Source: an uncultured Ruminococcus sp.
Lineage (GTDB): Bacteria > Bacillota > Clostridia > Oscillospirales > Ruminococcaceae
Length of the DNA stretch: 47,284 nucleotides
Reading direction: 5' to 3'
Assembly (NCBI GenBank): GCA_947627625.1
Contig: CANQWR010000013.1
Location: 1 to 47,284 of the forward strand
This document shows positions 1-47,284 of this stretch, piece after piece; positions within the stretch are counted from its first letter, which is position 1; every line of letters begins with the position of its first letter. Under the pieces are notes generated by a model, which saw only the letters and a list, made by a program, of their open reading frames with translations, was not told the origin of the DNA and ran no database searches. The position numbers and the translations under genes are program-made.

Positions 1-76
1 TACCGATATTTATTCTGTTTTTTGCGTCCTGATTTCATTTCCACTATGCTTATCTGTGGACTTTTTTGACAGGCTG

Positions 77-108
77 AAAGCATCACCCGAAAGTGATGCT
101 TTTTTTAT
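77..108 (+). terminator. Rho-independent terminator of an upstream plus-strand gene outside the window
   Basis: An 8-10 bp stem (arms 77-86 and 93-102) with a 6-nt loop is followed by a T-run. The T-run lies on the plus strand only, so this ends a transcript entering from the left. It gives little help to the minus-strand gene that ends at 134. Confidence 0.8.
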
Positions 109-133
109 TTTTTAATAATTGGAAACTCCCAAA

Positions 134-2440
134 TCAGCCTTTGAGTTCAACTCTCCTGATCTTTCCGCTTATCGTCTTGGGAAGTTCGTCACGGAACTCA
201 ACTATTCTCGGATACTTGTAAGGTGCCGTGTGCTTTTTCACATAGTCCTGAATTTCTTTCTTAAGCTCCTCCGTACCCTCTGTGCCTTTGACAAGCACTA
301 TAGATGCTTTTACGACCTGTCCCCTGACAGGGTCGGGTGCGGAACTCACTCCGCATTCAAGAACATACGGCAATTCCATTATGACACTCTCTATCTCAAA
401 AGGTCCTATTCTGTAGCCCGACGATTTTATAACGTCGTCCACTCTGCCCACATACCAGAAATAGCCGTCCTCGTCTTTCCAAGCCGTGTCGCCCGTGTGG
501 TAGACGTTGTTGTCCCAGACCTCTTTTGTACGCTCCTCGTCCTTGTAATAGCCGAGGAAAAGTCCCGCAGGTGCTCCCTTTTCAGTCTTTATGACTATCT
601 CTCCCGTCTCGCCCGTCTTTACGGGATTGCCGTCGGGGTCGAGAATGTCCACGTCATACATGACACTCGGCTTGCCCATTGAACCCGGCTTTGCCGTCAT
701 ACCGACAAAGTTTCCTATAGAAAGCGTTGTCTCTGTCTGTCCGAAGCCCTCCATCAGTTTTATGCCCGTTGCGTTCAGGAACTGGTTATATACTTCAGGG
801 TTCAGAGCCTCTCCCGCTACCGTTGCGTACTTCACGCTGCTCAGGTCGTACTTGGACAAATCCTCTTTTATGAAAAATCTGTACATGGTAGGCGGTGCAC
901 AAAAAGTCGTTATATTGTACTTCTTGAACATCGGGAGTATCTTTCCCGAATCAAATCTCTCAAAGTCATAGACAAATATGCACGTCTCACTGAGCCACTG
1001 TCCGTAGAGTTTTCCCCACAGTGCCTTGCCCCAACCTGTGTCAGAGATAGTCAGGTGAATGCCGTTCGGGTCAACGTTGTGCCAATAGCGTGCGGTGATA
1101 AAGTGTCCGAGTGCATACAGGTGACTGTGTACCGCTATTTTCGGATAGCCTGTAGTTCCCGAAGTAAAGAACATAAGATTGGGTTCGTTTCCGCATGAAA
1201 GTTCCGCAGGATCTGTAGGTCTCTCAAATTTGTCGCTGCAACCCGAAATTCCCTTGTCAAATGAGAACCAGCCGTCACGCTCTCCCTTTGCCATAATCTT
1301 CATTATGTCCATTCCGCACTCTTCTATCGCCAGTTCTGCCTGATGTGCAACGTCGCCGTCAGCCGTGCAGACTATAGCCCTAACCTCAGCAGCCTTGAAT
1401 CTGTAGGTGAAATCGTGCTGTACAAGCTGATTTGTTGCAGGTATAACTATTGCACCTATCTTGTGGAGTGCTATTATTGAGAACCAGAACTGATAGTGCC
1501 TTTTCAGCACAAGCATGACTTTATCGCCTTTTTTTATTCCGAGTGAGCGGAAGTAGTTAGCCGTCATGTTTGAATATTTTTTAATTTCGGCAAACGTGAA
1601 AAATCTGTCCTTCAAATCGTCGGAGACGTATATCAGAGCAGTCTTGTTGGGATTTTTTTCGGCAAGTGCGTCCACAACGTCAAAACCAAAGTTGAAAGTG
1701 TCGGTGTTCTTGAATTTGATATTTTTCAACGCACCGTCTTCATTCGTTTCAAGGGAGACAAATTTGTCCGCAACAGGGTTTTCCACCTTTGCAAGGTCAA
1801 AATTCGTAACTCCAGGGAGTATTACGGGCTCAAGGTGCTGTATTGCCCTCTGAGGCTGATTGTTCACGCCAAATACTATTGCGTAAAATTTGCACTCCTC
1901 TCCGCCTGATGCCCACTCTTCATGGGGTTCACCACTGTCGTAATAGATGGAGTCACCCGCTTCAAGTATTTCCTCGTTGTCTCCTATCCTCACCCTGAGT
2001 TTTCCGCTTATGACTATATCAAGCTCCTGTCCCTCGTGGGTGTGGGGGTGGTGTACCCTGTACTTTTCGTCAACATAGGGAATCGTCACCAGAAACGGCT
2101 CGCCGATCTTATTCTTAAACTGCGGTGCAAGTCTCAGATAAGTGAGACCCTTTCTCCTCAATATCGGCAATCCCTCTCCCTTTCTCGTTATATCGTAACT
2201 CCTTATGTGCGGACTTTCGCCCTCCATAAGGTCCGTTATCTCCACTCCGCACGCATTTGCGAATTTGTAGATAAAAGTGAAACTGAAATCTTTCGCACCG
2301 CCCTCGTATGCAAGATATTCATAGAGCGATACTCCCGACTTCTCAGCCATTTCCTCCGGGGTAAGTCCGACAGATTCTCTCGTAGCCCTTATTCGCTCCG
2401 CAACCTCTCTTATCTTACTCTCTGCATTCATACTGCTCAT
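134..2440 (-). CDS. XRE-cupin-AMP-dependent acyl-CoA synthetase fusion
   Basis: A three-part protein of 768 residues. Residues about 8-75 form an XRE-type helix-turn-helix. Residues about 115-190 form a cupin with a His-rich metal-site pattern (HHPHTHEGQE near 130-139, EPHEEW near 171). Residues about 240-768 are an ANL-superfamily adenylating enzyme: P-loop TSGTTGYPK at 426-434, GFGQTE at 565-570, YHTGD at 647-651, GRVDDVIKSSGYRIGP, and the catalytic Lys760 in PKTISGK. It should activate a carboxylic acid to an acyl-CoA through an acyl-AMP; the acid cannot be named, though the C-terminal half resembles acetyl/medium-chain acyl-CoA synthetases. The start is supported by GGGGAAGG about 8 nt upstream. 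A consensus promoter with a palindrome over its -35 box precedes it, so the HTH may control its own gene. It stands alone as a transcription unit. Confidence 0.9.
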   Translation of the reverse strand: MSSMNAESKIREVAERIRATRESVGLTPEEMAEKSGVSLYEYLAYEGGAKDFSFTFIYKFANACGVEITDLMEGESPHIRSYDITRKGEGLPILRRKGLTYLRLAPQFKNKIGEPFLVTIPYVDEKYRVHHPHTHEGQELDIVISGKLRVRIGDNEEILEAGDSIYYDSGEPHEEWASGGEECKFYAIVFGVNNQPQRAIQHLEPVILPGVTNFDLAKVENPVADKFVSLETNEDGALKNIKFKNTDTFNFGFDVVDALAEKNPNKTALIYVSDDLKDRFFTFAEIKKYSNMTANYFRSLGIKKGDKVMLVLKRHYQFWFSIIALHKIGAIVIPATNQLVQHDFTYRFKAAEVRAIVCTADGDVAHQAELAIEECGMDIMKIMAKGERDGWFSFDKGISGCSDKFERPTDPAELSCGNEPNLMFFTSGTTGYPKIAVHSHLYALGHFITARYWHNVDPNGIHLTISDTGWGKALWGKLYGQWLSETCIFVYDFERFDSGKILPMFKKYNITTFCAPPTMYRFFIKEDLSKYDLSSVKYATVAGEALNPEVYNQFLNATGIKLMEGFGQTETTLSIGNFVGMTAKPGSMGKPSVMYDVDILDPDGNPVKTGETGEIVIKTEKGAPAGLFLGYYKDEERTKEVWDNNVYHTGDTAWKDEDGYFWYVGRVDDVIKSSGYRIGPFEIESVIMELPYVLECGVSSAPDPVRGQVVKASIVLVKGTEGTEELKKEIQDYVKKHTAPYKYPRIVEFRDELPKTISGKIRRVELKG

Positions 2441-2505
2441 TTACAAGCCTTCCCCTTTCTGAATTTGTACGGCAAAACTTCTCTGCCACAATTTTCATAT
2501 CTCTT

Positions 2506-2534
2506 ATTATACCATCTGCAAAAGTCTTTGTCAA
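2506..2534 (-). promoter_or_regulatory. Consensus sigma-A promoter of the XRE-cupin-ligase gene
   Basis: Read on the minus strand: TTGACA (2534-2529), a 17-nt spacer, then TATAAT (2511-2506). The bases before the -10 box are TGG, giving an extended -10. Both hexamers match consensus exactly, about 66 nt upstream of the start codon. Confidence 0.85.
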
Positions 2535-2547
2535 TAGTTTATTGACA
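2529..2547. promoter_or_regulatory. Perfect 8-bp inverted repeat over the -35 box (operator candidate)
   Basis: The arms TGTCAATA and TATTGACA are perfect complements separated by 3 nt. One arm contains the -35 hexamer of the minus-strand promoter. The position suits a repressor. The XRE domain encoded by the downstream gene is the simplest candidate binder, which is inference. Confidence 0.55.
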
Positions 2548-2630
2548 TATGTCTGTGACTTTGAATTTTTACCCACAGGTCACGGAAAATAATTCAGTCC
2601 ACACAAATTTATTTATAATTTTAATTTTAT

Positions 2631-4541
2631 TTATAATACAACTGTGAAACAGATACTCTGCCCCTCTGTGTTGTCAACGTGTATGCGGAATTTGTGTCTG
2701 TCGGCTATGGACTTTGCTATTGCAAGTCCGAGACCGTAACCGCCTGCGGAACTGTTTCTTGACTCGTCCGTCTTGTAAAATCTCTCAAATATCTTGTCCT
2801 TGTCAGAGTCTTTGACACCTGTTCCCGTGTTGAACACAGAGAGAATTTTTTTGTCGCCGTCCTTTTTCAGGGAAACTCTCACCGTACCGCCGTCATTGGA
2901 GTATTTAATAGCATTATCTATAAATATTGCAGTCATCTGCTTTATGTGCTGTTCACTGCCGTTTACCGTTATGCCCGTGTCTATGTCGAGTACAAAATTT
3001 TTGTTCATCTCAAAAGCCTGACACTCAAACGGGAGTGCCGTACTCTCCACGGCTTTGCTCAAATCAAAATCAGTCCGTATAAAATTTGCAGTATTATTCT
3101 CAAGTCTCGTCAGGTTCAGAAGTTCATTTACAAGAATATTCATTCTCTTCACTTGGTCCTGTATGTAGTCCAGCCACTTGTTACCGCTTATCTCCCCCGA
3201 TAGAACGTCCGCATTTGCCGAAATGACCGTCAAAGGCGTTTTCAGCTCGTGACTTGCGTCCGATATGAACTGCTTCTGCTTTTCAAAAGTCTCTTTCAGC
3301 GGTCTGACTATCAGTCCGCTTAAAAAATACGATGCTATCGAAAGAACTATGACACTGATTATTCCTATCAAAAAAGTGGTCCTGCGGAGTTTCCTCAGCA
3401 TATTTATCTCTTCTGTCTTGTCCGCAAACACAAACAATATGCCGTTGGACTTCTCCTCCTTGCAGAATTGATAATTGTACAGCATTCCCGTTGTGACGTT
3501 TTTGTCAAGGACTTCCGTTATGTAACTCTGTGCCGTCTCCTGCTCCAGATCATCGTTGTTCATCTGGTTCAGGTAAACGCCGTCACTGTCCGACATCACT
3601 ATGAAAAAATTTATCGAACCAAGCGATTTCGGGACGGGTTCTCTCTCGTCACTCCTGAAATCGGGTTCTCTCGGCACGGGGGGTGTCTCCGTGACCTGTT
3701 CCCCCATAGTAGAATTATTTTCGGTGTTTTCGGAAACTGTTCCCGATAACTGCACAATCCGACATGAAAAATCTGTCTGTGCGAAATCTTTTATCTCACC
3801 CTCGTCTCTGTCTCTCCGGTCAGGTCTGTAATTCCAGTCGGGGCGTTCGGGGAACTCCTCACCACTCCACTCTTCGGGACGTGAAAATTCTCCTCCCCAT
3901 TTCCCTCCCCACTCATCGGGACGGGTGAAATTTTCCGTGAAATTCTCCGTGGGGTAGTCCTCCTCGTCACTATCATCATCGTCATCGTCATCATCACTGT
4001 CGTCATCATCGTCACTTTCGTCATCATCGTCGTCACTGTCGGTATCGCTGTCTTCCTGTGAACTTTCGGTCTCTTCGGACTGCTGTGTCTCCTCCTCCGA
4101 AATTTCCTCCTCTTCGGAAATTTCCTCCTCTGTCTCTGTCGGAATTTCCCGAACTTCCGTCTCTGTTGTCTCAACTGTATCGGACGCTGTTTCGGTAGTC
4201 GTCTGTGAAATTTCCGTGACAGTGGTCTGTGCTGTAGTCTCTGCGGCTGTCGCCGTTGTTGTACTCATAACATCCGAATTTTCGGTCGTCTCCCACGGCT
4301 TGGGCGGGGGAAACTCCCCCTCTCTCATGTCGCCAAATTTCCTGTCGTCTCTCAGAAAACTGAACGTTGACAGCTTGTCGTCATACTCCACTCCCGCCGC
4401 TATCTGCTCCAGAACTATCTTTGTCTGTCTCTCCATCACGACATTCATTATGAGGTTCACCGAACCCAACACCGCTATAAATATCGCAAGCAGTATACTG
4501 ACTATTATCCCGAAAAATTTAAGCTGTACCTTTCTGAACAT
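2631..4541 (-). CDS. Sensor histidine kinase with an extreme acidic extracytoplasmic domain
   Basis: A 636-residue two-TM kinase (TM1 about 9-33, TM2 about 388-411). HisKA has the phospho-acceptor His431 in SHELKTP. The HATPase_c domain shows DNAIKYSND, then NTGTG (Asn where Asp is usual), then FERFYKTDESR and GGYGLGLAIAKSI. The outside region is most of the protein. Residues about 90-160 are Thr/Ser/Glu-rich, about 160-195 are almost only Asp, Ser and Glu, and about 205-250 are Trp/Arg/Glu/Pro-rich. Such a domain could bind cations or cationic peptides; the ligand is not known. The gene lies 21 bp downstream of its response regulator in the same operon. Its stop is followed by an A/T-only stretch and no clear terminator. 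Confidence 0.92.
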   Translation of the reverse strand: MFRKVQLKFFGIIVSILLAIFIAVLGSVNLIMNVVMERQTKIVLEQIAAGVEYDDKLSTFSFLRDDRKFGDMREGEFPPPKPWETTENSDVMSTTTATAAETTAQTTVTEISQTTTETASDTVETTETEVREIPTETEEEISEEEEISEEETQQSEETESSQEDSDTDSDDDDDESDDDDDSDDDDDDDDSDEEDYPTENFTENFTRPDEWGGKWGGEFSRPEEWSGEEFPERPDWNYRPDRRDRDEGEIKDFAQTDFSCRIVQLSGTVSENTENNSTMGEQVTETPPVPREPDFRSDEREPVPKSLGSINFFIVMSDSDGVYLNQMNNDDLEQETAQSYITEVLDKNVTTGMLYNYQFCKEEKSNGILFVFADKTEEINMLRKLRRTTFLIGIISVIVLSIASYFLSGLIVRPLKETFEKQKQFISDASHELKTPLTVISANADVLSGEISGNKWLDYIQDQVKRMNILVNELLNLTRLENNTANFIRTDFDLSKAVESTALPFECQAFEMNKNFVLDIDTGITVNGSEQHIKQMTAIFIDNAIKYSNDGGTVRVSLKKDGDKKILSVFNTGTGVKDSDKDKIFERFYKTDESRNSSAGGYGLGLAIAKSIADRHKFRIHVDNTEGQSICFTVVL

Positions 4542-4562
4542 CTTCTTTTACCTGCCTGTCGG

Positions 4563-5231
4563 TTACTCCAGTGAATAGCCTATTCCCCTTGCGGTCTTTA
4601 TCTGTACAGGGGCTGAAATAGCCGATATTTTCTTTCTCAGAAAAGATATGTACACCTCTATGTTGTTGTACTCCACATCGCTCTCGTAACCCCATATCTT
4701 CTCTATTATTCGCTCTTTCGGGAGTATCTGCCGTGGGTTCGCTATCAGGAGTTCCATTATCTGATACTCTTTCAGGCTGAGTTTCATGTCGTTCCCTCCA
4801 TACGATACGGAACAGGTGTTCTTGTGAAGCTCAAGACCGTTGTACTGAATTTTGTTCTCGTCAAAAATTTCACCTTTTCTTCTCGTCATCGCTCTCACTC
4901 TCGCAAGAAGTTCCCCCGTCACAAAGGGCTTTGTCAGATAGTCGTCCGCACCGCTGTCAAGACCGTTTATTTTGTCCTCGATCTCGCTCTTTGCGGTCAG
5001 GAGCAGGACGGGCGTGTTTATCTTCTCACTACGCAAATTTTTAAGTATCTCTATGCCGTTCATGCCCGGGAGCATTATGTCAAGTATTATGCAGTCATAG
5101 ACACCCGTCAGAGCGTCGTCAAGACCGTCTATGCCGTTGTAAACCGTGTCGACCGAGTACATATTTCTGCGTAAAATCTCGCTGAGTGCGTCCGCAAGCT
5201 GTACCTCGTCCTCAACTACAAGCAATTTCAT
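4563..5231 (-). CDS. OmpR/PhoB-family response regulator
   Basis: A 222-residue DNA-binding response regulator that partners the kinase gene just downstream. The receiver domain (1-115) has the acidic pocket VVEDE at 5-9, phospho-acceptor Asp51 in ILDIMLPGMNG, the switch Thr in LLLTAK and Lys101 in TKPF. The C-terminal winged helix (about 125-222) ends with the typical ARGIGYSLE strand. AAAGGAAG lies 8 nt upstream of the ATG. The order regulator then kinase with a 21-bp gap is a standard two-component operon. It is likely to control envelope or stress genes, but no target site can be named here. Confidence 0.95.
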   Translation of the reverse strand: MKLLVVEDEVQLADALSEILRRNMYSVDTVYNGIDGLDDALTGVYDCIILDIMLPGMNGIEILKNLRSEKINTPVLLLTAKSEIEDKINGLDSGADDYLTKPFVTGELLARVRAMTRRKGEIFDENKIQYNGLELHKNTCSVSYGGNDMKLSLKEYQIMELLIANPRQILPKERIIEKIWGYESDVEYNNIEVYISFLRKKISAISAPVQIKTARGIGYSLE

Positions 5232-5282
5232 AAAAAATCTTCCTTTCTTAATTTTTATTTGGAATATAACGGGGCTTTGTCC

Positions 5283-5715
5283 CTTGATATTGGGGGTGTT
5301 TCTTCTGTGGAAATAATCATGGGGAGTTGGGGGCGAAGCCCCCCAACAGCCTACAAATTAAAATCTCTAAAAAAATATAATTTTAGAAAAATTATTTTTT
5401 GGGCAAAGCCCCCTGCCCCTCATCGTTCCTAAAAAAATTTATACTGCCTTACGGCTTTGGACTGGGGGACGCTGTCCCCCAGACCCCCTGCCAAAGGGGC
5501 AAAGCCCCTTTGGAAACCCGTAATTATTTTTAGTTTTGCGACTATTCAAGTTTATGAGAGTCGAGAGTGTCTCCTCTGTGGGAATAATCATGGGGGGTCT
5601 GGGGGCGGGGTATGGGGTGTCCCCATTTTCAAATCTCCCCCGACGGGGGTTTGGGGAGCGAAGCCCCCAACTGTTTCCCAACAGTCCATAAATCAAAAAA
5701 ATTATTTTTTCCCCA
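5283..5715. repeat. Modular G/C-run hairpin repeat, locus 1
   Basis: This fills much of the 734-bp gap between divergent genes. It contains, in order: the TGTGG(A/G)AATAATCATGGGG word, a GGGGGC/GCCCCC hairpin, the AT-rich palindrome at 5366-5402, GGGCAAAGCCC, the boundary words ATCGTTC and GCCTTACGG, the hairpin CAAAGGGGC-AAA-GCCCCTTTG, the AGTTTTGCGACTA word, and a second TGTGGGAATAATCATGGGG block with ATGGGGTGTCCCCAT. The bases from 5716 to 5845 are AT-rich without recognisable genes. Confidence 0.85.
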
Positions 5716-5845
5716 TTATCACAATTATATCACACATTATTGAAATAAACTTAAATCGGGAATTTTATATATTTTTTAATCAGTAAAAAAATTATATGCT
5801 TTTTTGTGCATTTCAACAGTTTTCTCAAAAAAAGCAGTCCCGTTG

Positions 5846-5874
5846 TTGACGTACCCGAAAATCTATGTTAATAT
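5846..5874 (+). promoter_or_regulatory. Sigma-A promoter for the helical hypothetical protein
   Basis: TTGACG (5846-5851), a 17-nt spacer, then TAATAT (5869-5874), about 92 nt before the ATG at 5966. The -35 box matches five of six bases and the -10 box four of six. Confidence 0.6.
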
Positions 5875-5965
5875 ATATACTGATAAATATTATCTCCGTG
5901 GAGAATTTTTCCCCGCTCTTCGGAAATAGTTCAGAATAAAAATTCAGATAAGGAGTAAACACAAT

Positions 5966-6670
5966 ATGCAGTCACCAAGCGAAAGAAAAAAGACAAAGCT
6001 ATCCAAAACACTCCTGCTCTCATCAGCTTTAATCAAAAAATATGACGAGCTTTACAAAGTGTACTGCGAAAGCGGTTACACAAAAGAACTATGTGATTCC
6101 TACGCATCCGCCTTTGTTGACGACATAAAAAAGCCTGCAAGTTTCGATATTATACAGACTGCCCGTCTTTACGACAAGATCTATGACTACAAAAATGCCT
6201 GTTTCTATCTCGATATGCTCTCCGACAAAAAACTCGGCAATGAGGACAGGTTTGACTTCTGCACCGAAATGCTCAAAAATTACAGCAAGCGTGGAAAATG
6301 GCGTGACGCTGAGGATTTCCGCACCGAAAACATAAGTTTTATGCAGACATATGCCGAAAAAATTCCAACCGAAAAACAGGCTGATATGTACATAGCCCTC
6401 GCCCTTGCAGACTGTTCCGCAAAAAAGTACAATGAGGCTTTTACTATTATCAGAAATTTCGGATACCGTCCAAAAGGTACTCACGATGTCCACTTTATGG
6501 AACTTCTCATTGCAGGTATCTATATCTGTGCCTGTGAGGACAACGGAGAAGTCCGCAATGCCGTACAGAATGCGGAGAGTTATCTGAAACTTATGAACTC
6601 CTTTGAGTTTGACTGGTGTTCGGACTACTACAGGAAACGCATTGAAAACGCTTCAAAAAGACTGATATGA
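5966..6670 (+). CDS. Hypothetical soluble protein, probably alpha-helical repeat (TPR-like)
   Basis: A 234-residue protein I do not recognise. It is rich in Lys, Tyr, Asp and Cys and has no signal peptide or membrane segment. Alternating helix-forming stretches such as IIQTARLYDKIYDYKNACFY and QADMYIALALADCSAKKY suggest TPR-like helical hairpins, a fold normally used to bind proteins. The start is set by AAGGAG about 10 nt upstream. The gene is monocistronic: its own promoter lies before it and a terminator lies directly after it. No neighbour suggests a partner. Confidence 0.75.
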   Translation: MQSPSERKKTKLSKTLLLSSALIKKYDELYKVYCESGYTKELCDSYASAFVDDIKKPASFDIIQTARLYDKIYDYKNACFYLDMLSDKKLGNEDRFDFCTEMLKNYSKRGKWRDAEDFRTENISFMQTYAEKIPTEKQADMYIALALADCSAKKYNEAFTIIRNFGYRPKGTHDVHFMELLIAGIYICACEDNGEVRNAVQNAESYLKLMNSFEFDWCSDYYRKRIENASKRLI

Positions 6671-6675
6671 CCGCA

Positions 6676-6709
6676 AAAAACCGCCTGCCTTGACAGACGG
6701 TTTTTTATT
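6676..6709 (+). terminator. Terminator after the helical hypothetical gene
   Basis: Stem ACCGCCTG/CAGACGGT with one mismatch, flanked by A6 and followed by T6. It starts 5 nt after the stop codon. Confidence 0.8.
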
Positions 6710-6717
6710 ATCGTTAT

Positions 6718-6972
6718 TAAAACGGGGGCTTCGCCCCTTTGGAATTTGGGGGGCGTTGCCCCCCACCCCCCCTATTAGAACGATTAGAGGCAGGGGGCTT
6801 TGCCCCCTGAACCCCCACTGGGGGCTCCGCCCCCAGACCCCCGCCGGGGGGAAGTATCCCCCCGGACCCCCCATGATGTAAACTCGTCCGGTTTTGCTAA
6901 TACTTTGATAGTCGCAAAACTAAAAATATCTAATCACGGGTTTCCAAAGGTGCTTTTCCCCTTATCGTTCTA
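6718..6972. repeat. Modular G/C-run hairpin repeat, locus 2
   Basis: Mostly in the opposite orientation to locus 4. It contains GGGGGCTTCGCCCC, GGGGGGC/GCCCCCC, ATTAGAACGATTAG, the hairpin GGGGGCTCCGCCCCC, CCCCCCATGATGTAAAC, the AGTCGCAAAACT word (6911-6922) and GGGTTTCCAAAGG. It sits between two convergent genes and ends with CCCCTTATCGTTCTAAT just past the glmU stop. Confidence 0.85.
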
Positions 6973-6973
6973 A

Positions 6974-8341
6974 TTATTTTTTGAGTTTTTTGAGAGTGTA
7001 ACCCTCTTTGATTTTTAACTCACTTCTCTCTATCGCAAGAGCATAATCGGGGACATCTTTTGTAATGGTAGTTCCTGCGGCAGTGTAGACTCCCTTGCCG
7101 AGACTGACGGGGGCTATAAGGTTCGTGTTACTGCCTATAAAGCTGTAGTCCCCTATCGAACACCTGCTCTTTGAAATGCCGTCAAAGTTCACCGTGACCG
7201 TTCCCGCTCCTATATTCGACTTCTTGCCTATGTCGCTGTCTCCTATATACACAAGGTGTGCAATCGCCGTATTGCTGCCGACCGTGGAATTTTTTATCTC
7301 CACAAAGTCATTTATCTTTGCACCCGATTTTATAACGCTGTCGGGACGTATATGTACATATGGTCCTATCTCCGCACCACTCTCTATTTTTGCACCGCAA
7401 GCCTGAGAAGTGTTGAAAACTACACCGTCTCCGAGGACACATTCGTCAAGAATACAGTATGGTCCTATCAGACAGTTCCTGCCTATCTTTGTACGGTTTT
7501 TCAGGACAGTTCCCATAAGGACTTCTGTACCCTCTCCGATTTCCACGCCTCTCTCTATCACTATTCCGTCCGTACAGGTGAAGCTCACGCCGTTTTCAAG
7601 GTGCTGTTCAATTATCATCTTCCTTGCGTACTCGTTCAGTTCAAGCAAGTCTTTTCTGCTGTTTGCTCCCTTTATTATGTCCGCATTAGATGACTTGTAA
7701 GCTCCCGCACTCTTCTCCTGTGCGATTGCAATCGCTATTGTGTCCGTGAGATAATACTCCTTCTGTGCGTTGTCGTTCGTCAGATTTTTCAGAAATTCAA
7801 CCAAATCGGCTGTCCTGAACCAGTACGCCCCCGAATTTACCTCTTTTATTTTCTTCTGCTCTTCGTTTGCGTCTTTCTGCTCAACTATTCCGCTTATACC
7901 GCCTTTTACTCTGATTATCCTGCCGTAACCCTGCGGATTTTCAAGCTCTGCCGTTATGACCGTGACAGAATTTTCGTTCTGTATGTGGAGCATAAGGGAG
8001 TCGCTTATTGTCTTTTTGTCTATAAACGGTGCGTCTCCGCACAGCACAAGCGTATTTCCCGAAGTGTCCTCTTCAAGAAATTCCATAGCCTGCATTACTG
8101 CGTGACCTGTGCCGAGCCTCTCCTCCTGCATGACCGTCCTGCACCTGTCCCCGACATACTCGTCTATCAGTTCCCCTCTGAAACCCTTTACTACACATAT
8201 ATCCCCTATGTCTGCACTCTCACACGCCGATATTACCCATTCAAGCATCGGCTCTCCCAGAACCCTGAAAAGGGGTTTGGGAATGTCCGCTTTCATGCGT
8301 TTTCCCTGTCCGCCTGCGAGTATTACCGCCTTATTTGTCAT
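6974..8341 (-). CDS. glmU: Bifunctional GlmU: GlcNAc-1-P uridyltransferase / glucosamine-1-P acetyltransferase
   Basis: This enzyme makes UDP-N-acetylglucosamine, the precursor of peptidoglycan and teichoic acids, in two steps. The N-terminal uridyltransferase domain begins with LAGGQGKRMKADIPKP and has LCGDAPFI. The C-terminal half is a left-handed beta-helix with hexapeptide repeats and the acetyltransferase motifs HIRPDS, NDFVEIKNS, AHLVYIGDSDIG (catalytic His) and NIGAGTVTVNFDG. Length (about 455) is normal. An in-frame ATG at 8350 is possible, but GGAAG directly abuts it; the ATG at 8341 lies 9 nt from that site, so I choose 8341. It follows a small membrane-protein gene with a gap of under 40 bp and is probably cotranscribed with it. 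Confidence 0.96.
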   Translation of the reverse strand: MTNKAVILAGGQGKRMKADIPKPLFRVLGEPMLEWVISACESADIGDICVVKGFRGELIDEYVGDRCRTVMQEERLGTGHAVMQAMEFLEEDTSGNTLVLCGDAPFIDKKTISDSLMLHIQNENSVTVITAELENPQGYGRIIRVKGGISGIVEQKDANEEQKKIKEVNSGAYWFRTADLVEFLKNLTNDNAQKEYYLTDTIAIAIAQEKSAGAYKSSNADIIKGANSRKDLLELNEYARKMIIEQHLENGVSFTCTDGIVIERGVEIGEGTEVLMGTVLKNRTKIGRNCLIGPYCILDECVLGDGVVFNTSQACGAKIESGAEIGPYVHIRPDSVIKSGAKINDFVEIKNSTVGSNTAIAHLVYIGDSDIGKKSNIGAGTVTVNFDGISKSRCSIGDYSFIGSNTNLIAPVSLGKGVYTAAGTTITKDVPDYALAIERSELKIKEGYTLKKLKK

Positions 8342-8378
8342 ATAAACCATCTTCCTTTCGTGATTTTTTTAATATTTT

Positions 8379-8948
8379 CTATTCGGTTTTTTTCCTGCTC
8401 TTTACAATCGGCACAAGTACAAACACAAGACCGATTATATTTGCTCCCACTATAAATATTACGTCAAAAACTCCCACAGTCATTATAAATTCGAAATAAT
8501 TGGGTACTATTTTTACTACGCCGTCCACGGGATAACAGTAATCCGAACCAAGTTTTATTTTTTTATCATCTGAATAATTTATGACACTGTCCTCTTCCAT
8601 GTATAAATTGACAGTCTTATAAAATTTCGTCACAAGGGGGAGTTTCACCGTGTCGGGGACGGCAATGTTGTCCCCACTTGACAGAAAAGCCGACCGGTGC
8701 AGAATATGATAGCCGTCATGGGTACTCCGATATGTGACAGACGAAAAAAGCCCGCTGTTTATGACTTTGTACTCTCTGTTTGCCTTTTCGTACTTTGCAT
8801 TTTCCGAAAAATAGAGTATCAACAGCAGTCCCATAATTCCGTACATCACCGCATTGCCGATTTTCAGAATTTTTTTCAGTTTTCCCGATGACTTCATGAT
8901 ATTAAAAGCAGTCAGTGCGAGAATTAAAATCACAGCTAAGATTTCCAT
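8379..8948 (-). CDS. Hypothetical membrane protein upstream of glmU
   Basis: A 189-residue protein of unknown function. It has a hydrophobic N-terminal segment (about 1-18), a second at about 33-48 and a third near 152-180, with a predicted non-cytoplasmic domain of about 100 residues between the last two that contains YRSTHDGYHILHRSA. The C-terminus is basic (VKSRKKTE). GGAGGAGG lies about 6 nt upstream of the ATG. It comes just before glmU on the same strand, so a shared transcript is likely, but the protein itself gives no clue to a wall function. Confidence 0.75.
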   Translation of the reverse strand: MEILAVILILALTAFNIMKSSGKLKKILKIGNAVMYGIMGLLLILYFSENAKYEKANREYKVINSGLFSSVTYRSTHDGYHILHRSAFLSSGDNIAVPDTVKLPLVTKFYKTVNLYMEEDSVINYSDDKKIKLGSDYCYPVDGVVKIVPNYFEFIMTVGVFDVIFIVGANIIGLVFVLVPIVKSRKKTE

Positions 8949-8964
8949 AGTCGTACCTCCTCCG

Positions 8965-9102
8965 GGTGTGTTGATTTGTGGGGAGTCTACCCCAAAAAAT
9001 AATTTTATTAAAATTATATCTTTTTGGAGATTTTATTTTTTATTTTGTGAGCTATTGGGGTATTCACCCCCCGCCCCGATTCAACACCCCGAAATTATTT
9101 TT
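8965..9102. repeat. Modular repeat, locus 3, with AT-rich palindrome
   Basis: Located in the divergent gap between the membrane-protein gene and ppdK. The AT palindrome at 8992-9027 (arms CCAAAAAATAATTTT / AAAATTAT..TTTTTGG) is the reverse complement of the copies at loci 1, 7 and 8. It is flanked by the short hairpins GGGGAGTCTACCCC and GGGGTATTCACCCC. It holds fewer G/C modules than the other loci. Confidence 0.7.
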
Positions 9103-9260
9103 CAGAACAGCGTTTACCCGTTCCGTCATCTTAATATTCACATTTCATTATCACAGATTTTAACAAAAATTTCAAGTGTTTTTTGAAAAATAAAGCCGTC
9201 AGGAAATATTTTTGTGAAAAGTGCTACAAAATCAACCCGAAAATTTTCATGTATTGTATA

Positions 9261-9289
9261 TGGTAATTTTTCACAGAGTGTGTTATAAT
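9261..9289 (+). promoter_or_regulatory. Extended -10 promoter of ppdK
   Basis: TGTTATAAT (9281-9289) is a full extended -10 element. The -35 position 17 nt upstream reads TGGTAA, a weak match, as expected when the extended -10 carries recognition. Transcription should start near 9296. Confidence 0.7.
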
Positions 9290-9295
9290 AGATTC

Positions 9296-9382
9296 AAGGC
9301 GGAGAGAATGTTGTCTGTCCTCTCCGGTCTGCCGAATGCAGATGATAAAACGGACAAAAGAAAAAACTGGAGGTAATTACCA
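9296..9382 (+). promoter_or_regulatory. Structured 5' leader of ppdK
   Basis: Two consecutive hairpins are visible: CGGAGAG/CTCTCCG (9300-9306 with 9320-9326) and TCTGC/GCAGA (9328-9332 with 9338-9342). TGTCC in the first loop can also pair with GGACA further on, giving an alternative fold. It ends in the ribosome site GGAGG (9369-9373). I cannot match it to a known riboswitch. Confidence 0.4.
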
Positions 9383-12007
9383 ATGGCAAACAAATACTGT
9401 TACCTTTTCTCTGAAGGTAATGCTAACATGAGAGAGCTTCTCGGCGGTAAGGGTGCAAACCTCGCTGAGATGACAAACATAGGTCTTCCCGTTCCGCAGG
9501 GCTTCACTATCACTACCGAAGCTTGTACTCAATACTATGAGGACGGCGGTATCTCCGATGAGATTATGGCTGAAATCAATGAGTATATCGCTAAGATGGA
9601 GGAAGTTACAGGAAAGAAATTCGGCGACAAGGACAACCCGCTCCTCGTCTCCGTTCGTTCGGGTGCAAGAGCTTCTATGCCCGGCATGATGGACACTATC
9701 CTCAACCTCGGTCTCAATGAGACTGTTGTAAACGCTATCGCTGAGAAGTCCGGAAACGCTCGTTGGGCTTGGGACTGCTACAGAAGATTTATCCAAATGT
9801 ACTCCGACGTTGTTATGGAAGTCGGCAAGAAGTACTTTGAGGAACTCATCGACAAGATGAAAGAGGAAAAGGGCGTAAAACTCGATGTTGAGCTTGATGC
9901 CAACGACCTCAAGAACCTCGCTTCACAGTTCAAAGCCGAATACAAGGCTAAGATAGGTGTTGACTTCCCCGACGACCCCAAGGAACAGCTCGTGGGTGCT
10001 ATAAAAGCCGTTTTCCGCTCTTGGGACAACCCCCGTGCAAACGTTTACAGACGTGACAATGATATTCCTTTCTCTTGGGGTACTGCCGTAAACGTTCAGT
10101 CTATGGCTTTCGGTAACATGGGCGATGACTGCGGTACAGGTGTTGCGTTTACTCGTGACCCCGCTACAGGTGAAAAGAAACTCATGGGTGAGTTCCTCAC
10201 AAATGCTCAGGGTGAGGACGTTGTTGCAGGTGTCCGCACTCCTATGCCTATCCAGAAAATGGCTGAAACTTTCCCCGAAGCTTATGAAGAGTTCGTAAAG
10301 GTCTGCAAAACTCTTGAAGACCACTACCACGATATGCAGGATATGGAGTTCACAGTTGAAAACAAAAAGCTCTATATGCTCCAGACAAGAAACGGCAAGA
10401 GAACTGCTCAGGCTGCTCTCAAAATCGCTTGTGACCTCGTTGATGAGGGCATGAAGACAGAACAGGAAGCTGTCGCTATGATAGACCCCAGAAACCTCGA
10501 TACACTTCTCCACCCGCAGTTCGATGCGGCTGCTCTTAAGGCTGCTACTCCTATCGGCAAGGGACTCGGAGCTTCTCCCGGTGCCGCTTGCGGTAAGATC
10601 GTGTTCAGTGCCGATGACGCTGAGGCTTGGGCTGCAAGGGGTGAAAAGGTAGTCCTTGTTCGTCTTGAAACTTCTCCCGAAGACATCACAGGTATGAAAG
10701 CTGCACAGGGTATCCTCACGGTTCGTGGCGGTATGACCTCTCATGCTGCCGTTGTTGCTCGTGGTATGGGCGAGTGCTGTGTTTCCGGCTGCGGTGACAT
10801 AAAAATGGACGAAGCTAACAAGAAGTTCGAACTTGCAGGCAAGACTTTCACAGAGGGCGACCCCATCTCCATAGACGGTACTACTGGTAACATCTATGAC
10901 GGTATTATCCCCACTGTTGACGCTCAGATTGCCGGCGAATTTGAGAGAATTATGAACTGGGCTGACAAGTACAGGACTCTCAAAGTAAGAACCAATGCCG
11001 ACACTCCCACAGACGCTAAAAAAGCCCGTGAGCTCGGTGCTGAGGGTATCGGTCTGTGCCGTACAGAGCATATGTTCTTTGACCCCGCAAGAATTGCCGC
11101 TTTCCGTGAGATGATTTGCTCCGACACTGTTGAGGAGAGAGAAGCTGCTCTTGCTAAAATCGAACCCATGCAGCAGGCTGACTTTGAAGCTCTCTATGAG
11201 GCTCTTGAAGGCAACCCTGTTACTATCCGTTTCCTTGACCCCCCTCTCCACGAATTTGTTCCCACTGAGGAGGAGGACATAAAGGCTCTCGCTGAGGCTC
11301 AGGGCAAGTCCGTTGAGACTATCAAGAACATTATCGCAAGTCTCCACGAGTTCAACCCGATGATGGGTCACAGAGGATGCCGTCTCGCCGTAACTTACCC
11401 CGAAATAGCTAAGATGCAGACAAGTGCTGTTATCAAGGCTGCTATCAACGTAAAGAAGAACCACCCCGACTGGACTGTTAAGCCTGAGATTATGATTCCG
11501 CTTGTTGGCGATGTCAAGGAGTTCAAGTTCGTAAAGAAAGTAGTCGTTGAGACCGCTGACGCTGTTATCAAGGCTGCAGGTGCTGACCTCGAATATGAAG
11601 TCGGTACTATGATTGAAATTCCGAGAGCTGCTCTTACAGCTGACGAAATCGCTGCAAACGCCGACTTCTTCTGCTTCGGTACTAACGACCTCACTCAGAT
11701 GACTTACGGCTTCTCCCGTGACGATGCGGGCAAATTCCTCGGTGCTTACTACGACAAGAAAATCTTCGAGAACGACCCGTTCGCTAAACTCGACCAGACA
11801 GGTGTCGGCAAACTCATGAAGATGGCTGTTGAGATGGGCAAGGGTGCTAATGACAAACTCCACTGCGGTATCTGCGGTGAGCACGGCGGCGACCCGACTT
11901 CTGTTGAGTTCTGCCACAAGATCGGTCTGAACTACGTTTCCTGCTCACCTTTCCGTGTTCCGATTGCACGTCTCGCCGCTGCACAGGCTGCTATCAACAA
12001 CAAGTAA
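9383..12007 (+). CDS. ppdK: Pyruvate, phosphate dikinase
   Basis: This cytosolic enzyme interconverts PEP + AMP + PPi and pyruvate + ATP + Pi. The length of 874 residues equals the well-studied Clostridium symbiosum enzyme. The N-terminal nucleotide-binding domain starts with GGKGANLAEMTNIGLPVP. The swivelling phosphohistidine domain has His454 in GGMTSHAAVVARG. The C-terminal TIM barrel has RTEHMFF, GTNDLTQMTYGFSRDD and the catalytic Cys831 in CGICGEHGGDP. GGAGG lies 9 nt before the ATG. Codon use favours GCT, CGT and AAG more strongly than in the neighbours, as expected for a highly expressed gene. In cellulolytic ruminococci PPi-linked glycolysis is the likely role. It has its own promoter, leader and terminator. 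Confidence 0.98.
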   Translation: MANKYCYLFSEGNANMRELLGGKGANLAEMTNIGLPVPQGFTITTEACTQYYEDGGISDEIMAEINEYIAKMEEVTGKKFGDKDNPLLVSVRSGARASMPGMMDTILNLGLNETVVNAIAEKSGNARWAWDCYRRFIQMYSDVVMEVGKKYFEELIDKMKEEKGVKLDVELDANDLKNLASQFKAEYKAKIGVDFPDDPKEQLVGAIKAVFRSWDNPRANVYRRDNDIPFSWGTAVNVQSMAFGNMGDDCGTGVAFTRDPATGEKKLMGEFLTNAQGEDVVAGVRTPMPIQKMAETFPEAYEEFVKVCKTLEDHYHDMQDMEFTVENKKLYMLQTRNGKRTAQAALKIACDLVDEGMKTEQEAVAMIDPRNLDTLLHPQFDAAALKAATPIGKGLGASPGAACGKIVFSADDAEAWAARGEKVVLVRLETSPEDITGMKAAQGILTVRGGMTSHAAVVARGMGECCVSGCGDIKMDEANKKFELAGKTFTEGDPISIDGTTGNIYDGIIPTVDAQIAGEFERIMNWADKYRTLKVRTNADTPTDAKKARELGAEGIGLCRTEHMFFDPARIAAFREMICSDTVEEREAALAKIEPMQQADFEALYEALEGNPVTIRFLDPPLHEFVPTEEEDIKALAEAQGKSVETIKNIIASLHEFNPMMGHRGCRLAVTYPEIAKMQTSAVIKAAINVKKNHPDWTVKPEIMIPLVGDVKEFKFVKKVVVETADAVIKAAGADLEYEVGTMIEIPRAALTADEIAANADFFCFGTNDLTQMTYGFSRDDAGKFLGAYYDKKIFENDPFAKLDQTGVGKLMKMAVEMGKGANDKLHCGICGEHGGDPTSVEFCHKIGLNYVSCSPFRVPIARLAAAQAAINNK

Positions 12008-12052
12008 TCGGGTGACACTACAGGTCAAATAAATTAAAACAAAATAACAAAG

Positions 12053-12087
12053 TCCCCCAAAGAGTAAAATCTTCGGGGGATTTTTTT
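12053..12087 (+). terminator. Terminator of ppdK
   Basis: TCCCCC/GGGGGA stem continuing into AGA/TCT around the loop GTAAAA, with one mismatch, followed by T7. It is nearly identical in sequence to the terminator at 12864-12897. Confidence 0.9.
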
Positions 12088-12219
12088 GGAAAAATTTTCA
12101 CACAATTTTCATCAAACTATCCCGCTTTTTTTTTTTTTTTTCTAAAATTACTTATACATTTCACACAGGTGATTATCTCGCTTGTAAAAATCTCTATCCG
12201 AAACAAAGGAGAAATTTTA

Positions 12220-12855
12220 ATGAAAAAAAGATTGTTTGTAAAAATTATGGCTTTTTGCATGGCTGTATCTCTTTCAAGCTGTGGAGATGCCGGTAGCAAT
12301 AGCGAGTCTGCTGTAAGTTCAAGTGAAAAAACTGCAGAAACATCCGCTGAGACTGAAACTCCGACTGAAGAACAGAGTGAAACTCCTGCCGAGACATCAG
12401 ATGAAACACCTACTGAAGAACCGACAGAAGCTCCTACTGAAGCTCCGGCTGAATCAAAATCTGAATTTAACATGGGTGAAACATGGACCGTCGATGGAAT
12501 GTGGTCTGTTACTGTTACAGGAGTAACCGAAACAGCGGACAGAAACCAATTTTCAGATAAAACTCCGTCCGCTGTCTACATTGTTGACTACTCCTACACA
12601 AATATAGGCTATGAGGACGATTTTATGGACGGTCTTTACATAAGTCTTGATGATACGATCGTTGACAGTGCGGGAAGTATGGGCTACACCTATCCGAACG
12701 ATGTGACTAACTACCCGCAGGAAACTCCCGTCGGTGCAACTTGCAACGCTCAGGTCTGCATAGGTGTCGATAACCCCGGGGCTTTTAAGATTACAGTAAA
12801 TAAATACGACAGCAACAGTGACAAGCAGAAAGCTACTTTTGTGGTTCAGCCTTGA
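12220..12855 (+). CDS. Secreted lipoprotein with Thr/Glu/Pro linker and C-terminal beta domain
   Basis: A 211-residue predicted lipoprotein. The signal peptide ends in the lipobox LSSC (Cys21). Residues about 25-82 are a low-complexity Ser/Thr/Glu/Pro linker with repeated PTE(E/A) units. The C-terminal 125 residues (from MGETWTVDGMWSVTV) look like an immunoglobulin-like beta-sandwich similar to DUF4352/DUF5067-type lipoproteins; function unknown. The reading frame is open from 12169, but AAAGGAG before the ATG at 12220 and the signal peptide fix the start there. A perfect terminator follows 8 nt after the stop. Confidence 0.82.
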   Translation: MKKRLFVKIMAFCMAVSLSSCGDAGSNSESAVSSSEKTAETSAETETPTEEQSETPAETSDETPTEEPTEAPTEAPAESKSEFNMGETWTVDGMWSVTVTGVTETADRNQFSDKTPSAVYIVDYSYTNIGYEDDFMDGLYISLDDTIVDSAGSMGYTYPNDVTNYPQETPVGATCNAQVCIGVDNPGAFKITVNKYDSNSDKQKATFVVQP

Positions 12856-12863
12856 CAAAAAAT

Positions 12864-12897
12864 CCCCCGAAGAGTAAAATCTTCGGGGGATTTTTTT
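12864..12897. terminator. Bidirectional terminator between the lipoprotein and XRE genes
   Basis: A perfect 10-bp stem CCCCCGAAGA/TCTTCGGGGG with loop GTAAAA. T7 follows on the plus strand and T6 on the minus strand, so it serves both convergent genes. The XRE stop codon overlaps the T-run. Confidence 0.9.
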
Positions 12898-13244
12898 CAC
12901 TTCACATCCCCATCCGCCTGTGACTGCCGCAACTGGTCAAGAAATAACTCCGCCTTTCCCTTGTTCCTCTCTGTGAGACTTCTGTAACTGTCAAGCATTT
13001 TGCTCTCGTCAGCAGGGAGCGATTTGTCACTTCTGATTGATTTTATATTCGTCCGTCCTGCAAGATAGTCGAGACTTACATGGTAGTAATTGGCGAGTTC
13101 TATTGCCCTTGTGAACGGTATCTCCCTCTCACCCTTTTCATATTTTCCGTAATACTGTGCAGTAGTACCGAGATATTCGGCAATGTCGGTCTGTGTCCTG
13201 TCGGCATCTTCCCTCAAATCCCGTATTCTCCTATAAAAACTCAT
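12897..13244 (-). CDS. XRE-family transcriptional regulator
   Basis: A 115-residue protein with a single XRE/Cro-type HTH at about 6-62 (DRTQTDIAEYLGTTAQYYGKYEKG, IPFTRAIELANYYHVSLDYLAG). The C-terminal 45 residues are helical and charged (LTERNKGKAELFLDQLRQ), probably for dimerisation. AAAAGGAG lies about 8 nt upstream. It is divergent from a small gene whose promoter carries a perfect 11-bp palindrome, which is the natural candidate for its operator. The start gives 5 basic residues before the HTH and a normal length for this class. Confidence 0.9.
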   Translation of the reverse strand: MSFYRRIRDLREDADRTQTDIAEYLGTTAQYYGKYEKGEREIPFTRAIELANYYHVSLDYLAGRTNIKSIRSDKSLPADESKMLDSYRSLTERNKGKAELFLDQLRQSQADGDVK

Positions 13245-13290
13245 AAAACAACTCCTTTTTACTTTATTCTACCATAAATGACAAAAAGCC

Positions 13291-13319
13291 TTGACATTAT
13301 AATCTAAATAGATTATAAT
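13291..13319 (+). promoter_or_regulatory. Perfect-consensus promoter with overlapping palindrome (XRE operator candidate)
   Basis: TTGACA (13291-13296), a 17-nt spacer and TATAAT (13314-13319) match consensus exactly. The whole spacer and -10 box lie within a perfect inverted repeat: 11-bp arms at 13296-13306 and 13309-13319 around AA. A bound dimer would block RNA polymerase. A similar half-site TAAGATTAT lies at 13339-13347. The palindrome also places a TATAAT on the minus strand about 50 nt before the XRE gene, but no -35 box fits there. Confidence 0.8.
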
Positions 13320-13364
13320 TAAATCGAATATAGTCACTTAAGATTATTTTTTGGGAGGTGTTTT

Positions 13365-13664
13365 ATGGTTACTGTTATAACACTTGAGGGTGCTTTTGCG
13401 TCCGAAAATAATATGTGCGATCTGAAAGCAAAGACTATTGAAAAATTCAGGGAATTTCTGACCTTTGAAAATTGCGATATTGTCGACGTGACAAGCGGAA
13501 AAGAGTGCAGAATGCCTTTTGGCAGACGGCAGACTCTCAAAATTGTCTGGAGAGGAAATTCCTCCGCTGTAAAGTCATTTTACCAATCAACTCCCCTGTA
13601 CGGCACTTGCGGGGTGGTCTTTTCCGTGAACCTCTTCAGCTGTGAGAGCGGACAGAGAATATAA
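13365..13664 (+). CDS. Small hypothetical protein under a palindromic operator
   Basis: A 99-residue protein I do not recognise. GGGAGGTG lies 4-5 nt before the ATG, the promoter is consensus and a terminator follows at once, so the gene is real. It has no signal peptide or membrane segment. It is mixed alpha/beta in appearance, with four Cys, one of them in GTCGVVF. The divergent XRE regulator and the palindrome over its promoter suggest it is kept off until a signal lifts repression. A small conditional effector or a stress protein are possibilities, neither shown by sequence. Confidence 0.8.
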   Translation: MVTVITLEGAFASENNMCDLKAKTIEKFREFLTFENCDIVDVTSGKECRMPFGRRQTLKIVWRGNSSAVKSFYQSTPLYGTCGVVFSVNLFSCESGQRI

Positions 13665-13702
13665 AAAATCCCCTGTGAATAAAATCATAGGGGATTTTTT
13701 TT
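13664..13702 (+). terminator. Terminator of the XRE-controlled small gene
   Basis: Stem TCCCCTGTGA/TCATAGGGGA (one G-U pair), flanked by A6 and followed by T8. Confidence 0.88.
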
Positions 13703-13732
13703 GAAAAAATTCTTGACGGAATTGGGACTGAT

Positions 13733-13975
13733 ACGGGGATTTTGGGGTGAACCTCCCCTGTCTCACAATTTTTTCTTGTCTTCATCACGGGGACGGAGGT
13801 GTTTCCTCTGTGGGAATAATCATGGGGGGTCTGGGGGGATTCTTCCCCCCAGCGGGGGTTTGGGGGCAGAGCCCCCAATGGGGGTTCAGGGGGCAAAGCC
13901 CCCTGCCCCTTATCGTTCTAATAAAAAACTTGGGGGACAATGCCCCCCCAATGGGGATTCAAAGAACCCTGCTCC
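13733..13975. repeat. Modular G/C-run hairpin repeat, locus 4
   Basis: Contains TGTGGGAATAATCATGGGG, CCCCCC-AGC-GGGGG, the hairpin GGGGGCAGAGCCCCC, the hairpin GGGGGCAAAGCCCCC, CCCCTTATCGTTCTAAT and GGGGGACAATGCCCCCC. Positions 13826-13919 match 24861-24960 almost base for base. It lies between two convergent genes and reaches the tatD stop codon. Confidence 0.85.
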
Positions 13976-14758
13976 TTAGAGTTCCACCTGAGAAATTCCG
14001 TAAAATCTCATTGCGTTCTCACACGTTATGTCGAGAATTTCCTGAACGGTCACGCCTTTTACTTCCGCTGCCCTCTCCGCTGTGTAGACTATCATTGAGC
14101 TGTCACAGCGTTTCCCTCTGAACGGCACGGGTGCCATGTAGGGACAGTCCGTCTCAAGCAATAGCCTGTCAAGCGGTACCTGTTCGAGTGCGGAGATCGC
14201 CTTCTTTGCGTTCTTGAACGTCAAAACGCCCGTAAAGCCTATGTACATTCCCATCTTTATGACCTCTTTTGCCGTCTCCGCTGAACCGCTGAAACAGTGG
14301 ACTACTCCCCTCGGTCTGTACTTTTTCAGGATTTCAAGAGTGTCCGCAACAGCATCACGGCTGTGGACTATTATCGGCATATCAAGTTCAAGTGCAAGCT
14401 CGGTCTGCTCACGGAAAAACTTTTTCTGGAGTTCACTGTCAAAATCGTCATAGTGGTAGTCAAGACCTATCTCCCCCACGGCTCTTATTTTATTATTATT
14501 TTTAATAAGCTCAGTGAGAGTCTCCCTGTAATCTTCGGGAGCCTCCCCCACGCTCTCGGGGTGTACCCCCACTGCTGAAAATATATAGTCATATTTCGTG
14601 CAAAGTTCCGAATTTTTTACGCTGTCCCCGACTGATGCAGAGGCGAGTGTTATATACCTCACTCCTCTTTCGGGCAGACTTTTTAACAAATCTTCTCTGT
14701 CCTCGTCAAATTCACTACCCGAATAGTGGGCGTGCGTGTCAAAAATATTACTCAGCAT
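13976..14758 (-). CDS. tatD: TatD-family metal-dependent deoxyribonuclease
   Basis: A 260-residue amidohydrolase-fold hydrolase. Metal and active-site motifs are complete: FDTHAHYSG near the start, GEIGLDYH, IVHSRDA, VVHCFSGS and LLLETDCPYMAP. TatD proteins are 3'-5' DNA exonucleases linked to DNA repair. The frame is open to 14797, but the family begins just before the FDTHAH motif, so the ATG at 14758 is chosen. That start overlaps the end of the LCP-like gene by 11 bp, which implies translational coupling. A radical SAM gene of the TatD-associated type lies about 3.3 kb away at 18074. Confidence 0.95.
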   Translation of the reverse strand: MLSNIFDTHAHYSGSEFDEDREDLLKSLPERGVRYITLASASVGDSVKNSELCTKYDYIFSAVGVHPESVGEAPEDYRETLTELIKNNNKIRAVGEIGLDYHYDDFDSELQKKFFREQTELALELDMPIIVHSRDAVADTLEILKKYRPRGVVHCFSGSAETAKEVIKMGMYIGFTGVLTFKNAKKAISALEQVPLDRLLLETDCPYMAPVPFRGKRCDSSMIVYTAERAAEVKGVTVQEILDITCENAMRFYGISQVEL

Positions 14759-15653
14759 TTTCGGTCTCAGTCTCCTTGTTGACAGTCTTGTCGGCAAAAT
14801 AGGTGTCCCTGAAATCTTTTATAAAATCATCACTCGGTATGAAATCAGGGTCGGCGGGAGTTCCCTCCATAGTCACAAAATTCGCTATTGAACCGCCGTT
14901 TTCAAGCATACCCTTTATTGCAGTCTTTTTCTTTTTGTAGTCGACTGCCGTTATATCCGAATCTATTGAGTTTATTATCGTGTTGAAAGTTATGTCCATA
15001 TTGTCCGCTATTCTCTTGCCGTCCGCCTGATTGACCATGCTCGACAGGAGCGAACTTGCCACATAGGCTCTCTGGACTTCACCGCCCTCAAATAGCGAGT
15101 AGGTGACAAACGTCACAATCTGACTGCTGTTCAGATACTGCACCGAACCGTCGTTCTTAAATCCCGCTATGTCCGCATCTACAGGGTAGGAGACTCCTCC
15201 GAATACGTCACAAACTTTCATGAATGACTCAGAGTCAAATTTCATATACTTGTCTATCTCCACACCAAAGACTTGCTCCAGAAATGTCACCGCCGAGGAC
15301 GCACCGCCCCTGTCATATACACTCTTCAGGTTCTGCTGTTCACCGTCAACAAGATATATCATATTTGACGGTATGCCCATCAGGTGTATCTTTTTGTCCT
15401 TCGGAATTGACCGCATAAGGACAAATGTTGAGGTACATTTCATATCGGGTGTTTCGAGTACAAAGAGGACCGTGTGGTTGTCCTCATAGGTGGTCGTGAC
15501 CGCCTGTCTCGGCACAGGTTCTTTCAGCCCCTCACCCTTTCCCAGACCAAAGTAATTATACAGTCCGAATGCCGCACCGCCTATTATGAGAAGTCCGAGA
15601 AAAACAGTCACCAGAAAAGGTACGGCTATACTTCCGCTTTTTTTGTTTGCCAT
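14748..15653 (-). CDS. LytR-CpsA-Psr (LCP)-like membrane protein
   Basis: A 301-residue protein with a cytoplasmic N-terminus and one TM segment (about 9-31), then an extracellular domain. The core from VLFVLETPDMKCTSTFVLMRSIPKDKKIHLMGIPSN through SVYDRGGASSAVTFLEQVFGVEIDKYMKFDSESF and VFGGV follows the order of LCP proteins, which attach glycopolymers to peptidoglycan. It departs from the family where catalytic arginines are expected, for example SIPKD in place of IPRD, so it may be a divergent or inactive member. AAGGAG lies 8 nt before the ATG at 15653, which is preferred to an earlier ATG at 15671. It is coupled to tatD. Confidence 0.78.
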   Translation of the reverse strand: MANKKSGSIAVPFLVTVFLGLLIIGGAAFGLYNYFGLGKGEGLKEPVPRQAVTTTYEDNHTVLFVLETPDMKCTSTFVLMRSIPKDKKIHLMGIPSNMIYLVDGEQQNLKSVYDRGGASSAVTFLEQVFGVEIDKYMKFDSESFMKVCDVFGGVSYPVDADIAGFKNDGSVQYLNSSQIVTFVTYSLFEGGEVQRAYVASSLLSSMVNQADGKRIADNMDITFNTIINSIDSDITAVDYKKKKTAIKGMLENGGSIANFVTMEGTPADPDFIPSDDFIKDFRDTYFADKTVNKETETENAE

Positions 15654-15675
15654 TGATAATACTCCTTTCAATAAT

Positions 15676-15952
15676 ATGCCTTACGGCATTAGGATTTTGG
15701 GGGTGTGCCCCCCCTTGACCCCCAAAATTAAAACGTTAGAAGATTATATCATGGGGGTGGGGGTTGTTTCCTCTGTGGGAATAATCATGGGGGGTTCGGG
15801 GGCGGGGTATGGGGTGTCCCCATTTTCAAATCTCCCCCCGACGGGGGTTTGGGGGCAAAGCCCCCTGCCCCTTATCGTTCTAATGGGGGGAGTGGGGGGC
15901 ATAGCCCCCCACAAAGCGTAGCCCCCAAAAATCCACAACCATAAGGCATTAT
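15676..15952. repeat. Modular G/C-run hairpin repeat, locus 5
   Basis: Bounded on the left by AATATGCCTTACGGCATTAGG and on the right by ATAAGGCATTATAAA. Inside are TGTGGGAATAATCATGGGG, ATGGGGTGTCCCCAT, CCCCCC-GAC-GGGGG, GGGGGCAAAGCCCCC, CCCCTTATCGTTCTAAT and GGGGGGCATAGCCCCCC. It lies between two co-directional minus-strand genes. Confidence 0.85.
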
Positions 15953-16025
15953 AAATTATACAGGGGAAACCCTATTGCAAAATTCTGAAATTGTGATATA
16001 ATATAATTGGGCTTGCGAAATACCG

Positions 16026-16712
16026 TCACGGGATTTCTGCGAACCTGCTCCGCATAAATGATATTTCTCTCGCCACAGACTCCATTTTGCCGTCAGACTT
16101 CATTATGATATTCATAATCTCCTCCATGCCGAAACTGTACACCTCTACTCCGCTTTTCTCCGCATACAGGACGGTCTGACGTGTTCCCGATGCAAATTTA
16201 TCTCTGTTCAGAAACGCTATCACGGCAGACGAATGGTCTATCATATAGTAATTTCTGAGACGGTAAACCCCTTTGTTTTCGGTGCTTTTGTTATAGACGG
16301 TCTGCGGATTGCTGTTCATGCAGATGACCTTGTCCGCATTCAGTTCGGTCGTCCTCAGAATACTCTTGTACACCGACGGAAAATATTCGGCGTGGCGGAG
16401 ATACGGTATAACTCCCACAAGATTTATCCTGCTGTCTCTCCTCTTTTTGCGGAGTATGTACTCCGATGCCCACAAATCCGTCCCGACAGCAAGACCTGTC
16501 AGAAAAGTCCTGTAACCCGCTTCACAAGCCATGTCTATGTACCTGTAAAGCATCATTTTTACCGCACTGACGGCAAGTCTGCGGTCTGTATCATCATTGA
16601 GAGAAGTGTAGACTGCCGATTCACGGTGTCCCGTTATGCAGAGTGATGTTTTTATATCATAGTCAAAATCGTCAGGTGAGTACAAACTCACTCCCGATAC
16701 CAAAGAAAACAA
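16026..16712 (-). CDS. YpsA-like SLOG-superfamily protein (DUF1273)
   Basis: A 228-residue protein with the pattern of YpsA-like SLOG Rossmann proteins: CITGHRES near 26, then GYRTFLTGLAVGTDLWASEYIL, then RLRNYYMIDHSSAVIAFLN. The family is thought to bind nucleotide-like ligands; YpsA of Bacillus affects cell division, but the biochemical role is not known to me. The start is TTG at 16712, preceded by AGGGGG 8 nt away and about 20 nt from the predicted transcription start. A second TTG at 16685, behind CGGGAG, would remove nine residues and is a real alternative. The extended -10 promoter at 16739-16767 drives it alone. Confidence 0.8.
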   Translation of the reverse strand: MFSLVSGVSLYSPDDFDYDIKTSLCITGHRESAVYTSLNDDTDRRLAVSAVKMMLYRYIDMACEAGYRTFLTGLAVGTDLWASEYILRKKRRDSRINLVGVIPYLRHAEYFPSVYKSILRTTELNADKVICMNSNPQTVYNKSTENKGVYRLRNYYMIDHSSAVIAFLNRDKFASGTRQTVLYAEKSGVEVYSFGMEEIMNIIMKSDGKMESVAREISFMRSRFAEIP

Positions 16713-16738
16713 TTTTCTCGCCCCCTGTCACTCCCAAT

Positions 16739-16767
16739 ATTATAACACAAAACAATTTATATTTCAA
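16739..16767 (-). promoter_or_regulatory. Promoter of the YpsA-like gene
   Basis: On the minus strand: TTGAAA (16767-16762), a 17-nt spacer, then TATAAT (16744-16739), preceded by TGT, giving an extended -10. Confidence 0.75.
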
Positions 16768-16871
16768 GCTGTTTTTTCAATAATTTGAGAGGACCGTGTT
16801 TTATATATAATAAAAAATATATAAAAAAATATATAATATATTAACTCCCACACAGAAAGGATAGATGTCTT

Positions 16872-18011
16872 TTGAAACCGTATCTCAAAAGAGCCTGGGC
16901 TGAAATATCTCTCCCCGTACTCAAAAAAAATATCAGAATCATAAGAAGTATGTGCAAAGAAAATACCGAAATTATGGCTGTCGTGAAAGCCGATGCTTAC
17001 GGTCACGGTGATACCCATGTAGTAAAATTTTTATACAACAAATGCGGTGTGAAATATTTCGCCGTCTCAAATCTCGATGAGGCTATAACAGTCAGGGAAA
17101 ACGCTCCCGATGCCGATATTCTCATTCTCGGCTACACTCCCCCCGAATACGCCCACGAGTCCTCCGAATACAACATAATTCAGGGCGTGACCTCCTATGA
17201 ATACGCCTGTCTGCTCTCACAGAACACCCCCTCCGTACTCAGGTGTCACATAAAAATTGATACGGGCATGGGCAGAATTGGTCTCAGATACGACACCCCC
17301 GAAAAGTGTGCAGATGAAATTGTAAAAATAATTCAGGATAACAAGAAATTATCAATTGAGGGTATCTATACGCACTTTGCCGCTGCAGACAGTCTCAACC
17401 CTGACGACATAGCCTATACAGACAGACAGGAGAAGTTCATACTCGATACTTACAAAATTCTCGCACAAAAAGGTTTCAATCTTCCGCACGTCCACTTCAT
17501 GAACAGTGCGTCACTCTGCTACAGGAACACTCCCGAAAGCACTCTCGCCCGTGCAGGAATAATAATGTACGGTCTGCACCCCGATACTTCTCTCCCTCTT
17601 CCCGCAGGCATAAAACCTGTTATGAGTCTCAAATCCGTAATATCTCACGTAAAAGACGTAAAAAAGGGGGACTGCATAAGCTACGGCAGGACTTTTATTG
17701 CTCCGCACCCCATGAAAATAGCTTCCGTCACAATCGGCTACGCTGACGGCTATTCAAGACTTCTCTCCTCAAAAGCCGATATTCTCGTACACGGAAAGCG
17801 TTGCAGGATAACAGGACGTGTCTGTATGGACCAGCTTATGATTGACGTTTCGGACGTTCCCGACGTGAAAACGGGCGATGTCGTCACGCTTATAGGCTCG
17901 GAGGGCTGTGAGACCGTCACAGCGGACGATTTAGCCGGAATTTACGGCACTATCGGCTATGAAGTTGTATGCGGTATATCAAAGCGTGTGCCGAGGATCT
18001 ATATAGATTAA
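16872..18011 (+). CDS. alr: Alanine racemase
   Basis: A PLP enzyme that makes D-alanine for peptidoglycan. The length of 379 is normal. Lys39 in VVKADAYGHG holds PLP; Tyr271 in ISYGRTF is the second catalytic base; IGYADGY and GRVCMDQLMIDV are also present. It starts with TTG: AAAGGA lies about 11 nt upstream, and the only nearby ATG (16865) is in another frame and stops quickly. Upstream is an A/T-only stretch with several possible -10 boxes, none decisive. Downstream is a 50-bp A/T-only spacer, then the radical SAM gene on the same strand. Confidence 0.96.
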   Translation: MKPYLKRAWAEISLPVLKKNIRIIRSMCKENTEIMAVVKADAYGHGDTHVVKFLYNKCGVKYFAVSNLDEAITVRENAPDADILILGYTPPEYAHESSEYNIIQGVTSYEYACLLSQNTPSVLRCHIKIDTGMGRIGLRYDTPEKCADEIVKIIQDNKKLSIEGIYTHFAAADSLNPDDIAYTDRQEKFILDTYKILAQKGFNLPHVHFMNSASLCYRNTPESTLARAGIIMYGLHPDTSLPLPAGIKPVMSLKSVISHVKDVKKGDCISYGRTFIAPHPMKIASVTIGYADGYSRLLSSKADILVHGKRCRITGRVCMDQLMIDVSDVPDVKTGDVVTLIGSEGCETVTADDLAGIYGTIGYEVVCGISKRVPRIYID

Positions 18012-18073
18012 ATATATATAAATATAAAATAATAAATAATAAAATAATAAATTAAAATAAGGAGATCTTGAAA

Positions 18074-18688
18074 ATGAAAAAAGCTATGACTATTTTCTAT
18101 GAAGTGGGAGACAACCTCTATGTGAACCTCACAAACAAATGCCCTTGCAATTGTACTTTCTGCATAAGAAACAATGCGGACGGGGCTTACGGTTCGGAGC
18201 CCCTCTGGCTTGAACATGAGCCGTCTGTCGATGAAATATTTTCGGCTGTGGATAAACTCGACATTGCAAAATATAGTGAAATCGTGTTTTGCGGTTACGG
18301 CGAACCTACAAGCCGTCTCGACACTCTCATCACTGTCGCCAATGAACTAAAAGCACGTCCGAATTGCCCTCCTCTGAGAATAAACACAAACGGTCTTTCT
18401 GACCTTATAAACGGAAAACCGACTGCCGAAATACTCTGCAATGTTTTTGATACTGTTTCGATCAGTCTCAATGCGGGCACGGAGGACGAATATATGAAAG
18501 TCACCCGTCCGAAATTTGAAAACGCTTGGGAGGCTATGCAGAAATTCACGGCTGATTGCGTGAAAACCGGAAATTCTGAAGTCATCATGTCCGTTGTGGA
18601 CGTTATCCCACAGGAACAGATAGACGCTTCACGGAAAATTGCCGAAAAACTCGGTGCAAAACTCCGCATAAGGTCTTACGAAAAATAG
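18074..18688 (+). CDS. Small radical SAM protein, TatD-associated type
   Basis: A 204-residue radical SAM enzyme. The N-terminus MTIFYEVGDNLYVNLTNKC leads into the 4Fe-4S motif CPCNCTFC (CX3CX2C). The GEP-like motif is FCGYGEPTSR, followed by LRINTNGL and SISLNAGTEDEY. The opening and the LWLEHEPS segment resemble what I recall of the TatD-associated radical SAM family (TIGR04038-like); its substrate is unknown to me. It is short and has no SPASM domain. A TTG at 18068 is too close to AAGGAG; the ATG at 18074 has 9-nt spacing and is chosen. tatD is nearby but on the other strand. Confidence 0.85.
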   Translation: MKKAMTIFYEVGDNLYVNLTNKCPCNCTFCIRNNADGAYGSEPLWLEHEPSVDEIFSAVDKLDIAKYSEIVFCGYGEPTSRLDTLITVANELKARPNCPPLRINTNGLSDLINGKPTAEILCNVFDTVSISLNAGTEDEYMKVTRPKFENAWEAMQKFTADCVKTGNSEVIMSVVDVIPQEQIDASRKIAEKLGAKLRIRSYEK

Positions 18689-18785
18689 AAAACAAAATAT
18701 ATATTAAAATTAAAAATTATATTTTATTAGTAATATATAACATATTTCAATACTCTTTTTTGTGAATGTTTTTTTGTGTTCTGTG

Positions 18786-18814
18786 TGGAAATTTTTCTCC
18801 ATATGTGTTATAAT
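18786..18814 (+). promoter_or_regulatory. Promoter of the small membrane protein / ilvE unit
   Basis: TGGAAA (18786-18791), a 17-nt spacer and TATAAT (18809-18814), preceded by TGT, giving an extended -10. The genes read away from it toward ilvE. Confidence 0.7.
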
Positions 18815-18890
18815 TACTAATCGGGGGGATTTTTACCTCTTTTTATGCACCTCTCCCCCACTTTTATCTCTTATCGGGAGGACTTTGAAA

Positions 18891-19022
18891 GTGAATATGA
18901 GCAAAAAGGACAAAATTATTGTCGCTGTAACTTTGACAACTGTTATCGCTGTCTCCGTGACCGTCTCCACGGCAGTCGTGTGCAGGAAAATTTTCAGGAA
19001 AAAATATATATCCGTCGAGTGA
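18891..19022 (+). CDS. Small single-pass membrane protein (about 43 residues)
   Basis: Too short for most gene callers but well supported: GGGAGG lies 9 nt before a GTG start (18891); an ATG two codons later (18897) is the alternative. The product has a short basic head (SKKDK), one TM segment (IIVAVTLTTVIAVSVTVSTAVVC) and a basic tail (RKIFRKK). The function is unknown. It has its own extended -10 promoter and lies 59 bp before ilvE on the same strand with no terminator between, so the two are probably cotranscribed. Confidence 0.65.
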   Translation: MNMSKKDKIIVAVTLTTVIAVSVTVSTAVVCRKIFRKKYISVE

Positions 19023-19081
19023 ATGTCTGTCCGCTTTTCTGCGGTGACATAAATAAAATCTATCTAAAGAAGGTCTGAAAA

Positions 19082-20149
19082 ATGGAAATTAAATTCACAA
19101 GGGCTGAAACCCTTAAAACCAAACCCAAAGCCGATGACAAACTCGGTTTCGGTCATATCTTCACAGACTATATGCTTATAATGCCCTATGACGAGGGTCA
19201 GGGCTGGCACGACCCCGAAATCCGTCCCTACGGCAATATAGAACTCTCTCCCTCTGCAATGTGTCTCCACTACGCACAGACGGTTTTTGAGGGACTGAAA
19301 GCCTACAGGACTGCTGAGGGAAAAGTACAGCTCTTCCGCCCCGACGAAAATTTCAAGCGTCTGAACGTCTCAAACAAGAGACTTGTTATCCCCGAACTAC
19401 CTGAAGAACTCGCTATGCAGTGCCTTATGGAGCTCCTCCACATCGAAAAGGACTGGGTACCCTCCAAAGAGGGCGAATCCCTCTATATAAGACCCTTTAT
19501 TTTCGCCACCGACCCGTATCTCGGTGTAAAACCGGGCGAACACTACTACTTCATGATTATACTCTCCCCATCGGGTGCTTACTATGAGAGCGGTCTCGAC
19601 CCTGTGAACATCTACGTTGAGAGCAAGTATGTCAGGGCTGTCAGAGGCGGTATGGGCTTTGTAAAGACAGGCGGTAACTATGCCGCTTCCCTTATCGGTC
19701 AGGACGAGGCTCACAAACAGAATTACTCTCAGGTCCTCTGGCTTGACGGCGTTGAACAGAGATATGTTGAGGAAGTCGGTGCAATGAACATATTCTTTGT
19801 CATTGACAGCAAAATTGTCACACCTATGCTTCAGGGCAGTATCCTCCCAGGCATTACAAGAAAGTCCGCTATAGAGGTCTGCAAGTCCAAGGGCTATGAG
19901 GTGGAGGAACGCCGAATCACTATTCAGGAAGTCGCCGACGCTTACGATGCGGGCAAACTTGACGAGGTTTTCGGTACGGGTACTGCTGCCGTTATCTCTC
20001 CCGTCGGTCATCTCAAGTGGGGCGACAAGATTATGACTATAAACAACAACAAAATCGGCAATATTTCCCAAATGCTCTACGACACTATGACGGGTATTCA
20101 GTGGGGCAAGACAGAGGACACTTTCGGCTGGACAGTTCCCGTTGAGTGA
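19082..20149 (+). CDS. ilvE: Branched-chain amino-acid aminotransferase
   Basis: A fold-type IV PLP aminotransferase that makes or breaks down leucine, isoleucine and valine with glutamate/2-oxoglutarate. The length of 355 matches the eukaryote-like BCAT subgroup found in many Firmicutes. Landmarks: [23 protein letters not shown], the Schiff-base Lys195 in [18 protein letters not shown], the ligand loop [11 protein letters not shown], and [19 protein letters not shown] lies about 8 nt before the ATG. A strong bidirectional terminator follows. Confidence 0.96.
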
Positions 20150-20195
20150 TAAATAATAGTTAAATTAAATTAAATAAAATAAAATTAAAAAAACA

Positions 20196-20242
20196 AAAAG
20201 ACACTGTATTCCCCCGAAAAAAGGGGACAGTGTCTTTTTTTG
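20196..20242. terminator. Bidirectional terminator between ilvE and the tail-like cassette
   Basis: AAAAAGACACTGT/ACAGTGTCTTTTT stem with an inner CCCC/GGGG pair and a T7 run on the plus strand. The minus strand also has a T-run, so it ends the convergent cassette. Confidence 0.9.
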
Positions 20243-20266
20243 CGTTTACGGTTTATATTTTATAAT

Positions 20267-20647
20267 TTAATCAAGATGTTGCTCCGAAAATACGCATTCT
20301 CCGTTGAAAAATGCCCCTATCACCTTTTTGTCGCCAAAATAAAGCCCCTTGATTGCACTGTCCGCCGAAAAACACCTTGTCAGGTTCACAGTAATATTTC
20401 TCGGCAGTATCGGCACATACGGGTACTCGTCCGCCTTTTTCAGCATGAGACTTTCGGGGTACGGCTCTGTGTGGAACGGCATTTTTTCCATGTCGGGAAG
20501 CACGGGGACGTGCGGGTACTCGCCTGTTTTTTGGAGCATGAGACTTTCGGGGTACGGCTTTGTATGGAACGGGATTTCCGCAATATCGGGAAGTTCTGAA
20601 AGAGACGGGTATCCCCTGTTTTTGTTTGGGTCAAGTACAAAACTCAT
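20267..20647 (-). CDS. Phage-tail-like small protein with 31-residue repeats
   Basis: A 126-residue protein. Two full 31-residue repeats and one partial repeat share (E/G)YP-x-(V/L)-x-x-LPD-x-x-x-(I/M)PFHT-x-PYPESLML-x-K. At the DNA level the period is 93 bp, with a long shared run at 20444 and 20537. The C-terminal part (SAIKGLYFGDKKVIGAFFNG) resembles short beta motifs at the ends of phage tail or baseplate proteins, which I recognise only loosely. It is the last gene of a three-gene cassette, 3 bp after the beta-helix gene. No signal peptide. It could be a tail accessory protein or a fibre-tip chaperone. Confidence 0.72.
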   Translation of the reverse strand: MSFVLDPNKNRGYPSLSELPDIAEIPFHTKPYPESLMLQKTGEYPHVPVLPDMEKMPFHTEPYPESLMLKKADEYPYVPILPRNITVNLTRCFSADSAIKGLYFGDKKVIGAFFNGECVFSEQHLD

Positions 20648-20650
20648 CTC

Positions 20651-21610
20651 TCACGCCTCCTCAAACTCAAAACCGATTTCTTTCAGTCTTTCTGCACTTC
20701 TGCACTCTTCGTCCGTAAACCCGTACAGTTCGGGGGAAAGAGCTTGCGATGAGGAGGAAGTCACATATTCTGCGTCTCCCGCCGTGTCAAGATTATAGAC
20801 ACACGACGAAAAAAACTTCCCTCCCATTGCAATTTTGTTGACGTTCGTCCCGCCGAGCATTACCAACATATTGGAAATCCTGCAATTGACCTCCGTCAGC
20901 GAAAAATATGAATCGGTGTCGGGTGTGCGGTTCAACGCCCTGACGTGACCCTCAAAAAATACGTTCGTTATCTCTATGTTCTTGAAAAAACTGCCCGTAG
21001 ACGTTGAAGATGCGGAGCTGTCCTTTAATGTCCCGTCGAACTTGAACTGGCAATTTCTCACGTATGCGTTACTCGAACCTGTCCCCGATATGAAAACTGC
21101 GGGGGCGTTCGTGTAGCTGTGGCGGACTATGAATGTACACGAATCGCACATCATTTTTGCGGACTCCGAATAGTTTATCAGCCCGATGTTGGTTGAATTT
21201 TTCGGGTTCACGTCCGTCTTGACAAATATGGAAAAACTGCACTTGTATAGCCTGTATGTGCATTCGTCTCCCGAAAAAATCGACACTGTAGCCCCCGTGA
21301 AATTCAGGTTTTCAAAGCCGAGATTTGTAATTGTCACGTTTTCCACACCCTCGGCGGGTGCAAAAAGTCGGACGTTTTCCGTCGGGTGCATGAGTATCAA
21401 ATTTCTGATTTTATGTCCATTTCCGTCCAGTGAAACACAGTTCAGCGTTATTTTTGGGTTCTCCTGCAAACGCCTGTTGCCGTCGCCGTCCATGTTTATG
21501 TCGTTTGCAAGTTCGTAATAGGCAGTCGGGTTTCCCGTTGTACCCATCGAGAGGAAGTCCTCAACGGTCTGTATCTTAAACGGCGATTCTTTTGTTCCGA
21601 GTCCTGTCAT
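20651..21610 (-). CDS. Right-handed beta-helix protein, tail-spike-like
   Basis: A 319-residue protein without a signal peptide. It opens with GTKESPFKIQTVEDF and YYELANDINMDGDG, then shows the short-turn beta pattern of parallel beta-helices (LDGNGHKIRNLIL, VENVTITNLGFENLNF, ATVSIFSGD, YVRNCQFKF, KNIEITNVFFEG). Such proteins serve as phage tail spikes or bind or cut polysaccharides. No catalytic site can be assigned. Its ATG overlaps the stop of the baseplate-like gene (ATGA), so the genes are coupled. The missing export signal fits a phage-particle or intracellular role better than a cellulosomal one. Confidence 0.75.
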   Translation of the reverse strand: MTGLGTKESPFKIQTVEDFLSMGTTGNPTAYYELANDINMDGDGNRRLQENPKITLNCVSLDGNGHKIRNLILMHPTENVRLFAPAEGVENVTITNLGFENLNFTGATVSIFSGDECTYRLYKCSFSIFVKTDVNPKNSTNIGLINYSESAKMMCDSCTFIVRHSYTNAPAVFISGTGSSNAYVRNCQFKFDGTLKDSSASSTSTGSFFKNIEITNVFFEGHVRALNRTPDTDSYFSLTEVNCRISNMLVMLGGTNVNKIAMGGKFFSSCVYNLDTAGDAEYVTSSSSQALSPELYGFTDEECRSAERLKEIGFEFEEA

Positions 21611-22353
21611 TTCTCTACCTCCTCAACTATTACATAAAGGGAGTTCTGCTTGTGTTCAGATTCCGCATACTCACTGACCGTCATCGGAATGACTTCAGGG
21701 CGTGCAAGAAATATCTGTATATTGCTGTCCATCGTGTTCAGTCTCTCTATCACCGTATCGAACCCCGCAAGAGCATCCTCTATCTGCTTAAGTCCCTCCG
21801 AAGCCTTTTGCTCAATAACCGTCAGGCTGTTTATGACTTCTTTCTGAATGTCCGAAACTCCCTTTTCCGCTGTCTCCTCGACCGTGGACTTTCCCTCCGA
21901 AAGTGCCTCGTTAATCTCACTTATCGCCTGTTCGGCGGTCTCGGGCGGAGACTCGTTGTTGCCCTTTATAGTCGGGCGGACGTTCACGGCGGGCATACTG
22001 TATTTCAGTATGACACTCTCCTCGGGTTCTCCGTCACCCACGGTCTTTGAAATGCGTGAAACTCTCATCTCAAGCATCAGTTTTCCGCAGTCGTATGTGA
22101 AAACGTCCGAAACCCTCCACGGCAACACTATTTTACTGCCGTCCAAAGGCGAAACGTGCGGCAGAATTGCCTGTGAGACTTCCCAGCCGTTTTCGGTCAG
22201 TCCCCTCACGGAAAAAACGCATTCCATAAGGTCTATGTTGTTATAAACCCTGTCAACGTGAAAAATTATCGTGTCGGCTAATTTTTCACCCTGAACAAAC
22301 AGGTCTGCAAAGGCGTGCGTGGGGATATTTTTGCCGTTTGCATAAATATCCAT
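21607..22353 (-). CDS. Phage baseplate-upper-protein-like (BppU/DUF2479-like) protein
   Basis: A 248-residue protein. The N-terminal 130 residues (DIIFHVDRVYNNIDLMECVFSVRGL, WRVSDVFTYDCGKLMLEMRV) resemble the BppU/DUF2479 domain that anchors receptor-binding fibres in phages of Gram-positive bacteria. Residues about 140-205 form a coiled coil (EQAISEINEALSEGKSTVEE, SLTVIEQKASEGLKQIEDAL), typical of a trimeric shaft. The tail (IPMTVSEYAESEHKQNSLYVIVEE) resembles segments seen in tail proteins. AGGAGG lies about 7 nt upstream. It is first in the three-gene cassette. No capsid, portal, lysis or integrase gene is nearby, so this is a remnant or a domesticated module. Confidence 0.75.
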   Translation of the reverse strand: MDIYANGKNIPTHAFADLFVQGEKLADTIIFHVDRVYNNIDLMECVFSVRGLTENGWEVSQAILPHVSPLDGSKIVLPWRVSDVFTYDCGKLMLEMRVSRISKTVGDGEPEESVILKYSMPAVNVRPTIKGNNESPPETAEQAISEINEALSEGKSTVEETAEKGVSDIQKEVINSLTVIEQKASEGLKQIEDALAGFDTVIERLNTMDSNIQIFLARPEVIPMTVSEYAESEHKQNSLYVIVEEVEK

Positions 22354-22437
22354 AATTTTTCCTCCTGTTCTGTTTTAGTCAATATTTAGAAGAACTCCCG
22401 TAAAACAAAAGTCCTTCTATAAGGGGGCAAAAAAAGA

Positions 22438-22490
22438 GGTCTGTACAACGGTTTTTCGTTTAACAGACCATATATTTTTTATTTTTAATT
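22438..22490 (-). terminator. Hairpin terminator upstream of the tail-like cassette
   Basis: Arms GGTCTGT (22438-22444) and ACAGACC (22463-22469), with AACG/CGTT pairing inside. The minus strand reads into TCTTTTTTT (22437-22429), so it can end the TPM/zinc-ribbon transcript before the cassette. T-rich sequence also follows on the plus strand. Confidence 0.7.
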
Positions 22491-22499
22491 ATATCTTGT

Positions 22500-22752
22500 G
22501 GCTTTGTGGGGGGCTCTGCCTTGTGGGGGGCTACGCCCCCCACACCCCCCCATTAGGACGATAAGGGGCAGGGGGCTTTGCCCCCTGAACCCCCATTGGG
22601 GGCTCTGCCCCCAAACCCCCGTCGGGGGGAAGTATCCCCCCGAACCCCCCATGATATTCTACTGATTTAATTTTGGGGGTCAAGGGGGGTTACACCCCCC
22701 TTGTGGGGGCTTGGGGGGCAACGCCCCCCAATATTCCAAAGCCGTAAGGCAT
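22500..22752. repeat. Modular G/C-run hairpin repeat, locus 6
   Basis: Reverse orientation. It contains ATTAGGACGATAAGGGG, GGGGGCTTTGCCCCC, GGGGGCTCTGCCCCC, CCCCCGTCGGGGGG, CCCCCCATGATATTC, GGGGGGCAACGCCCCCC and the boundary CCGTAAGGCAT at 22741. It sits between two co-directional minus-strand units and abuts the stop of the TPM gene. Confidence 0.85.
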
Positions 22753-22755
22753 ATA

Positions 22756-23673
22756 TTATCTGTGACTTCCTCCACCGCCGTGACCGCCGTCGAAAGAGTG
22801 TCCTCCGCCGCCTGAACCTCCCGAACCGCCTGAATTTGTCTGGATATGGTGCTTTGTGGTGTAGGTCCTGATGAACGTGTCGGAACGGTGCGTGAACCTT
22901 GACGTGTTTTCAGAGACGTAATTTCTCGTTCCCGCCGACGATTTGAACTTGTAACTGCTCTTTATCGAGAAAAAACATATCACTCCCACGATAATCCCTA
23001 TAACGCAGGAGACCGCAAGTGTCACGACTTTGAAAAAAGGCGGTGCGGACTTTGAAACTATGTATTCGCCCTTTGAATAGTAAAAATTTTTTCCTGATGA
23101 TTTGTCACGATAGTAAGAAGATATGCCGTGCTTTGTTATCTGTCTGGTAGTGAGAAGTTCGCAAAAATGCTCTATTGCCGTCCTTATCTCCGAAGCCTCA
23201 ACGGGCTGTCCCGATGCGGGCAGATATGTGTTCATCTCGTTGAGCATGGACTTAAGATTGTCCTGATACATCAGGACTGCCTTTCCACTCGTTGAAACAT
23301 AGTCATATGCGGGAGACTTCCCCGACATATCAAGATAGTAGAAAACTCCGTCCGTGTTTTCACCGAATATTCTGTCATATGTATCATCTGCAAAAATTTC
23401 GGTGTCACGGTCGCTGTTGTGTGAGTACTCCGAACCCGCCACAAAGACGTACAGATTCATCTGCAATTTTTCCGAATAAGACTCTATCATTCTCTCGATT
23501 TCCGAACAGTCCTCACTGCTGAAAAGTTCCCTGTTGTCCTCTATGCCCGATTTGGAGGTGTCGCCGTCAAAACCCTTTGCAAGATTTTTGACTGCGTAAC
23601 TTTTGAGCGTGAATGTCGGCATTATTAAAATTACAAAAAATATCGGTATTATACAGCGTAAAAATTTTTTCAT
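22756..23673 (-). CDS. TPM-domain membrane protein with Gly/Ser/His tail
   Basis: A 305-residue protein. An N-terminal signal sequence or anchor (about 7-27) is followed by a TPM domain (about 45-190: SEIERMIESYSEKLQMNLYVFVAG, DGVFYYLDM), a TM segment at about 213-237 and a cytoplasmic tail ending in Gly-, Ser- and His-rich sequence (GGHSFDGGHGGGGSHR). TPM-domain proteins of this shape are widespread in Firmicutes; their role is unsettled (photosystem repair and phosphatase activity are known for plant relatives). The start overlaps the zinc-ribbon gene upstream by ATGA, so they are cotranslated. Confidence 0.85.
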   Translation of the reverse strand: MKKFLRCIIPIFFVILIMPTFTLKSYAVKNLAKGFDGDTSKSGIEDNRELFSSEDCSEIERMIESYSEKLQMNLYVFVAGSEYSHNSDRDTEIFADDTYDRIFGENTDGVFYYLDMSGKSPAYDYVSTSGKAVLMYQDNLKSMLNEMNTYLPASGQPVEASEIRTAIEHFCELLTTRQITKHGISSYYRDKSSGKNFYYSKGEYIVSKSAPPFFKVVTLAVSCVIGIIVGVICFFSIKSSYKFKSSAGTRNYVSENTSRFTHRSDTFIRTYTTKHHIQTNSGGSGGSGGGGHSFDGGHGGGGSHR

Positions 23674-24740
23674 AACAGCAAAAGCCCTCCGATATATCCC
23701 AAAATCGTGACGGCTATCCCTATCAGGAGACAGAAAAGTCTCAGTCTATTTACGTCAAGAGGAGGAGTTCCCGCAATTTTTCCTGTCTGTCCGTTCAGTG
23801 CAAATTCGTAAACTTTTTCGTTGTAACTGTACGTCATGAACCAGACGGGCAGCATTATATACTTCCAATCGGTCTGCTTTATCCTGTAGTTTTCGGACGT
23901 TTTTACAACGGACGTGTACCCCGAAATGCTCTCGTATATCACTCTTTTGGATGCGTCGTTTACTCTCTCCCGTATCCTCGGAAAGACTTCCGATTTGCCG
24001 ACATCATATCTGTCCGCAAAAAAACCGCTGAGATACGTCATATCAAAATTTTTCATTTCCTTGTAATCAAAAGGCTCTATCGACTCCATGAGCAAATCGT
24101 CTATCTTGCTCTCACCGTCAGCGGGTACGCCCTTTATATCTATTTCACCGTCCCTGACCACCATAAACTCCGTTGTCTCGGTGTAATTGTACTCGCCGCT
24201 CGTCCAGGACCTAACCCTCTTTCCGATGCCGTGGTAGTCCGCCTGAACCCTGCAATCCGCAATCCAGAACGGCACATAAAGTCCCGTCATCTTCTCAAGC
24301 TGTTGCTCCGTGCGGAAATCTTTCGGGACAAATTTTTTGCTCCAGCACCACTTTTTGAACATTTCAAGTGCCTGTTCCCTCTTTATCTTGAACCCTATCA
24401 CCTTGTCGGGCTTGTACTCCCCTGTTATTTTTCCCGACAGTATCACAGGATTGTGACAGTAATAGCAAAATAACGCAGTCTGACCCTCGTCGGCTATTAT
24501 GTCCGCCCCACAGCTCGCACAGTGGTAGACGTTTGTGTGTTCGGAAAATTCGTCACTCTCGGGGGCTGTCTCCTCCGTGACAGTCTCGCTCTCGCTATTT
24601 TCGCCGTATAACTCCTTTACCTCTTCAAGCGGAAAACTGCTCCCGCAGTAATCACAGCTTAACTCCTGATTTTCAGGATTGAATTTCAGTTCCGCATTAC
24701 AGTTCGGACACTTGTACTGCACAGGTTCTATATTGCTCAA
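23670..24740 (-). CDS. Zinc-ribbon protein with C-terminal TM anchor
   Basis: About 356 residues. Two zinc ribbons: CPNC..CDYC near the start and CASC..CYYC about 60 residues later. A large unknown domain follows (VPFWIADCRVQADYHG, YVPFWIADC-type motifs, DWKYIMLPVWFMTYSYN), then a TM hairpin at the C-terminus (LFCLLIGIAVTILGYIGGLLLL). It resembles proteins annotated as TFIIB-type zinc ribbon or PriA-like, with no evidence of DNA work. The frame is open to 24794. TTG at 24740 with GGAAGTGA 5 nt before it gives MSNIEPVQYKCPNC and is preferred; the ATG at 24755 lacks a good ribosome site. It is coupled to the TPM gene. Confidence 0.8.
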   Translation of the reverse strand: MSNIEPVQYKCPNCNAELKFNPENQELSCDYCGSSFPLEEVKELYGENSESETVTEETAPESDEFSEHTNVYHCASCGADIIADEGQTALFCYYCHNPVILSGKITGEYKPDKVIGFKIKREQALEMFKKWCWSKKFVPKDFRTEQQLEKMTGLYVPFWIADCRVQADYHGIGKRVRSWTSGEYNYTETTEFMVVRDGEIDIKGVPADGESKIDDLLMESIEPFDYKEMKNFDMTYLSGFFADRYDVGKSEVFPRIRERVNDASKRVIYESISGYTSVVKTSENYRIKQTDWKYIMLPVWFMTYSYNEKVYEFALNGQTGKIAGTPPLDVNRLRLFCLLIGIAVTILGYIGGLLLL

Positions 24741-24781
24741 AAATATCACTTCCATATCAAATTTTGTACGGGGTACGCTGC

Positions 24782-25570
24782 TTTGTGGGGGCAACTTCCC
24801 CTAATCGTTATAACGGGGTGTGACCCTCCTTGACCCCAAAAATATAAACGGTAGATTATCATGGGGGGTCTGGGGGGATTCTTCCCCCCAGCGGGGGTTT
24901 GGGGGCAGAGCCCCCAATGGGGGTTCAGGGGGCAAAGCCCCCTGCCCCTTATCGTTCTAATTTATAATGCCTTACGGCATTGGGATTTGGGGGGCGTTGC
25001 CCCCCAAGCCCCCTACCAAAGGGGCAAAGCCCCTTTGGAAACCCGTAATTAGATATTCTCAGTTTTGCGACTACCTAAGTATCAGCGAAACTGTTTGGGT
25101 TTACATCATGGGGGTTCGGGGGGCGGGGTATGGGGTGTCCCCATTTTCAAATCACCCCCCCGACAGGGGGTCTGGGGGACGGAGTCCCCCAGTGGGGGTT
25201 CAGGGGGCAAAGCCCCCTGCCCCTTATCGTTCTAATATAATGCCTTACGGAATTGGGATTTGGGGGGCGTTGCCCCCCAAGCCCCCTACCAAAGGGGCAA
25301 AGCCCCTTTGGAAACCCGTAATTAGATATTCTCAGTTTTGCGACTACCTAAGTATCAGCGAAACTGTTTGGGTTTACATCATGGGGGGTTCGGGGGGCGG
25401 GGTATGGGGTGTCCCCATTTTCAAATCACCCCCCGACAGGGGGTCTGGGGGCAAAGCCCCCTGTCTCCCATCGTTCTAAATAAAAAATATTAAATTTCCA
25501 AAAAAAATATAATTTTAAGAAAATTATTTTTTGGAGGTTCAAAGACAACTGCCCCTTGTCGTTCCAATAA
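24782..25570. repeat. Modular G/C-run hairpin repeat, locus 7, with internal tandem duplication
   Basis: The longest repeat tract. Two direct copies, about 24919-25178 and 25194-25451, are offset by 273-275 bp and nearly identical. Each has CCCCTTATCGTTCTAAT, GCCTTACGG, GGGGGGCGTTGCCCCCC, CAAAGGGGC-AAA-GCCCCTTTG, AACCCGTAATTAGATATT, AGTTTTGCGACTACC, TTTACATCATGGGGG, ATGGGGTGTCCCCAT and CCCCC-GACA-GGGGG. The AT-rich palindrome at 25498-25534 closes the tract. A locus-4-like block precedes it. Confidence 0.9.
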
Positions 25571-25692
25571 AAAAGTCCATATAAATTATAATTCATATTA
25601 TAACATATTAAAACGGGATTTGCAATATTTTTTTTAATCTGTGTAAAAGACAATTCCAAAAAGTAATATTTACCAAAAAATTACTTTAAGTG

Positions 25693-25721
25693 TTGACAAA
25701 TTTTCAGAAATGTGGTATAAT
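25693..25721 (+). promoter_or_regulatory. Perfect-consensus promoter of citrate synthase
   Basis: TTGACA (25693-25698), a 17-nt spacer and TATAAT (25716-25721), preceded by TGG, giving an extended -10. About 50 nt before the ATG. Confidence 0.88.
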
Positions 25722-25770
25722 TAAAAAATAACTATCTCAATAAATTATCAAGGAAAGAGAGGATGATAAT

Positions 25771-27138
25771 ATGAATTACAAATTTTCAGCTATAACGCCT
25801 GAAATTTCAAAACTCGCAGAAAAATCACTCGACAGCTACAAGATAGATCCTGCACTCTACACTCAGTATGACGTAAAAAGAGGTCTCCGTGACATAAACG
25901 GAAACGGCGTTGTGGCAGGTCTTACCAATATCAGCACTATCAAAGTTCTGAACACGGGTGAGGGTATGCCCAACCACGGTGAGGGAAAACTCTACTACAG
26001 AGGTATCGACGTTGAGGACATTGTTGCGGGTTTCATAAAGGAGAAGAGATTCGGCTTTGAGGAGACCGTCTATCTGCTCCTGTTCGGCTCTATGCCCTCT
26101 GAAAAGGAACTTCTGGACTTCAAAAAACTCCTCGCCGATTTCAGATTTCTCCCCCCCGCATTCACAAGGGACGTTATAATGAAAGCCCCCAGCGACAATA
26201 TGATGAACTCCATAGCAAAGAGCGTCCTCGCCCTGTACGCCTATGACAAAAACGCAAACGGTATATCTATCCCGAACGTACTCAGACAGTGCATTGAGCT
26301 GATTTCTCTCTTTCCACTGATTGCCATATACGGCTACAATGCCTATAAGTACTCTAAAGACGGGGGAAGTCTCTTTATACACGACCCTCTGCCCGAACTC
26401 TCTATTGCGGAGAATATTCTGTATATGCTCCGTCCCGACAAACAGTTCACCGAACTGGAAGCCCGTATTCTTGACCTCGCTCTTGTCCTCCACGCTGAAC
26501 ACGGCGGCGGAAACAACTCTACTTTTACGGTACACGTTGTGTCGTCTTCGGGTACGGACACTTACTCCGCAATAGCTGCCGCACTCGGTTCGCTCAAAGG
26601 TCCGAAACACGGCGGTGCGAATATAAAAGTCGCAATGATGTTTGACGACATGAAACAGAATGTCCACGACTGGACCGATGAAGATGAAGTCAGAAGCTAT
26701 TTGCAGAAACTTCTCAAAAAACAGGCTTTCGACAGGGCAGGTCTCATATACGGCATGGGACACGCTGTCTACTCACAGTCAGATCCCCGTGCAAAGGTTT
26801 TCAAGGGTTTTGTGGAAAAACTCTCCTCGGAGAAAAACCGTCACGACGAATTTGCACTCTATTCACTCGTTGAGAAACTCGCTCCCGAAGTTATCGCTGA
26901 GGAGAGGAGAATTTACAAGGGTGTCTGTGCAAATGTCGACTTCTACAGCGGTTTTGTCTACAGAATGCTCGGCATTCCCGACGAACTTTTTACCCCTCTT
27001 TTCGCAATCTCAAGAATAGCGGGCTGGTCTGCACACAGAATTGAGGAACTCATAAATTCCAACAAAATAATCCGTCCCGCCTACAAGGCGATCTCTCCCA
27101 TGCGTGAGTACACCGACATGGAAAACCGTATGGACTGA
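25771..27138 (+). CDS. gltA: Citrate synthase
   Basis: Condenses acetyl-CoA and oxaloacetate to citrate, the first step toward 2-oxoglutarate and glutamate in a fermenter. At 455 residues it is longer than the 370-residue Bacillus type because of an N-terminal extension of about 60 residues. The catalytic triad is intact: His280 in GPKHGGAN, His331 in GMGHAVYSQSDPRAKV and Asp390 in NVDFYSGFVY. HAEHGGGNNSTF is also present. AGAGAGG lies about 9 nt upstream. It may share a transcript with the aldose epimerase gene 62 bp on, across an A/T-only spacer with no terminator. Confidence 0.95.
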   Translation: MNYKFSAITPEISKLAEKSLDSYKIDPALYTQYDVKRGLRDINGNGVVAGLTNISTIKVLNTGEGMPNHGEGKLYYRGIDVEDIVAGFIKEKRFGFEETVYLLLFGSMPSEKELLDFKKLLADFRFLPPAFTRDVIMKAPSDNMMNSIAKSVLALYAYDKNANGISIPNVLRQCIELISLFPLIAIYGYNAYKYSKDGGSLFIHDPLPELSIAENILYMLRPDKQFTELEARILDLALVLHAEHGGGNNSTFTVHVVSSSGTDTYSAIAAALGSLKGPKHGGANIKVAMMFDDMKQNVHDWTDEDEVRSYLQKLLKKQAFDRAGLIYGMGHAVYSQSDPRAKVFKGFVEKLSSEKNRHDEFALYSLVEKLAPEVIAEERRIYKGVCANVDFYSGFVYRMLGIPDELFTPLFAISRIAGWSAHRIEELINSNKIIRPAYKAISPMREYTDMENRMD

Positions 27139-27200
27139 TTCTTGCAATAAAATTAAATTATTAAATAAAATAAAAATAAAACCGAAAGGAATGATTCACA

Positions 27201-28211
27201 ATGAACAACTCAACAGAAATAGTGAACTTTGGCGGTACTCCCTGTATAAAGCTGTCTGCCGGAGGTTACGAGGCTGTTATCGCCTATGAGATTGGTGCGA
27301 ACGTCATAAGGCTGAGAAACAACAACTCAGGGATAGAGTTTTTCAGGTTCAACCCCGACAACACCGCCGAGACTATAAGAAAGTCCGCCGAGGTGTGGGG
27401 ACTGCCGACCCTCTACCTGCCGAACAGGTTCGCCGACGGTGTGCTCAAAACTTCCGATGCTGTGTACAACCTGCCCGTGAACGAAAAAGCTCCCTACAAC
27501 AACCACATTCACGGTTTCCTCCACAAGAGAGAACATGAACTCAAAGGTCACGCTGCCGACGACAAATGTGCACGGGCTAAAACCCGCTATATCTATGATG
27601 AGCGTGACGAGTTTTTCAAATTTCTCCCCGTGAGATTTACTGCGGAGTACACTTTTACTCTCTCCGAAAACGGTCTTGAACAGAAAATTAAATTCACTAA
27701 CAAATCCCCCGACAGGGTTCTCCCTATCTCGATAGCCTCCCACACCACTATAAATTCTCCCTTTGTGGACGGCGGTAAAGAGGAAAATATAAGACTCCGT
27801 GTTCCCGCTCTCAAAAAATGCGAACTCAACGAACGCTGTTTGCCGACCGAAAAACTTCTTGATCTGTCCGACTGGGATAAAGAGTACGCTGACGGCACTA
27901 AAAAGCCTGTTCTGCAAGTCTGCGACAACGATATGTACACGGCTGGTTATCTTGAACTTGACGGCAAGCCTTTCCACGGTATAATTGCAGAGGATATTGA
28001 ATCAGGTAAAAAACTCTGCTATGAGGTTTCGGACGAGTATAAGTTCTGGATAGTCTGGAACGACAGGGGTTTCAACCACTACTTCTGCCCCGAACCTATG
28101 ACCGCTATGATTGATGCACCCAACCTCTCCCTCCCCGCCGAAATTTCGGGCTACAGAGAGATAAAACCAGGTGAGGAGTTCACCGCTTCACAGAGATTTT
28201 TCACAAGATAA
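27201..28211 (+). CDS. Aldose 1-epimerase (GalM-like)
   Basis: A 336-residue beta-sandwich of the galactose mutarotase-like superfamily. Catalytic-type histidines lie in NNHIHGF (His104) and ASHTTINSPF (His181), and EP(M/Q)T is near the C-terminus (CPEPMTAMIDAPN), where the family places its catalytic Glu. It should interconvert alpha and beta anomers of a free aldose. AAAGGA lies before the ATG. It sits between citrate synthase and cellobiose phosphorylase. The second fits well because phosphorolysis of cellobiose releases glucose and glucose 1-phosphate, so an anomer-balancing enzyme is useful. Its specificity cannot be read from the sequence. Confidence 0.88.
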   Translation: MNNSTEIVNFGGTPCIKLSAGGYEAVIAYEIGANVIRLRNNNSGIEFFRFNPDNTAETIRKSAEVWGLPTLYLPNRFADGVLKTSDAVYNLPVNEKAPYNNHIHGFLHKREHELKGHAADDKCARAKTRYIYDERDEFFKFLPVRFTAEYTFTLSENGLEQKIKFTNKSPDRVLPISIASHTTINSPFVDGGKEENIRLRVPALKKCELNERCLPTEKLLDLSDWDKEYADGTKKPVLQVCDNDMYTAGYLELDGKPFHGIIAEDIESGKKLCYEVSDEYKFWIVWNDRGFNHYFCPEPMTAMIDAPNLSLPAEISGYREIKPGEEFTASQRFFTR

Positions 28212-28348
28212 TTATATTATAATAATTATAAATTATAATTATTATAATCTCAAATATAAATGATTACTTTACATCTGCACTGTGATTTTTGTCTAAATTG
28301 CACAAATTTACACTCAAAAATAGTACATATGAATTTTCCCGTATTCTA

Positions 28349-28377
28349 TTGTAATAAAATGATAAATGTGATATAAT
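28349..28377 (+). promoter_or_regulatory. Promoter of cellobiose phosphorylase
   Basis: TTGTAA (28349-28354), a 17-nt spacer and TATAAT (28372-28377), preceded by TGA, giving an extended -10. About 60 nt before the ATG. No obvious operator palindrome is seen. Confidence 0.75.
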
Positions 28378-28435
28378 ATCAGCAGTGCAGTTTTTTTACT
28401 GTTATGTCTATAATTCTTGATAAGGAGTACCATCT

Positions 28436-30892
28436 ATGAAGTTCGGATTTTTTGACGACACTAATAAGGAGTACGTTATAAACTCCCCGAAAACACCCTA
28501 TCCGTGGATAAACTACCTCGGAACTCAGGCTTTCTTCTCCCTCATCTCAAACACGGCAGGCGGTTACAGTTTCTACAAGGACGCACGTCTCAGGCGTATC
28601 ACCCGCTACCGCTACAACAACGTCCCCATTGACATGGGCGGCAGATATTTCTACATCAATGAAAACGGTACGATCTGGAACCCCGGCTGGTCTCCCGTGA
28701 AGACAGAACTCGATTTCTACGAGTGCCGTCACGGTATGGGCTACACGATCATCACAGGCAAGAAAAATGACCTCAAAGCTGAAGTCACTTTCTTTGTTCC
28801 TCAGAATTACAACGGTGAAGTTCAGCAGGTTGTCCTCACAAATGAGGGCGACACAGAAAAGACTTTTTCCCTGTTCTCTTTCGCAGAGTGGTGTCTCTGG
28901 GACGCTCAGGACGACTGTACAAACTTCCAAAGAAATTTCAGCACAGGCCGTGTTGAAGTAGTCGGCTCTACTATCTACCACAAGACCGAATACAGGGACA
29001 GGCGTGACCACTTCGCTTTCTACTCCGTGAACGACGAAATCGACGGCTACGACACCGACAGAGACTCTTTCATAGGTCTTTACAACGGTTTCAACGACCC
29101 GCAGGCTGTCACCGCAAACAAGGCAAATAACTCCTTTGCCGACGGCTGGTCTCCCATCGCTTCACACTACAAGAAAATCACTCTCGCCCCCGGTGAATCC
29201 AAAACTCTTATATTCATTCTCGGCTACGTTGAAATGCCTGTGGACAAGAAGTTTGAGGCTGACGGCGTGACTATCAACAAGGAAAAAGCTCTCGCTATGA
29301 TGGAGCAGTACAACACTCCCGAAAAAGTTCAGAGCGGTCTTGCTGAACTCAAGGCTTCATGGGACAAACTCCTCGGTATACTCAACGTCAACACTTCCGA
29401 CGAAAAGGTAAACCGCATGGTAAATATCTGGAATCAGTATCAGTGTATGGTGACTTTCAACCTCTCACGTTCCGCTTCTTACTTTGAGTCGGGTATAGGT
29501 CGTGGCATGGGCTTCCGTGACTCAAATCAGGATATTCTCGGTTTTGTACACCAGATACCCGACAGGGCAAGAGAGCGTATTATTGATATTGCGTCCACTC
29601 AGCTTGAAGACGGCGGTTGCTATCACCAGTATCAGCCTCTCACCAAAAAGGGCAACTCCGATATCGGCGGTGACTTCTCCGACGACCCGCTGTGGATGAT
29701 ACTGTCCGTTTCCGCTTACATAAAGGAGACAGGCGACTGGTCTATCCTTGACGAACCCGTTCCCTATGACAATGACGAGTCAAAGGCTAAACCCATGCTT
29801 GACCACCTCAAAGTTTCGTTCTATAAGATCGTGAACAATCTCGGTCCTCACGGTCTGCCCCTCGCTATGCGTGCGGACTGGAACGACTGTATAAATCTCT
29901 CCTGCTATTCGGATACGCCCGGTGAGAGTTTCCAGACCTACACAAACCCGAAATTCGCAGCAGAGGGCGGTTACTCAAAAGTTGCAGAGTCCGTAATGGT
30001 CGCTACTCTCTTTACCTATGCAGGTCCTAACTATGTCGCTATTCTGAAACACCTCGGCAAGGACGATGAAGCCGCTGCTGCTCAGGCTGAAATAGACAAG
30101 ATGAAGAAAAACGTCATGGAGTCCGCTTTTGACGGCGACTGGTTTATCCGTGCTTACGATTCGGAAGGCAAGAAGATGGGCTCTAAAGAGTGCGAAGAGG
30201 GTAAAATATTTATCGAACCACAGGGCTTTGCTGTTATGTCCGAAATCGGCAAGGACGTTGGTGCAGATATAAAAACTCTCAACTCCATAGACAAGTACCT
30301 CAACACAAAACACGGTCTTGTGCTGAATAACCCCGCTTTCTCAAAGTACTATATACAGTACGGCGAAATTTCCACCTACCCAGGCGGTTACAAGGAAAAC
30401 GCAGGTATATTCACTCACAACAACGCTTGGATCATCTGTGCGGAAGCTTACGCAGGACGTGGCGACAAGGCTTTTGAATACTACTCAAAAATCGCTCCCG
30501 CTTTCAATGAGGAAATCTCCGACTTGCACAAGACTGAACCCTATGTTTACGGTCAGATGATTGCAGGCAAGGACGCAAGCCGTTTCGGTGAGGGCAAAAA
30601 CTCCTGGCTCACGGGTACTGCCGCTTGGAATATGGTCGCTATCTCACAGTACATTCTCGGAATTTCTGCCGACTGGGACGGTCTGAAAATCGATCCCTCT
30701 ATCCCTCACGAGTGGGACGGTTTCACCGCTTCAAGAAAATTCAGGGGTGCTGAGTACAATATAACCGTCAAAAATCCCAACCACGTCTGCAAGGGCGTTA
30801 AGAGCGTCACTGTTGACGGAAAGGCTGTTGACGGAAATGTTATCCCCGTTTCCGCTGACGGCGTTCACTCCGTTGAAGTCGTAATGGGCTGA
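28436..30892 (+). CDS. GH94 cellobiose phosphorylase
   Basis: Splits cellobiose with phosphate into glucose 1-phosphate and glucose, saving one ATP against hydrolysis. The length of 818 is that of cellobiose phosphorylases and shorter than cellodextrin phosphorylases (about 980). Features: N-terminal beta-sandwich with [25 protein letters not shown], then an (alpha/alpha)6 barrel with [38 protein letters not shown] and the general acid in MRADWNDC (Asp484). It has no signal peptide, so it works on imported cellobiose. AAGGAG lies about 8 nt upstream. Codon bias is strong (GCT, GGC, AAG), suggesting high expression. A terminator follows. Confidence 0.96.
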
Positions 30893-30926
30893 ACTTCATG
30901 TTAAAATTCTGTATAAAAAATTTATA

Positions 30927-30964
30927 AAAAAAGCCTGCACCGTAAAAAGTGCAGGTTTTTTATT
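30927..30964. terminator. Bidirectional terminator after cellobiose phosphorylase
   Basis: CCTGCAC/GTGCAGG stem flanked by A-run and T-run, so it serves both this gene and the convergent lipoprotein gene ending at 30969. Confidence 0.9.
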
Positions 30965-30968
30965 CTCA

Positions 30969-31544
30969 TCAATAGCCGTATTCGTCGAATTTGTCGTCAA
31001 GATAGTTGCCCCATTCGTTTTCCCAGTCATTTTCATCTATATCGTTATCAAAATCATTGTCACCGACAATTCCGTTTGAATTATCATAGTCATAATAACC
31101 ATAATCGTAATCATCAAACTTATCATCAAGATAATCTTCCCACTCGCTCTCCCAGTCATCCTCGTCTATGTCGTTATCAAAATCATTATCCCCAACAACT
31201 CCGTCAGAATAACCGCTGTCTCTCTGGTCTCCCTCAATATTGTTATTGTCAGGATCGCAAGAGTCACAATACAAATCAGCAGCATCATAAGTTTTATTTG
31301 TACAGGTGTCGTTTTTGCCCATACAATAAAATCCCTCCGAATCGGAGCTGTCGGAAACATCATTTGAATAAGAAATTTCCTCTTTGACAGATGATTCCTG
31401 TGCTGATGTAACAGAAGAAGTTGCTGTTGTTGTAGCAGTAGTAGTGGAAACTGATTTCTCAGATTCGCTTGACGTTTCTCCTCCGCAAGAACCAAGTGCA
31501 AAAACTATGTCCAAAGCGATAACCGCTGCAATTATTTTTTTCAT
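30969..31544 (-). CDS. Acidic lipoprotein with two 35-residue Asp-rich repeats and a Cys4 motif
   Basis: A 191-residue predicted lipoprotein (lipobox ALGSC, Cys20). A Ser/Thr linker is followed by a Cys4 zinc-ribbon-like stretch (YCMGKNDTC, then YCDSC), then two tandem repeats that begin GDNDFDNDIDE(D/N)DW and end NYLDDKFDEY-like; they are almost identical and very rich in Asp, Asn, Trp and Tyr. The spacing of Asp residues suggests cation binding, though not an EF-hand or dockerin. GGAGG lies about 10 nt upstream. It follows a paralogous-signal lipoprotein gene on the same strand. The function is unknown. Confidence 0.8.
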   Translation of the reverse strand: MKKIIAAVIALDIVFALGSCGGETSSESEKSVSTTTATTTATSSVTSAQESSVKEEISYSNDVSDSSDSEGFYCMGKNDTCTNKTYDAADLYCDSCDPDNNNIEGDQRDSGYSDGVVGDNDFDNDIDEDDWESEWEDYLDDKFDDYDYGYYDYDNSNGIVGDNDFDNDIDENDWENEWGNYLDDKFDEYGY

Positions 31545-31613
31545 TATAATATACCTCCATTATTTCGGGAGCAGTCCGGGAGACTGCCCCACGGATTTTG
31601 TTTATATTTTCAT

Positions 31614-32312
31614 TTAATTCGCAAGCTGTATTCTCAAACTTATGAAATTTCCACCTTTTGCCATATCAAGTCTCATGCCATCATCTTCAAACAGCCACGC
31701 ATCCGACTCCGACAAAATTCTTTTATAACCATATCTGCCGTCTATCTCCTCACACAAAGCGTCCTTTATCTTATCAAGTTCTGCCTGATTTTTTGGAACA
31801 TACTCAATTTCGTAATCCGTGATTATGTTCATATCAAGGTCTCCTACATATTTGAGGAGAATTTGTCCTGAAAAATCCTCACAATCATCAAGGAGCTGTT
31901 TGTCCGGTGTAGGTCTTACGTTTACAAAAAAGCCGTCTGTAGATTGCTCAAAATTATACTTCTCAACTGTTTCGGGAATGTCTTGATATGTAAAGTACGC
32001 AACAAAATCATCACATCCCGGTATGTAAAGTTTGTCAAGGACATACTCTCCGCAACCTGAACACTTTCCGCTGTGTGTATCATGAACGTGTTGAGTAGTA
32101 ATCGGTGCTGTTGTCTGTGTGGTCGTGGTCTGAGTTGTCGCTGTCGTGGTCGTAGTCATAGTTGTGGTCGTGGCGGTAGTCGAAGTTGTCGTCTGTTCCT
32201 CCGAAGCTTCAGAAACAGAAGTCTCCGAAACACTTTCCGAATTTTTTTCTCCGCAAGAACACATTGCAAAGACCATGTTCAGAGCGACTATTGTTGCAAT
32301 TATTTTTTTCAT
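31614..32312 (-). CDS. Lipoprotein with Thr-rich linker and zinc-ribbon-like motif
   Basis: A 232-residue predicted lipoprotein. Its signal peptide (MKKIIATIVALNMVFAMCSC) closely resembles that of the next gene downstream, which points to shared ancestry of the 5' ends. A long Thr-only/Thr-Ala linker (about 40-72) leads to HVHDTHSGKCSGCGEYV (one CxxC) and a C-terminal alpha/beta domain of about 130 residues that I do not recognise. AGGGAGGAA lies about 8 nt upstream. A GGGGCAGTC/GACTGCTCCC hairpin without T-run lies between it and the next gene, perhaps setting expression ratios in one operon. Confidence 0.8.
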   Translation of the reverse strand: MKKIIATIVALNMVFAMCSCGEKNSESVSETSVSEASEEQTTTSTTATTTTMTTTTTATTQTTTTQTTAPITTQHVHDTHSGKCSGCGEYVLDKLYIPGCDDFVAYFTYQDIPETVEKYNFEQSTDGFFVNVRPTPDKQLLDDCEDFSGQILLKYVGDLDMNIITDYEIEYVPKNQAELDKIKDALCEEIDGRYGYKRILSESDAWLFEDDGMRLDMAKGGNFISLRIQLAN

Positions 32313-32338
32313 AATAATATTCCTCCCTGAAAAATTCC

Positions 32339-32380
32339 GATAAAAGACGGATTTCGCAAAATCCGCCTTTTATCTTTTTT
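32339..32380. terminator. Hairpin between the small lipoprotein gene and the Thr-rich lipoprotein gene
   Basis: GATAAAAG-CGGATTT / AAATCCG-CTTTTATC arms (32339-32354 and 32359-32374), one mismatch. T6 follows on the plus strand; on the minus strand only the stem's own TTTT follows, so termination of the minus-strand genes may be partial. Confidence 0.55.
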
Positions 32381-32393
32381 GTCGTGACGGAAA

Positions 32394-32579
32394 TCAGTCG
32401 TCATAAAAACCGGGGTGATCTATTCCGTATTTCCACGCATCGTAATCGTACTGCGGATTTCCGGGTGCATACTCTTGAAAAGAGTAGTCGGACGACGATT
32501 CGTCACAGCTCGTGAACATTCCCGCAACCCCAATGCAGGACATAATCACAAGCAAAATCGAAACTATTCTCCTTTTCAC
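32394..32579 (-). CDS. Small lipoprotein (61 residues), GTG start
   Basis: Signal peptide KRRIVSILLVIMSCIGVAGMFTSC with lipobox FTSC, then a short mature part rich in Ser, Tyr and Asp (YAPGNPQYDYDAWKYGIDHPGFYDD). The frame stays open further upstream, but GTG at 32579 with AAGGAG 8 nt before it gives a proper signal peptide. It lies 35 bp after the zinc-ribbon gene on the same strand. The function is unknown. Confidence 0.7.
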   Translation of the reverse strand: MKRRIVSILLVIMSCIGVAGMFTSCDESSSDYSFQEYAPGNPQYDYDAWKYGIDHPGFYDD

Positions 32580-32614
32580 TTTATCATCTCCTTTTAAGCT
32601 CAGATCTGAGAAAA

Positions 32615-32824
32615 TCATCCGTCGTAACCATGCTGAAAACCGCACTTTCCACAGCAATAGTAAACATTAGTTTTTCCCAGAGCTCCTCCGAGCAGACCTA
32701 TCGGACCGAGAAGAAGTCCTCCTACTGCCGCCTTTCCGAAACTGAACCCCTCGTCCTTTGTGTCAACTTTCTTCCACTTTTCCTGCTCTCCACACATGGG
32801 ACACTTATTCGGTGCAAAACTCAT
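32615..32824 (-). CDS. Small zinc-ribbon protein with hydrophobic glycine-rich core
   Basis: A 69-residue protein: CPMC near residue 8, a Gly-rich hydrophobic stretch (FGKAAVGGLLLGPIGLLGGALG), then CCGKCGFQHGYDG. The two CxxC pairs bracket the hydrophobic part, so it may form a zinc ribbon around a membrane hairpin. The start is set by a full AGGAGGTGAT at optimal spacing before the ATG at 32824; the ATG at 32842 has none. It is part of a run of small envelope genes. Confidence 0.75.
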   Translation of the reverse strand: MSFAPNKCPMCGEQEKWKKVDTKDEGFSFGKAAVGGLLLGPIGLLGGALGKTNVYYCCGKCGFQHGYDG

Positions 32825-32865
32825 AATATCACCTCCTCTCATTGTAAAAATATATATGTAAACCC

Positions 32866-33366
32866 TTATATCCCCAAGATCTGTTTTTTCTTAGCCTGAA
32901 ATTCCTCTTCCGTTATCATTCCGTCATCGAGCATTTTCTTGAAACGTGCTATTTCGTCAGCCTCGTTGGCGGGTTTCGGTGCGGGCAGAGCGACGCTCTT
33001 TTTGGCGGTGTCGCCGTCACGATAGAGACGGTCGCTCTCCGTCTTGGACAGTCCGCAACTGCAAGTCGTCTGATAGGAGGGATTTCTCTTTGTGCATTTG
33101 TAACATCTCCACGTGTCCACTGACGGATTGTTGTCAAAGAGAGACGGTGCAGGACCGGAGCCGTAGGAGGACTGTGAAGAGTAATAACTGCTCCTGTTGT
33201 CGGGCTTGCAGGCGACGACTATCAAGCCGATAAAGCCGAGCCAGAAACCCCACGCAAAACCGCCGTCATAGCCCTTGCTCTCGTTGACGTGCTTTGAGAT
33301 GAACCCCCATATAATGCCCCAGATTATAACGCCTATGAAATAACCGAAAAGTGCCGCTGATTCCAT
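32866..33366 (-). CDS. Membrane protein with zinc ribbon and C-terminal SHOCT domain (copy 2)
   Basis: A 166-residue protein. Two TM segments at about 5-24 and 33-53, a Ser/Tyr linker, a zinc ribbon (WRCYKC..CSCG, about 90-107) and a C-terminal SHOCT domain (IARFKKMLDDGMITEEEFQAKKKQILGI). SHOCT is a short helical module often joined to membrane or DUF domains; its role is unsettled. It is a tandem paralogue of the next gene upstream: TM parts, linker and the last 16 residues correspond, but only this copy has the zinc ribbon. The 5' leaders of the two also match, so the duplication included regulatory sequence. AAAGGAG lies before the ATG. Confidence 0.85.
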   Translation of the reverse strand: MESAALFGYFIGVIIWGIIWGFISKHVNESKGYDGGFAWGFWLGFIGLIVVACKPDNRSSYYSSQSSYGSGPAPSLFDNNPSVDTWRCYKCTKRNPSYQTTCSCGLSKTESDRLYRDGDTAKKSVALPAPKPANEADEIARFKKMLDDGMITEEEFQAKKKQILGI

Positions 33367-33440
33367 AATTAAAAAACTCCTTTATTATATTATTTTATTA
33401 TTATATTTATATATAACAATAATCCCTTTTATATCGTTGC

Positions 33441-33869
33441 TTATATCCCCAAAATCTGTTTTTTCTTAGCCTGAAATTCCTCCTCTGTTATGACACCATC
33501 ATCAAGAAGTTTCTTGAAGTTCTCTATTTTTTCGGCATCGCTCACTTCTTTTTCCCCGACTATCGGAGTCTGAGGTGAATAAACAGGCGGTGTTGCCGAA
33601 AGGGTGTTCTCTCTGATTGTCCTGTTTTTGTAGTAGTAGTCGGGACTTGGTCTACAGGTGACGATAACGATTCCGATAACGCCGAGCAAAAATCCCCACA
33701 AAAAGCCCTCACTGTATCCTCTGTCCTCGTTTATCTTTTTTGTGACGCAACCCATAACAACGGCTGCTACGACAACAACCACCAGCCACCAGATAAGCCC
33801 TGTAGCTATAAGCATTTCCGTAAAACTTTCGTACTCGTCAAAATCATATCTGTTACTACTTCCAAACAT
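33441..33869 (-). CDS. Membrane protein with C-terminal SHOCT domain (copy 1)
   Basis: A 142-residue protein with an acidic N-terminus, two TM segments (about 20-42 and 55-73) and a C-terminal SHOCT domain (IENFKKLLDDGVITEEEFQAKKKQILGI). It aligns with the downstream paralogue through VTKKINEDRGYSEGFLWGFLLG and the identical last 16 residues, but lacks the zinc ribbon. AAAGGAG lies 9 nt before the ATG. The leader carries GGGGATTGTTGTTATACATAA, matched in the downstream copy. It is the first gene of the minus-strand run to 30969. Confidence 0.85.
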   Translation of the reverse strand: MFGSSNRYDFDEYESFTEMLIATGLIWWLVVVVVAAVVMGCVTKKINEDRGYSEGFLWGFLLGVIGIVIVTCRPSPDYYYKNRTIRENTLSATPPVYSPQTPIVGEKEVSDAEKIENFKKLLDDGVITEEEFQAKKKQILGI

Positions 33870-34087
33870 ATAAAAAAACTCCTTTTGATATATTTTTTAT
33901 GTATAACAACAATCCCCTATATCATTCCCCATTTGTTTTTTTATCACCTTCAAACTTGTTTATATTTTTTTCATAAGTTCCCCTCACACCCCTATATTTT
34001 TATAATAACATATCAGATGTTCAAAATTTTCACAACTGGAAAATTTTGGGAAAAATTTCGGAAATTTTTTTTCGATTTGGGAAAATA

Positions 34088-34130
34088 AAAAAAGACCGTG
34101 ATTTCATTTTCAGAAATCACAGTCTTTACA
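34088..34130 (-). terminator. Terminator of the CAP-dockerin gene
   Basis: AAAGACTGTGATTTC / GAAATCACGGTCTTT arms with one mismatch and a T7 run on the minus strand, 38 bp past the stop. The rest of 33870-34167 is AT-rich with nothing else recognisable. Confidence 0.85.
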
Positions 34131-34167
34131 AAAATATTCGGTCTGTAAAAAATTTTATATAGGGCTG

Positions 34168-34971
34168 TCACCCGAACAGCGACATAGGCAATTGTTTTAT
34201 ACCGCCGAGAATAAATCTCTGGAGTGCCTGTGCATCGGCAGAAGTTATCATTCCGTCCTGAAAACAGTCGGCAGCCTCAACCTGCAAATCGTTGAAATAA
34301 TAGCCGTCGTCTATGTGTTTCATGATGAGAATGTAGTCAAAAGTGTCGACATTTCCGTCGCCGTTGAGGTCTCCGCAGCACTGCGGAACTATTTTGTATC
34401 TCTCAGGGATATAGGCACCCTCAAGACCCTCTATTTCCTCCCAGTCGTCAAATTCAAAGAAACTCATGAAGATCTGATCCCAGTACCACTTTGATTCGGC
34501 AGTATCGTCAAAGCAATATCCCGCACCCATGTGGGTTATATCTTCATTTATTATGTTTTTCCAGTGTCCCGATGAATTTCTCCACTGTTCAAAACAGCCA
34601 TCGGGTGTCTCCGAACCGCCTGCTATGTTTTCTTTTACGGAAGCGTAGGGGAGTTTGTCATAGTCAATTATTGACGAGAACAGTGTTCCGTCAAGACGGT
34701 TGTGAGCAAAAAAGAATGTAGTCTCCTTTGCCCTTGTCATTGCGTAATCGTTCAGAAGCGGTACTGCGTACAGCTCGGAAAGACCAAGTTCCTGTCTTGC
34801 CTCGTTTGTCAGAACCACTATCATATCAGCTTTTTCCTGCGGAGTGAGTTCGGGATCTTTAGCTGCACTCACGTCGGGACATATAGTGGTCAAAGTAGCA
34901 CTACAGCACAACAGCATGAATGCTGAGACAAGTGTTATAACTCTCCGGATAATTTTTTTGAAACTATTCAT
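34168..34971 (-). CDS. Secreted CAP/SCP-domain protein with C-terminal type I dockerin
   Basis: A 267-residue exported protein. Signal peptide about 1-37 (ends SAA); CAP domain about 48-175 with VLTNEARQELGL, AMTRAKET, FAHNRLDGT, ENIAGG, WRNSSGHWKNI and HMGAGY. The dockerin at 199-257 has two repeats: GDLNGDGNVDTFDYILIMKHI and a degenerate second, AADCFQDGMITSADAQALQRF. The dockerin should dock the protein on a cohesin scaffold, so a CAP protein joins the cell-surface complex. CAP domains of bacteria have no settled activity. The ATG at 34971 with GGAGG 8 nt upstream is chosen; earlier in-frame ATGs lack a ribosome site. Confidence 0.9.
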   Translation of the reverse strand: MNSFKKIIRRVITLVSAFMLLCCSATLTTICPDVSAAKDPELTPQEKADMIVVLTNEARQELGLSELYAVPLLNDYAMTRAKETTFFFAHNRLDGTLFSSIIDYDKLPYASVKENIAGGSETPDGCFEQWRNSSGHWKNIINEDITHMGAGYCFDDTAESKWYWDQIFMSFFEFDDWEEIEGLEGAYIPERYKIVPQCCGDLNGDGNVDTFDYILIMKHIDDGYYFNDLQVEAADCFQDGMITSADAQALQRFILGGIKQLPMSLFG

Positions 34972-35275
34972 AAATAAAACCTCCACTTTCTCTGTCTGCA
35001 ATTTAACTAAATTCAACACAGACAGTTATTTTTATCCTCTGATTATATTGTATCACGGTCTTCTGAAAAATTAAAGGGGTTTTTCATTTTTTGTCATTTT
35101 TGACAATAAAATTCTACCTTTTGTACAAATGCCCTTATACCTATTGTAATAATTATTCATATATTTGTAAAATCCCGAGAGTATAATAATGAATAATTAT
35201 GAATTTTCTGTATAAACACGCTTTTTTCTTATGTGTCGGAGGGTGTCCCCCTGTGCAAAAGTTTATAAATTAAAA

Positions 35276-35304
35276 TTGACTTTTCAGATAAACAGTGATA
35301 TAAT
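35276..35304 (+). promoter_or_regulatory. Promoter of the nadB unit
   Basis: TTGACT (35276-35281), a 17-nt spacer and TATAAT (35299-35304), preceded by TGA, giving an extended -10. A long A/T-only leader follows. The rest of the 386-bp divergent gap holds a TTGTCATTTTTGACAA inverted repeat near 35091 and nothing else clear. Confidence 0.85.
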
Positions 35305-35357
35305 ATAAGCTGTAATATATTATATTATTATATTTTTCACAGAGGACGTGCTGAAAT

Positions 35358-36815
35358 ATGTCAGAAAACTATGATGTGATAATTGCAGGCTGTGGAGTTG
35401 CGGGACTGTATTCCGCTCTCAACCTGCCCCGTGAAATGAAAATCCTGATTTTGTGCAAGAGAGAACTCTCCCTCTGTAACTCCACCCTCGCACAGGGCGG
35501 TATTGCAGGTGTCTACCAATCGGAGGGGGACAGCATTCAGTTTCACCAGAATGACACTCTTATTGCCGGAGGATTCAAAAATAACACCGATGCCGTTCAC
35601 ACCCTCGTGAGCGAAGCGGGCTCCGATATAGAGAACCTTATAAAACTCGGAGTCGAATTTGACAAGAACCCTGACGGCTCCTACCACCGCACCCTTGAAG
35701 GCGGTCACAGTCACCACAGAATTTTCCACCATGCCGACTCGACGGGAAAAGAGATAACTTCCGTACTTCTTAAAAATGTCCAGAATCTCGAAAACGTCAC
35801 CATTGCGGAAAATACTATAATGTGCGATGTAAAGCAGACCAAAACAGGCTATTCCGCACTCGTGAGAAGTCAGGACGGTCAATATAAAACCTGTAACTGC
35901 CACTTCATGATACTCGCAACAGGCGGTATAGGACGTGTTTACCGTTTCACCACTAACTCCGCTATTGCTACGGGTGACGGCATAACTTTCGCCTATGAAA
36001 TGGGTGCAAAGATAAAAAATCTCAGCTATGTGCAGTTTCACCCGACTGCTTTCAACAACAAGCACACAAGAGAGTGTTTTTTAATCTCGGAGGCTGTCAG
36101 GGGTGAGGGGGCGTATCTGCTGAACTGCCACAAAGAGCGTTTTATGCAGAATTACGACAAACGTCTTGAACTCGCTCCCCGTGACGTTGTTTCGCACTCC
36201 ATAATTCTCGAATCAAGAAAACAAAACAGCGACGAATTTTATCTCGACATAAGCTATAAGGACTGCGATTTTCTCAAAAAACGCTTCCCGATGATTTATA
36301 AAAATCTCCTCGAACAGGGCTTTGACCTCACAAAAGAACCCGTTCCCGTCTTTCCGTGTCAGCACTACCTTATGGGCGGTATAGACGTTGACAACAATTC
36401 GGAATCTACTCTGAGTAATCTTTACGCCTGCGGGGAGTGTTCCCACACGGGTGTACACGGCGGAAACCGTCTCGCAAGCAATTCGCTCCTTGAGGCTCTT
36501 GTCTTTTCACGTCACGCCGCCAAAAGTATAGCCTCAAAGGCGGGTACTGTCCCGAAAAATTTTGAGGAGTTCCCCTTTGACCCCCGTGAAAACGCTCCGC
36601 ACATTCCGTCGGGTATGAGGACGAAAGTCCGTGAAATTATGCAGAAGTGCCACTTCGTCATTCCCGACAAAGTTTCCGCTTTGGAGGGCTTTGAAGAGGT
36701 AAAACGCATGAGGGAAAATCTCCTGAATGGCGGTTACTGCATAGACCCCGATTACGTTCTTGCAAAGTCTACCGTTACTGTCGCATATATTATACTTAGT
36801 GAGGTGATGCAGTGA
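35358..36815 (+). CDS. nadB: L-aspartate oxidase
   Basis: An FAD enzyme that oxidises aspartate to iminoaspartate, the first step of de novo NAD synthesis. The N-terminal dinucleotide fold is VIIAGCGVAGLYSALNL. Further landmarks: STLAQGGIAGVY, GGHSHHRIFHHADSTGKEI, LATGGIGRVYRFTTN, VQFHPTAF, SEAVRGEGAYLLN, QHYLMGGI and ACGECSHTGVHGGNRLASNSLLEALVF. At 485 residues it lacks part of the C-terminal helical domain of longer homologues (about 530), but the flavin and substrate regions are whole. The stop overlaps the GTG of the peptidase gene (GTGA). nadA is not in the window. Confidence 0.95.
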   Translation: MSENYDVIIAGCGVAGLYSALNLPREMKILILCKRELSLCNSTLAQGGIAGVYQSEGDSIQFHQNDTLIAGGFKNNTDAVHTLVSEAGSDIENLIKLGVEFDKNPDGSYHRTLEGGHSHHRIFHHADSTGKEITSVLLKNVQNLENVTIAENTIMCDVKQTKTGYSALVRSQDGQYKTCNCHFMILATGGIGRVYRFTTNSAIATGDGITFAYEMGAKIKNLSYVQFHPTAFNNKHTRECFLISEAVRGEGAYLLNCHKERFMQNYDKRLELAPRDVVSHSIILESRKQNSDEFYLDISYKDCDFLKKRFPMIYKNLLEQGFDLTKEPVPVFPCQHYLMGGIDVDNNSESTLSNLYACGECSHTGVHGGNRLASNSLLEALVFSRHAAKSIASKAGTVPKNFEEFPFDPRENAPHIPSGMRTKVREIMQKCHFVIPDKVSALEGFEEVKRMRENLLNGGYCIDPDYVLAKSTVTVAYIILSEVMQ

Positions 36816-38158
36816 GAGCAGGAAAATTTTTGTCACTTATCGCCGTACCCCTGTTGCTACTGCCACAAAATTTCTCCGCTTACGCCGATGTCTGCATAAT
36901 CGGTGACGTGAATGAGGACAAAGTTTTGAGTATAAGCGATGTGCTTATGATAAAAAATTTTGCAAGCGGTCAGCAGAAACCAACTGTCAGACAGTCCTCC
37001 CTTGCCGATGTGAACGGCGATGGCAGAGTGAATGAAAATGACGTTTCGGCACTTGAAAGACAGCTAAAGCATTTTTCGGACAGTGTGCCAAAGGGATGCT
37101 ATATATCGTGCGGAGACAGCGAGACAAGATATTTCTGGTTTGACGAAAATCACGGAAATTTCATAATAAAAGACACGGGTTTCGGTCTGAATTTTAACTT
37201 CTCCTGCTCCTGTGGTGAGATAACTTTCAACACAGGTTCTGCACGGAATGTCGAAAAAGCCTATATTTCGTGGAGCGACGACAGACATTTTGTCCTGAAA
37301 TGGAAGAGCGGAAAAGCTGAGTGTTTCAGATATTTCGGTGAAAATCAACCCGATTACGGTCAGCTTATAACAGGTCACTGGAGAGCGGAGAGCGATTCGG
37401 GTACACGCCATTTCAGTATAAACGGTCTGAGCGGTTTTTTCTCCGATATGAACGGCGGAAAGAGCGTCAACTTTGATTACAAAACAGACGGCAATATAAT
37501 AACGTTCAATATGGACGGCGAAAAATATCCCCTGTCTGCCGTGGTAACTCGTGACGATGACAAGCACTTTACTCTTGAATGGTCTGACGGGACTGTCGAA
37601 AAATTCTCCCCCGACAACGATTTCAGGATAATAGACGGTGTCACCTATATAAACGGCATACTGATTGCTAACAAGACCTATGCTCTCCCTCCGGACTATG
37701 ATCCCGGCGGACTGCTCCCCGAAGTGCAGAAAGACCTCGACAAGATGTTTGAAGATGCCGAAAAAGAGGGTATCTCTCTCTGGGAATTTTCGGGCTACAG
37801 AAATTATCAGGACCAAAAAGAAATTTACGAAAATTATAAAGCTATGTACGGTCAGGAAAAGGCGGACACTTTTTCGTCAAGACCGGGTTACTCCGAACAC
37901 CAGACGGGTATGACACTTGACGTGAACTGTGCGGACGACTCCTTTGACGGTACTCCCGAAGCGATATGGCTTGCGGAAAACTGCTACAAATACGGCTTTA
38001 TAATCAGATACCCAAAGGGCAAACAGTACATCACGGGTTACAAATATGAACCGTGGCACATACGCTGGATAGGACGTGAAAACGCCGAAAAGGTCTACAA
38101 ATCGGGGCTGTGTCTGGAGGAGTACCTCGAAATAGATTCCGTTTACCCCGAGGAATGA
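36812..38158 (+). CDS. Secreted VanY-type D,D-carboxypeptidase with N-terminal dockerin
   Basis: A 448-residue exported protein. Signal peptide about 1-26 (SAYA-D). A type I dockerin follows at once (about 30-90) with two Ca-binding repeats, DVNEDKVLSISDVLM and DVNGDGRVNENDVSA. The middle (about 95-260) has two related beta units, DDRHFVLKWKSG and DDKHFTLEWSDG. The peptidase (about 290-435) has SEHQTGMTLDVNC (zinc His and Asp) and EPWHIRW, as in VanY/DdcY enzymes that trim the terminal D-Ala from stem peptides. It starts with GTG behind GAGGTGAT and overlaps nadB by 4 bp. It sits inside the nadB-nadC operon, an odd place for a cellulosomal wall enzyme. Confidence 0.9.
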   Translation: MRAGKFLSLIAVPLLLLPQNFSAYADVCIIGDVNEDKVLSISDVLMIKNFASGQQKPTVRQSSLADVNGDGRVNENDVSALERQLKHFSDSVPKGCYISCGDSETRYFWFDENHGNFIIKDTGFGLNFNFSCSCGEITFNTGSARNVEKAYISWSDDRHFVLKWKSGKAECFRYFGENQPDYGQLITGHWRAESDSGTRHFSINGLSGFFSDMNGGKSVNFDYKTDGNIITFNMDGEKYPLSAVVTRDDDKHFTLEWSDGTVEKFSPDNDFRIIDGVTYINGILIANKTYALPPDYDPGGLLPEVQKDLDKMFEDAEKEGISLWEFSGYRNYQDQKEIYENYKAMYGQEKADTFSSRPGYSEHQTGMTLDVNCADDSFDGTPEAIWLAENCYKYGFIIRYPKGKQYITGYKYEPWHIRWIGRENAEKVYKSGLCLEEYLEIDSVYPEE

Positions 38159-38190
38159 AAATAAAAACAGGAGAATGGAGAATAATTTAT

Positions 38191-39030
38191 ATGAAATTAC
38201 TTCAATGTTATGTTGATGATATTATAAAAACCGCTCTGCTTGAGGACATAAATTATATTGATGTCTCAGCGGACAATCTCATTCCCGAGGAACTCAAAAG
38301 CTCCGCCTACTATGTGGCAAAAGATTCGGGAATTGTCTGTGGTATCGAAATCGCAAAGCGTGTCTTTGAACTCGTCGGGGGCGGTGTTGACTTCAGAATA
38401 CTCAAAAAAGACGGCTGTGAGGTACAAAACGGCGACATTATCGCTGAAATGGAGGGCAGTACGCTGACACTCCTGAAAGGCGAAAGGACTGCACTGAATA
38501 TTCTGCAACATATGTCGGGAATTGCTACTGCTACAAATAAATGCGTGAAACTCGTTAAGGGTACTAACGCTTCCGTGACGGATACAAGAAAAACTCTCCC
38601 TGGACTACGTGCTTTGCAGAAGTACGCCGTGACTGTCGGAGGGGGCAAAAATCACAGGTTCAACCTCTCCGATGCCGCTATGTTAAAAGACAACCACATA
38701 GACGCTTTTGGCGGTATAACTCCCGCTGTCCGTGCACTCCGTGAAAAAATCGGTCACACCGTCAAAATTGAAGTGGAAGTCCGCACCCTTGACGAACTCA
38801 GAGAGGCTCTCGAAAATCACGTTGAAATAATTATGCTTGACAATATGTCGTGCGACACTATGCGTGAGGCTGTGGAAATAACCGCAAAAAAGGCACTTCT
38901 TGAGGCTTCGGGGAACGTCACCGAAAAAAATATCCGTGAAGTTGCCGAAACAGGAGTTGATATAATTTCACTCGGTGCGTTGACACATTCAGTGAAATGT
39001 TTTGACATTTCTATGAAAATAAAAAAATAA
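38191..39030 (+). CDS. nadC: Nicotinate-nucleotide pyrophosphorylase (quinolinate phosphoribosyltransferase)
   Basis: Converts quinolinate and PRPP to nicotinate mononucleotide, a later step of the NAD pathway begun by nadB. It is 279 residues long, normal for the family. Motifs: GERTALNILQHMSGIAT, DTRKTLPGLRALQKYAV, GGGKNHRFNLSDAAMLKDNHI (substrate-binding Arg, His and Lys) and IEVEVRTLDEL. The frame is open from 38110, inside the VanY gene, but the ATG at 38191 with GGAG 10 nt upstream and the family N-terminus fix the start, 32 bp after the VanY stop. An A/T-only spacer follows. Confidence 0.95.
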   Translation: MKLLQCYVDDIIKTALLEDINYIDVSADNLIPEELKSSAYYVAKDSGIVCGIEIAKRVFELVGGGVDFRILKKDGCEVQNGDIIAEMEGSTLTLLKGERTALNILQHMSGIATATNKCVKLVKGTNASVTDTRKTLPGLRALQKYAVTVGGGKNHRFNLSDAAMLKDNHIDAFGGITPAVRALREKIGHTVKIEVEVRTLDELREALENHVEIIMLDNMSCDTMREAVEITAKKALLEASGNVTEKNIREVAETGVDIISLGALTHSVKCFDISMKIKK

Positions 39031-39087
39031 AACAAAATTAAAATTAAAATAAAAATTAAAATAAATTTATCAAAGGAGAATTTTACC

Positions 39088-40461
39088 ATGCCAAACGAAA
39101 AAATCCCGTACAAAATTTACCTCTCTGAGGACGAACTCCCAAAACAGTGGTACAACGTCCGTGCGGACATGAAAAAGAAACCTGCTCCGCTTCTCAACCC
39201 TGCCACGGGAAAACCCGTCACCGCTGAGGAACTCGGTGCTGTTTTCTGCGGTGAACTCGTAAAACAGGAACTCGACGACACTACGCCATTTATAGACATT
39301 CCCGAAGAGATTCAGAGTTTCTACAAAATGTACAGACCTTCTCCGCTTGTCAGGGCTTACTGTCTCGAAAAGGCTCTTGACACCCCCGCCGAAATTTACT
39401 ACAAATTTGAGGGCAACAACACAAGCGGTAGTCACAAACTCAACTCCGCAATCGCTCAGGCTTATTACGCCAAAAAACAGGGTCTCAAAGGTGTCACCAC
39501 GGAGACGGGTGCGGGACAGTGGGGTACTGCACTCTCTATGGCTTGCTCCTATTTCGACCTCGACTGTCAGGTCTATATGGTCAAAGTCTCGTATGAACAG
39601 AAACCTTTCAGGCGTGAAGTTATGCGGACTTACGGTGCAAGTGTCACCCCGTCACCGTCCGACACAACGGAAGTCGGCAGAAAGATTCTTGCCGAATTTC
39701 CCGACACTAACGGAAGTCTCGGCTGTGCAATCTCTGAAGCCGTTGAGAGTGCCACGACAAAAGAGGGTTACAGATATGTTCTCGGAAGCGTTCTCTCACA
39801 GGTACTCCTCCACCAGACTGTAATAGGTCTTGAAACTAAAACCGCTATGGATAAATACGGCATAAAGCCCGATATAATCATAGGCTGTGCGGGCGGCGGT
39901 TCAAATCTCGGCGGACTCATTGCCCCTTTTATGGGCGAAAAACTCCGTGGCGAAAATGACTACGAAATAATCGCTGTTGAACCTGCGTCATGTCCAAGTC
40001 TCACAAGAGGTGTCTACGCTTACGACTTCTGCGACACGGGAAAAGTCTGTCCTCTACAGAAAATGTACACCCTCGGAAGCGGTTTTATGCCGTCCCCGAA
40101 CCATGCGGGCGGTCTCCGCTATCACGGTATGAGCAGTATTCTCTCCGAACTCTACGACCAGAAACTCATGACAGCTGTGTCCGTTGAACAGACCGCTGTC
40201 TTTGAGGCTGCACAGAAATTCGCAAGAGTAGAGGGAATTTTGCCTGCTCCCGAAAGCAGTCACGCCATTAAAACCGCTATTGACAAGGCTTTGGAGTGCA
40301 AAAAGACAGGCGAAAAGAAAACTATTCTCTTCGGTCTCACGGGTACGGGCTACTTCGATATGTACGCTTATCAGGCTTACAATGACGGCAGAATGAACGA
40401 CTATATCCCCACCGATGAGGAGTTACAAAAGTCGTTTGCGACACTCCCGAAAATAAACTGA
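39088..40461 (+). CDS. TrpB2-type tryptophan synthase beta-like protein
   Basis: A PLP enzyme of 457 residues, longer than standard TrpB (about 400) and matching the TrpB2 class. Lys117 in GNNTSGSHKLNSA binds PLP; TETGAGQWGTALSMACSYF, CAGGGSNLGGLIAPF and EPASCPSLTRG are typical. TrpB2 proteins join indole and serine without a TrpA partner, and some may deaminate serine or phosphoserine. No trpA or other trp gene is in the window. The gene follows nadC on the same strand after an A/T-only spacer with AAAGGAG before the ATG, so it may be the last gene of the nadB unit. Confidence 0.93.
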   Translation: MPNEKIPYKIYLSEDELPKQWYNVRADMKKKPAPLLNPATGKPVTAEELGAVFCGELVKQELDDTTPFIDIPEEIQSFYKMYRPSPLVRAYCLEKALDTPAEIYYKFEGNNTSGSHKLNSAIAQAYYAKKQGLKGVTTETGAGQWGTALSMACSYFDLDCQVYMVKVSYEQKPFRREVMRTYGASVTPSPSDTTEVGRKILAEFPDTNGSLGCAISEAVESATTKEGYRYVLGSVLSQVLLHQTVIGLETKTAMDKYGIKPDIIIGCAGGGSNLGGLIAPFMGEKLRGENDYEIIAVEPASCPSLTRGVYAYDFCDTGKVCPLQKMYTLGSGFMPSPNHAGGLRYHGMSSILSELYDQKLMTAVSVEQTAVFEAAQKFARVEGILPAPESSHAIKTAIDKALECKKTGEKKTILFGLTGTGYFDMYAYQAYNDGRMNDYIPTDEELQKSFATLPKIN

Positions 40462-40593
40462 CACTTCAAAATAAAAATAAAAATAATAATATACAGTCTG
40501 TATTATACGCACAGTGTATTCCGCTTGTAACGACAAAAAACTGTTCACTATCTGTATAAAATAATATATCATATATTACAAATATTATAAACC

Positions 40594-40635
40594 AAAAAGA
40601 CCTGCACGGCTTTTGCACCGCTCAGGTCTTTTTTA
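40594..40635. terminator. Bidirectional terminator between trpB2 and the ABC exporter
   Basis: AAAAAGACCTG/CAGGTCTTTTTT arms with inner GC pairing. Both strands have a T-run, suiting convergent genes. The preceding 40462-40593 is AT-rich with no further feature. Confidence 0.88.
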
Positions 40636-40674
40636 TTTTATTTTTATTATTTTAATTATTTTATATATAAACTC

Positions 40675-42006
40675 TCACTCAACGGTCTTTGCCTTCTTCA
40701 TTTTGGACTTCTGCCCGAAATTCAGCGACATTGTGAGTATCTTGTCCGACTTGAAAAGTCTCTGTGCAAAGTACATACAGATCAGGAAAACTACCGTCTG
40801 ATAGGCAAGTCCGCCGAAAAATACCGCCGTGTTGCCGAACATAAGATTAGGCATTGCCGAAAATGTGTGCGTGAACGGTATTGCGTACAGTATTATTCTG
40901 AGTGCAAGCGGAAGCGAATTTATGTCCGAGAGCATTGATATAAGATACGGTATCATCGCCAGTATCATAAGCGGCATCATGACGGTCTGTGAGGACTTTG
41001 TGTCGTTCACAAGTGCACCGAGCATTATCGAAACTGCAAGGCATATCAGAATTGTCAGAAACAGCTGTACTCCTATCAGTATGTAATCTGTTATGCCGAG
41101 AGATATTCCCAGTCTGAGCATTGCGGACTGTGTTGTCATTGATAACTGTCCCGCAACGACGTTCCCCGCAGCCGCCTCTGCTCCCGTATTTGTCATATCC
41201 GACATAAAAGACGAAAAACCTACCATGTAAAATATTGCGTTCAGGAGTGCCACTATCGCCGCACCGAGCATTTTCGCCCCTATTATTGCAGTCCTTGAAA
41301 CAGGTGTGGACAGGAGCGTTTCAAGAGTTTTGTCTATTTTTTCGTTCGCTATTGCACTGATTATCATTTGCGACACCATCATTATCAGTACAAAAACTAT
41401 TATCGGCATTACCATATTCTGTGTCATAACTTTTGAGATTATGCTGTCGGGCGAAATGTTTGCGGACTTCTCCCCCACAACCGTATTCTCATTCAGGACT
41501 ATCGGGTTGTTCATGACGGAAATTTCCTCCTCCGACAGATTGTACTTCTCCGCTATGAAGTGCGATATGCCTGAACTTATTGAGTTCACCGCAAGACTTG
41601 TGTCACTTGACAGGTTTGACAGTGCAGATGCCGATTTCAGTCTCGAAACTGTGATAAGCTGTGCCTTCTGTCCGCTCTCGACAGTCTCCGTGAAACCCTC
41701 GGGGATTATCACCAGATTTTCAGAACCTCTCTCTTTAAGGATACTGCCGTAGTCATCGCCCTCTGTGTCACACTCCTCTATCTCTGCACCGCTCTCTCTG
41801 AGATAGTCCATAATCTGTGCGGTTAGTTCCGTATTGTCCCTGTCGTCAATCGTCACCGTGTATTCCTCTTTTGTAAGTTCGTCCATGCTGTTGGACATTA
41901 CGTTCCCCATGACCATAAATATTAACATAGTCAGGACAAGTCCTGCTATCATCTGTGCATTTATCAGTTCTTTTAACTCTTTCATCAGAAGATTAAAGAA
42001 TTTCAT
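40675..42006 (-). CDS. ABC-2 type exporter permease
   Basis: A 443-residue membrane protein of the ABC-2/NatB-like group. TM1 at about 19-36 is followed by a large extracytoplasmic domain (about 45-190, acidic, with SYNLS-like and TRSxxxA stretches), then five or six TM segments (about 205-425) including VMPIIVFVLIMMVSQMIISAIANEK, the family's coupling signature (EKIDKTLETLLSTPVSRTAIIGAK) and LGALVNDTKSSQTVMMPLMILA. It overlaps the ATPase gene by 14 bp, so the two form one transporter. Substrate cannot be read; NatAB exports Na+, and related pairs export peptides or antibiotics. Confidence 0.9.
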   Translation of the reverse strand: MKFFNLLMKELKELINAQMIAGLVLTMLIFMVMGNVMSNSMDELTKEEYTVTIDDRDNTELTAQIMDYLRESGAEIEECDTEGDDYGSILKERGSENLVIIPEGFTETVESGQKAQLITVSRLKSASALSNLSSDTSLAVNSISSGISHFIAEKYNLSEEEISVMNNPIVLNENTVVGEKSANISPDSIISKVMTQNMVMPIIVFVLIMMVSQMIISAIANEKIDKTLETLLSTPVSRTAIIGAKMLGAAIVALLNAIFYMVGFSSFMSDMTNTGAEAAAGNVVAGQLSMTTQSAMLRLGISLGITDYILIGVQLFLTILICLAVSIMLGALVNDTKSSQTVMMPLMILAMIPYLISMLSDINSLPLALRIILYAIPFTHTFSAMPNLMFGNTAVFFGGLAYQTVVFLICMYFAQRLFKSDKILTMSLNFGQKSKMKKAKTVE

Positions 42007-42733
42007 TCTCGTTCACCACCCTTTCAAAGACCTCCTCCAGATTTTCAGCGTTGTAACGCTGTTTCAGCTCCTCTGTAGTTCCCGTCACCATAAGGTTTCC
42101 CTTTGCTATTATGCCGACCCTGTCCGAGACAAACTCTATCTCAAGCATATTGTGCGACGACAGCAAAAATGACATCTTTTTCTCGTGTGCAAGTTTTTTT
42201 ATGGTTTTTCTTATCTCGATCGCATTCAGGACATCAAGTCCGCTTGTAGGCTCGTCCAGTATTGCAAGTTTCGGGTTCGTCATAACTGCCCTTGACAGCA
42301 ACAGTTTCCTTATCATTCCACGGCTGTATGAACCTATCTTGTCATTCAGCCTATCACCAAGCTGGTTTATATCCTTTGCCCTCTCAACGTACTCCTCGAT
42401 CTGTTTCGGGTTCTCCGTGAAAAGACCTGCCATGAATTTCAGATACCCCGTACCCGTCATGTTTTTATAAGCACCCGCCTCGTCGGGAAGATACGTTATG
42501 CACTCCCTGACCTTCTGCGGTTCAGTCTTTATGCTGTGTCCCGCAACTACTGCGTCACCGTCTGTCGGCGTTAGAAGTGTCGAAATCATGCGTATTGTAG
42601 TAGTTTTCCCCGCACCGTTAGGTCCTATTAACGCAAATATTTCACCCTCGTAAATCTCAAAAGAGATTTTGTTCACGGCGAGAACTTTTGTGTACTGTTT
42701 CGACAGATTTCTCACCTCAAGAACTTTGTCCAT
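41993..42733 (-). CDS. ABC transporter ATP-binding protein (NatA-like)
   Basis: A 246-residue ATPase that drives the permease gene it overlaps. Walker A is GPNGAGKTT, Q-loop region ITYLPDEAG, Walker B LAILDEPTSGLD and H-loop LLSSHN. The signature motif is YSRGMIRKLLLSRA, in place of LSGGQ, a known variation in NatA-like ATPases. AAAGGGG lies before the ATG. The gap upstream holds a modular repeat. Confidence 0.93.
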   Translation of the reverse strand: MDKVLEVRNLSKQYTKVLAVNKISFEIYEGEIFALIGPNGAGKTTTIRMISTLLTPTDGDAVVAGHSIKTEPQKVRECITYLPDEAGAYKNMTGTGYLKFMAGLFTENPKQIEEYVERAKDINQLGDRLNDKIGSYSRGMIRKLLLSRAVMTNPKLAILDEPTSGLDVLNAIEIRKTIKKLAHEKKMSFLLSSHNMLEIEFVSDRVGIIAKGNLMVTGTTEELKQRYNAENLEEVFERVVNENEIL

Positions 42734-42825
42734 AAAATAACCCCTTTCATGTTTTTTTCAATATTGTAACATTATAACATTTATTTTCTCTGCTGTCAAC
42801 CTCCCCCGCCAATTGGCTGAGTTCC

Positions 42826-42978
42826 CATCATGGGGGTCAAGGGGCAGAGCCCCTTGTGGGGGTTCAGGGGGCAAAGCCCCCTGCCTCTTATCGTTCTAAT
42901 TAAAAAATATTAAATTCCCAAAAAAGTATAATTTTAAGAAAATTATTTTTTGGGCAAAGCCCCCTGCCCCTTAGCGTC
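42826..42978. repeat. Modular G/C-run hairpin repeat, locus 8
   Basis: CATCATGGGGGTC, GGGGCAGAGCCCC, GGGGGCAAAGCCCCC, TCTTATCGTTCTAAT, the AT palindrome at 42918-42953 and GGGCAAAGCCCCCTGCCCCTTAGCGT. The rest of 42734-43368 holds an A17-18 tract near 43033-43050 and AT-rich sequence without a recognisable gene. Confidence 0.85.
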
Positions 42979-43368
42979 CGCCTTAGACTGTAACTTTCAA
43001 AGATTTGTGCAGTCTTCCAATTTAATTATACCAAAAAAAAAAAAAAAAAGTAAATACGCATTCTGTACAAAAATAAGTGCAAATATTTGTGGACAGTGCC
43101 ACGTTTCACTATACTGATTATATCACAGGTTCACATGATTGTCAAATCTTGTTTTAAGACGTTTTTACAGCTTTTTTATAAATTTCCTCACGCTTTCGCC
43201 ACCTATCTCTCACTATCTCCGTTTTTATTTCCACGTTTTCCACTACAAACTTTTTCACGACTTTCAAGTAGATTTCACAGGATTTTCATATCATGGCATT
43301 AAAATATAGACCATAGAGATAAATAAACAACATTTTGAGGAATTGGGAACTGAAAGAGATTGGTGACT

Positions 43369-45519
43369 ATGAAAAATTTCAAAATATTCGGCAGACCTCT
43401 TTGTTTCCTCTTGACTGCTCTCGTGTGTTCAGCGTGCAGCAGTCGCCCCGATACCCCCGTGGACGTTCTTTCAATAGAAAGCACGGCAGATACTCTCGTA
43501 TCGTCGGAAACCTCTTCCGAAACTTCGTCTGAAACTTCCGTCATTGATACGGAAACTTCGCAAAATGCGGTGACAACTGCGGAAAAATCAGTTGAAATTA
43601 CACAGGTTTCCGCAAAAACTGCAAAAAGTGAACTCTTTTCGGACAGGGACTTAAACCCCGACTGTTCCTCTGTGGACACCGAAATAGTCCTGAAAGGCTC
43701 TTCCGTGTCCTGTGACGGCGACGGCGTATCTGTGGAAAATTCCGTGATTACTATATCTCGGGAGGGTATCTACAAAATATCGGGTACTCTTGGTGACGGT
43801 CAGATTGTCGTGAATGCCCCTGACGCAAAAGTCCAGCTCATTCTTGACAACGCTGTTATAAACTGTACAAACTCCTCGCCTATATACGGTGCGGACGCAA
43901 AAAAAATATTTATAACTCTTGCCGAAAATTCGGAAAATACTCTCACCGATGGCACGAATTATGTCTACTCCGACACGTCACAGACTGAACCCGACGCTTG
44001 CATTTTCAGCAAGGACAGTCTCACGATAAACGGCTCGGGTACTCTCAACGTGAACGCAAATTTCAAGGACGGCATAGCAGGCAACGATGACATTGTTGTC
44101 ACGGGCGGAGACCTTAAAATCAAGTCCGTGGAGGACGGCATAAAGGCTAAGGACTATTTCGCCATATGTGACGGAAATCTCGACATTGATGCCGGTGCTG
44201 ACGGCATAAAGTCCACAAATACTTCCGACACATCTCTCGGCTTTGTCTACGCTGAAGGCGGTGAAATCACTGTGAACTCTGTCAATGACGGCATTCAGGC
44301 TGAAACTTCTTTTACTGCTGTCGGCGGTACTTTCAACGTGGTGTCGGGCGGTGGTTCTGCCAACGCTCAGCCCCACCAACAGGACAATTTCGGCGGTGGT
44401 GGATTCAACAGGGGTTTCAACAGAGATTTCGGGAATGAAAATCTCACTCCCCCCGATACAGATTTCACCCAACTTGCAGAGTGGGACGTGCAGACTGAAA
44501 ACACTGACACTTCCACGACAGAGAGCGTAAAAGGCGTGAAAGCGGGTACTCTTCTGGACATTTCGGGCGGTAATTTCAAAATAGATTCCGCTGACGATTC
44601 GCTCCACACAAACGGCAGTCTCTCCATTTCTGGCGGTGACTTTGAAATCACTGCAGGCAGTAAGGCTGTCCACGCTGATTCCGACATTGCGATTTCGGGC
44701 GGAAATCTCGTCATATCTGATTCCTACGAGGGCATTGAGGCGGGTACTATAAACGTCTCGGGCGGTAATCTCGATATAACTTCCTCCGATGACGGTTTTA
44801 ACGCAAGTTCGGGTACAGGTCAGCAACAGGGCGGTGGAATGGGTTTCGGCTCGGACGGCTCTGTCCTGAATATATCGGACGGCGAAATTTACGTCAATGC
44901 GGGCGGTGACGGTCTCGACTCAAACGGTACTATCTCCATAACGGGCGGTACTGTGATAGTGGACGGTCCCGAAAATGACGGCAACAGCTCTGTTGACTGC
45001 GAAAGCCCTGTCGTTATAGACGGCGGTCTGCTCGTGGCTGTCGGCAGTTCGGGAATGGCTGAAACTCCCTCCGCTGATTCCGCACAAAATTCCGTCTCTG
45101 TGGGCTTTGACTCCTATCTCGATGCGGGTACGCCTGTCACTCTCGTTGACGGCTCGGGCAATCAGATTCTAAGTTACTCCCCCGCAAAAAAATTCAGTCA
45201 TATAATTATAAGCACTCCCGATTTACAGACGGGCGAAAGCTATGAAATATATACAGGCGGTACTGTTTCCGCCGAAAATATACACGGTCTCTCGGAAAGC
45301 GGTTACGGCGGTGACGGCTCTTTAAGTCAGAGTTTCACTGTTGAGTCCTCCTCGACCGTCCTCGGCACGCAAGGGCTTGGCGGCGGCGGTATGATGGGCG
45401 GTCACGGCGGCAGAGGCGGCATGATGATGTCACCCGACGGTCAACCGCCTGAAATGCCCGACGGTATGACACCTCCCGATATGCAGGAGGGTCAGCCCCC
45501 CGAGATGCCTATAAATTAA
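43369..45519 (+). CDS. Cthe_2159-like secreted beta-helix lipoprotein
   Basis: About 716 residues, exported with lipobox VCSAC. A Ser/Thr/Glu linker (about 30-85) leads into a long right-handed beta-helix: repeated GD(L/F)xI, SGGxxxI, DDGIxAxxxxxVxGG strands with many small Gly/Asp/Asn turns. This matches the Cthe_2159/DUF4353 carbohydrate-binding family, whose founder binds cellulose and pectin-like polymers with Ca. A Gly/Met/Pro-rich tail (GGGMMGGHGGRGG, PPEMPDGMTPPDM) ends the protein. A TTG at 43360 keeps the frame open, but the ATG at 43369 gives the proper signal peptide. It stands alone: the CotH and VTC-like partners often seen nearby are absent. Confidence 0.88.
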   Translation: MKNFKIFGRPLCFLLTALVCSACSSRPDTPVDVLSIESTADTLVSSETSSETSSETSVIDTETSQNAVTTAEKSVEITQVSAKTAKSELFSDRDLNPDCSSVDTEIVLKGSSVSCDGDGVSVENSVITISREGIYKISGTLGDGQIVVNAPDAKVQLILDNAVINCTNSSPIYGADAKKIFITLAENSENTLTDGTNYVYSDTSQTEPDACIFSKDSLTINGSGTLNVNANFKDGIAGNDDIVVTGGDLKIKSVEDGIKAKDYFAICDGNLDIDAGADGIKSTNTSDTSLGFVYAEGGEITVNSVNDGIQAETSFTAVGGTFNVVSGGGSANAQPHQQDNFGGGGFNRGFNRDFGNENLTPPDTDFTQLAEWDVQTENTDTSTTESVKGVKAGTLLDISGGNFKIDSADDSLHTNGSLSISGGDFEITAGSKAVHADSDIAISGGNLVISDSYEGIEAGTINVSGGNLDITSSDDGFNASSGTGQQQGGGMGFGSDGSVLNISDGEIYVNAGGDGLDSNGTISITGGTVIVDGPENDGNSSVDCESPVVIDGGLLVAVGSSGMAETPSADSAQNSVSVGFDSYLDAGTPVTLVDGSGNQILSYSPAKKFSHIIISTPDLQTGESYEIYTGGTVSAENIHGLSESGYGGDGSLSQSFTVESSSTVLGTQGLGGGGMMGGHGGRGGMMMSPDGQPPEMPDGMTPPDMQEGQPPEMPIN

Positions 45520-45552
45520 GTCATCTTCAATTTTCATATAAACCACCCTAAC

Positions 45553-45600
45553 GAACAACGGCGGTCGGATTTCTCCGACCGCTGTTGTTCTTTTTATTGT
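45553..45600 (+). terminator. Strong terminator of the Cthe_2159-like gene
   Basis: GAACAAC-GGCGGTCGGA / TCCGACCGC-GTTGTTC arms of about 17 bp with one mismatch, then T5. There is no T-run on the minus strand. Confidence 0.92.
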
Positions 45601-45623
45601 CTTTATATTTTTACTATTTTTAA

Positions 45624-47159
45624 CTAACCGTCCGTGAGTATCCTGTAATCATAAATATCTATCAGAGAAAGTTTGTCCTTGTAATCCTCGCCGTTCTCTA
45701 TGCCGTGGTACATAAATGTGTATTTCCCGTAACTCTGTTCATGGTCAAGAATACCGTCAAAGAAATAGTCAAGGCACAAATCATCGTGGACGTACTCCTC
45801 ATACGGCAGTTTTATACACTGTATAATTTTCGCATTGCTGTCCACCTGCTCTTTTATATAGTTAAAACGTATTACATCACAGCACTTGTTCGAAATACCT
45901 ATGTTCATCATCAGTGCAACCGCACACGCACTCATCGCCGTAAAAAATTTCTCCGCCATCTCAATTTTTATGTACTCCGCCGCAGAGAAAAATATCTCCC
46001 CGCAGAGAAGTATCCAGAACATATAATTCACAAAAAAACAGCGTGCCGTCACGGGACTTACAAACAAAAACGGTCCCGACACCAAAAGCGTACTCAAAAG
46101 ATACAGATACGCCCTGAACCGTGTCCGAACGTCAAAATATATCCATATATTATAGGCAATCGCCACTACATATATAAATGCAAACGCCGTCTCCAAAGCC
46201 CTCACGGTCATGGACAGCGACATCACTCTGAAATCCGAAAAACAGGAAGTGAAAACAGAATACATCGTGAAACAACAACATATCAGCATACACAGTGTCG
46301 CATATTTTGACTTTTTTACAGTTTCAGGATTATTATAATAAATCATCACAAACGACAGTGTGATAATTATATTGACTATCCAATAGTCCCTTGCGTAGTG
46401 CATAACCACGTACAAAAAGGCGTTCATGAACGCATCCGCAAAGTGAATTTCAAAACTCCTGTTGCCGAGACTGTCCCCCGATTCGGAAATGGTGTTGTAC
46501 ATACTGTTTGAAAACATAATCACCGCAGCCGTCACCGCCCCGACAAGATAGAAAATGCTGTGCGGGAAAACTCTCTTCCGCTTTTTGTAAATTATAACAA
46601 TTGACGATATTGCAAGTATTATGTTATATATAGTGACGTGTTCAACGCACAGTCCCCCCGCAAGAGAAAGCCCGAAAAATAAGGGTACAAGGCAAATTTT
46701 TGGGGTGTAATCCGAAAAAACAGTCCGAAAGAAAAAACATATGTAGATAACCGTCAGCAAAGTAGAAAAAAGGTAATTTGTGTACCCCGAAATCCAGTTC
46801 AGAACCTCCGCATATGTCGAGGCGGGAATCAGCGTAAAACACAGGATTACAAAATAATATCTGACCCTCCCCGACTTGTTTTTGTAGTCCGCAAGCCGTG
46901 AAAAAATAATCAGAAACGCAACAAGGCTCACCGTGTAAAATATCGTCCTGACGGGTGCGTTTCTCACAATAATTTTAGTTATAAAATTTGAAAAATACCG
47001 ACCGTTCGGAACTCTGTACCCCGAAAGAGATTCCGTACTGTCGGCGTAGTACCAGATGTAGTCGTCGCCGCTCATGAATAGGGCAAAGGCGGAGCAGAGC
47101 GAATAGCAGAAAATCAGAATTATCGGGAAATATTGCAGAATTTTCTTTGACCTGTCCAA
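45624..47159 (-). CDS. Polytopic membrane protein, DUF6056/GT-C-like
   Basis: A 511-residue protein with about eleven TM segments. The first loop carries MSGDDYIWYY and then YRVPNGRYFSN, the pattern of DUF6056-like proteins related to GT-C glycosyltransferases; the acidic GDDY in the first extracytoplasmic loop is where such enzymes hold their catalytic or metal-binding acid. A role in cell-surface glycan assembly is plausible but not shown. It starts with TTG at 47159 behind GAGGTGAT. That ribosome site directly abuts the T-run of the rRNA terminator, so there is no room for a separate promoter after it. Confidence 0.82.
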   Translation of the reverse strand: MDRSKKILQYFPIILIFCYSLCSAFALFMSGDDYIWYYADSTESLSGYRVPNGRYFSNFITKIIVRNAPVRTIFYTVSLVAFLIIFSRLADYKNKSGRVRYYFVILCFTLIPASTYAEVLNWISGYTNYLFSTLLTVIYICFFFRTVFSDYTPKICLVPLFFGLSLAGGLCVEHVTIYNIILAISSIVIIYKKRKRVFPHSIFYLVGAVTAAVIMFSNSMYNTISESGDSLGNRSFEIHFADAFMNAFLYVVMHYARDYWIVNIIITLSFVMIYYNNPETVKKSKYATLCMLICCCFTMYSVFTSCFSDFRVMSLSMTVRALETAFAFIYVVAIAYNIWIYFDVRTRFRAYLYLLSTLLVSGPFLFVSPVTARCFFVNYMFWILLCGEIFFSAAEYIKIEMAEKFFTAMSACAVALMMNIGISNKCCDVIRFNYIKEQVDSNAKIIQCIKLPYEEYVHDDLCLDYFFDGILDHEQSYGKYTFMYHGIENGEDYKDKLSLIDIYDYRILTDG

Positions 47160-47170
47160 AATATCACCTC

Positions 47171-47201
47171 AAAAAAAGCTCCCACAAAATTGCAGGAGCT
47201 T
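47171..47201 (-). terminator. rRNA operon terminator
   Basis: On the minus strand: AAGCTCC/GGAGCTT with a 12-nt loop followed by T7, about 7 nt past the end of the 5S gene. Confidence 0.9.
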
Positions 47202-47207
47202 AAATAA

Positions 47208-47284
47208 TGTCGGCATCGAACTACGTTCCCGGATTGTCTCCAATCAAGTATTATCGTCACAGCAGAGCTTAACTTCCGTGTTCG
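47208..47284 (-). rRNA. rrf: 5S ribosomal RNA (3' part, cut by window edge)
   Basis: On the minus strand the edge sequence CGAACACGGAAGTTAAGC is the universal loop-B/helix-III region of bacterial 5S rRNA. It continues through the GACGATAATACTTG region, GGGAACGTAG and GATGCCGACA, the 3' side of helix I. About 77 nt are visible; the 5' third lies outside. It implies that an rRNA operon begins just beyond the window on the minus strand. Confidence 0.95.

Follow-up and report, generated by a model that had tools for sequence, protein, structure and literature searches.

Results

Eight tracts of hairpin modules in one window

The window, a 47,284-nucleotide stretch of a contig from an uncultured Ruminococcus sp., contains eight intergenic tracts built from short hairpin modules (Table 1). 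An earlier note, made from the letters of the window, had picked them out as one family, and a scan for repeated intergenic words over a 447-kb sample (21.9% of the assembly) recovered all eight at the same places. Their words recur far beyond chance: within the window there are nine copies of CCCCTTATCGTTCTAAT at ≤2 mismatches (0.00 expected from 100 shuffles) and 10 copies of a core hairpin word (again 0.00 expected from shuffles). The other three words quoted in the note were located at ≤1 mismatch, but the claim that such words are shared across the tracts fails for tract 3, which has neither a core nor any of them. The truncated core of tract 1 has a long H1 hairpin with mismatched closing pairs, and the tandem full units of tract 7 are spaced by 273 bp. 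As had been described, the tracts carry no transposase of their own and occur in divergent, convergent and co-directional gaps (4, 2 and 2, respectively, by our own gene calls).

Table 1. Tracts of the window and the reference core, with their component parts
Feature	Coordinates	Strand	Gap	Parts
Tract 1	5229..5669	+	divergent	AT hairpin plus modules and truncated core; GCCTTACGG 5446; CCAAAGGGG hairpin 5491-5513; AGTTTTGCGACTA 5532; TGTGGGAATAATCATGGGG 5577
Tract 2	6724..6976	-	convergent	minus-strand array; core 6779-6877(-); TTTTGCGACTA module 6909(-); stray right end 6958-6974(+)
Tract 3	8990..9075	-	divergent	AT-rich hairpin module and short G4/C4 hairpin
Tract 4	13798..13977	+	convergent	TGTGGGAATAATCATGG module and canonical three-hairpin core 13819-13922
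Reference core (in tract 4)	13819..13922	+		ATCATG; hairpins H1, H2, H3 (G-run before each); right end CCCCTTATCGTTCTAAT
Tract 5	15675..16003	+	co-directional	core with long H1 15784-15884; GCCTTACGGCATT module; left module AAAATTAAAACGTTAGA; TGTGGGAATAATC module; inverted ATAAGGCATTATAAATT near right end
Tract 6	22501..22753	-	co-directional	minus-strand array; GCCTTACGG module 22738(-); right end 22552-22568(-)
Tract 7	24778..25579	+	divergent	longest of the eight; core 24858-24961; two tandem full units (from 24963 and 25236); AT hairpin; right end
Tract 8	42825..42974	+	divergent	two-hairpin core 42827-42900; AT-rich hairpin 42917-42954, then truncated unit

Copy number and placement

Using the wider of two tract definitions, the family comprises 93 tracts in the 447-kb sample, amounting to 4.7% of its sequence (101 tracts and 16,155 bp under the stricter one), and we estimate ~420 tracts for the whole genome. 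The right-end word CCCCTTATCGTTCTAAT (≤1 mismatch) has 184 copies genome-wide, of which 38 fall in the sample where 40 would be expected. The hundreds of intergenic copies that the earlier note had named as a sign of such a repeat are present, and they extend well outside the window.

The tracts avoid genes. Only 110 of 21,243 bp of tract sequence lie inside genes predicted with a home-made codon-usage script (not a standard gene finder), even though such genes make up 85% of the sequence, and just one of 400 G5-hairpins is inside a gene. Tracts are found in 14 of 23 convergent, 23 of 38 divergent and 45 of 102 co-directional gaps of the sample, and the convergent excess is not significant (p 0.37; here and for orientation, gaps <100 bp were tallied separately). 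Relative to co-directional genes, arrays point the same way in 18 cases and the opposite way in 22 (p 0.64), and the position behind the upstream stop is not favoured (21/40). Gene avoidance together with the lack of orientation bias speaks against terminators or RNA genes, and we rejected a role as terminator or mRNA stabiliser on the lack of orientation or position bias, in line with the earlier view that the tracts are not simply terminators. Perfect hairpins account for 39% of tract bases compared with 10% in tract-free gaps.

Modules follow one order and one polarity

The modules had been described as occurring in varied order and in both orientations. In 83 arrays of the sample, however, 287 of 299 neighbouring module pairs share a strand, and 250 of these 287 follow a single order (26 run backward, mostly at the start of a further unit, and 11 are equal), the order having been inferred from the same data on which it was scored. 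It is the arrays as wholes that occur in both orientations, 41 of them on the plus and 39 on the minus strand with 3 undecided; polarity inside an array is fixed. The string reads GCCTTACGG module, CCAAAGGGG hairpin, TTTTGCGACTA module, H1-H2-H3 core and right end; ACAGTAGA or TGTGGGAATAATC can stand as alternative left modules in place of the GCCTTACGG/CCAAAGGGG/TTTTGCGACTA set, and tandem AT-hairpin units optionally follow the right end. Number varies both in the core (two to four hairpins) and in the tandem AT-hairpin units. Distinct modules in fixed order, some of them variable in number, are also what defines a BOX-like element. We considered the GCCTTACGG module as a general end of the element and rejected this, since it lies at the end of some tracts only.

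The core hairpins co-vary

The core consists of consecutive hairpins with co-varying arms. The reference core has a folding energy of -32.5 kcal/mol with DNA parameters (z -4.16). A pattern search found 52 cores, 42 of them of three-hairpin length, and 39 were aligned; the three left out have a long H1, one with mismatched closing pairs. Stems of the aligned cores are 98.9% paired, and both arms had changed in 57 cells compared with 17.9 (sd 5.0) after shuffling and at most 3 when the alignment was slid, whilst two of the five measures of covariation are no higher than in shuffles. Because the alignment omitted the three long-H1 cores, H1 closing pairs were counted over all forms: they match in 64 of the 66 short forms, and of the 11 long forms 8 have matching and 3 mismatched pairs. 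G-U and A-C mispairs number 3 and 2 in the cores and 2 and 2 over all hairpins, which are small numbers. The consensus of the 39 copies has no T-run after the core hairpins and neither a GTAG nor a CGTC tetranucleotide; GTAG occurs within ACAGTAGA, an optional left module. Across 19 copies the cores are 87% alike and the sequence 26-75 bp to their left 37.5%, a difference that selection on the core could also explain.

Distribution among relatives

CCCCTTATCGTTCTAAT (≤1 mismatch) has no match in 99 congeners compared with the 184 in its own genome. A species-genome collection, which may omit the species' own record, returned three single exact matches in unrelated organisms that we take as chance. 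A phage or plasmid origin was rejected, there being no match in IMG/VR and no tract match in phages or plasmids. As far as searched, the tract sequences appear limited to one species. The family had been proposed as clade-specific; within this search its confinement is narrower than that, and it is the architecture, with other sequences, that recurs in relatives. It does so patchily across the bacterial family, with loads that range from none or few such hairpins to about a hundred.

Of the two close species G116 and G063, one carries related elements that the other lacks (only length differences >40 bp were listed). Inverted ends occur in some of these inserts, as do short duplications (TTA, GACTAA), one filled/empty site showing the 6-bp duplication GACTAA; that element is the relative's own, related but different, with other sequence outside the hairpins. 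An in-place inversion of a related element was observed in a relative. The median excess of tract-bearing over orthologous gaps is 252 bp in a small set of 12 gaps (15 comparisons), compared with 15 bp for 17 tract-free gaps. The gap is the longer one in our species in 6 of the 12, and in the relative in the other 6 (744-1301 bp), perhaps owing to extra genes there.

Ends of the tracts and search for a driver

We compared the ends of the 93 tracts, whose borders are approximate, with permuted pairings. Direct matches, as expected of target-site duplications, scored 5.20 (permuted 5.26 ± 0.13) and terminal inverted repeats 5.41 (permuted 5.36 ± 0.13), although single tracts with inverted ends exist, e.g. 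15675-15958. Neither signal rises above permutation, so the ends give no base-level sign of insertion in this genome.

The assembly is 87% complete, and the two transposase models applied to it, Y1/RAYT (PF01797) and DDE_Tnp_1 (PF01609), gave no match in that part; nor did reverse-transcriptase models. The 48 hand-picked relatives comprise 23 hairpin-rich genomes, 10 of them with PF01797 above its cut-off, and 25 hairpin-poor ones, 11 of them with such a match. We therefore rejected Y1/RAYT as the driver, since it is absent from the 87%-complete assembly and shows no association with hairpin load, and likewise DDE_Tnp_1 and reverse transcriptase. With no match to these models in the incomplete assembly and no duplications at the tract ends, the tracts do not appear to qualify as members of a MITE or REP family. 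We also dropped the idea of something like retroposition, suggested by a constant 3' end and a variable 5' end, because there is no reverse-transcriptase match and because the 5' parts look more like alternative modules than like a series of truncations.

No tract reaches an Rfam gathering score (BTnc005, 26.9 bits with 174.8 required; Clostridiales-2, 25.3 bits with 58.6 required); the only match in the window to do so is the 5S rRNA at its end. The earlier note did not recognise the family, and neither Rfam nor the PF01797, PF01609 and reverse-transcriptase models pointed to a known element with a transposase. The literature matches listed include no description of such a repeat family in this bacterial group.

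Discussion

The tracts probably represent a new species-specific, non-autonomous composite hairpin repeat. On our best reading of the analysis it may work like BOX, BIMEs or mitochondrial GC clusters, and it looks like a self-spreading element whose copying machinery is not evident. New copies would arise when an existing copy inserts into intergenic DNA, either through an enzyme acting in trans or through replication or recombination in which the hairpins are recognised at the DNA level. At the G5/C5 runs, units could be added or removed by slippage or unequal exchange, giving cores of one to four hairpins and tandem arrays; whole hairpins may be replaced or corrected as units, so that both arms change together; and copies within genes would be purged by selection. 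There is no need of any host function to explain the pattern.

Several known systems resemble the family. The BOX element of Streptococcus pneumoniae is described as boxA-boxB(n)-boxC, 67-637 bp long, with 86 copies in Table 1 of that paper and over-representation between convergent genes (PMC3049150). Compared by description, not sequence, the likeness is in composite, ordered modules, a variable tandem middle module and intergenic placement; here, however, the element is a G/C hairpin string of an estimated ~420 tracts, with the non-significant convergent excess given above. Yeast mitochondrial GC clusters (GC42) and sponge mitochondrial hairpin elements are reported to be intergenic, to merge and shuffle and to differ between close genomes, with the amplification mechanism left open and a putative target duplication, AG, for GC42 (PMC4478555; PMC2800124). 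They differ in belonging to organelle genomes, and the target duplication of GC42 is not seen here. A survey of stem-loop repeats in 40 bacterial genomes describes 92 families, two thirds of which share a predicted structure and are intergenic; the part of it available notes no genome of the present group (PMC2267715).

The tracts might instead be a classical MITE, a DNA-transposon derivative moved by a resident IS transposase via terminal inverted repeats. Prokaryotic MITEs are described as short, intergenic, highly base-paired and non-autonomous (PMC3049150; PMC10969869), a character shared by our non-coding, hairpin-rich tracts, and the inverted ends of tracts such as 15675-15958 and the ends and duplications of some G116/G063 inserts fit as well. 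We nevertheless consider this unlikely given the permutation result at the ends, the lack of a partner transposase (for two models and with 13% of the genome missing), the variable module content and the tandem arrays. Movement of single-stranded hairpins by a RAYT (Y1 HUH) transposase, as for REP/BIME elements, would account for clustered small palindromes in hairpin strings with mosaic units on both strands, and GTAG does occur inside ACAGTAGA; but this is highly improbable: the core has no GTAG or CGTC tag of those superfamilies, the 87%-complete assembly has no RAYT, and PF01797 in relatives does not go with hairpin load. CGTC REPs are themselves said to be without a dedicated transposase (PMC3733652).

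Strong folding and covariation would also be expected of a functional RNA or regulatory element (terminator, mRNA stabiliser or attenuator) amplified for its usefulness. This is very unlikely: orientation to co-directional genes is random, the upstream stop is not preferred and all three gap types are occupied, G-U mispairs are not in excess over A-C (small numbers), and the core hairpins have no T-run behind them and the tracts no match at the Rfam gathering score. From the sequence, the presence on one strand of several G5-6 runs separated by 3 nt could suggest that G-quadruplexes, and not hairpins, are what is conserved; yet the closing pairs outside the G/C runs change jointly, which a quadruplex does not require, and one module is an AT-rich hairpin, leaving this extremely improbable. 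A further, rather doubtful possibility is that the family is a bacterial counterpart of mitochondrial GC clusters that needs no dedicated transposase or reverse transcriptase and multiplies by host replication and repair. The whole hairpin would then be copied as a unit, by template switching or conversion at G/C-run palindromes. If true, this would explain the paired arm changes, young cores beside decayed neighbours, tandem growth, the relative's in-place inversion, and hundreds of copies here compared with few or none in congeners.

About one base in 20 of the sampled genome belongs to this composite hairpin repeat, in what looks like a recent, species-limited burst. Such a burst lets one read directly how hairpin repeats grow and are lost and how pairing constrains them, and the relatives with zero, few or ~100 hairpins permit a search for its driver. 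The family bears on the question of how palindromic repeats that have no transposase can multiply, in bacteria as in organelles.

Tract census and module order

We scanned 447,284 bases of the organism's own genome, made up of the window and 20 further stretches, for repeated intergenic words. This sample holds 93 tracts, the intergenic stretches of the hairpin-repeat family, totalling 21,243 bp (4.7%); just 110 bp of them overlap predicted genes, though these genes, predicted with our own script, make up 85% of the sample. All eight tracts that an earlier note had proposed from the window's sequence were recovered, with nearly identical borders. Within the window, one 17-base word is found 9 times and another 10 times (≤2 mismatches), against 0.00 expected in 100 shuffles, so a chance origin of the repeats is excluded. 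The sample is representative of the assembly (2,041,636 bases, 38 contigs, 87% complete): right-end words, the terminal sequence of the core, number 38 where the whole-genome count predicts 40, and G5-hairpins 400 where it predicts 389. Scaling up gives an estimate of ~420 tracts assembly-wide.

The commonest tract part is this core, of ~105 bp, which runs from ATCATG through units (G-run, short spacer, hairpin) to CCCCTTATCGTTCTAAT. A pattern search found 52 cores, of which 42 are of three-hairpin length (H1, H2, H3); the others are shorter (two-hairpin, as is tract 8 of the window) or longer (four-hairpin or long-H1). Alternative modules lie to the left: a ACAGTAGA module of degenerate sequence, one of CCTCTGTGGGAATAATC, or GCCTTACGGCATT - CCAAAGGGG hairpin - TTTTGCGACTA as a chain. 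On the right there may be tandem units, each with a GCACAGTCCCCGACAG stretch, an AT-rich hairpin and a further right end. Module polarity is pronounced: across 83 arrays (382 modules), 287 of 299 neighbouring modules share a strand. Of these 287, 250 run forward in one order, 26 run backward, mostly at the start of a further unit, and 11 are equal; the order was derived from the same data as counted, and the strand agreement is independent of it. The 'varied order' described in the earlier note therefore does not hold inside arrays. Its 'both orientations' is correct when arrays are taken whole (41 one way, 39 the other, 3 undecided).

Hairpin pairing and folding

An alignment of 39 three-hairpin cores, 38 of them distinct, has 98.9% of its stem cells paired and 57 cells that differ on both sides, versus 17.9 (s.d. 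5.0) in shuffles. Under a partner-sliding control at most three cells changed on both sides remain, and two covariation measures (pairs with any double change; further pair types) were not above shuffles for these cores. Closing pairs change as sets: TC/GA, CT/AG, CC/GG and CAA/TTG in H1; TT/AA, CT/AG and CAA/TTG in H2. Among all pattern-found H1 in the sample, both closing pairs match in 64/66 short and 8/11 long forms, and the mismatched long forms look like recombinants. G-U mispairs are as rare as A-C mispairs (3 versus 2 in cores, 2 versus 2 across all hairpins), so these small numbers give no hint that it is one RNA strand that matters. Folded as single-strand DNA, both strands are stable (z −4.16 and −5.28), and perfect hairpins account for 39% of the bases in tracts versus 10% in tract-free intergenic DNA.

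Placement relative to genes

Tracts occupy 23/38 divergent, 14/23 convergent and 45/102 co-directional gaps of ≥100 bp (convergent versus the rest, p = 0.37; divergent versus co-directional, p = 0.09). In co-directional gaps, 18 cores lie on the gene strand and 22 opposite (p = 0.64), and 21 of the 40 sit closer to the upstream stop. This absence of bias in strand and position argues against a role as terminators, leaders or mRNA stabilisers. The window also contains three mutually alike terminator-like hairpins, unrelated to the G-run family (see table), and its contig apparently breaks at an rRNA operon.

Other features of the window
Feature	Position	Strand	Remark
Terminator-like hairpin and T-run, 3' of a gene	12049-12087		first of three
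Terminator-like hairpin and T-run, 3' of a gene	12859-12897		95% like the first
Terminator-like hairpin and T-run, 3' of a gene	13664-13702		72% like the first
Two 93-nt tandem repeats within an ORF	20403-20588		77% alike
5S rRNA match, cut by window end	47208-47284	-	41 bits, above gathering score

Distribution across species

The right-end word (≤1 mismatch) occurs 93 + 91 times in the own genome and is absent from 99 congeners. The pattern G5-N(3-8)-C5 is found 1,777 times per strand (overlapping matches included) versus 0-92 in 124 congeners. In a one-genome-per-species collection, from which the own record may be excluded, the exact word gave three single matches, all in unrelated organisms and taken as chance; neither IMG/VR nor phages and plasmids gave a match. 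At E 1e-6, a 705-bp query matched in at least 5 of 124 congeners (few candidates per genome were scored); the parts matched are the CCAAAGGG module and the adjoining hairpin. Of 297 sampled genomes of the family, 42 contain the CCAAAGGG-N-CCCTTTGG hairpin, the own among them (72 per strand); it reaches 104 in one species and is absent from the three other sampled species of that genus, and a reversed control gave ≤3 in any genome. This kind of element thus recurs patchily, with sequences that differ from species to species.

Gap lengths and inserts

Compared with orthologous gene pairs on the available stretches of relatives' DNA, tract-bearing gaps show a median excess of 252 bp (15 comparisons, 12 gaps; median tract length 329 bp), and 17 tract-free gaps one of 15 bp. 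In six of the 12, the own gap exceeds the relative's by 232-508 bp; in the other six the relative's is longer (744-1301 bp), perhaps with extra genes. At gap 5231-5966, four relatives (G029, G063, G116, G048) retain the promoter-side sequence, as judged by eye, and lack the tract; G116 carries a hairpin string of its own there.

G116 and G063 align at ~92% across 116 kb, with 20 length differences >40 bp. One insert, of 275 bp, contains CCAAAGGG and GGGGGAC hairpins and is flanked on both sides by GACTAA where the empty site has one GATTAA; another, a 160-bp hairpin string that lacks G5 runs, shows a duplication of TTA. Several more are MITE-like inserts belonging to other families, polymorphic between G116 (stretches L139-L140, L144, L147) and G063 (L124, L131, L132, L168, L175, L176), with ends TACTAATCTC..GAGATTAGTA and AGAGCCTGTT..AACAGGCTCT. 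A related palindromic element of ~190 bp, at the same locus in congeners G112 and G031, is inverted in one species (L039 1392-1581 versus L041 1492-1682, 89% in reverse, flanks collinear at 91%). At tract ends in the own genome, neither target duplication nor inverted repeats exceeded permutation.

Among 19 copies that carry the ACAGTAGA module, similarity is 87% in the core, versus 37.5% at 26-75 bp leftward (the nearest 25 bp, at 71%, are partly fixed by the search pattern). The core thus is of more recent origin than the adjoining sequence, has been corrected against it, or is under tighter constraint.

Nature of the family

Searches of the own assembly, repeat-rich and 87% complete, with three models (Y1_Tnp, RVT_1, DDE_Tnp_1) gave no match. 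Among 48 hand-picked relatives, Y1_Tnp exceeded the cut-off in 10/23 hairpin-rich versus 11/25 hairpin-poor genomes, so its presence does not follow hairpin load. Tests for terminal repeats, target duplications, the GTAG/CGTC tags of REP hairpins and RAYT (the Y1 HUH transposase of REP/BIME elements) were each negative, and for this reason we do not class the family as MITE or REP. It resembles BIMEs in its way of working and BOX elements in its ordered modules with variable tandem parts (PMC3049150). Yeast mitochondrial GC clusters (PMC4478555) are perhaps the closest of the systems compared.

The best account is of a composite, non-autonomous intergenic repeat, recently multiplied in one species. 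Such a repeat would grow and shrink at its G/C runs, with hairpins presumably kept as whole units, and the copying agent may be a transposase outside those sampled or, as the more novel reading, the host's replication and repair at work on the hairpins.
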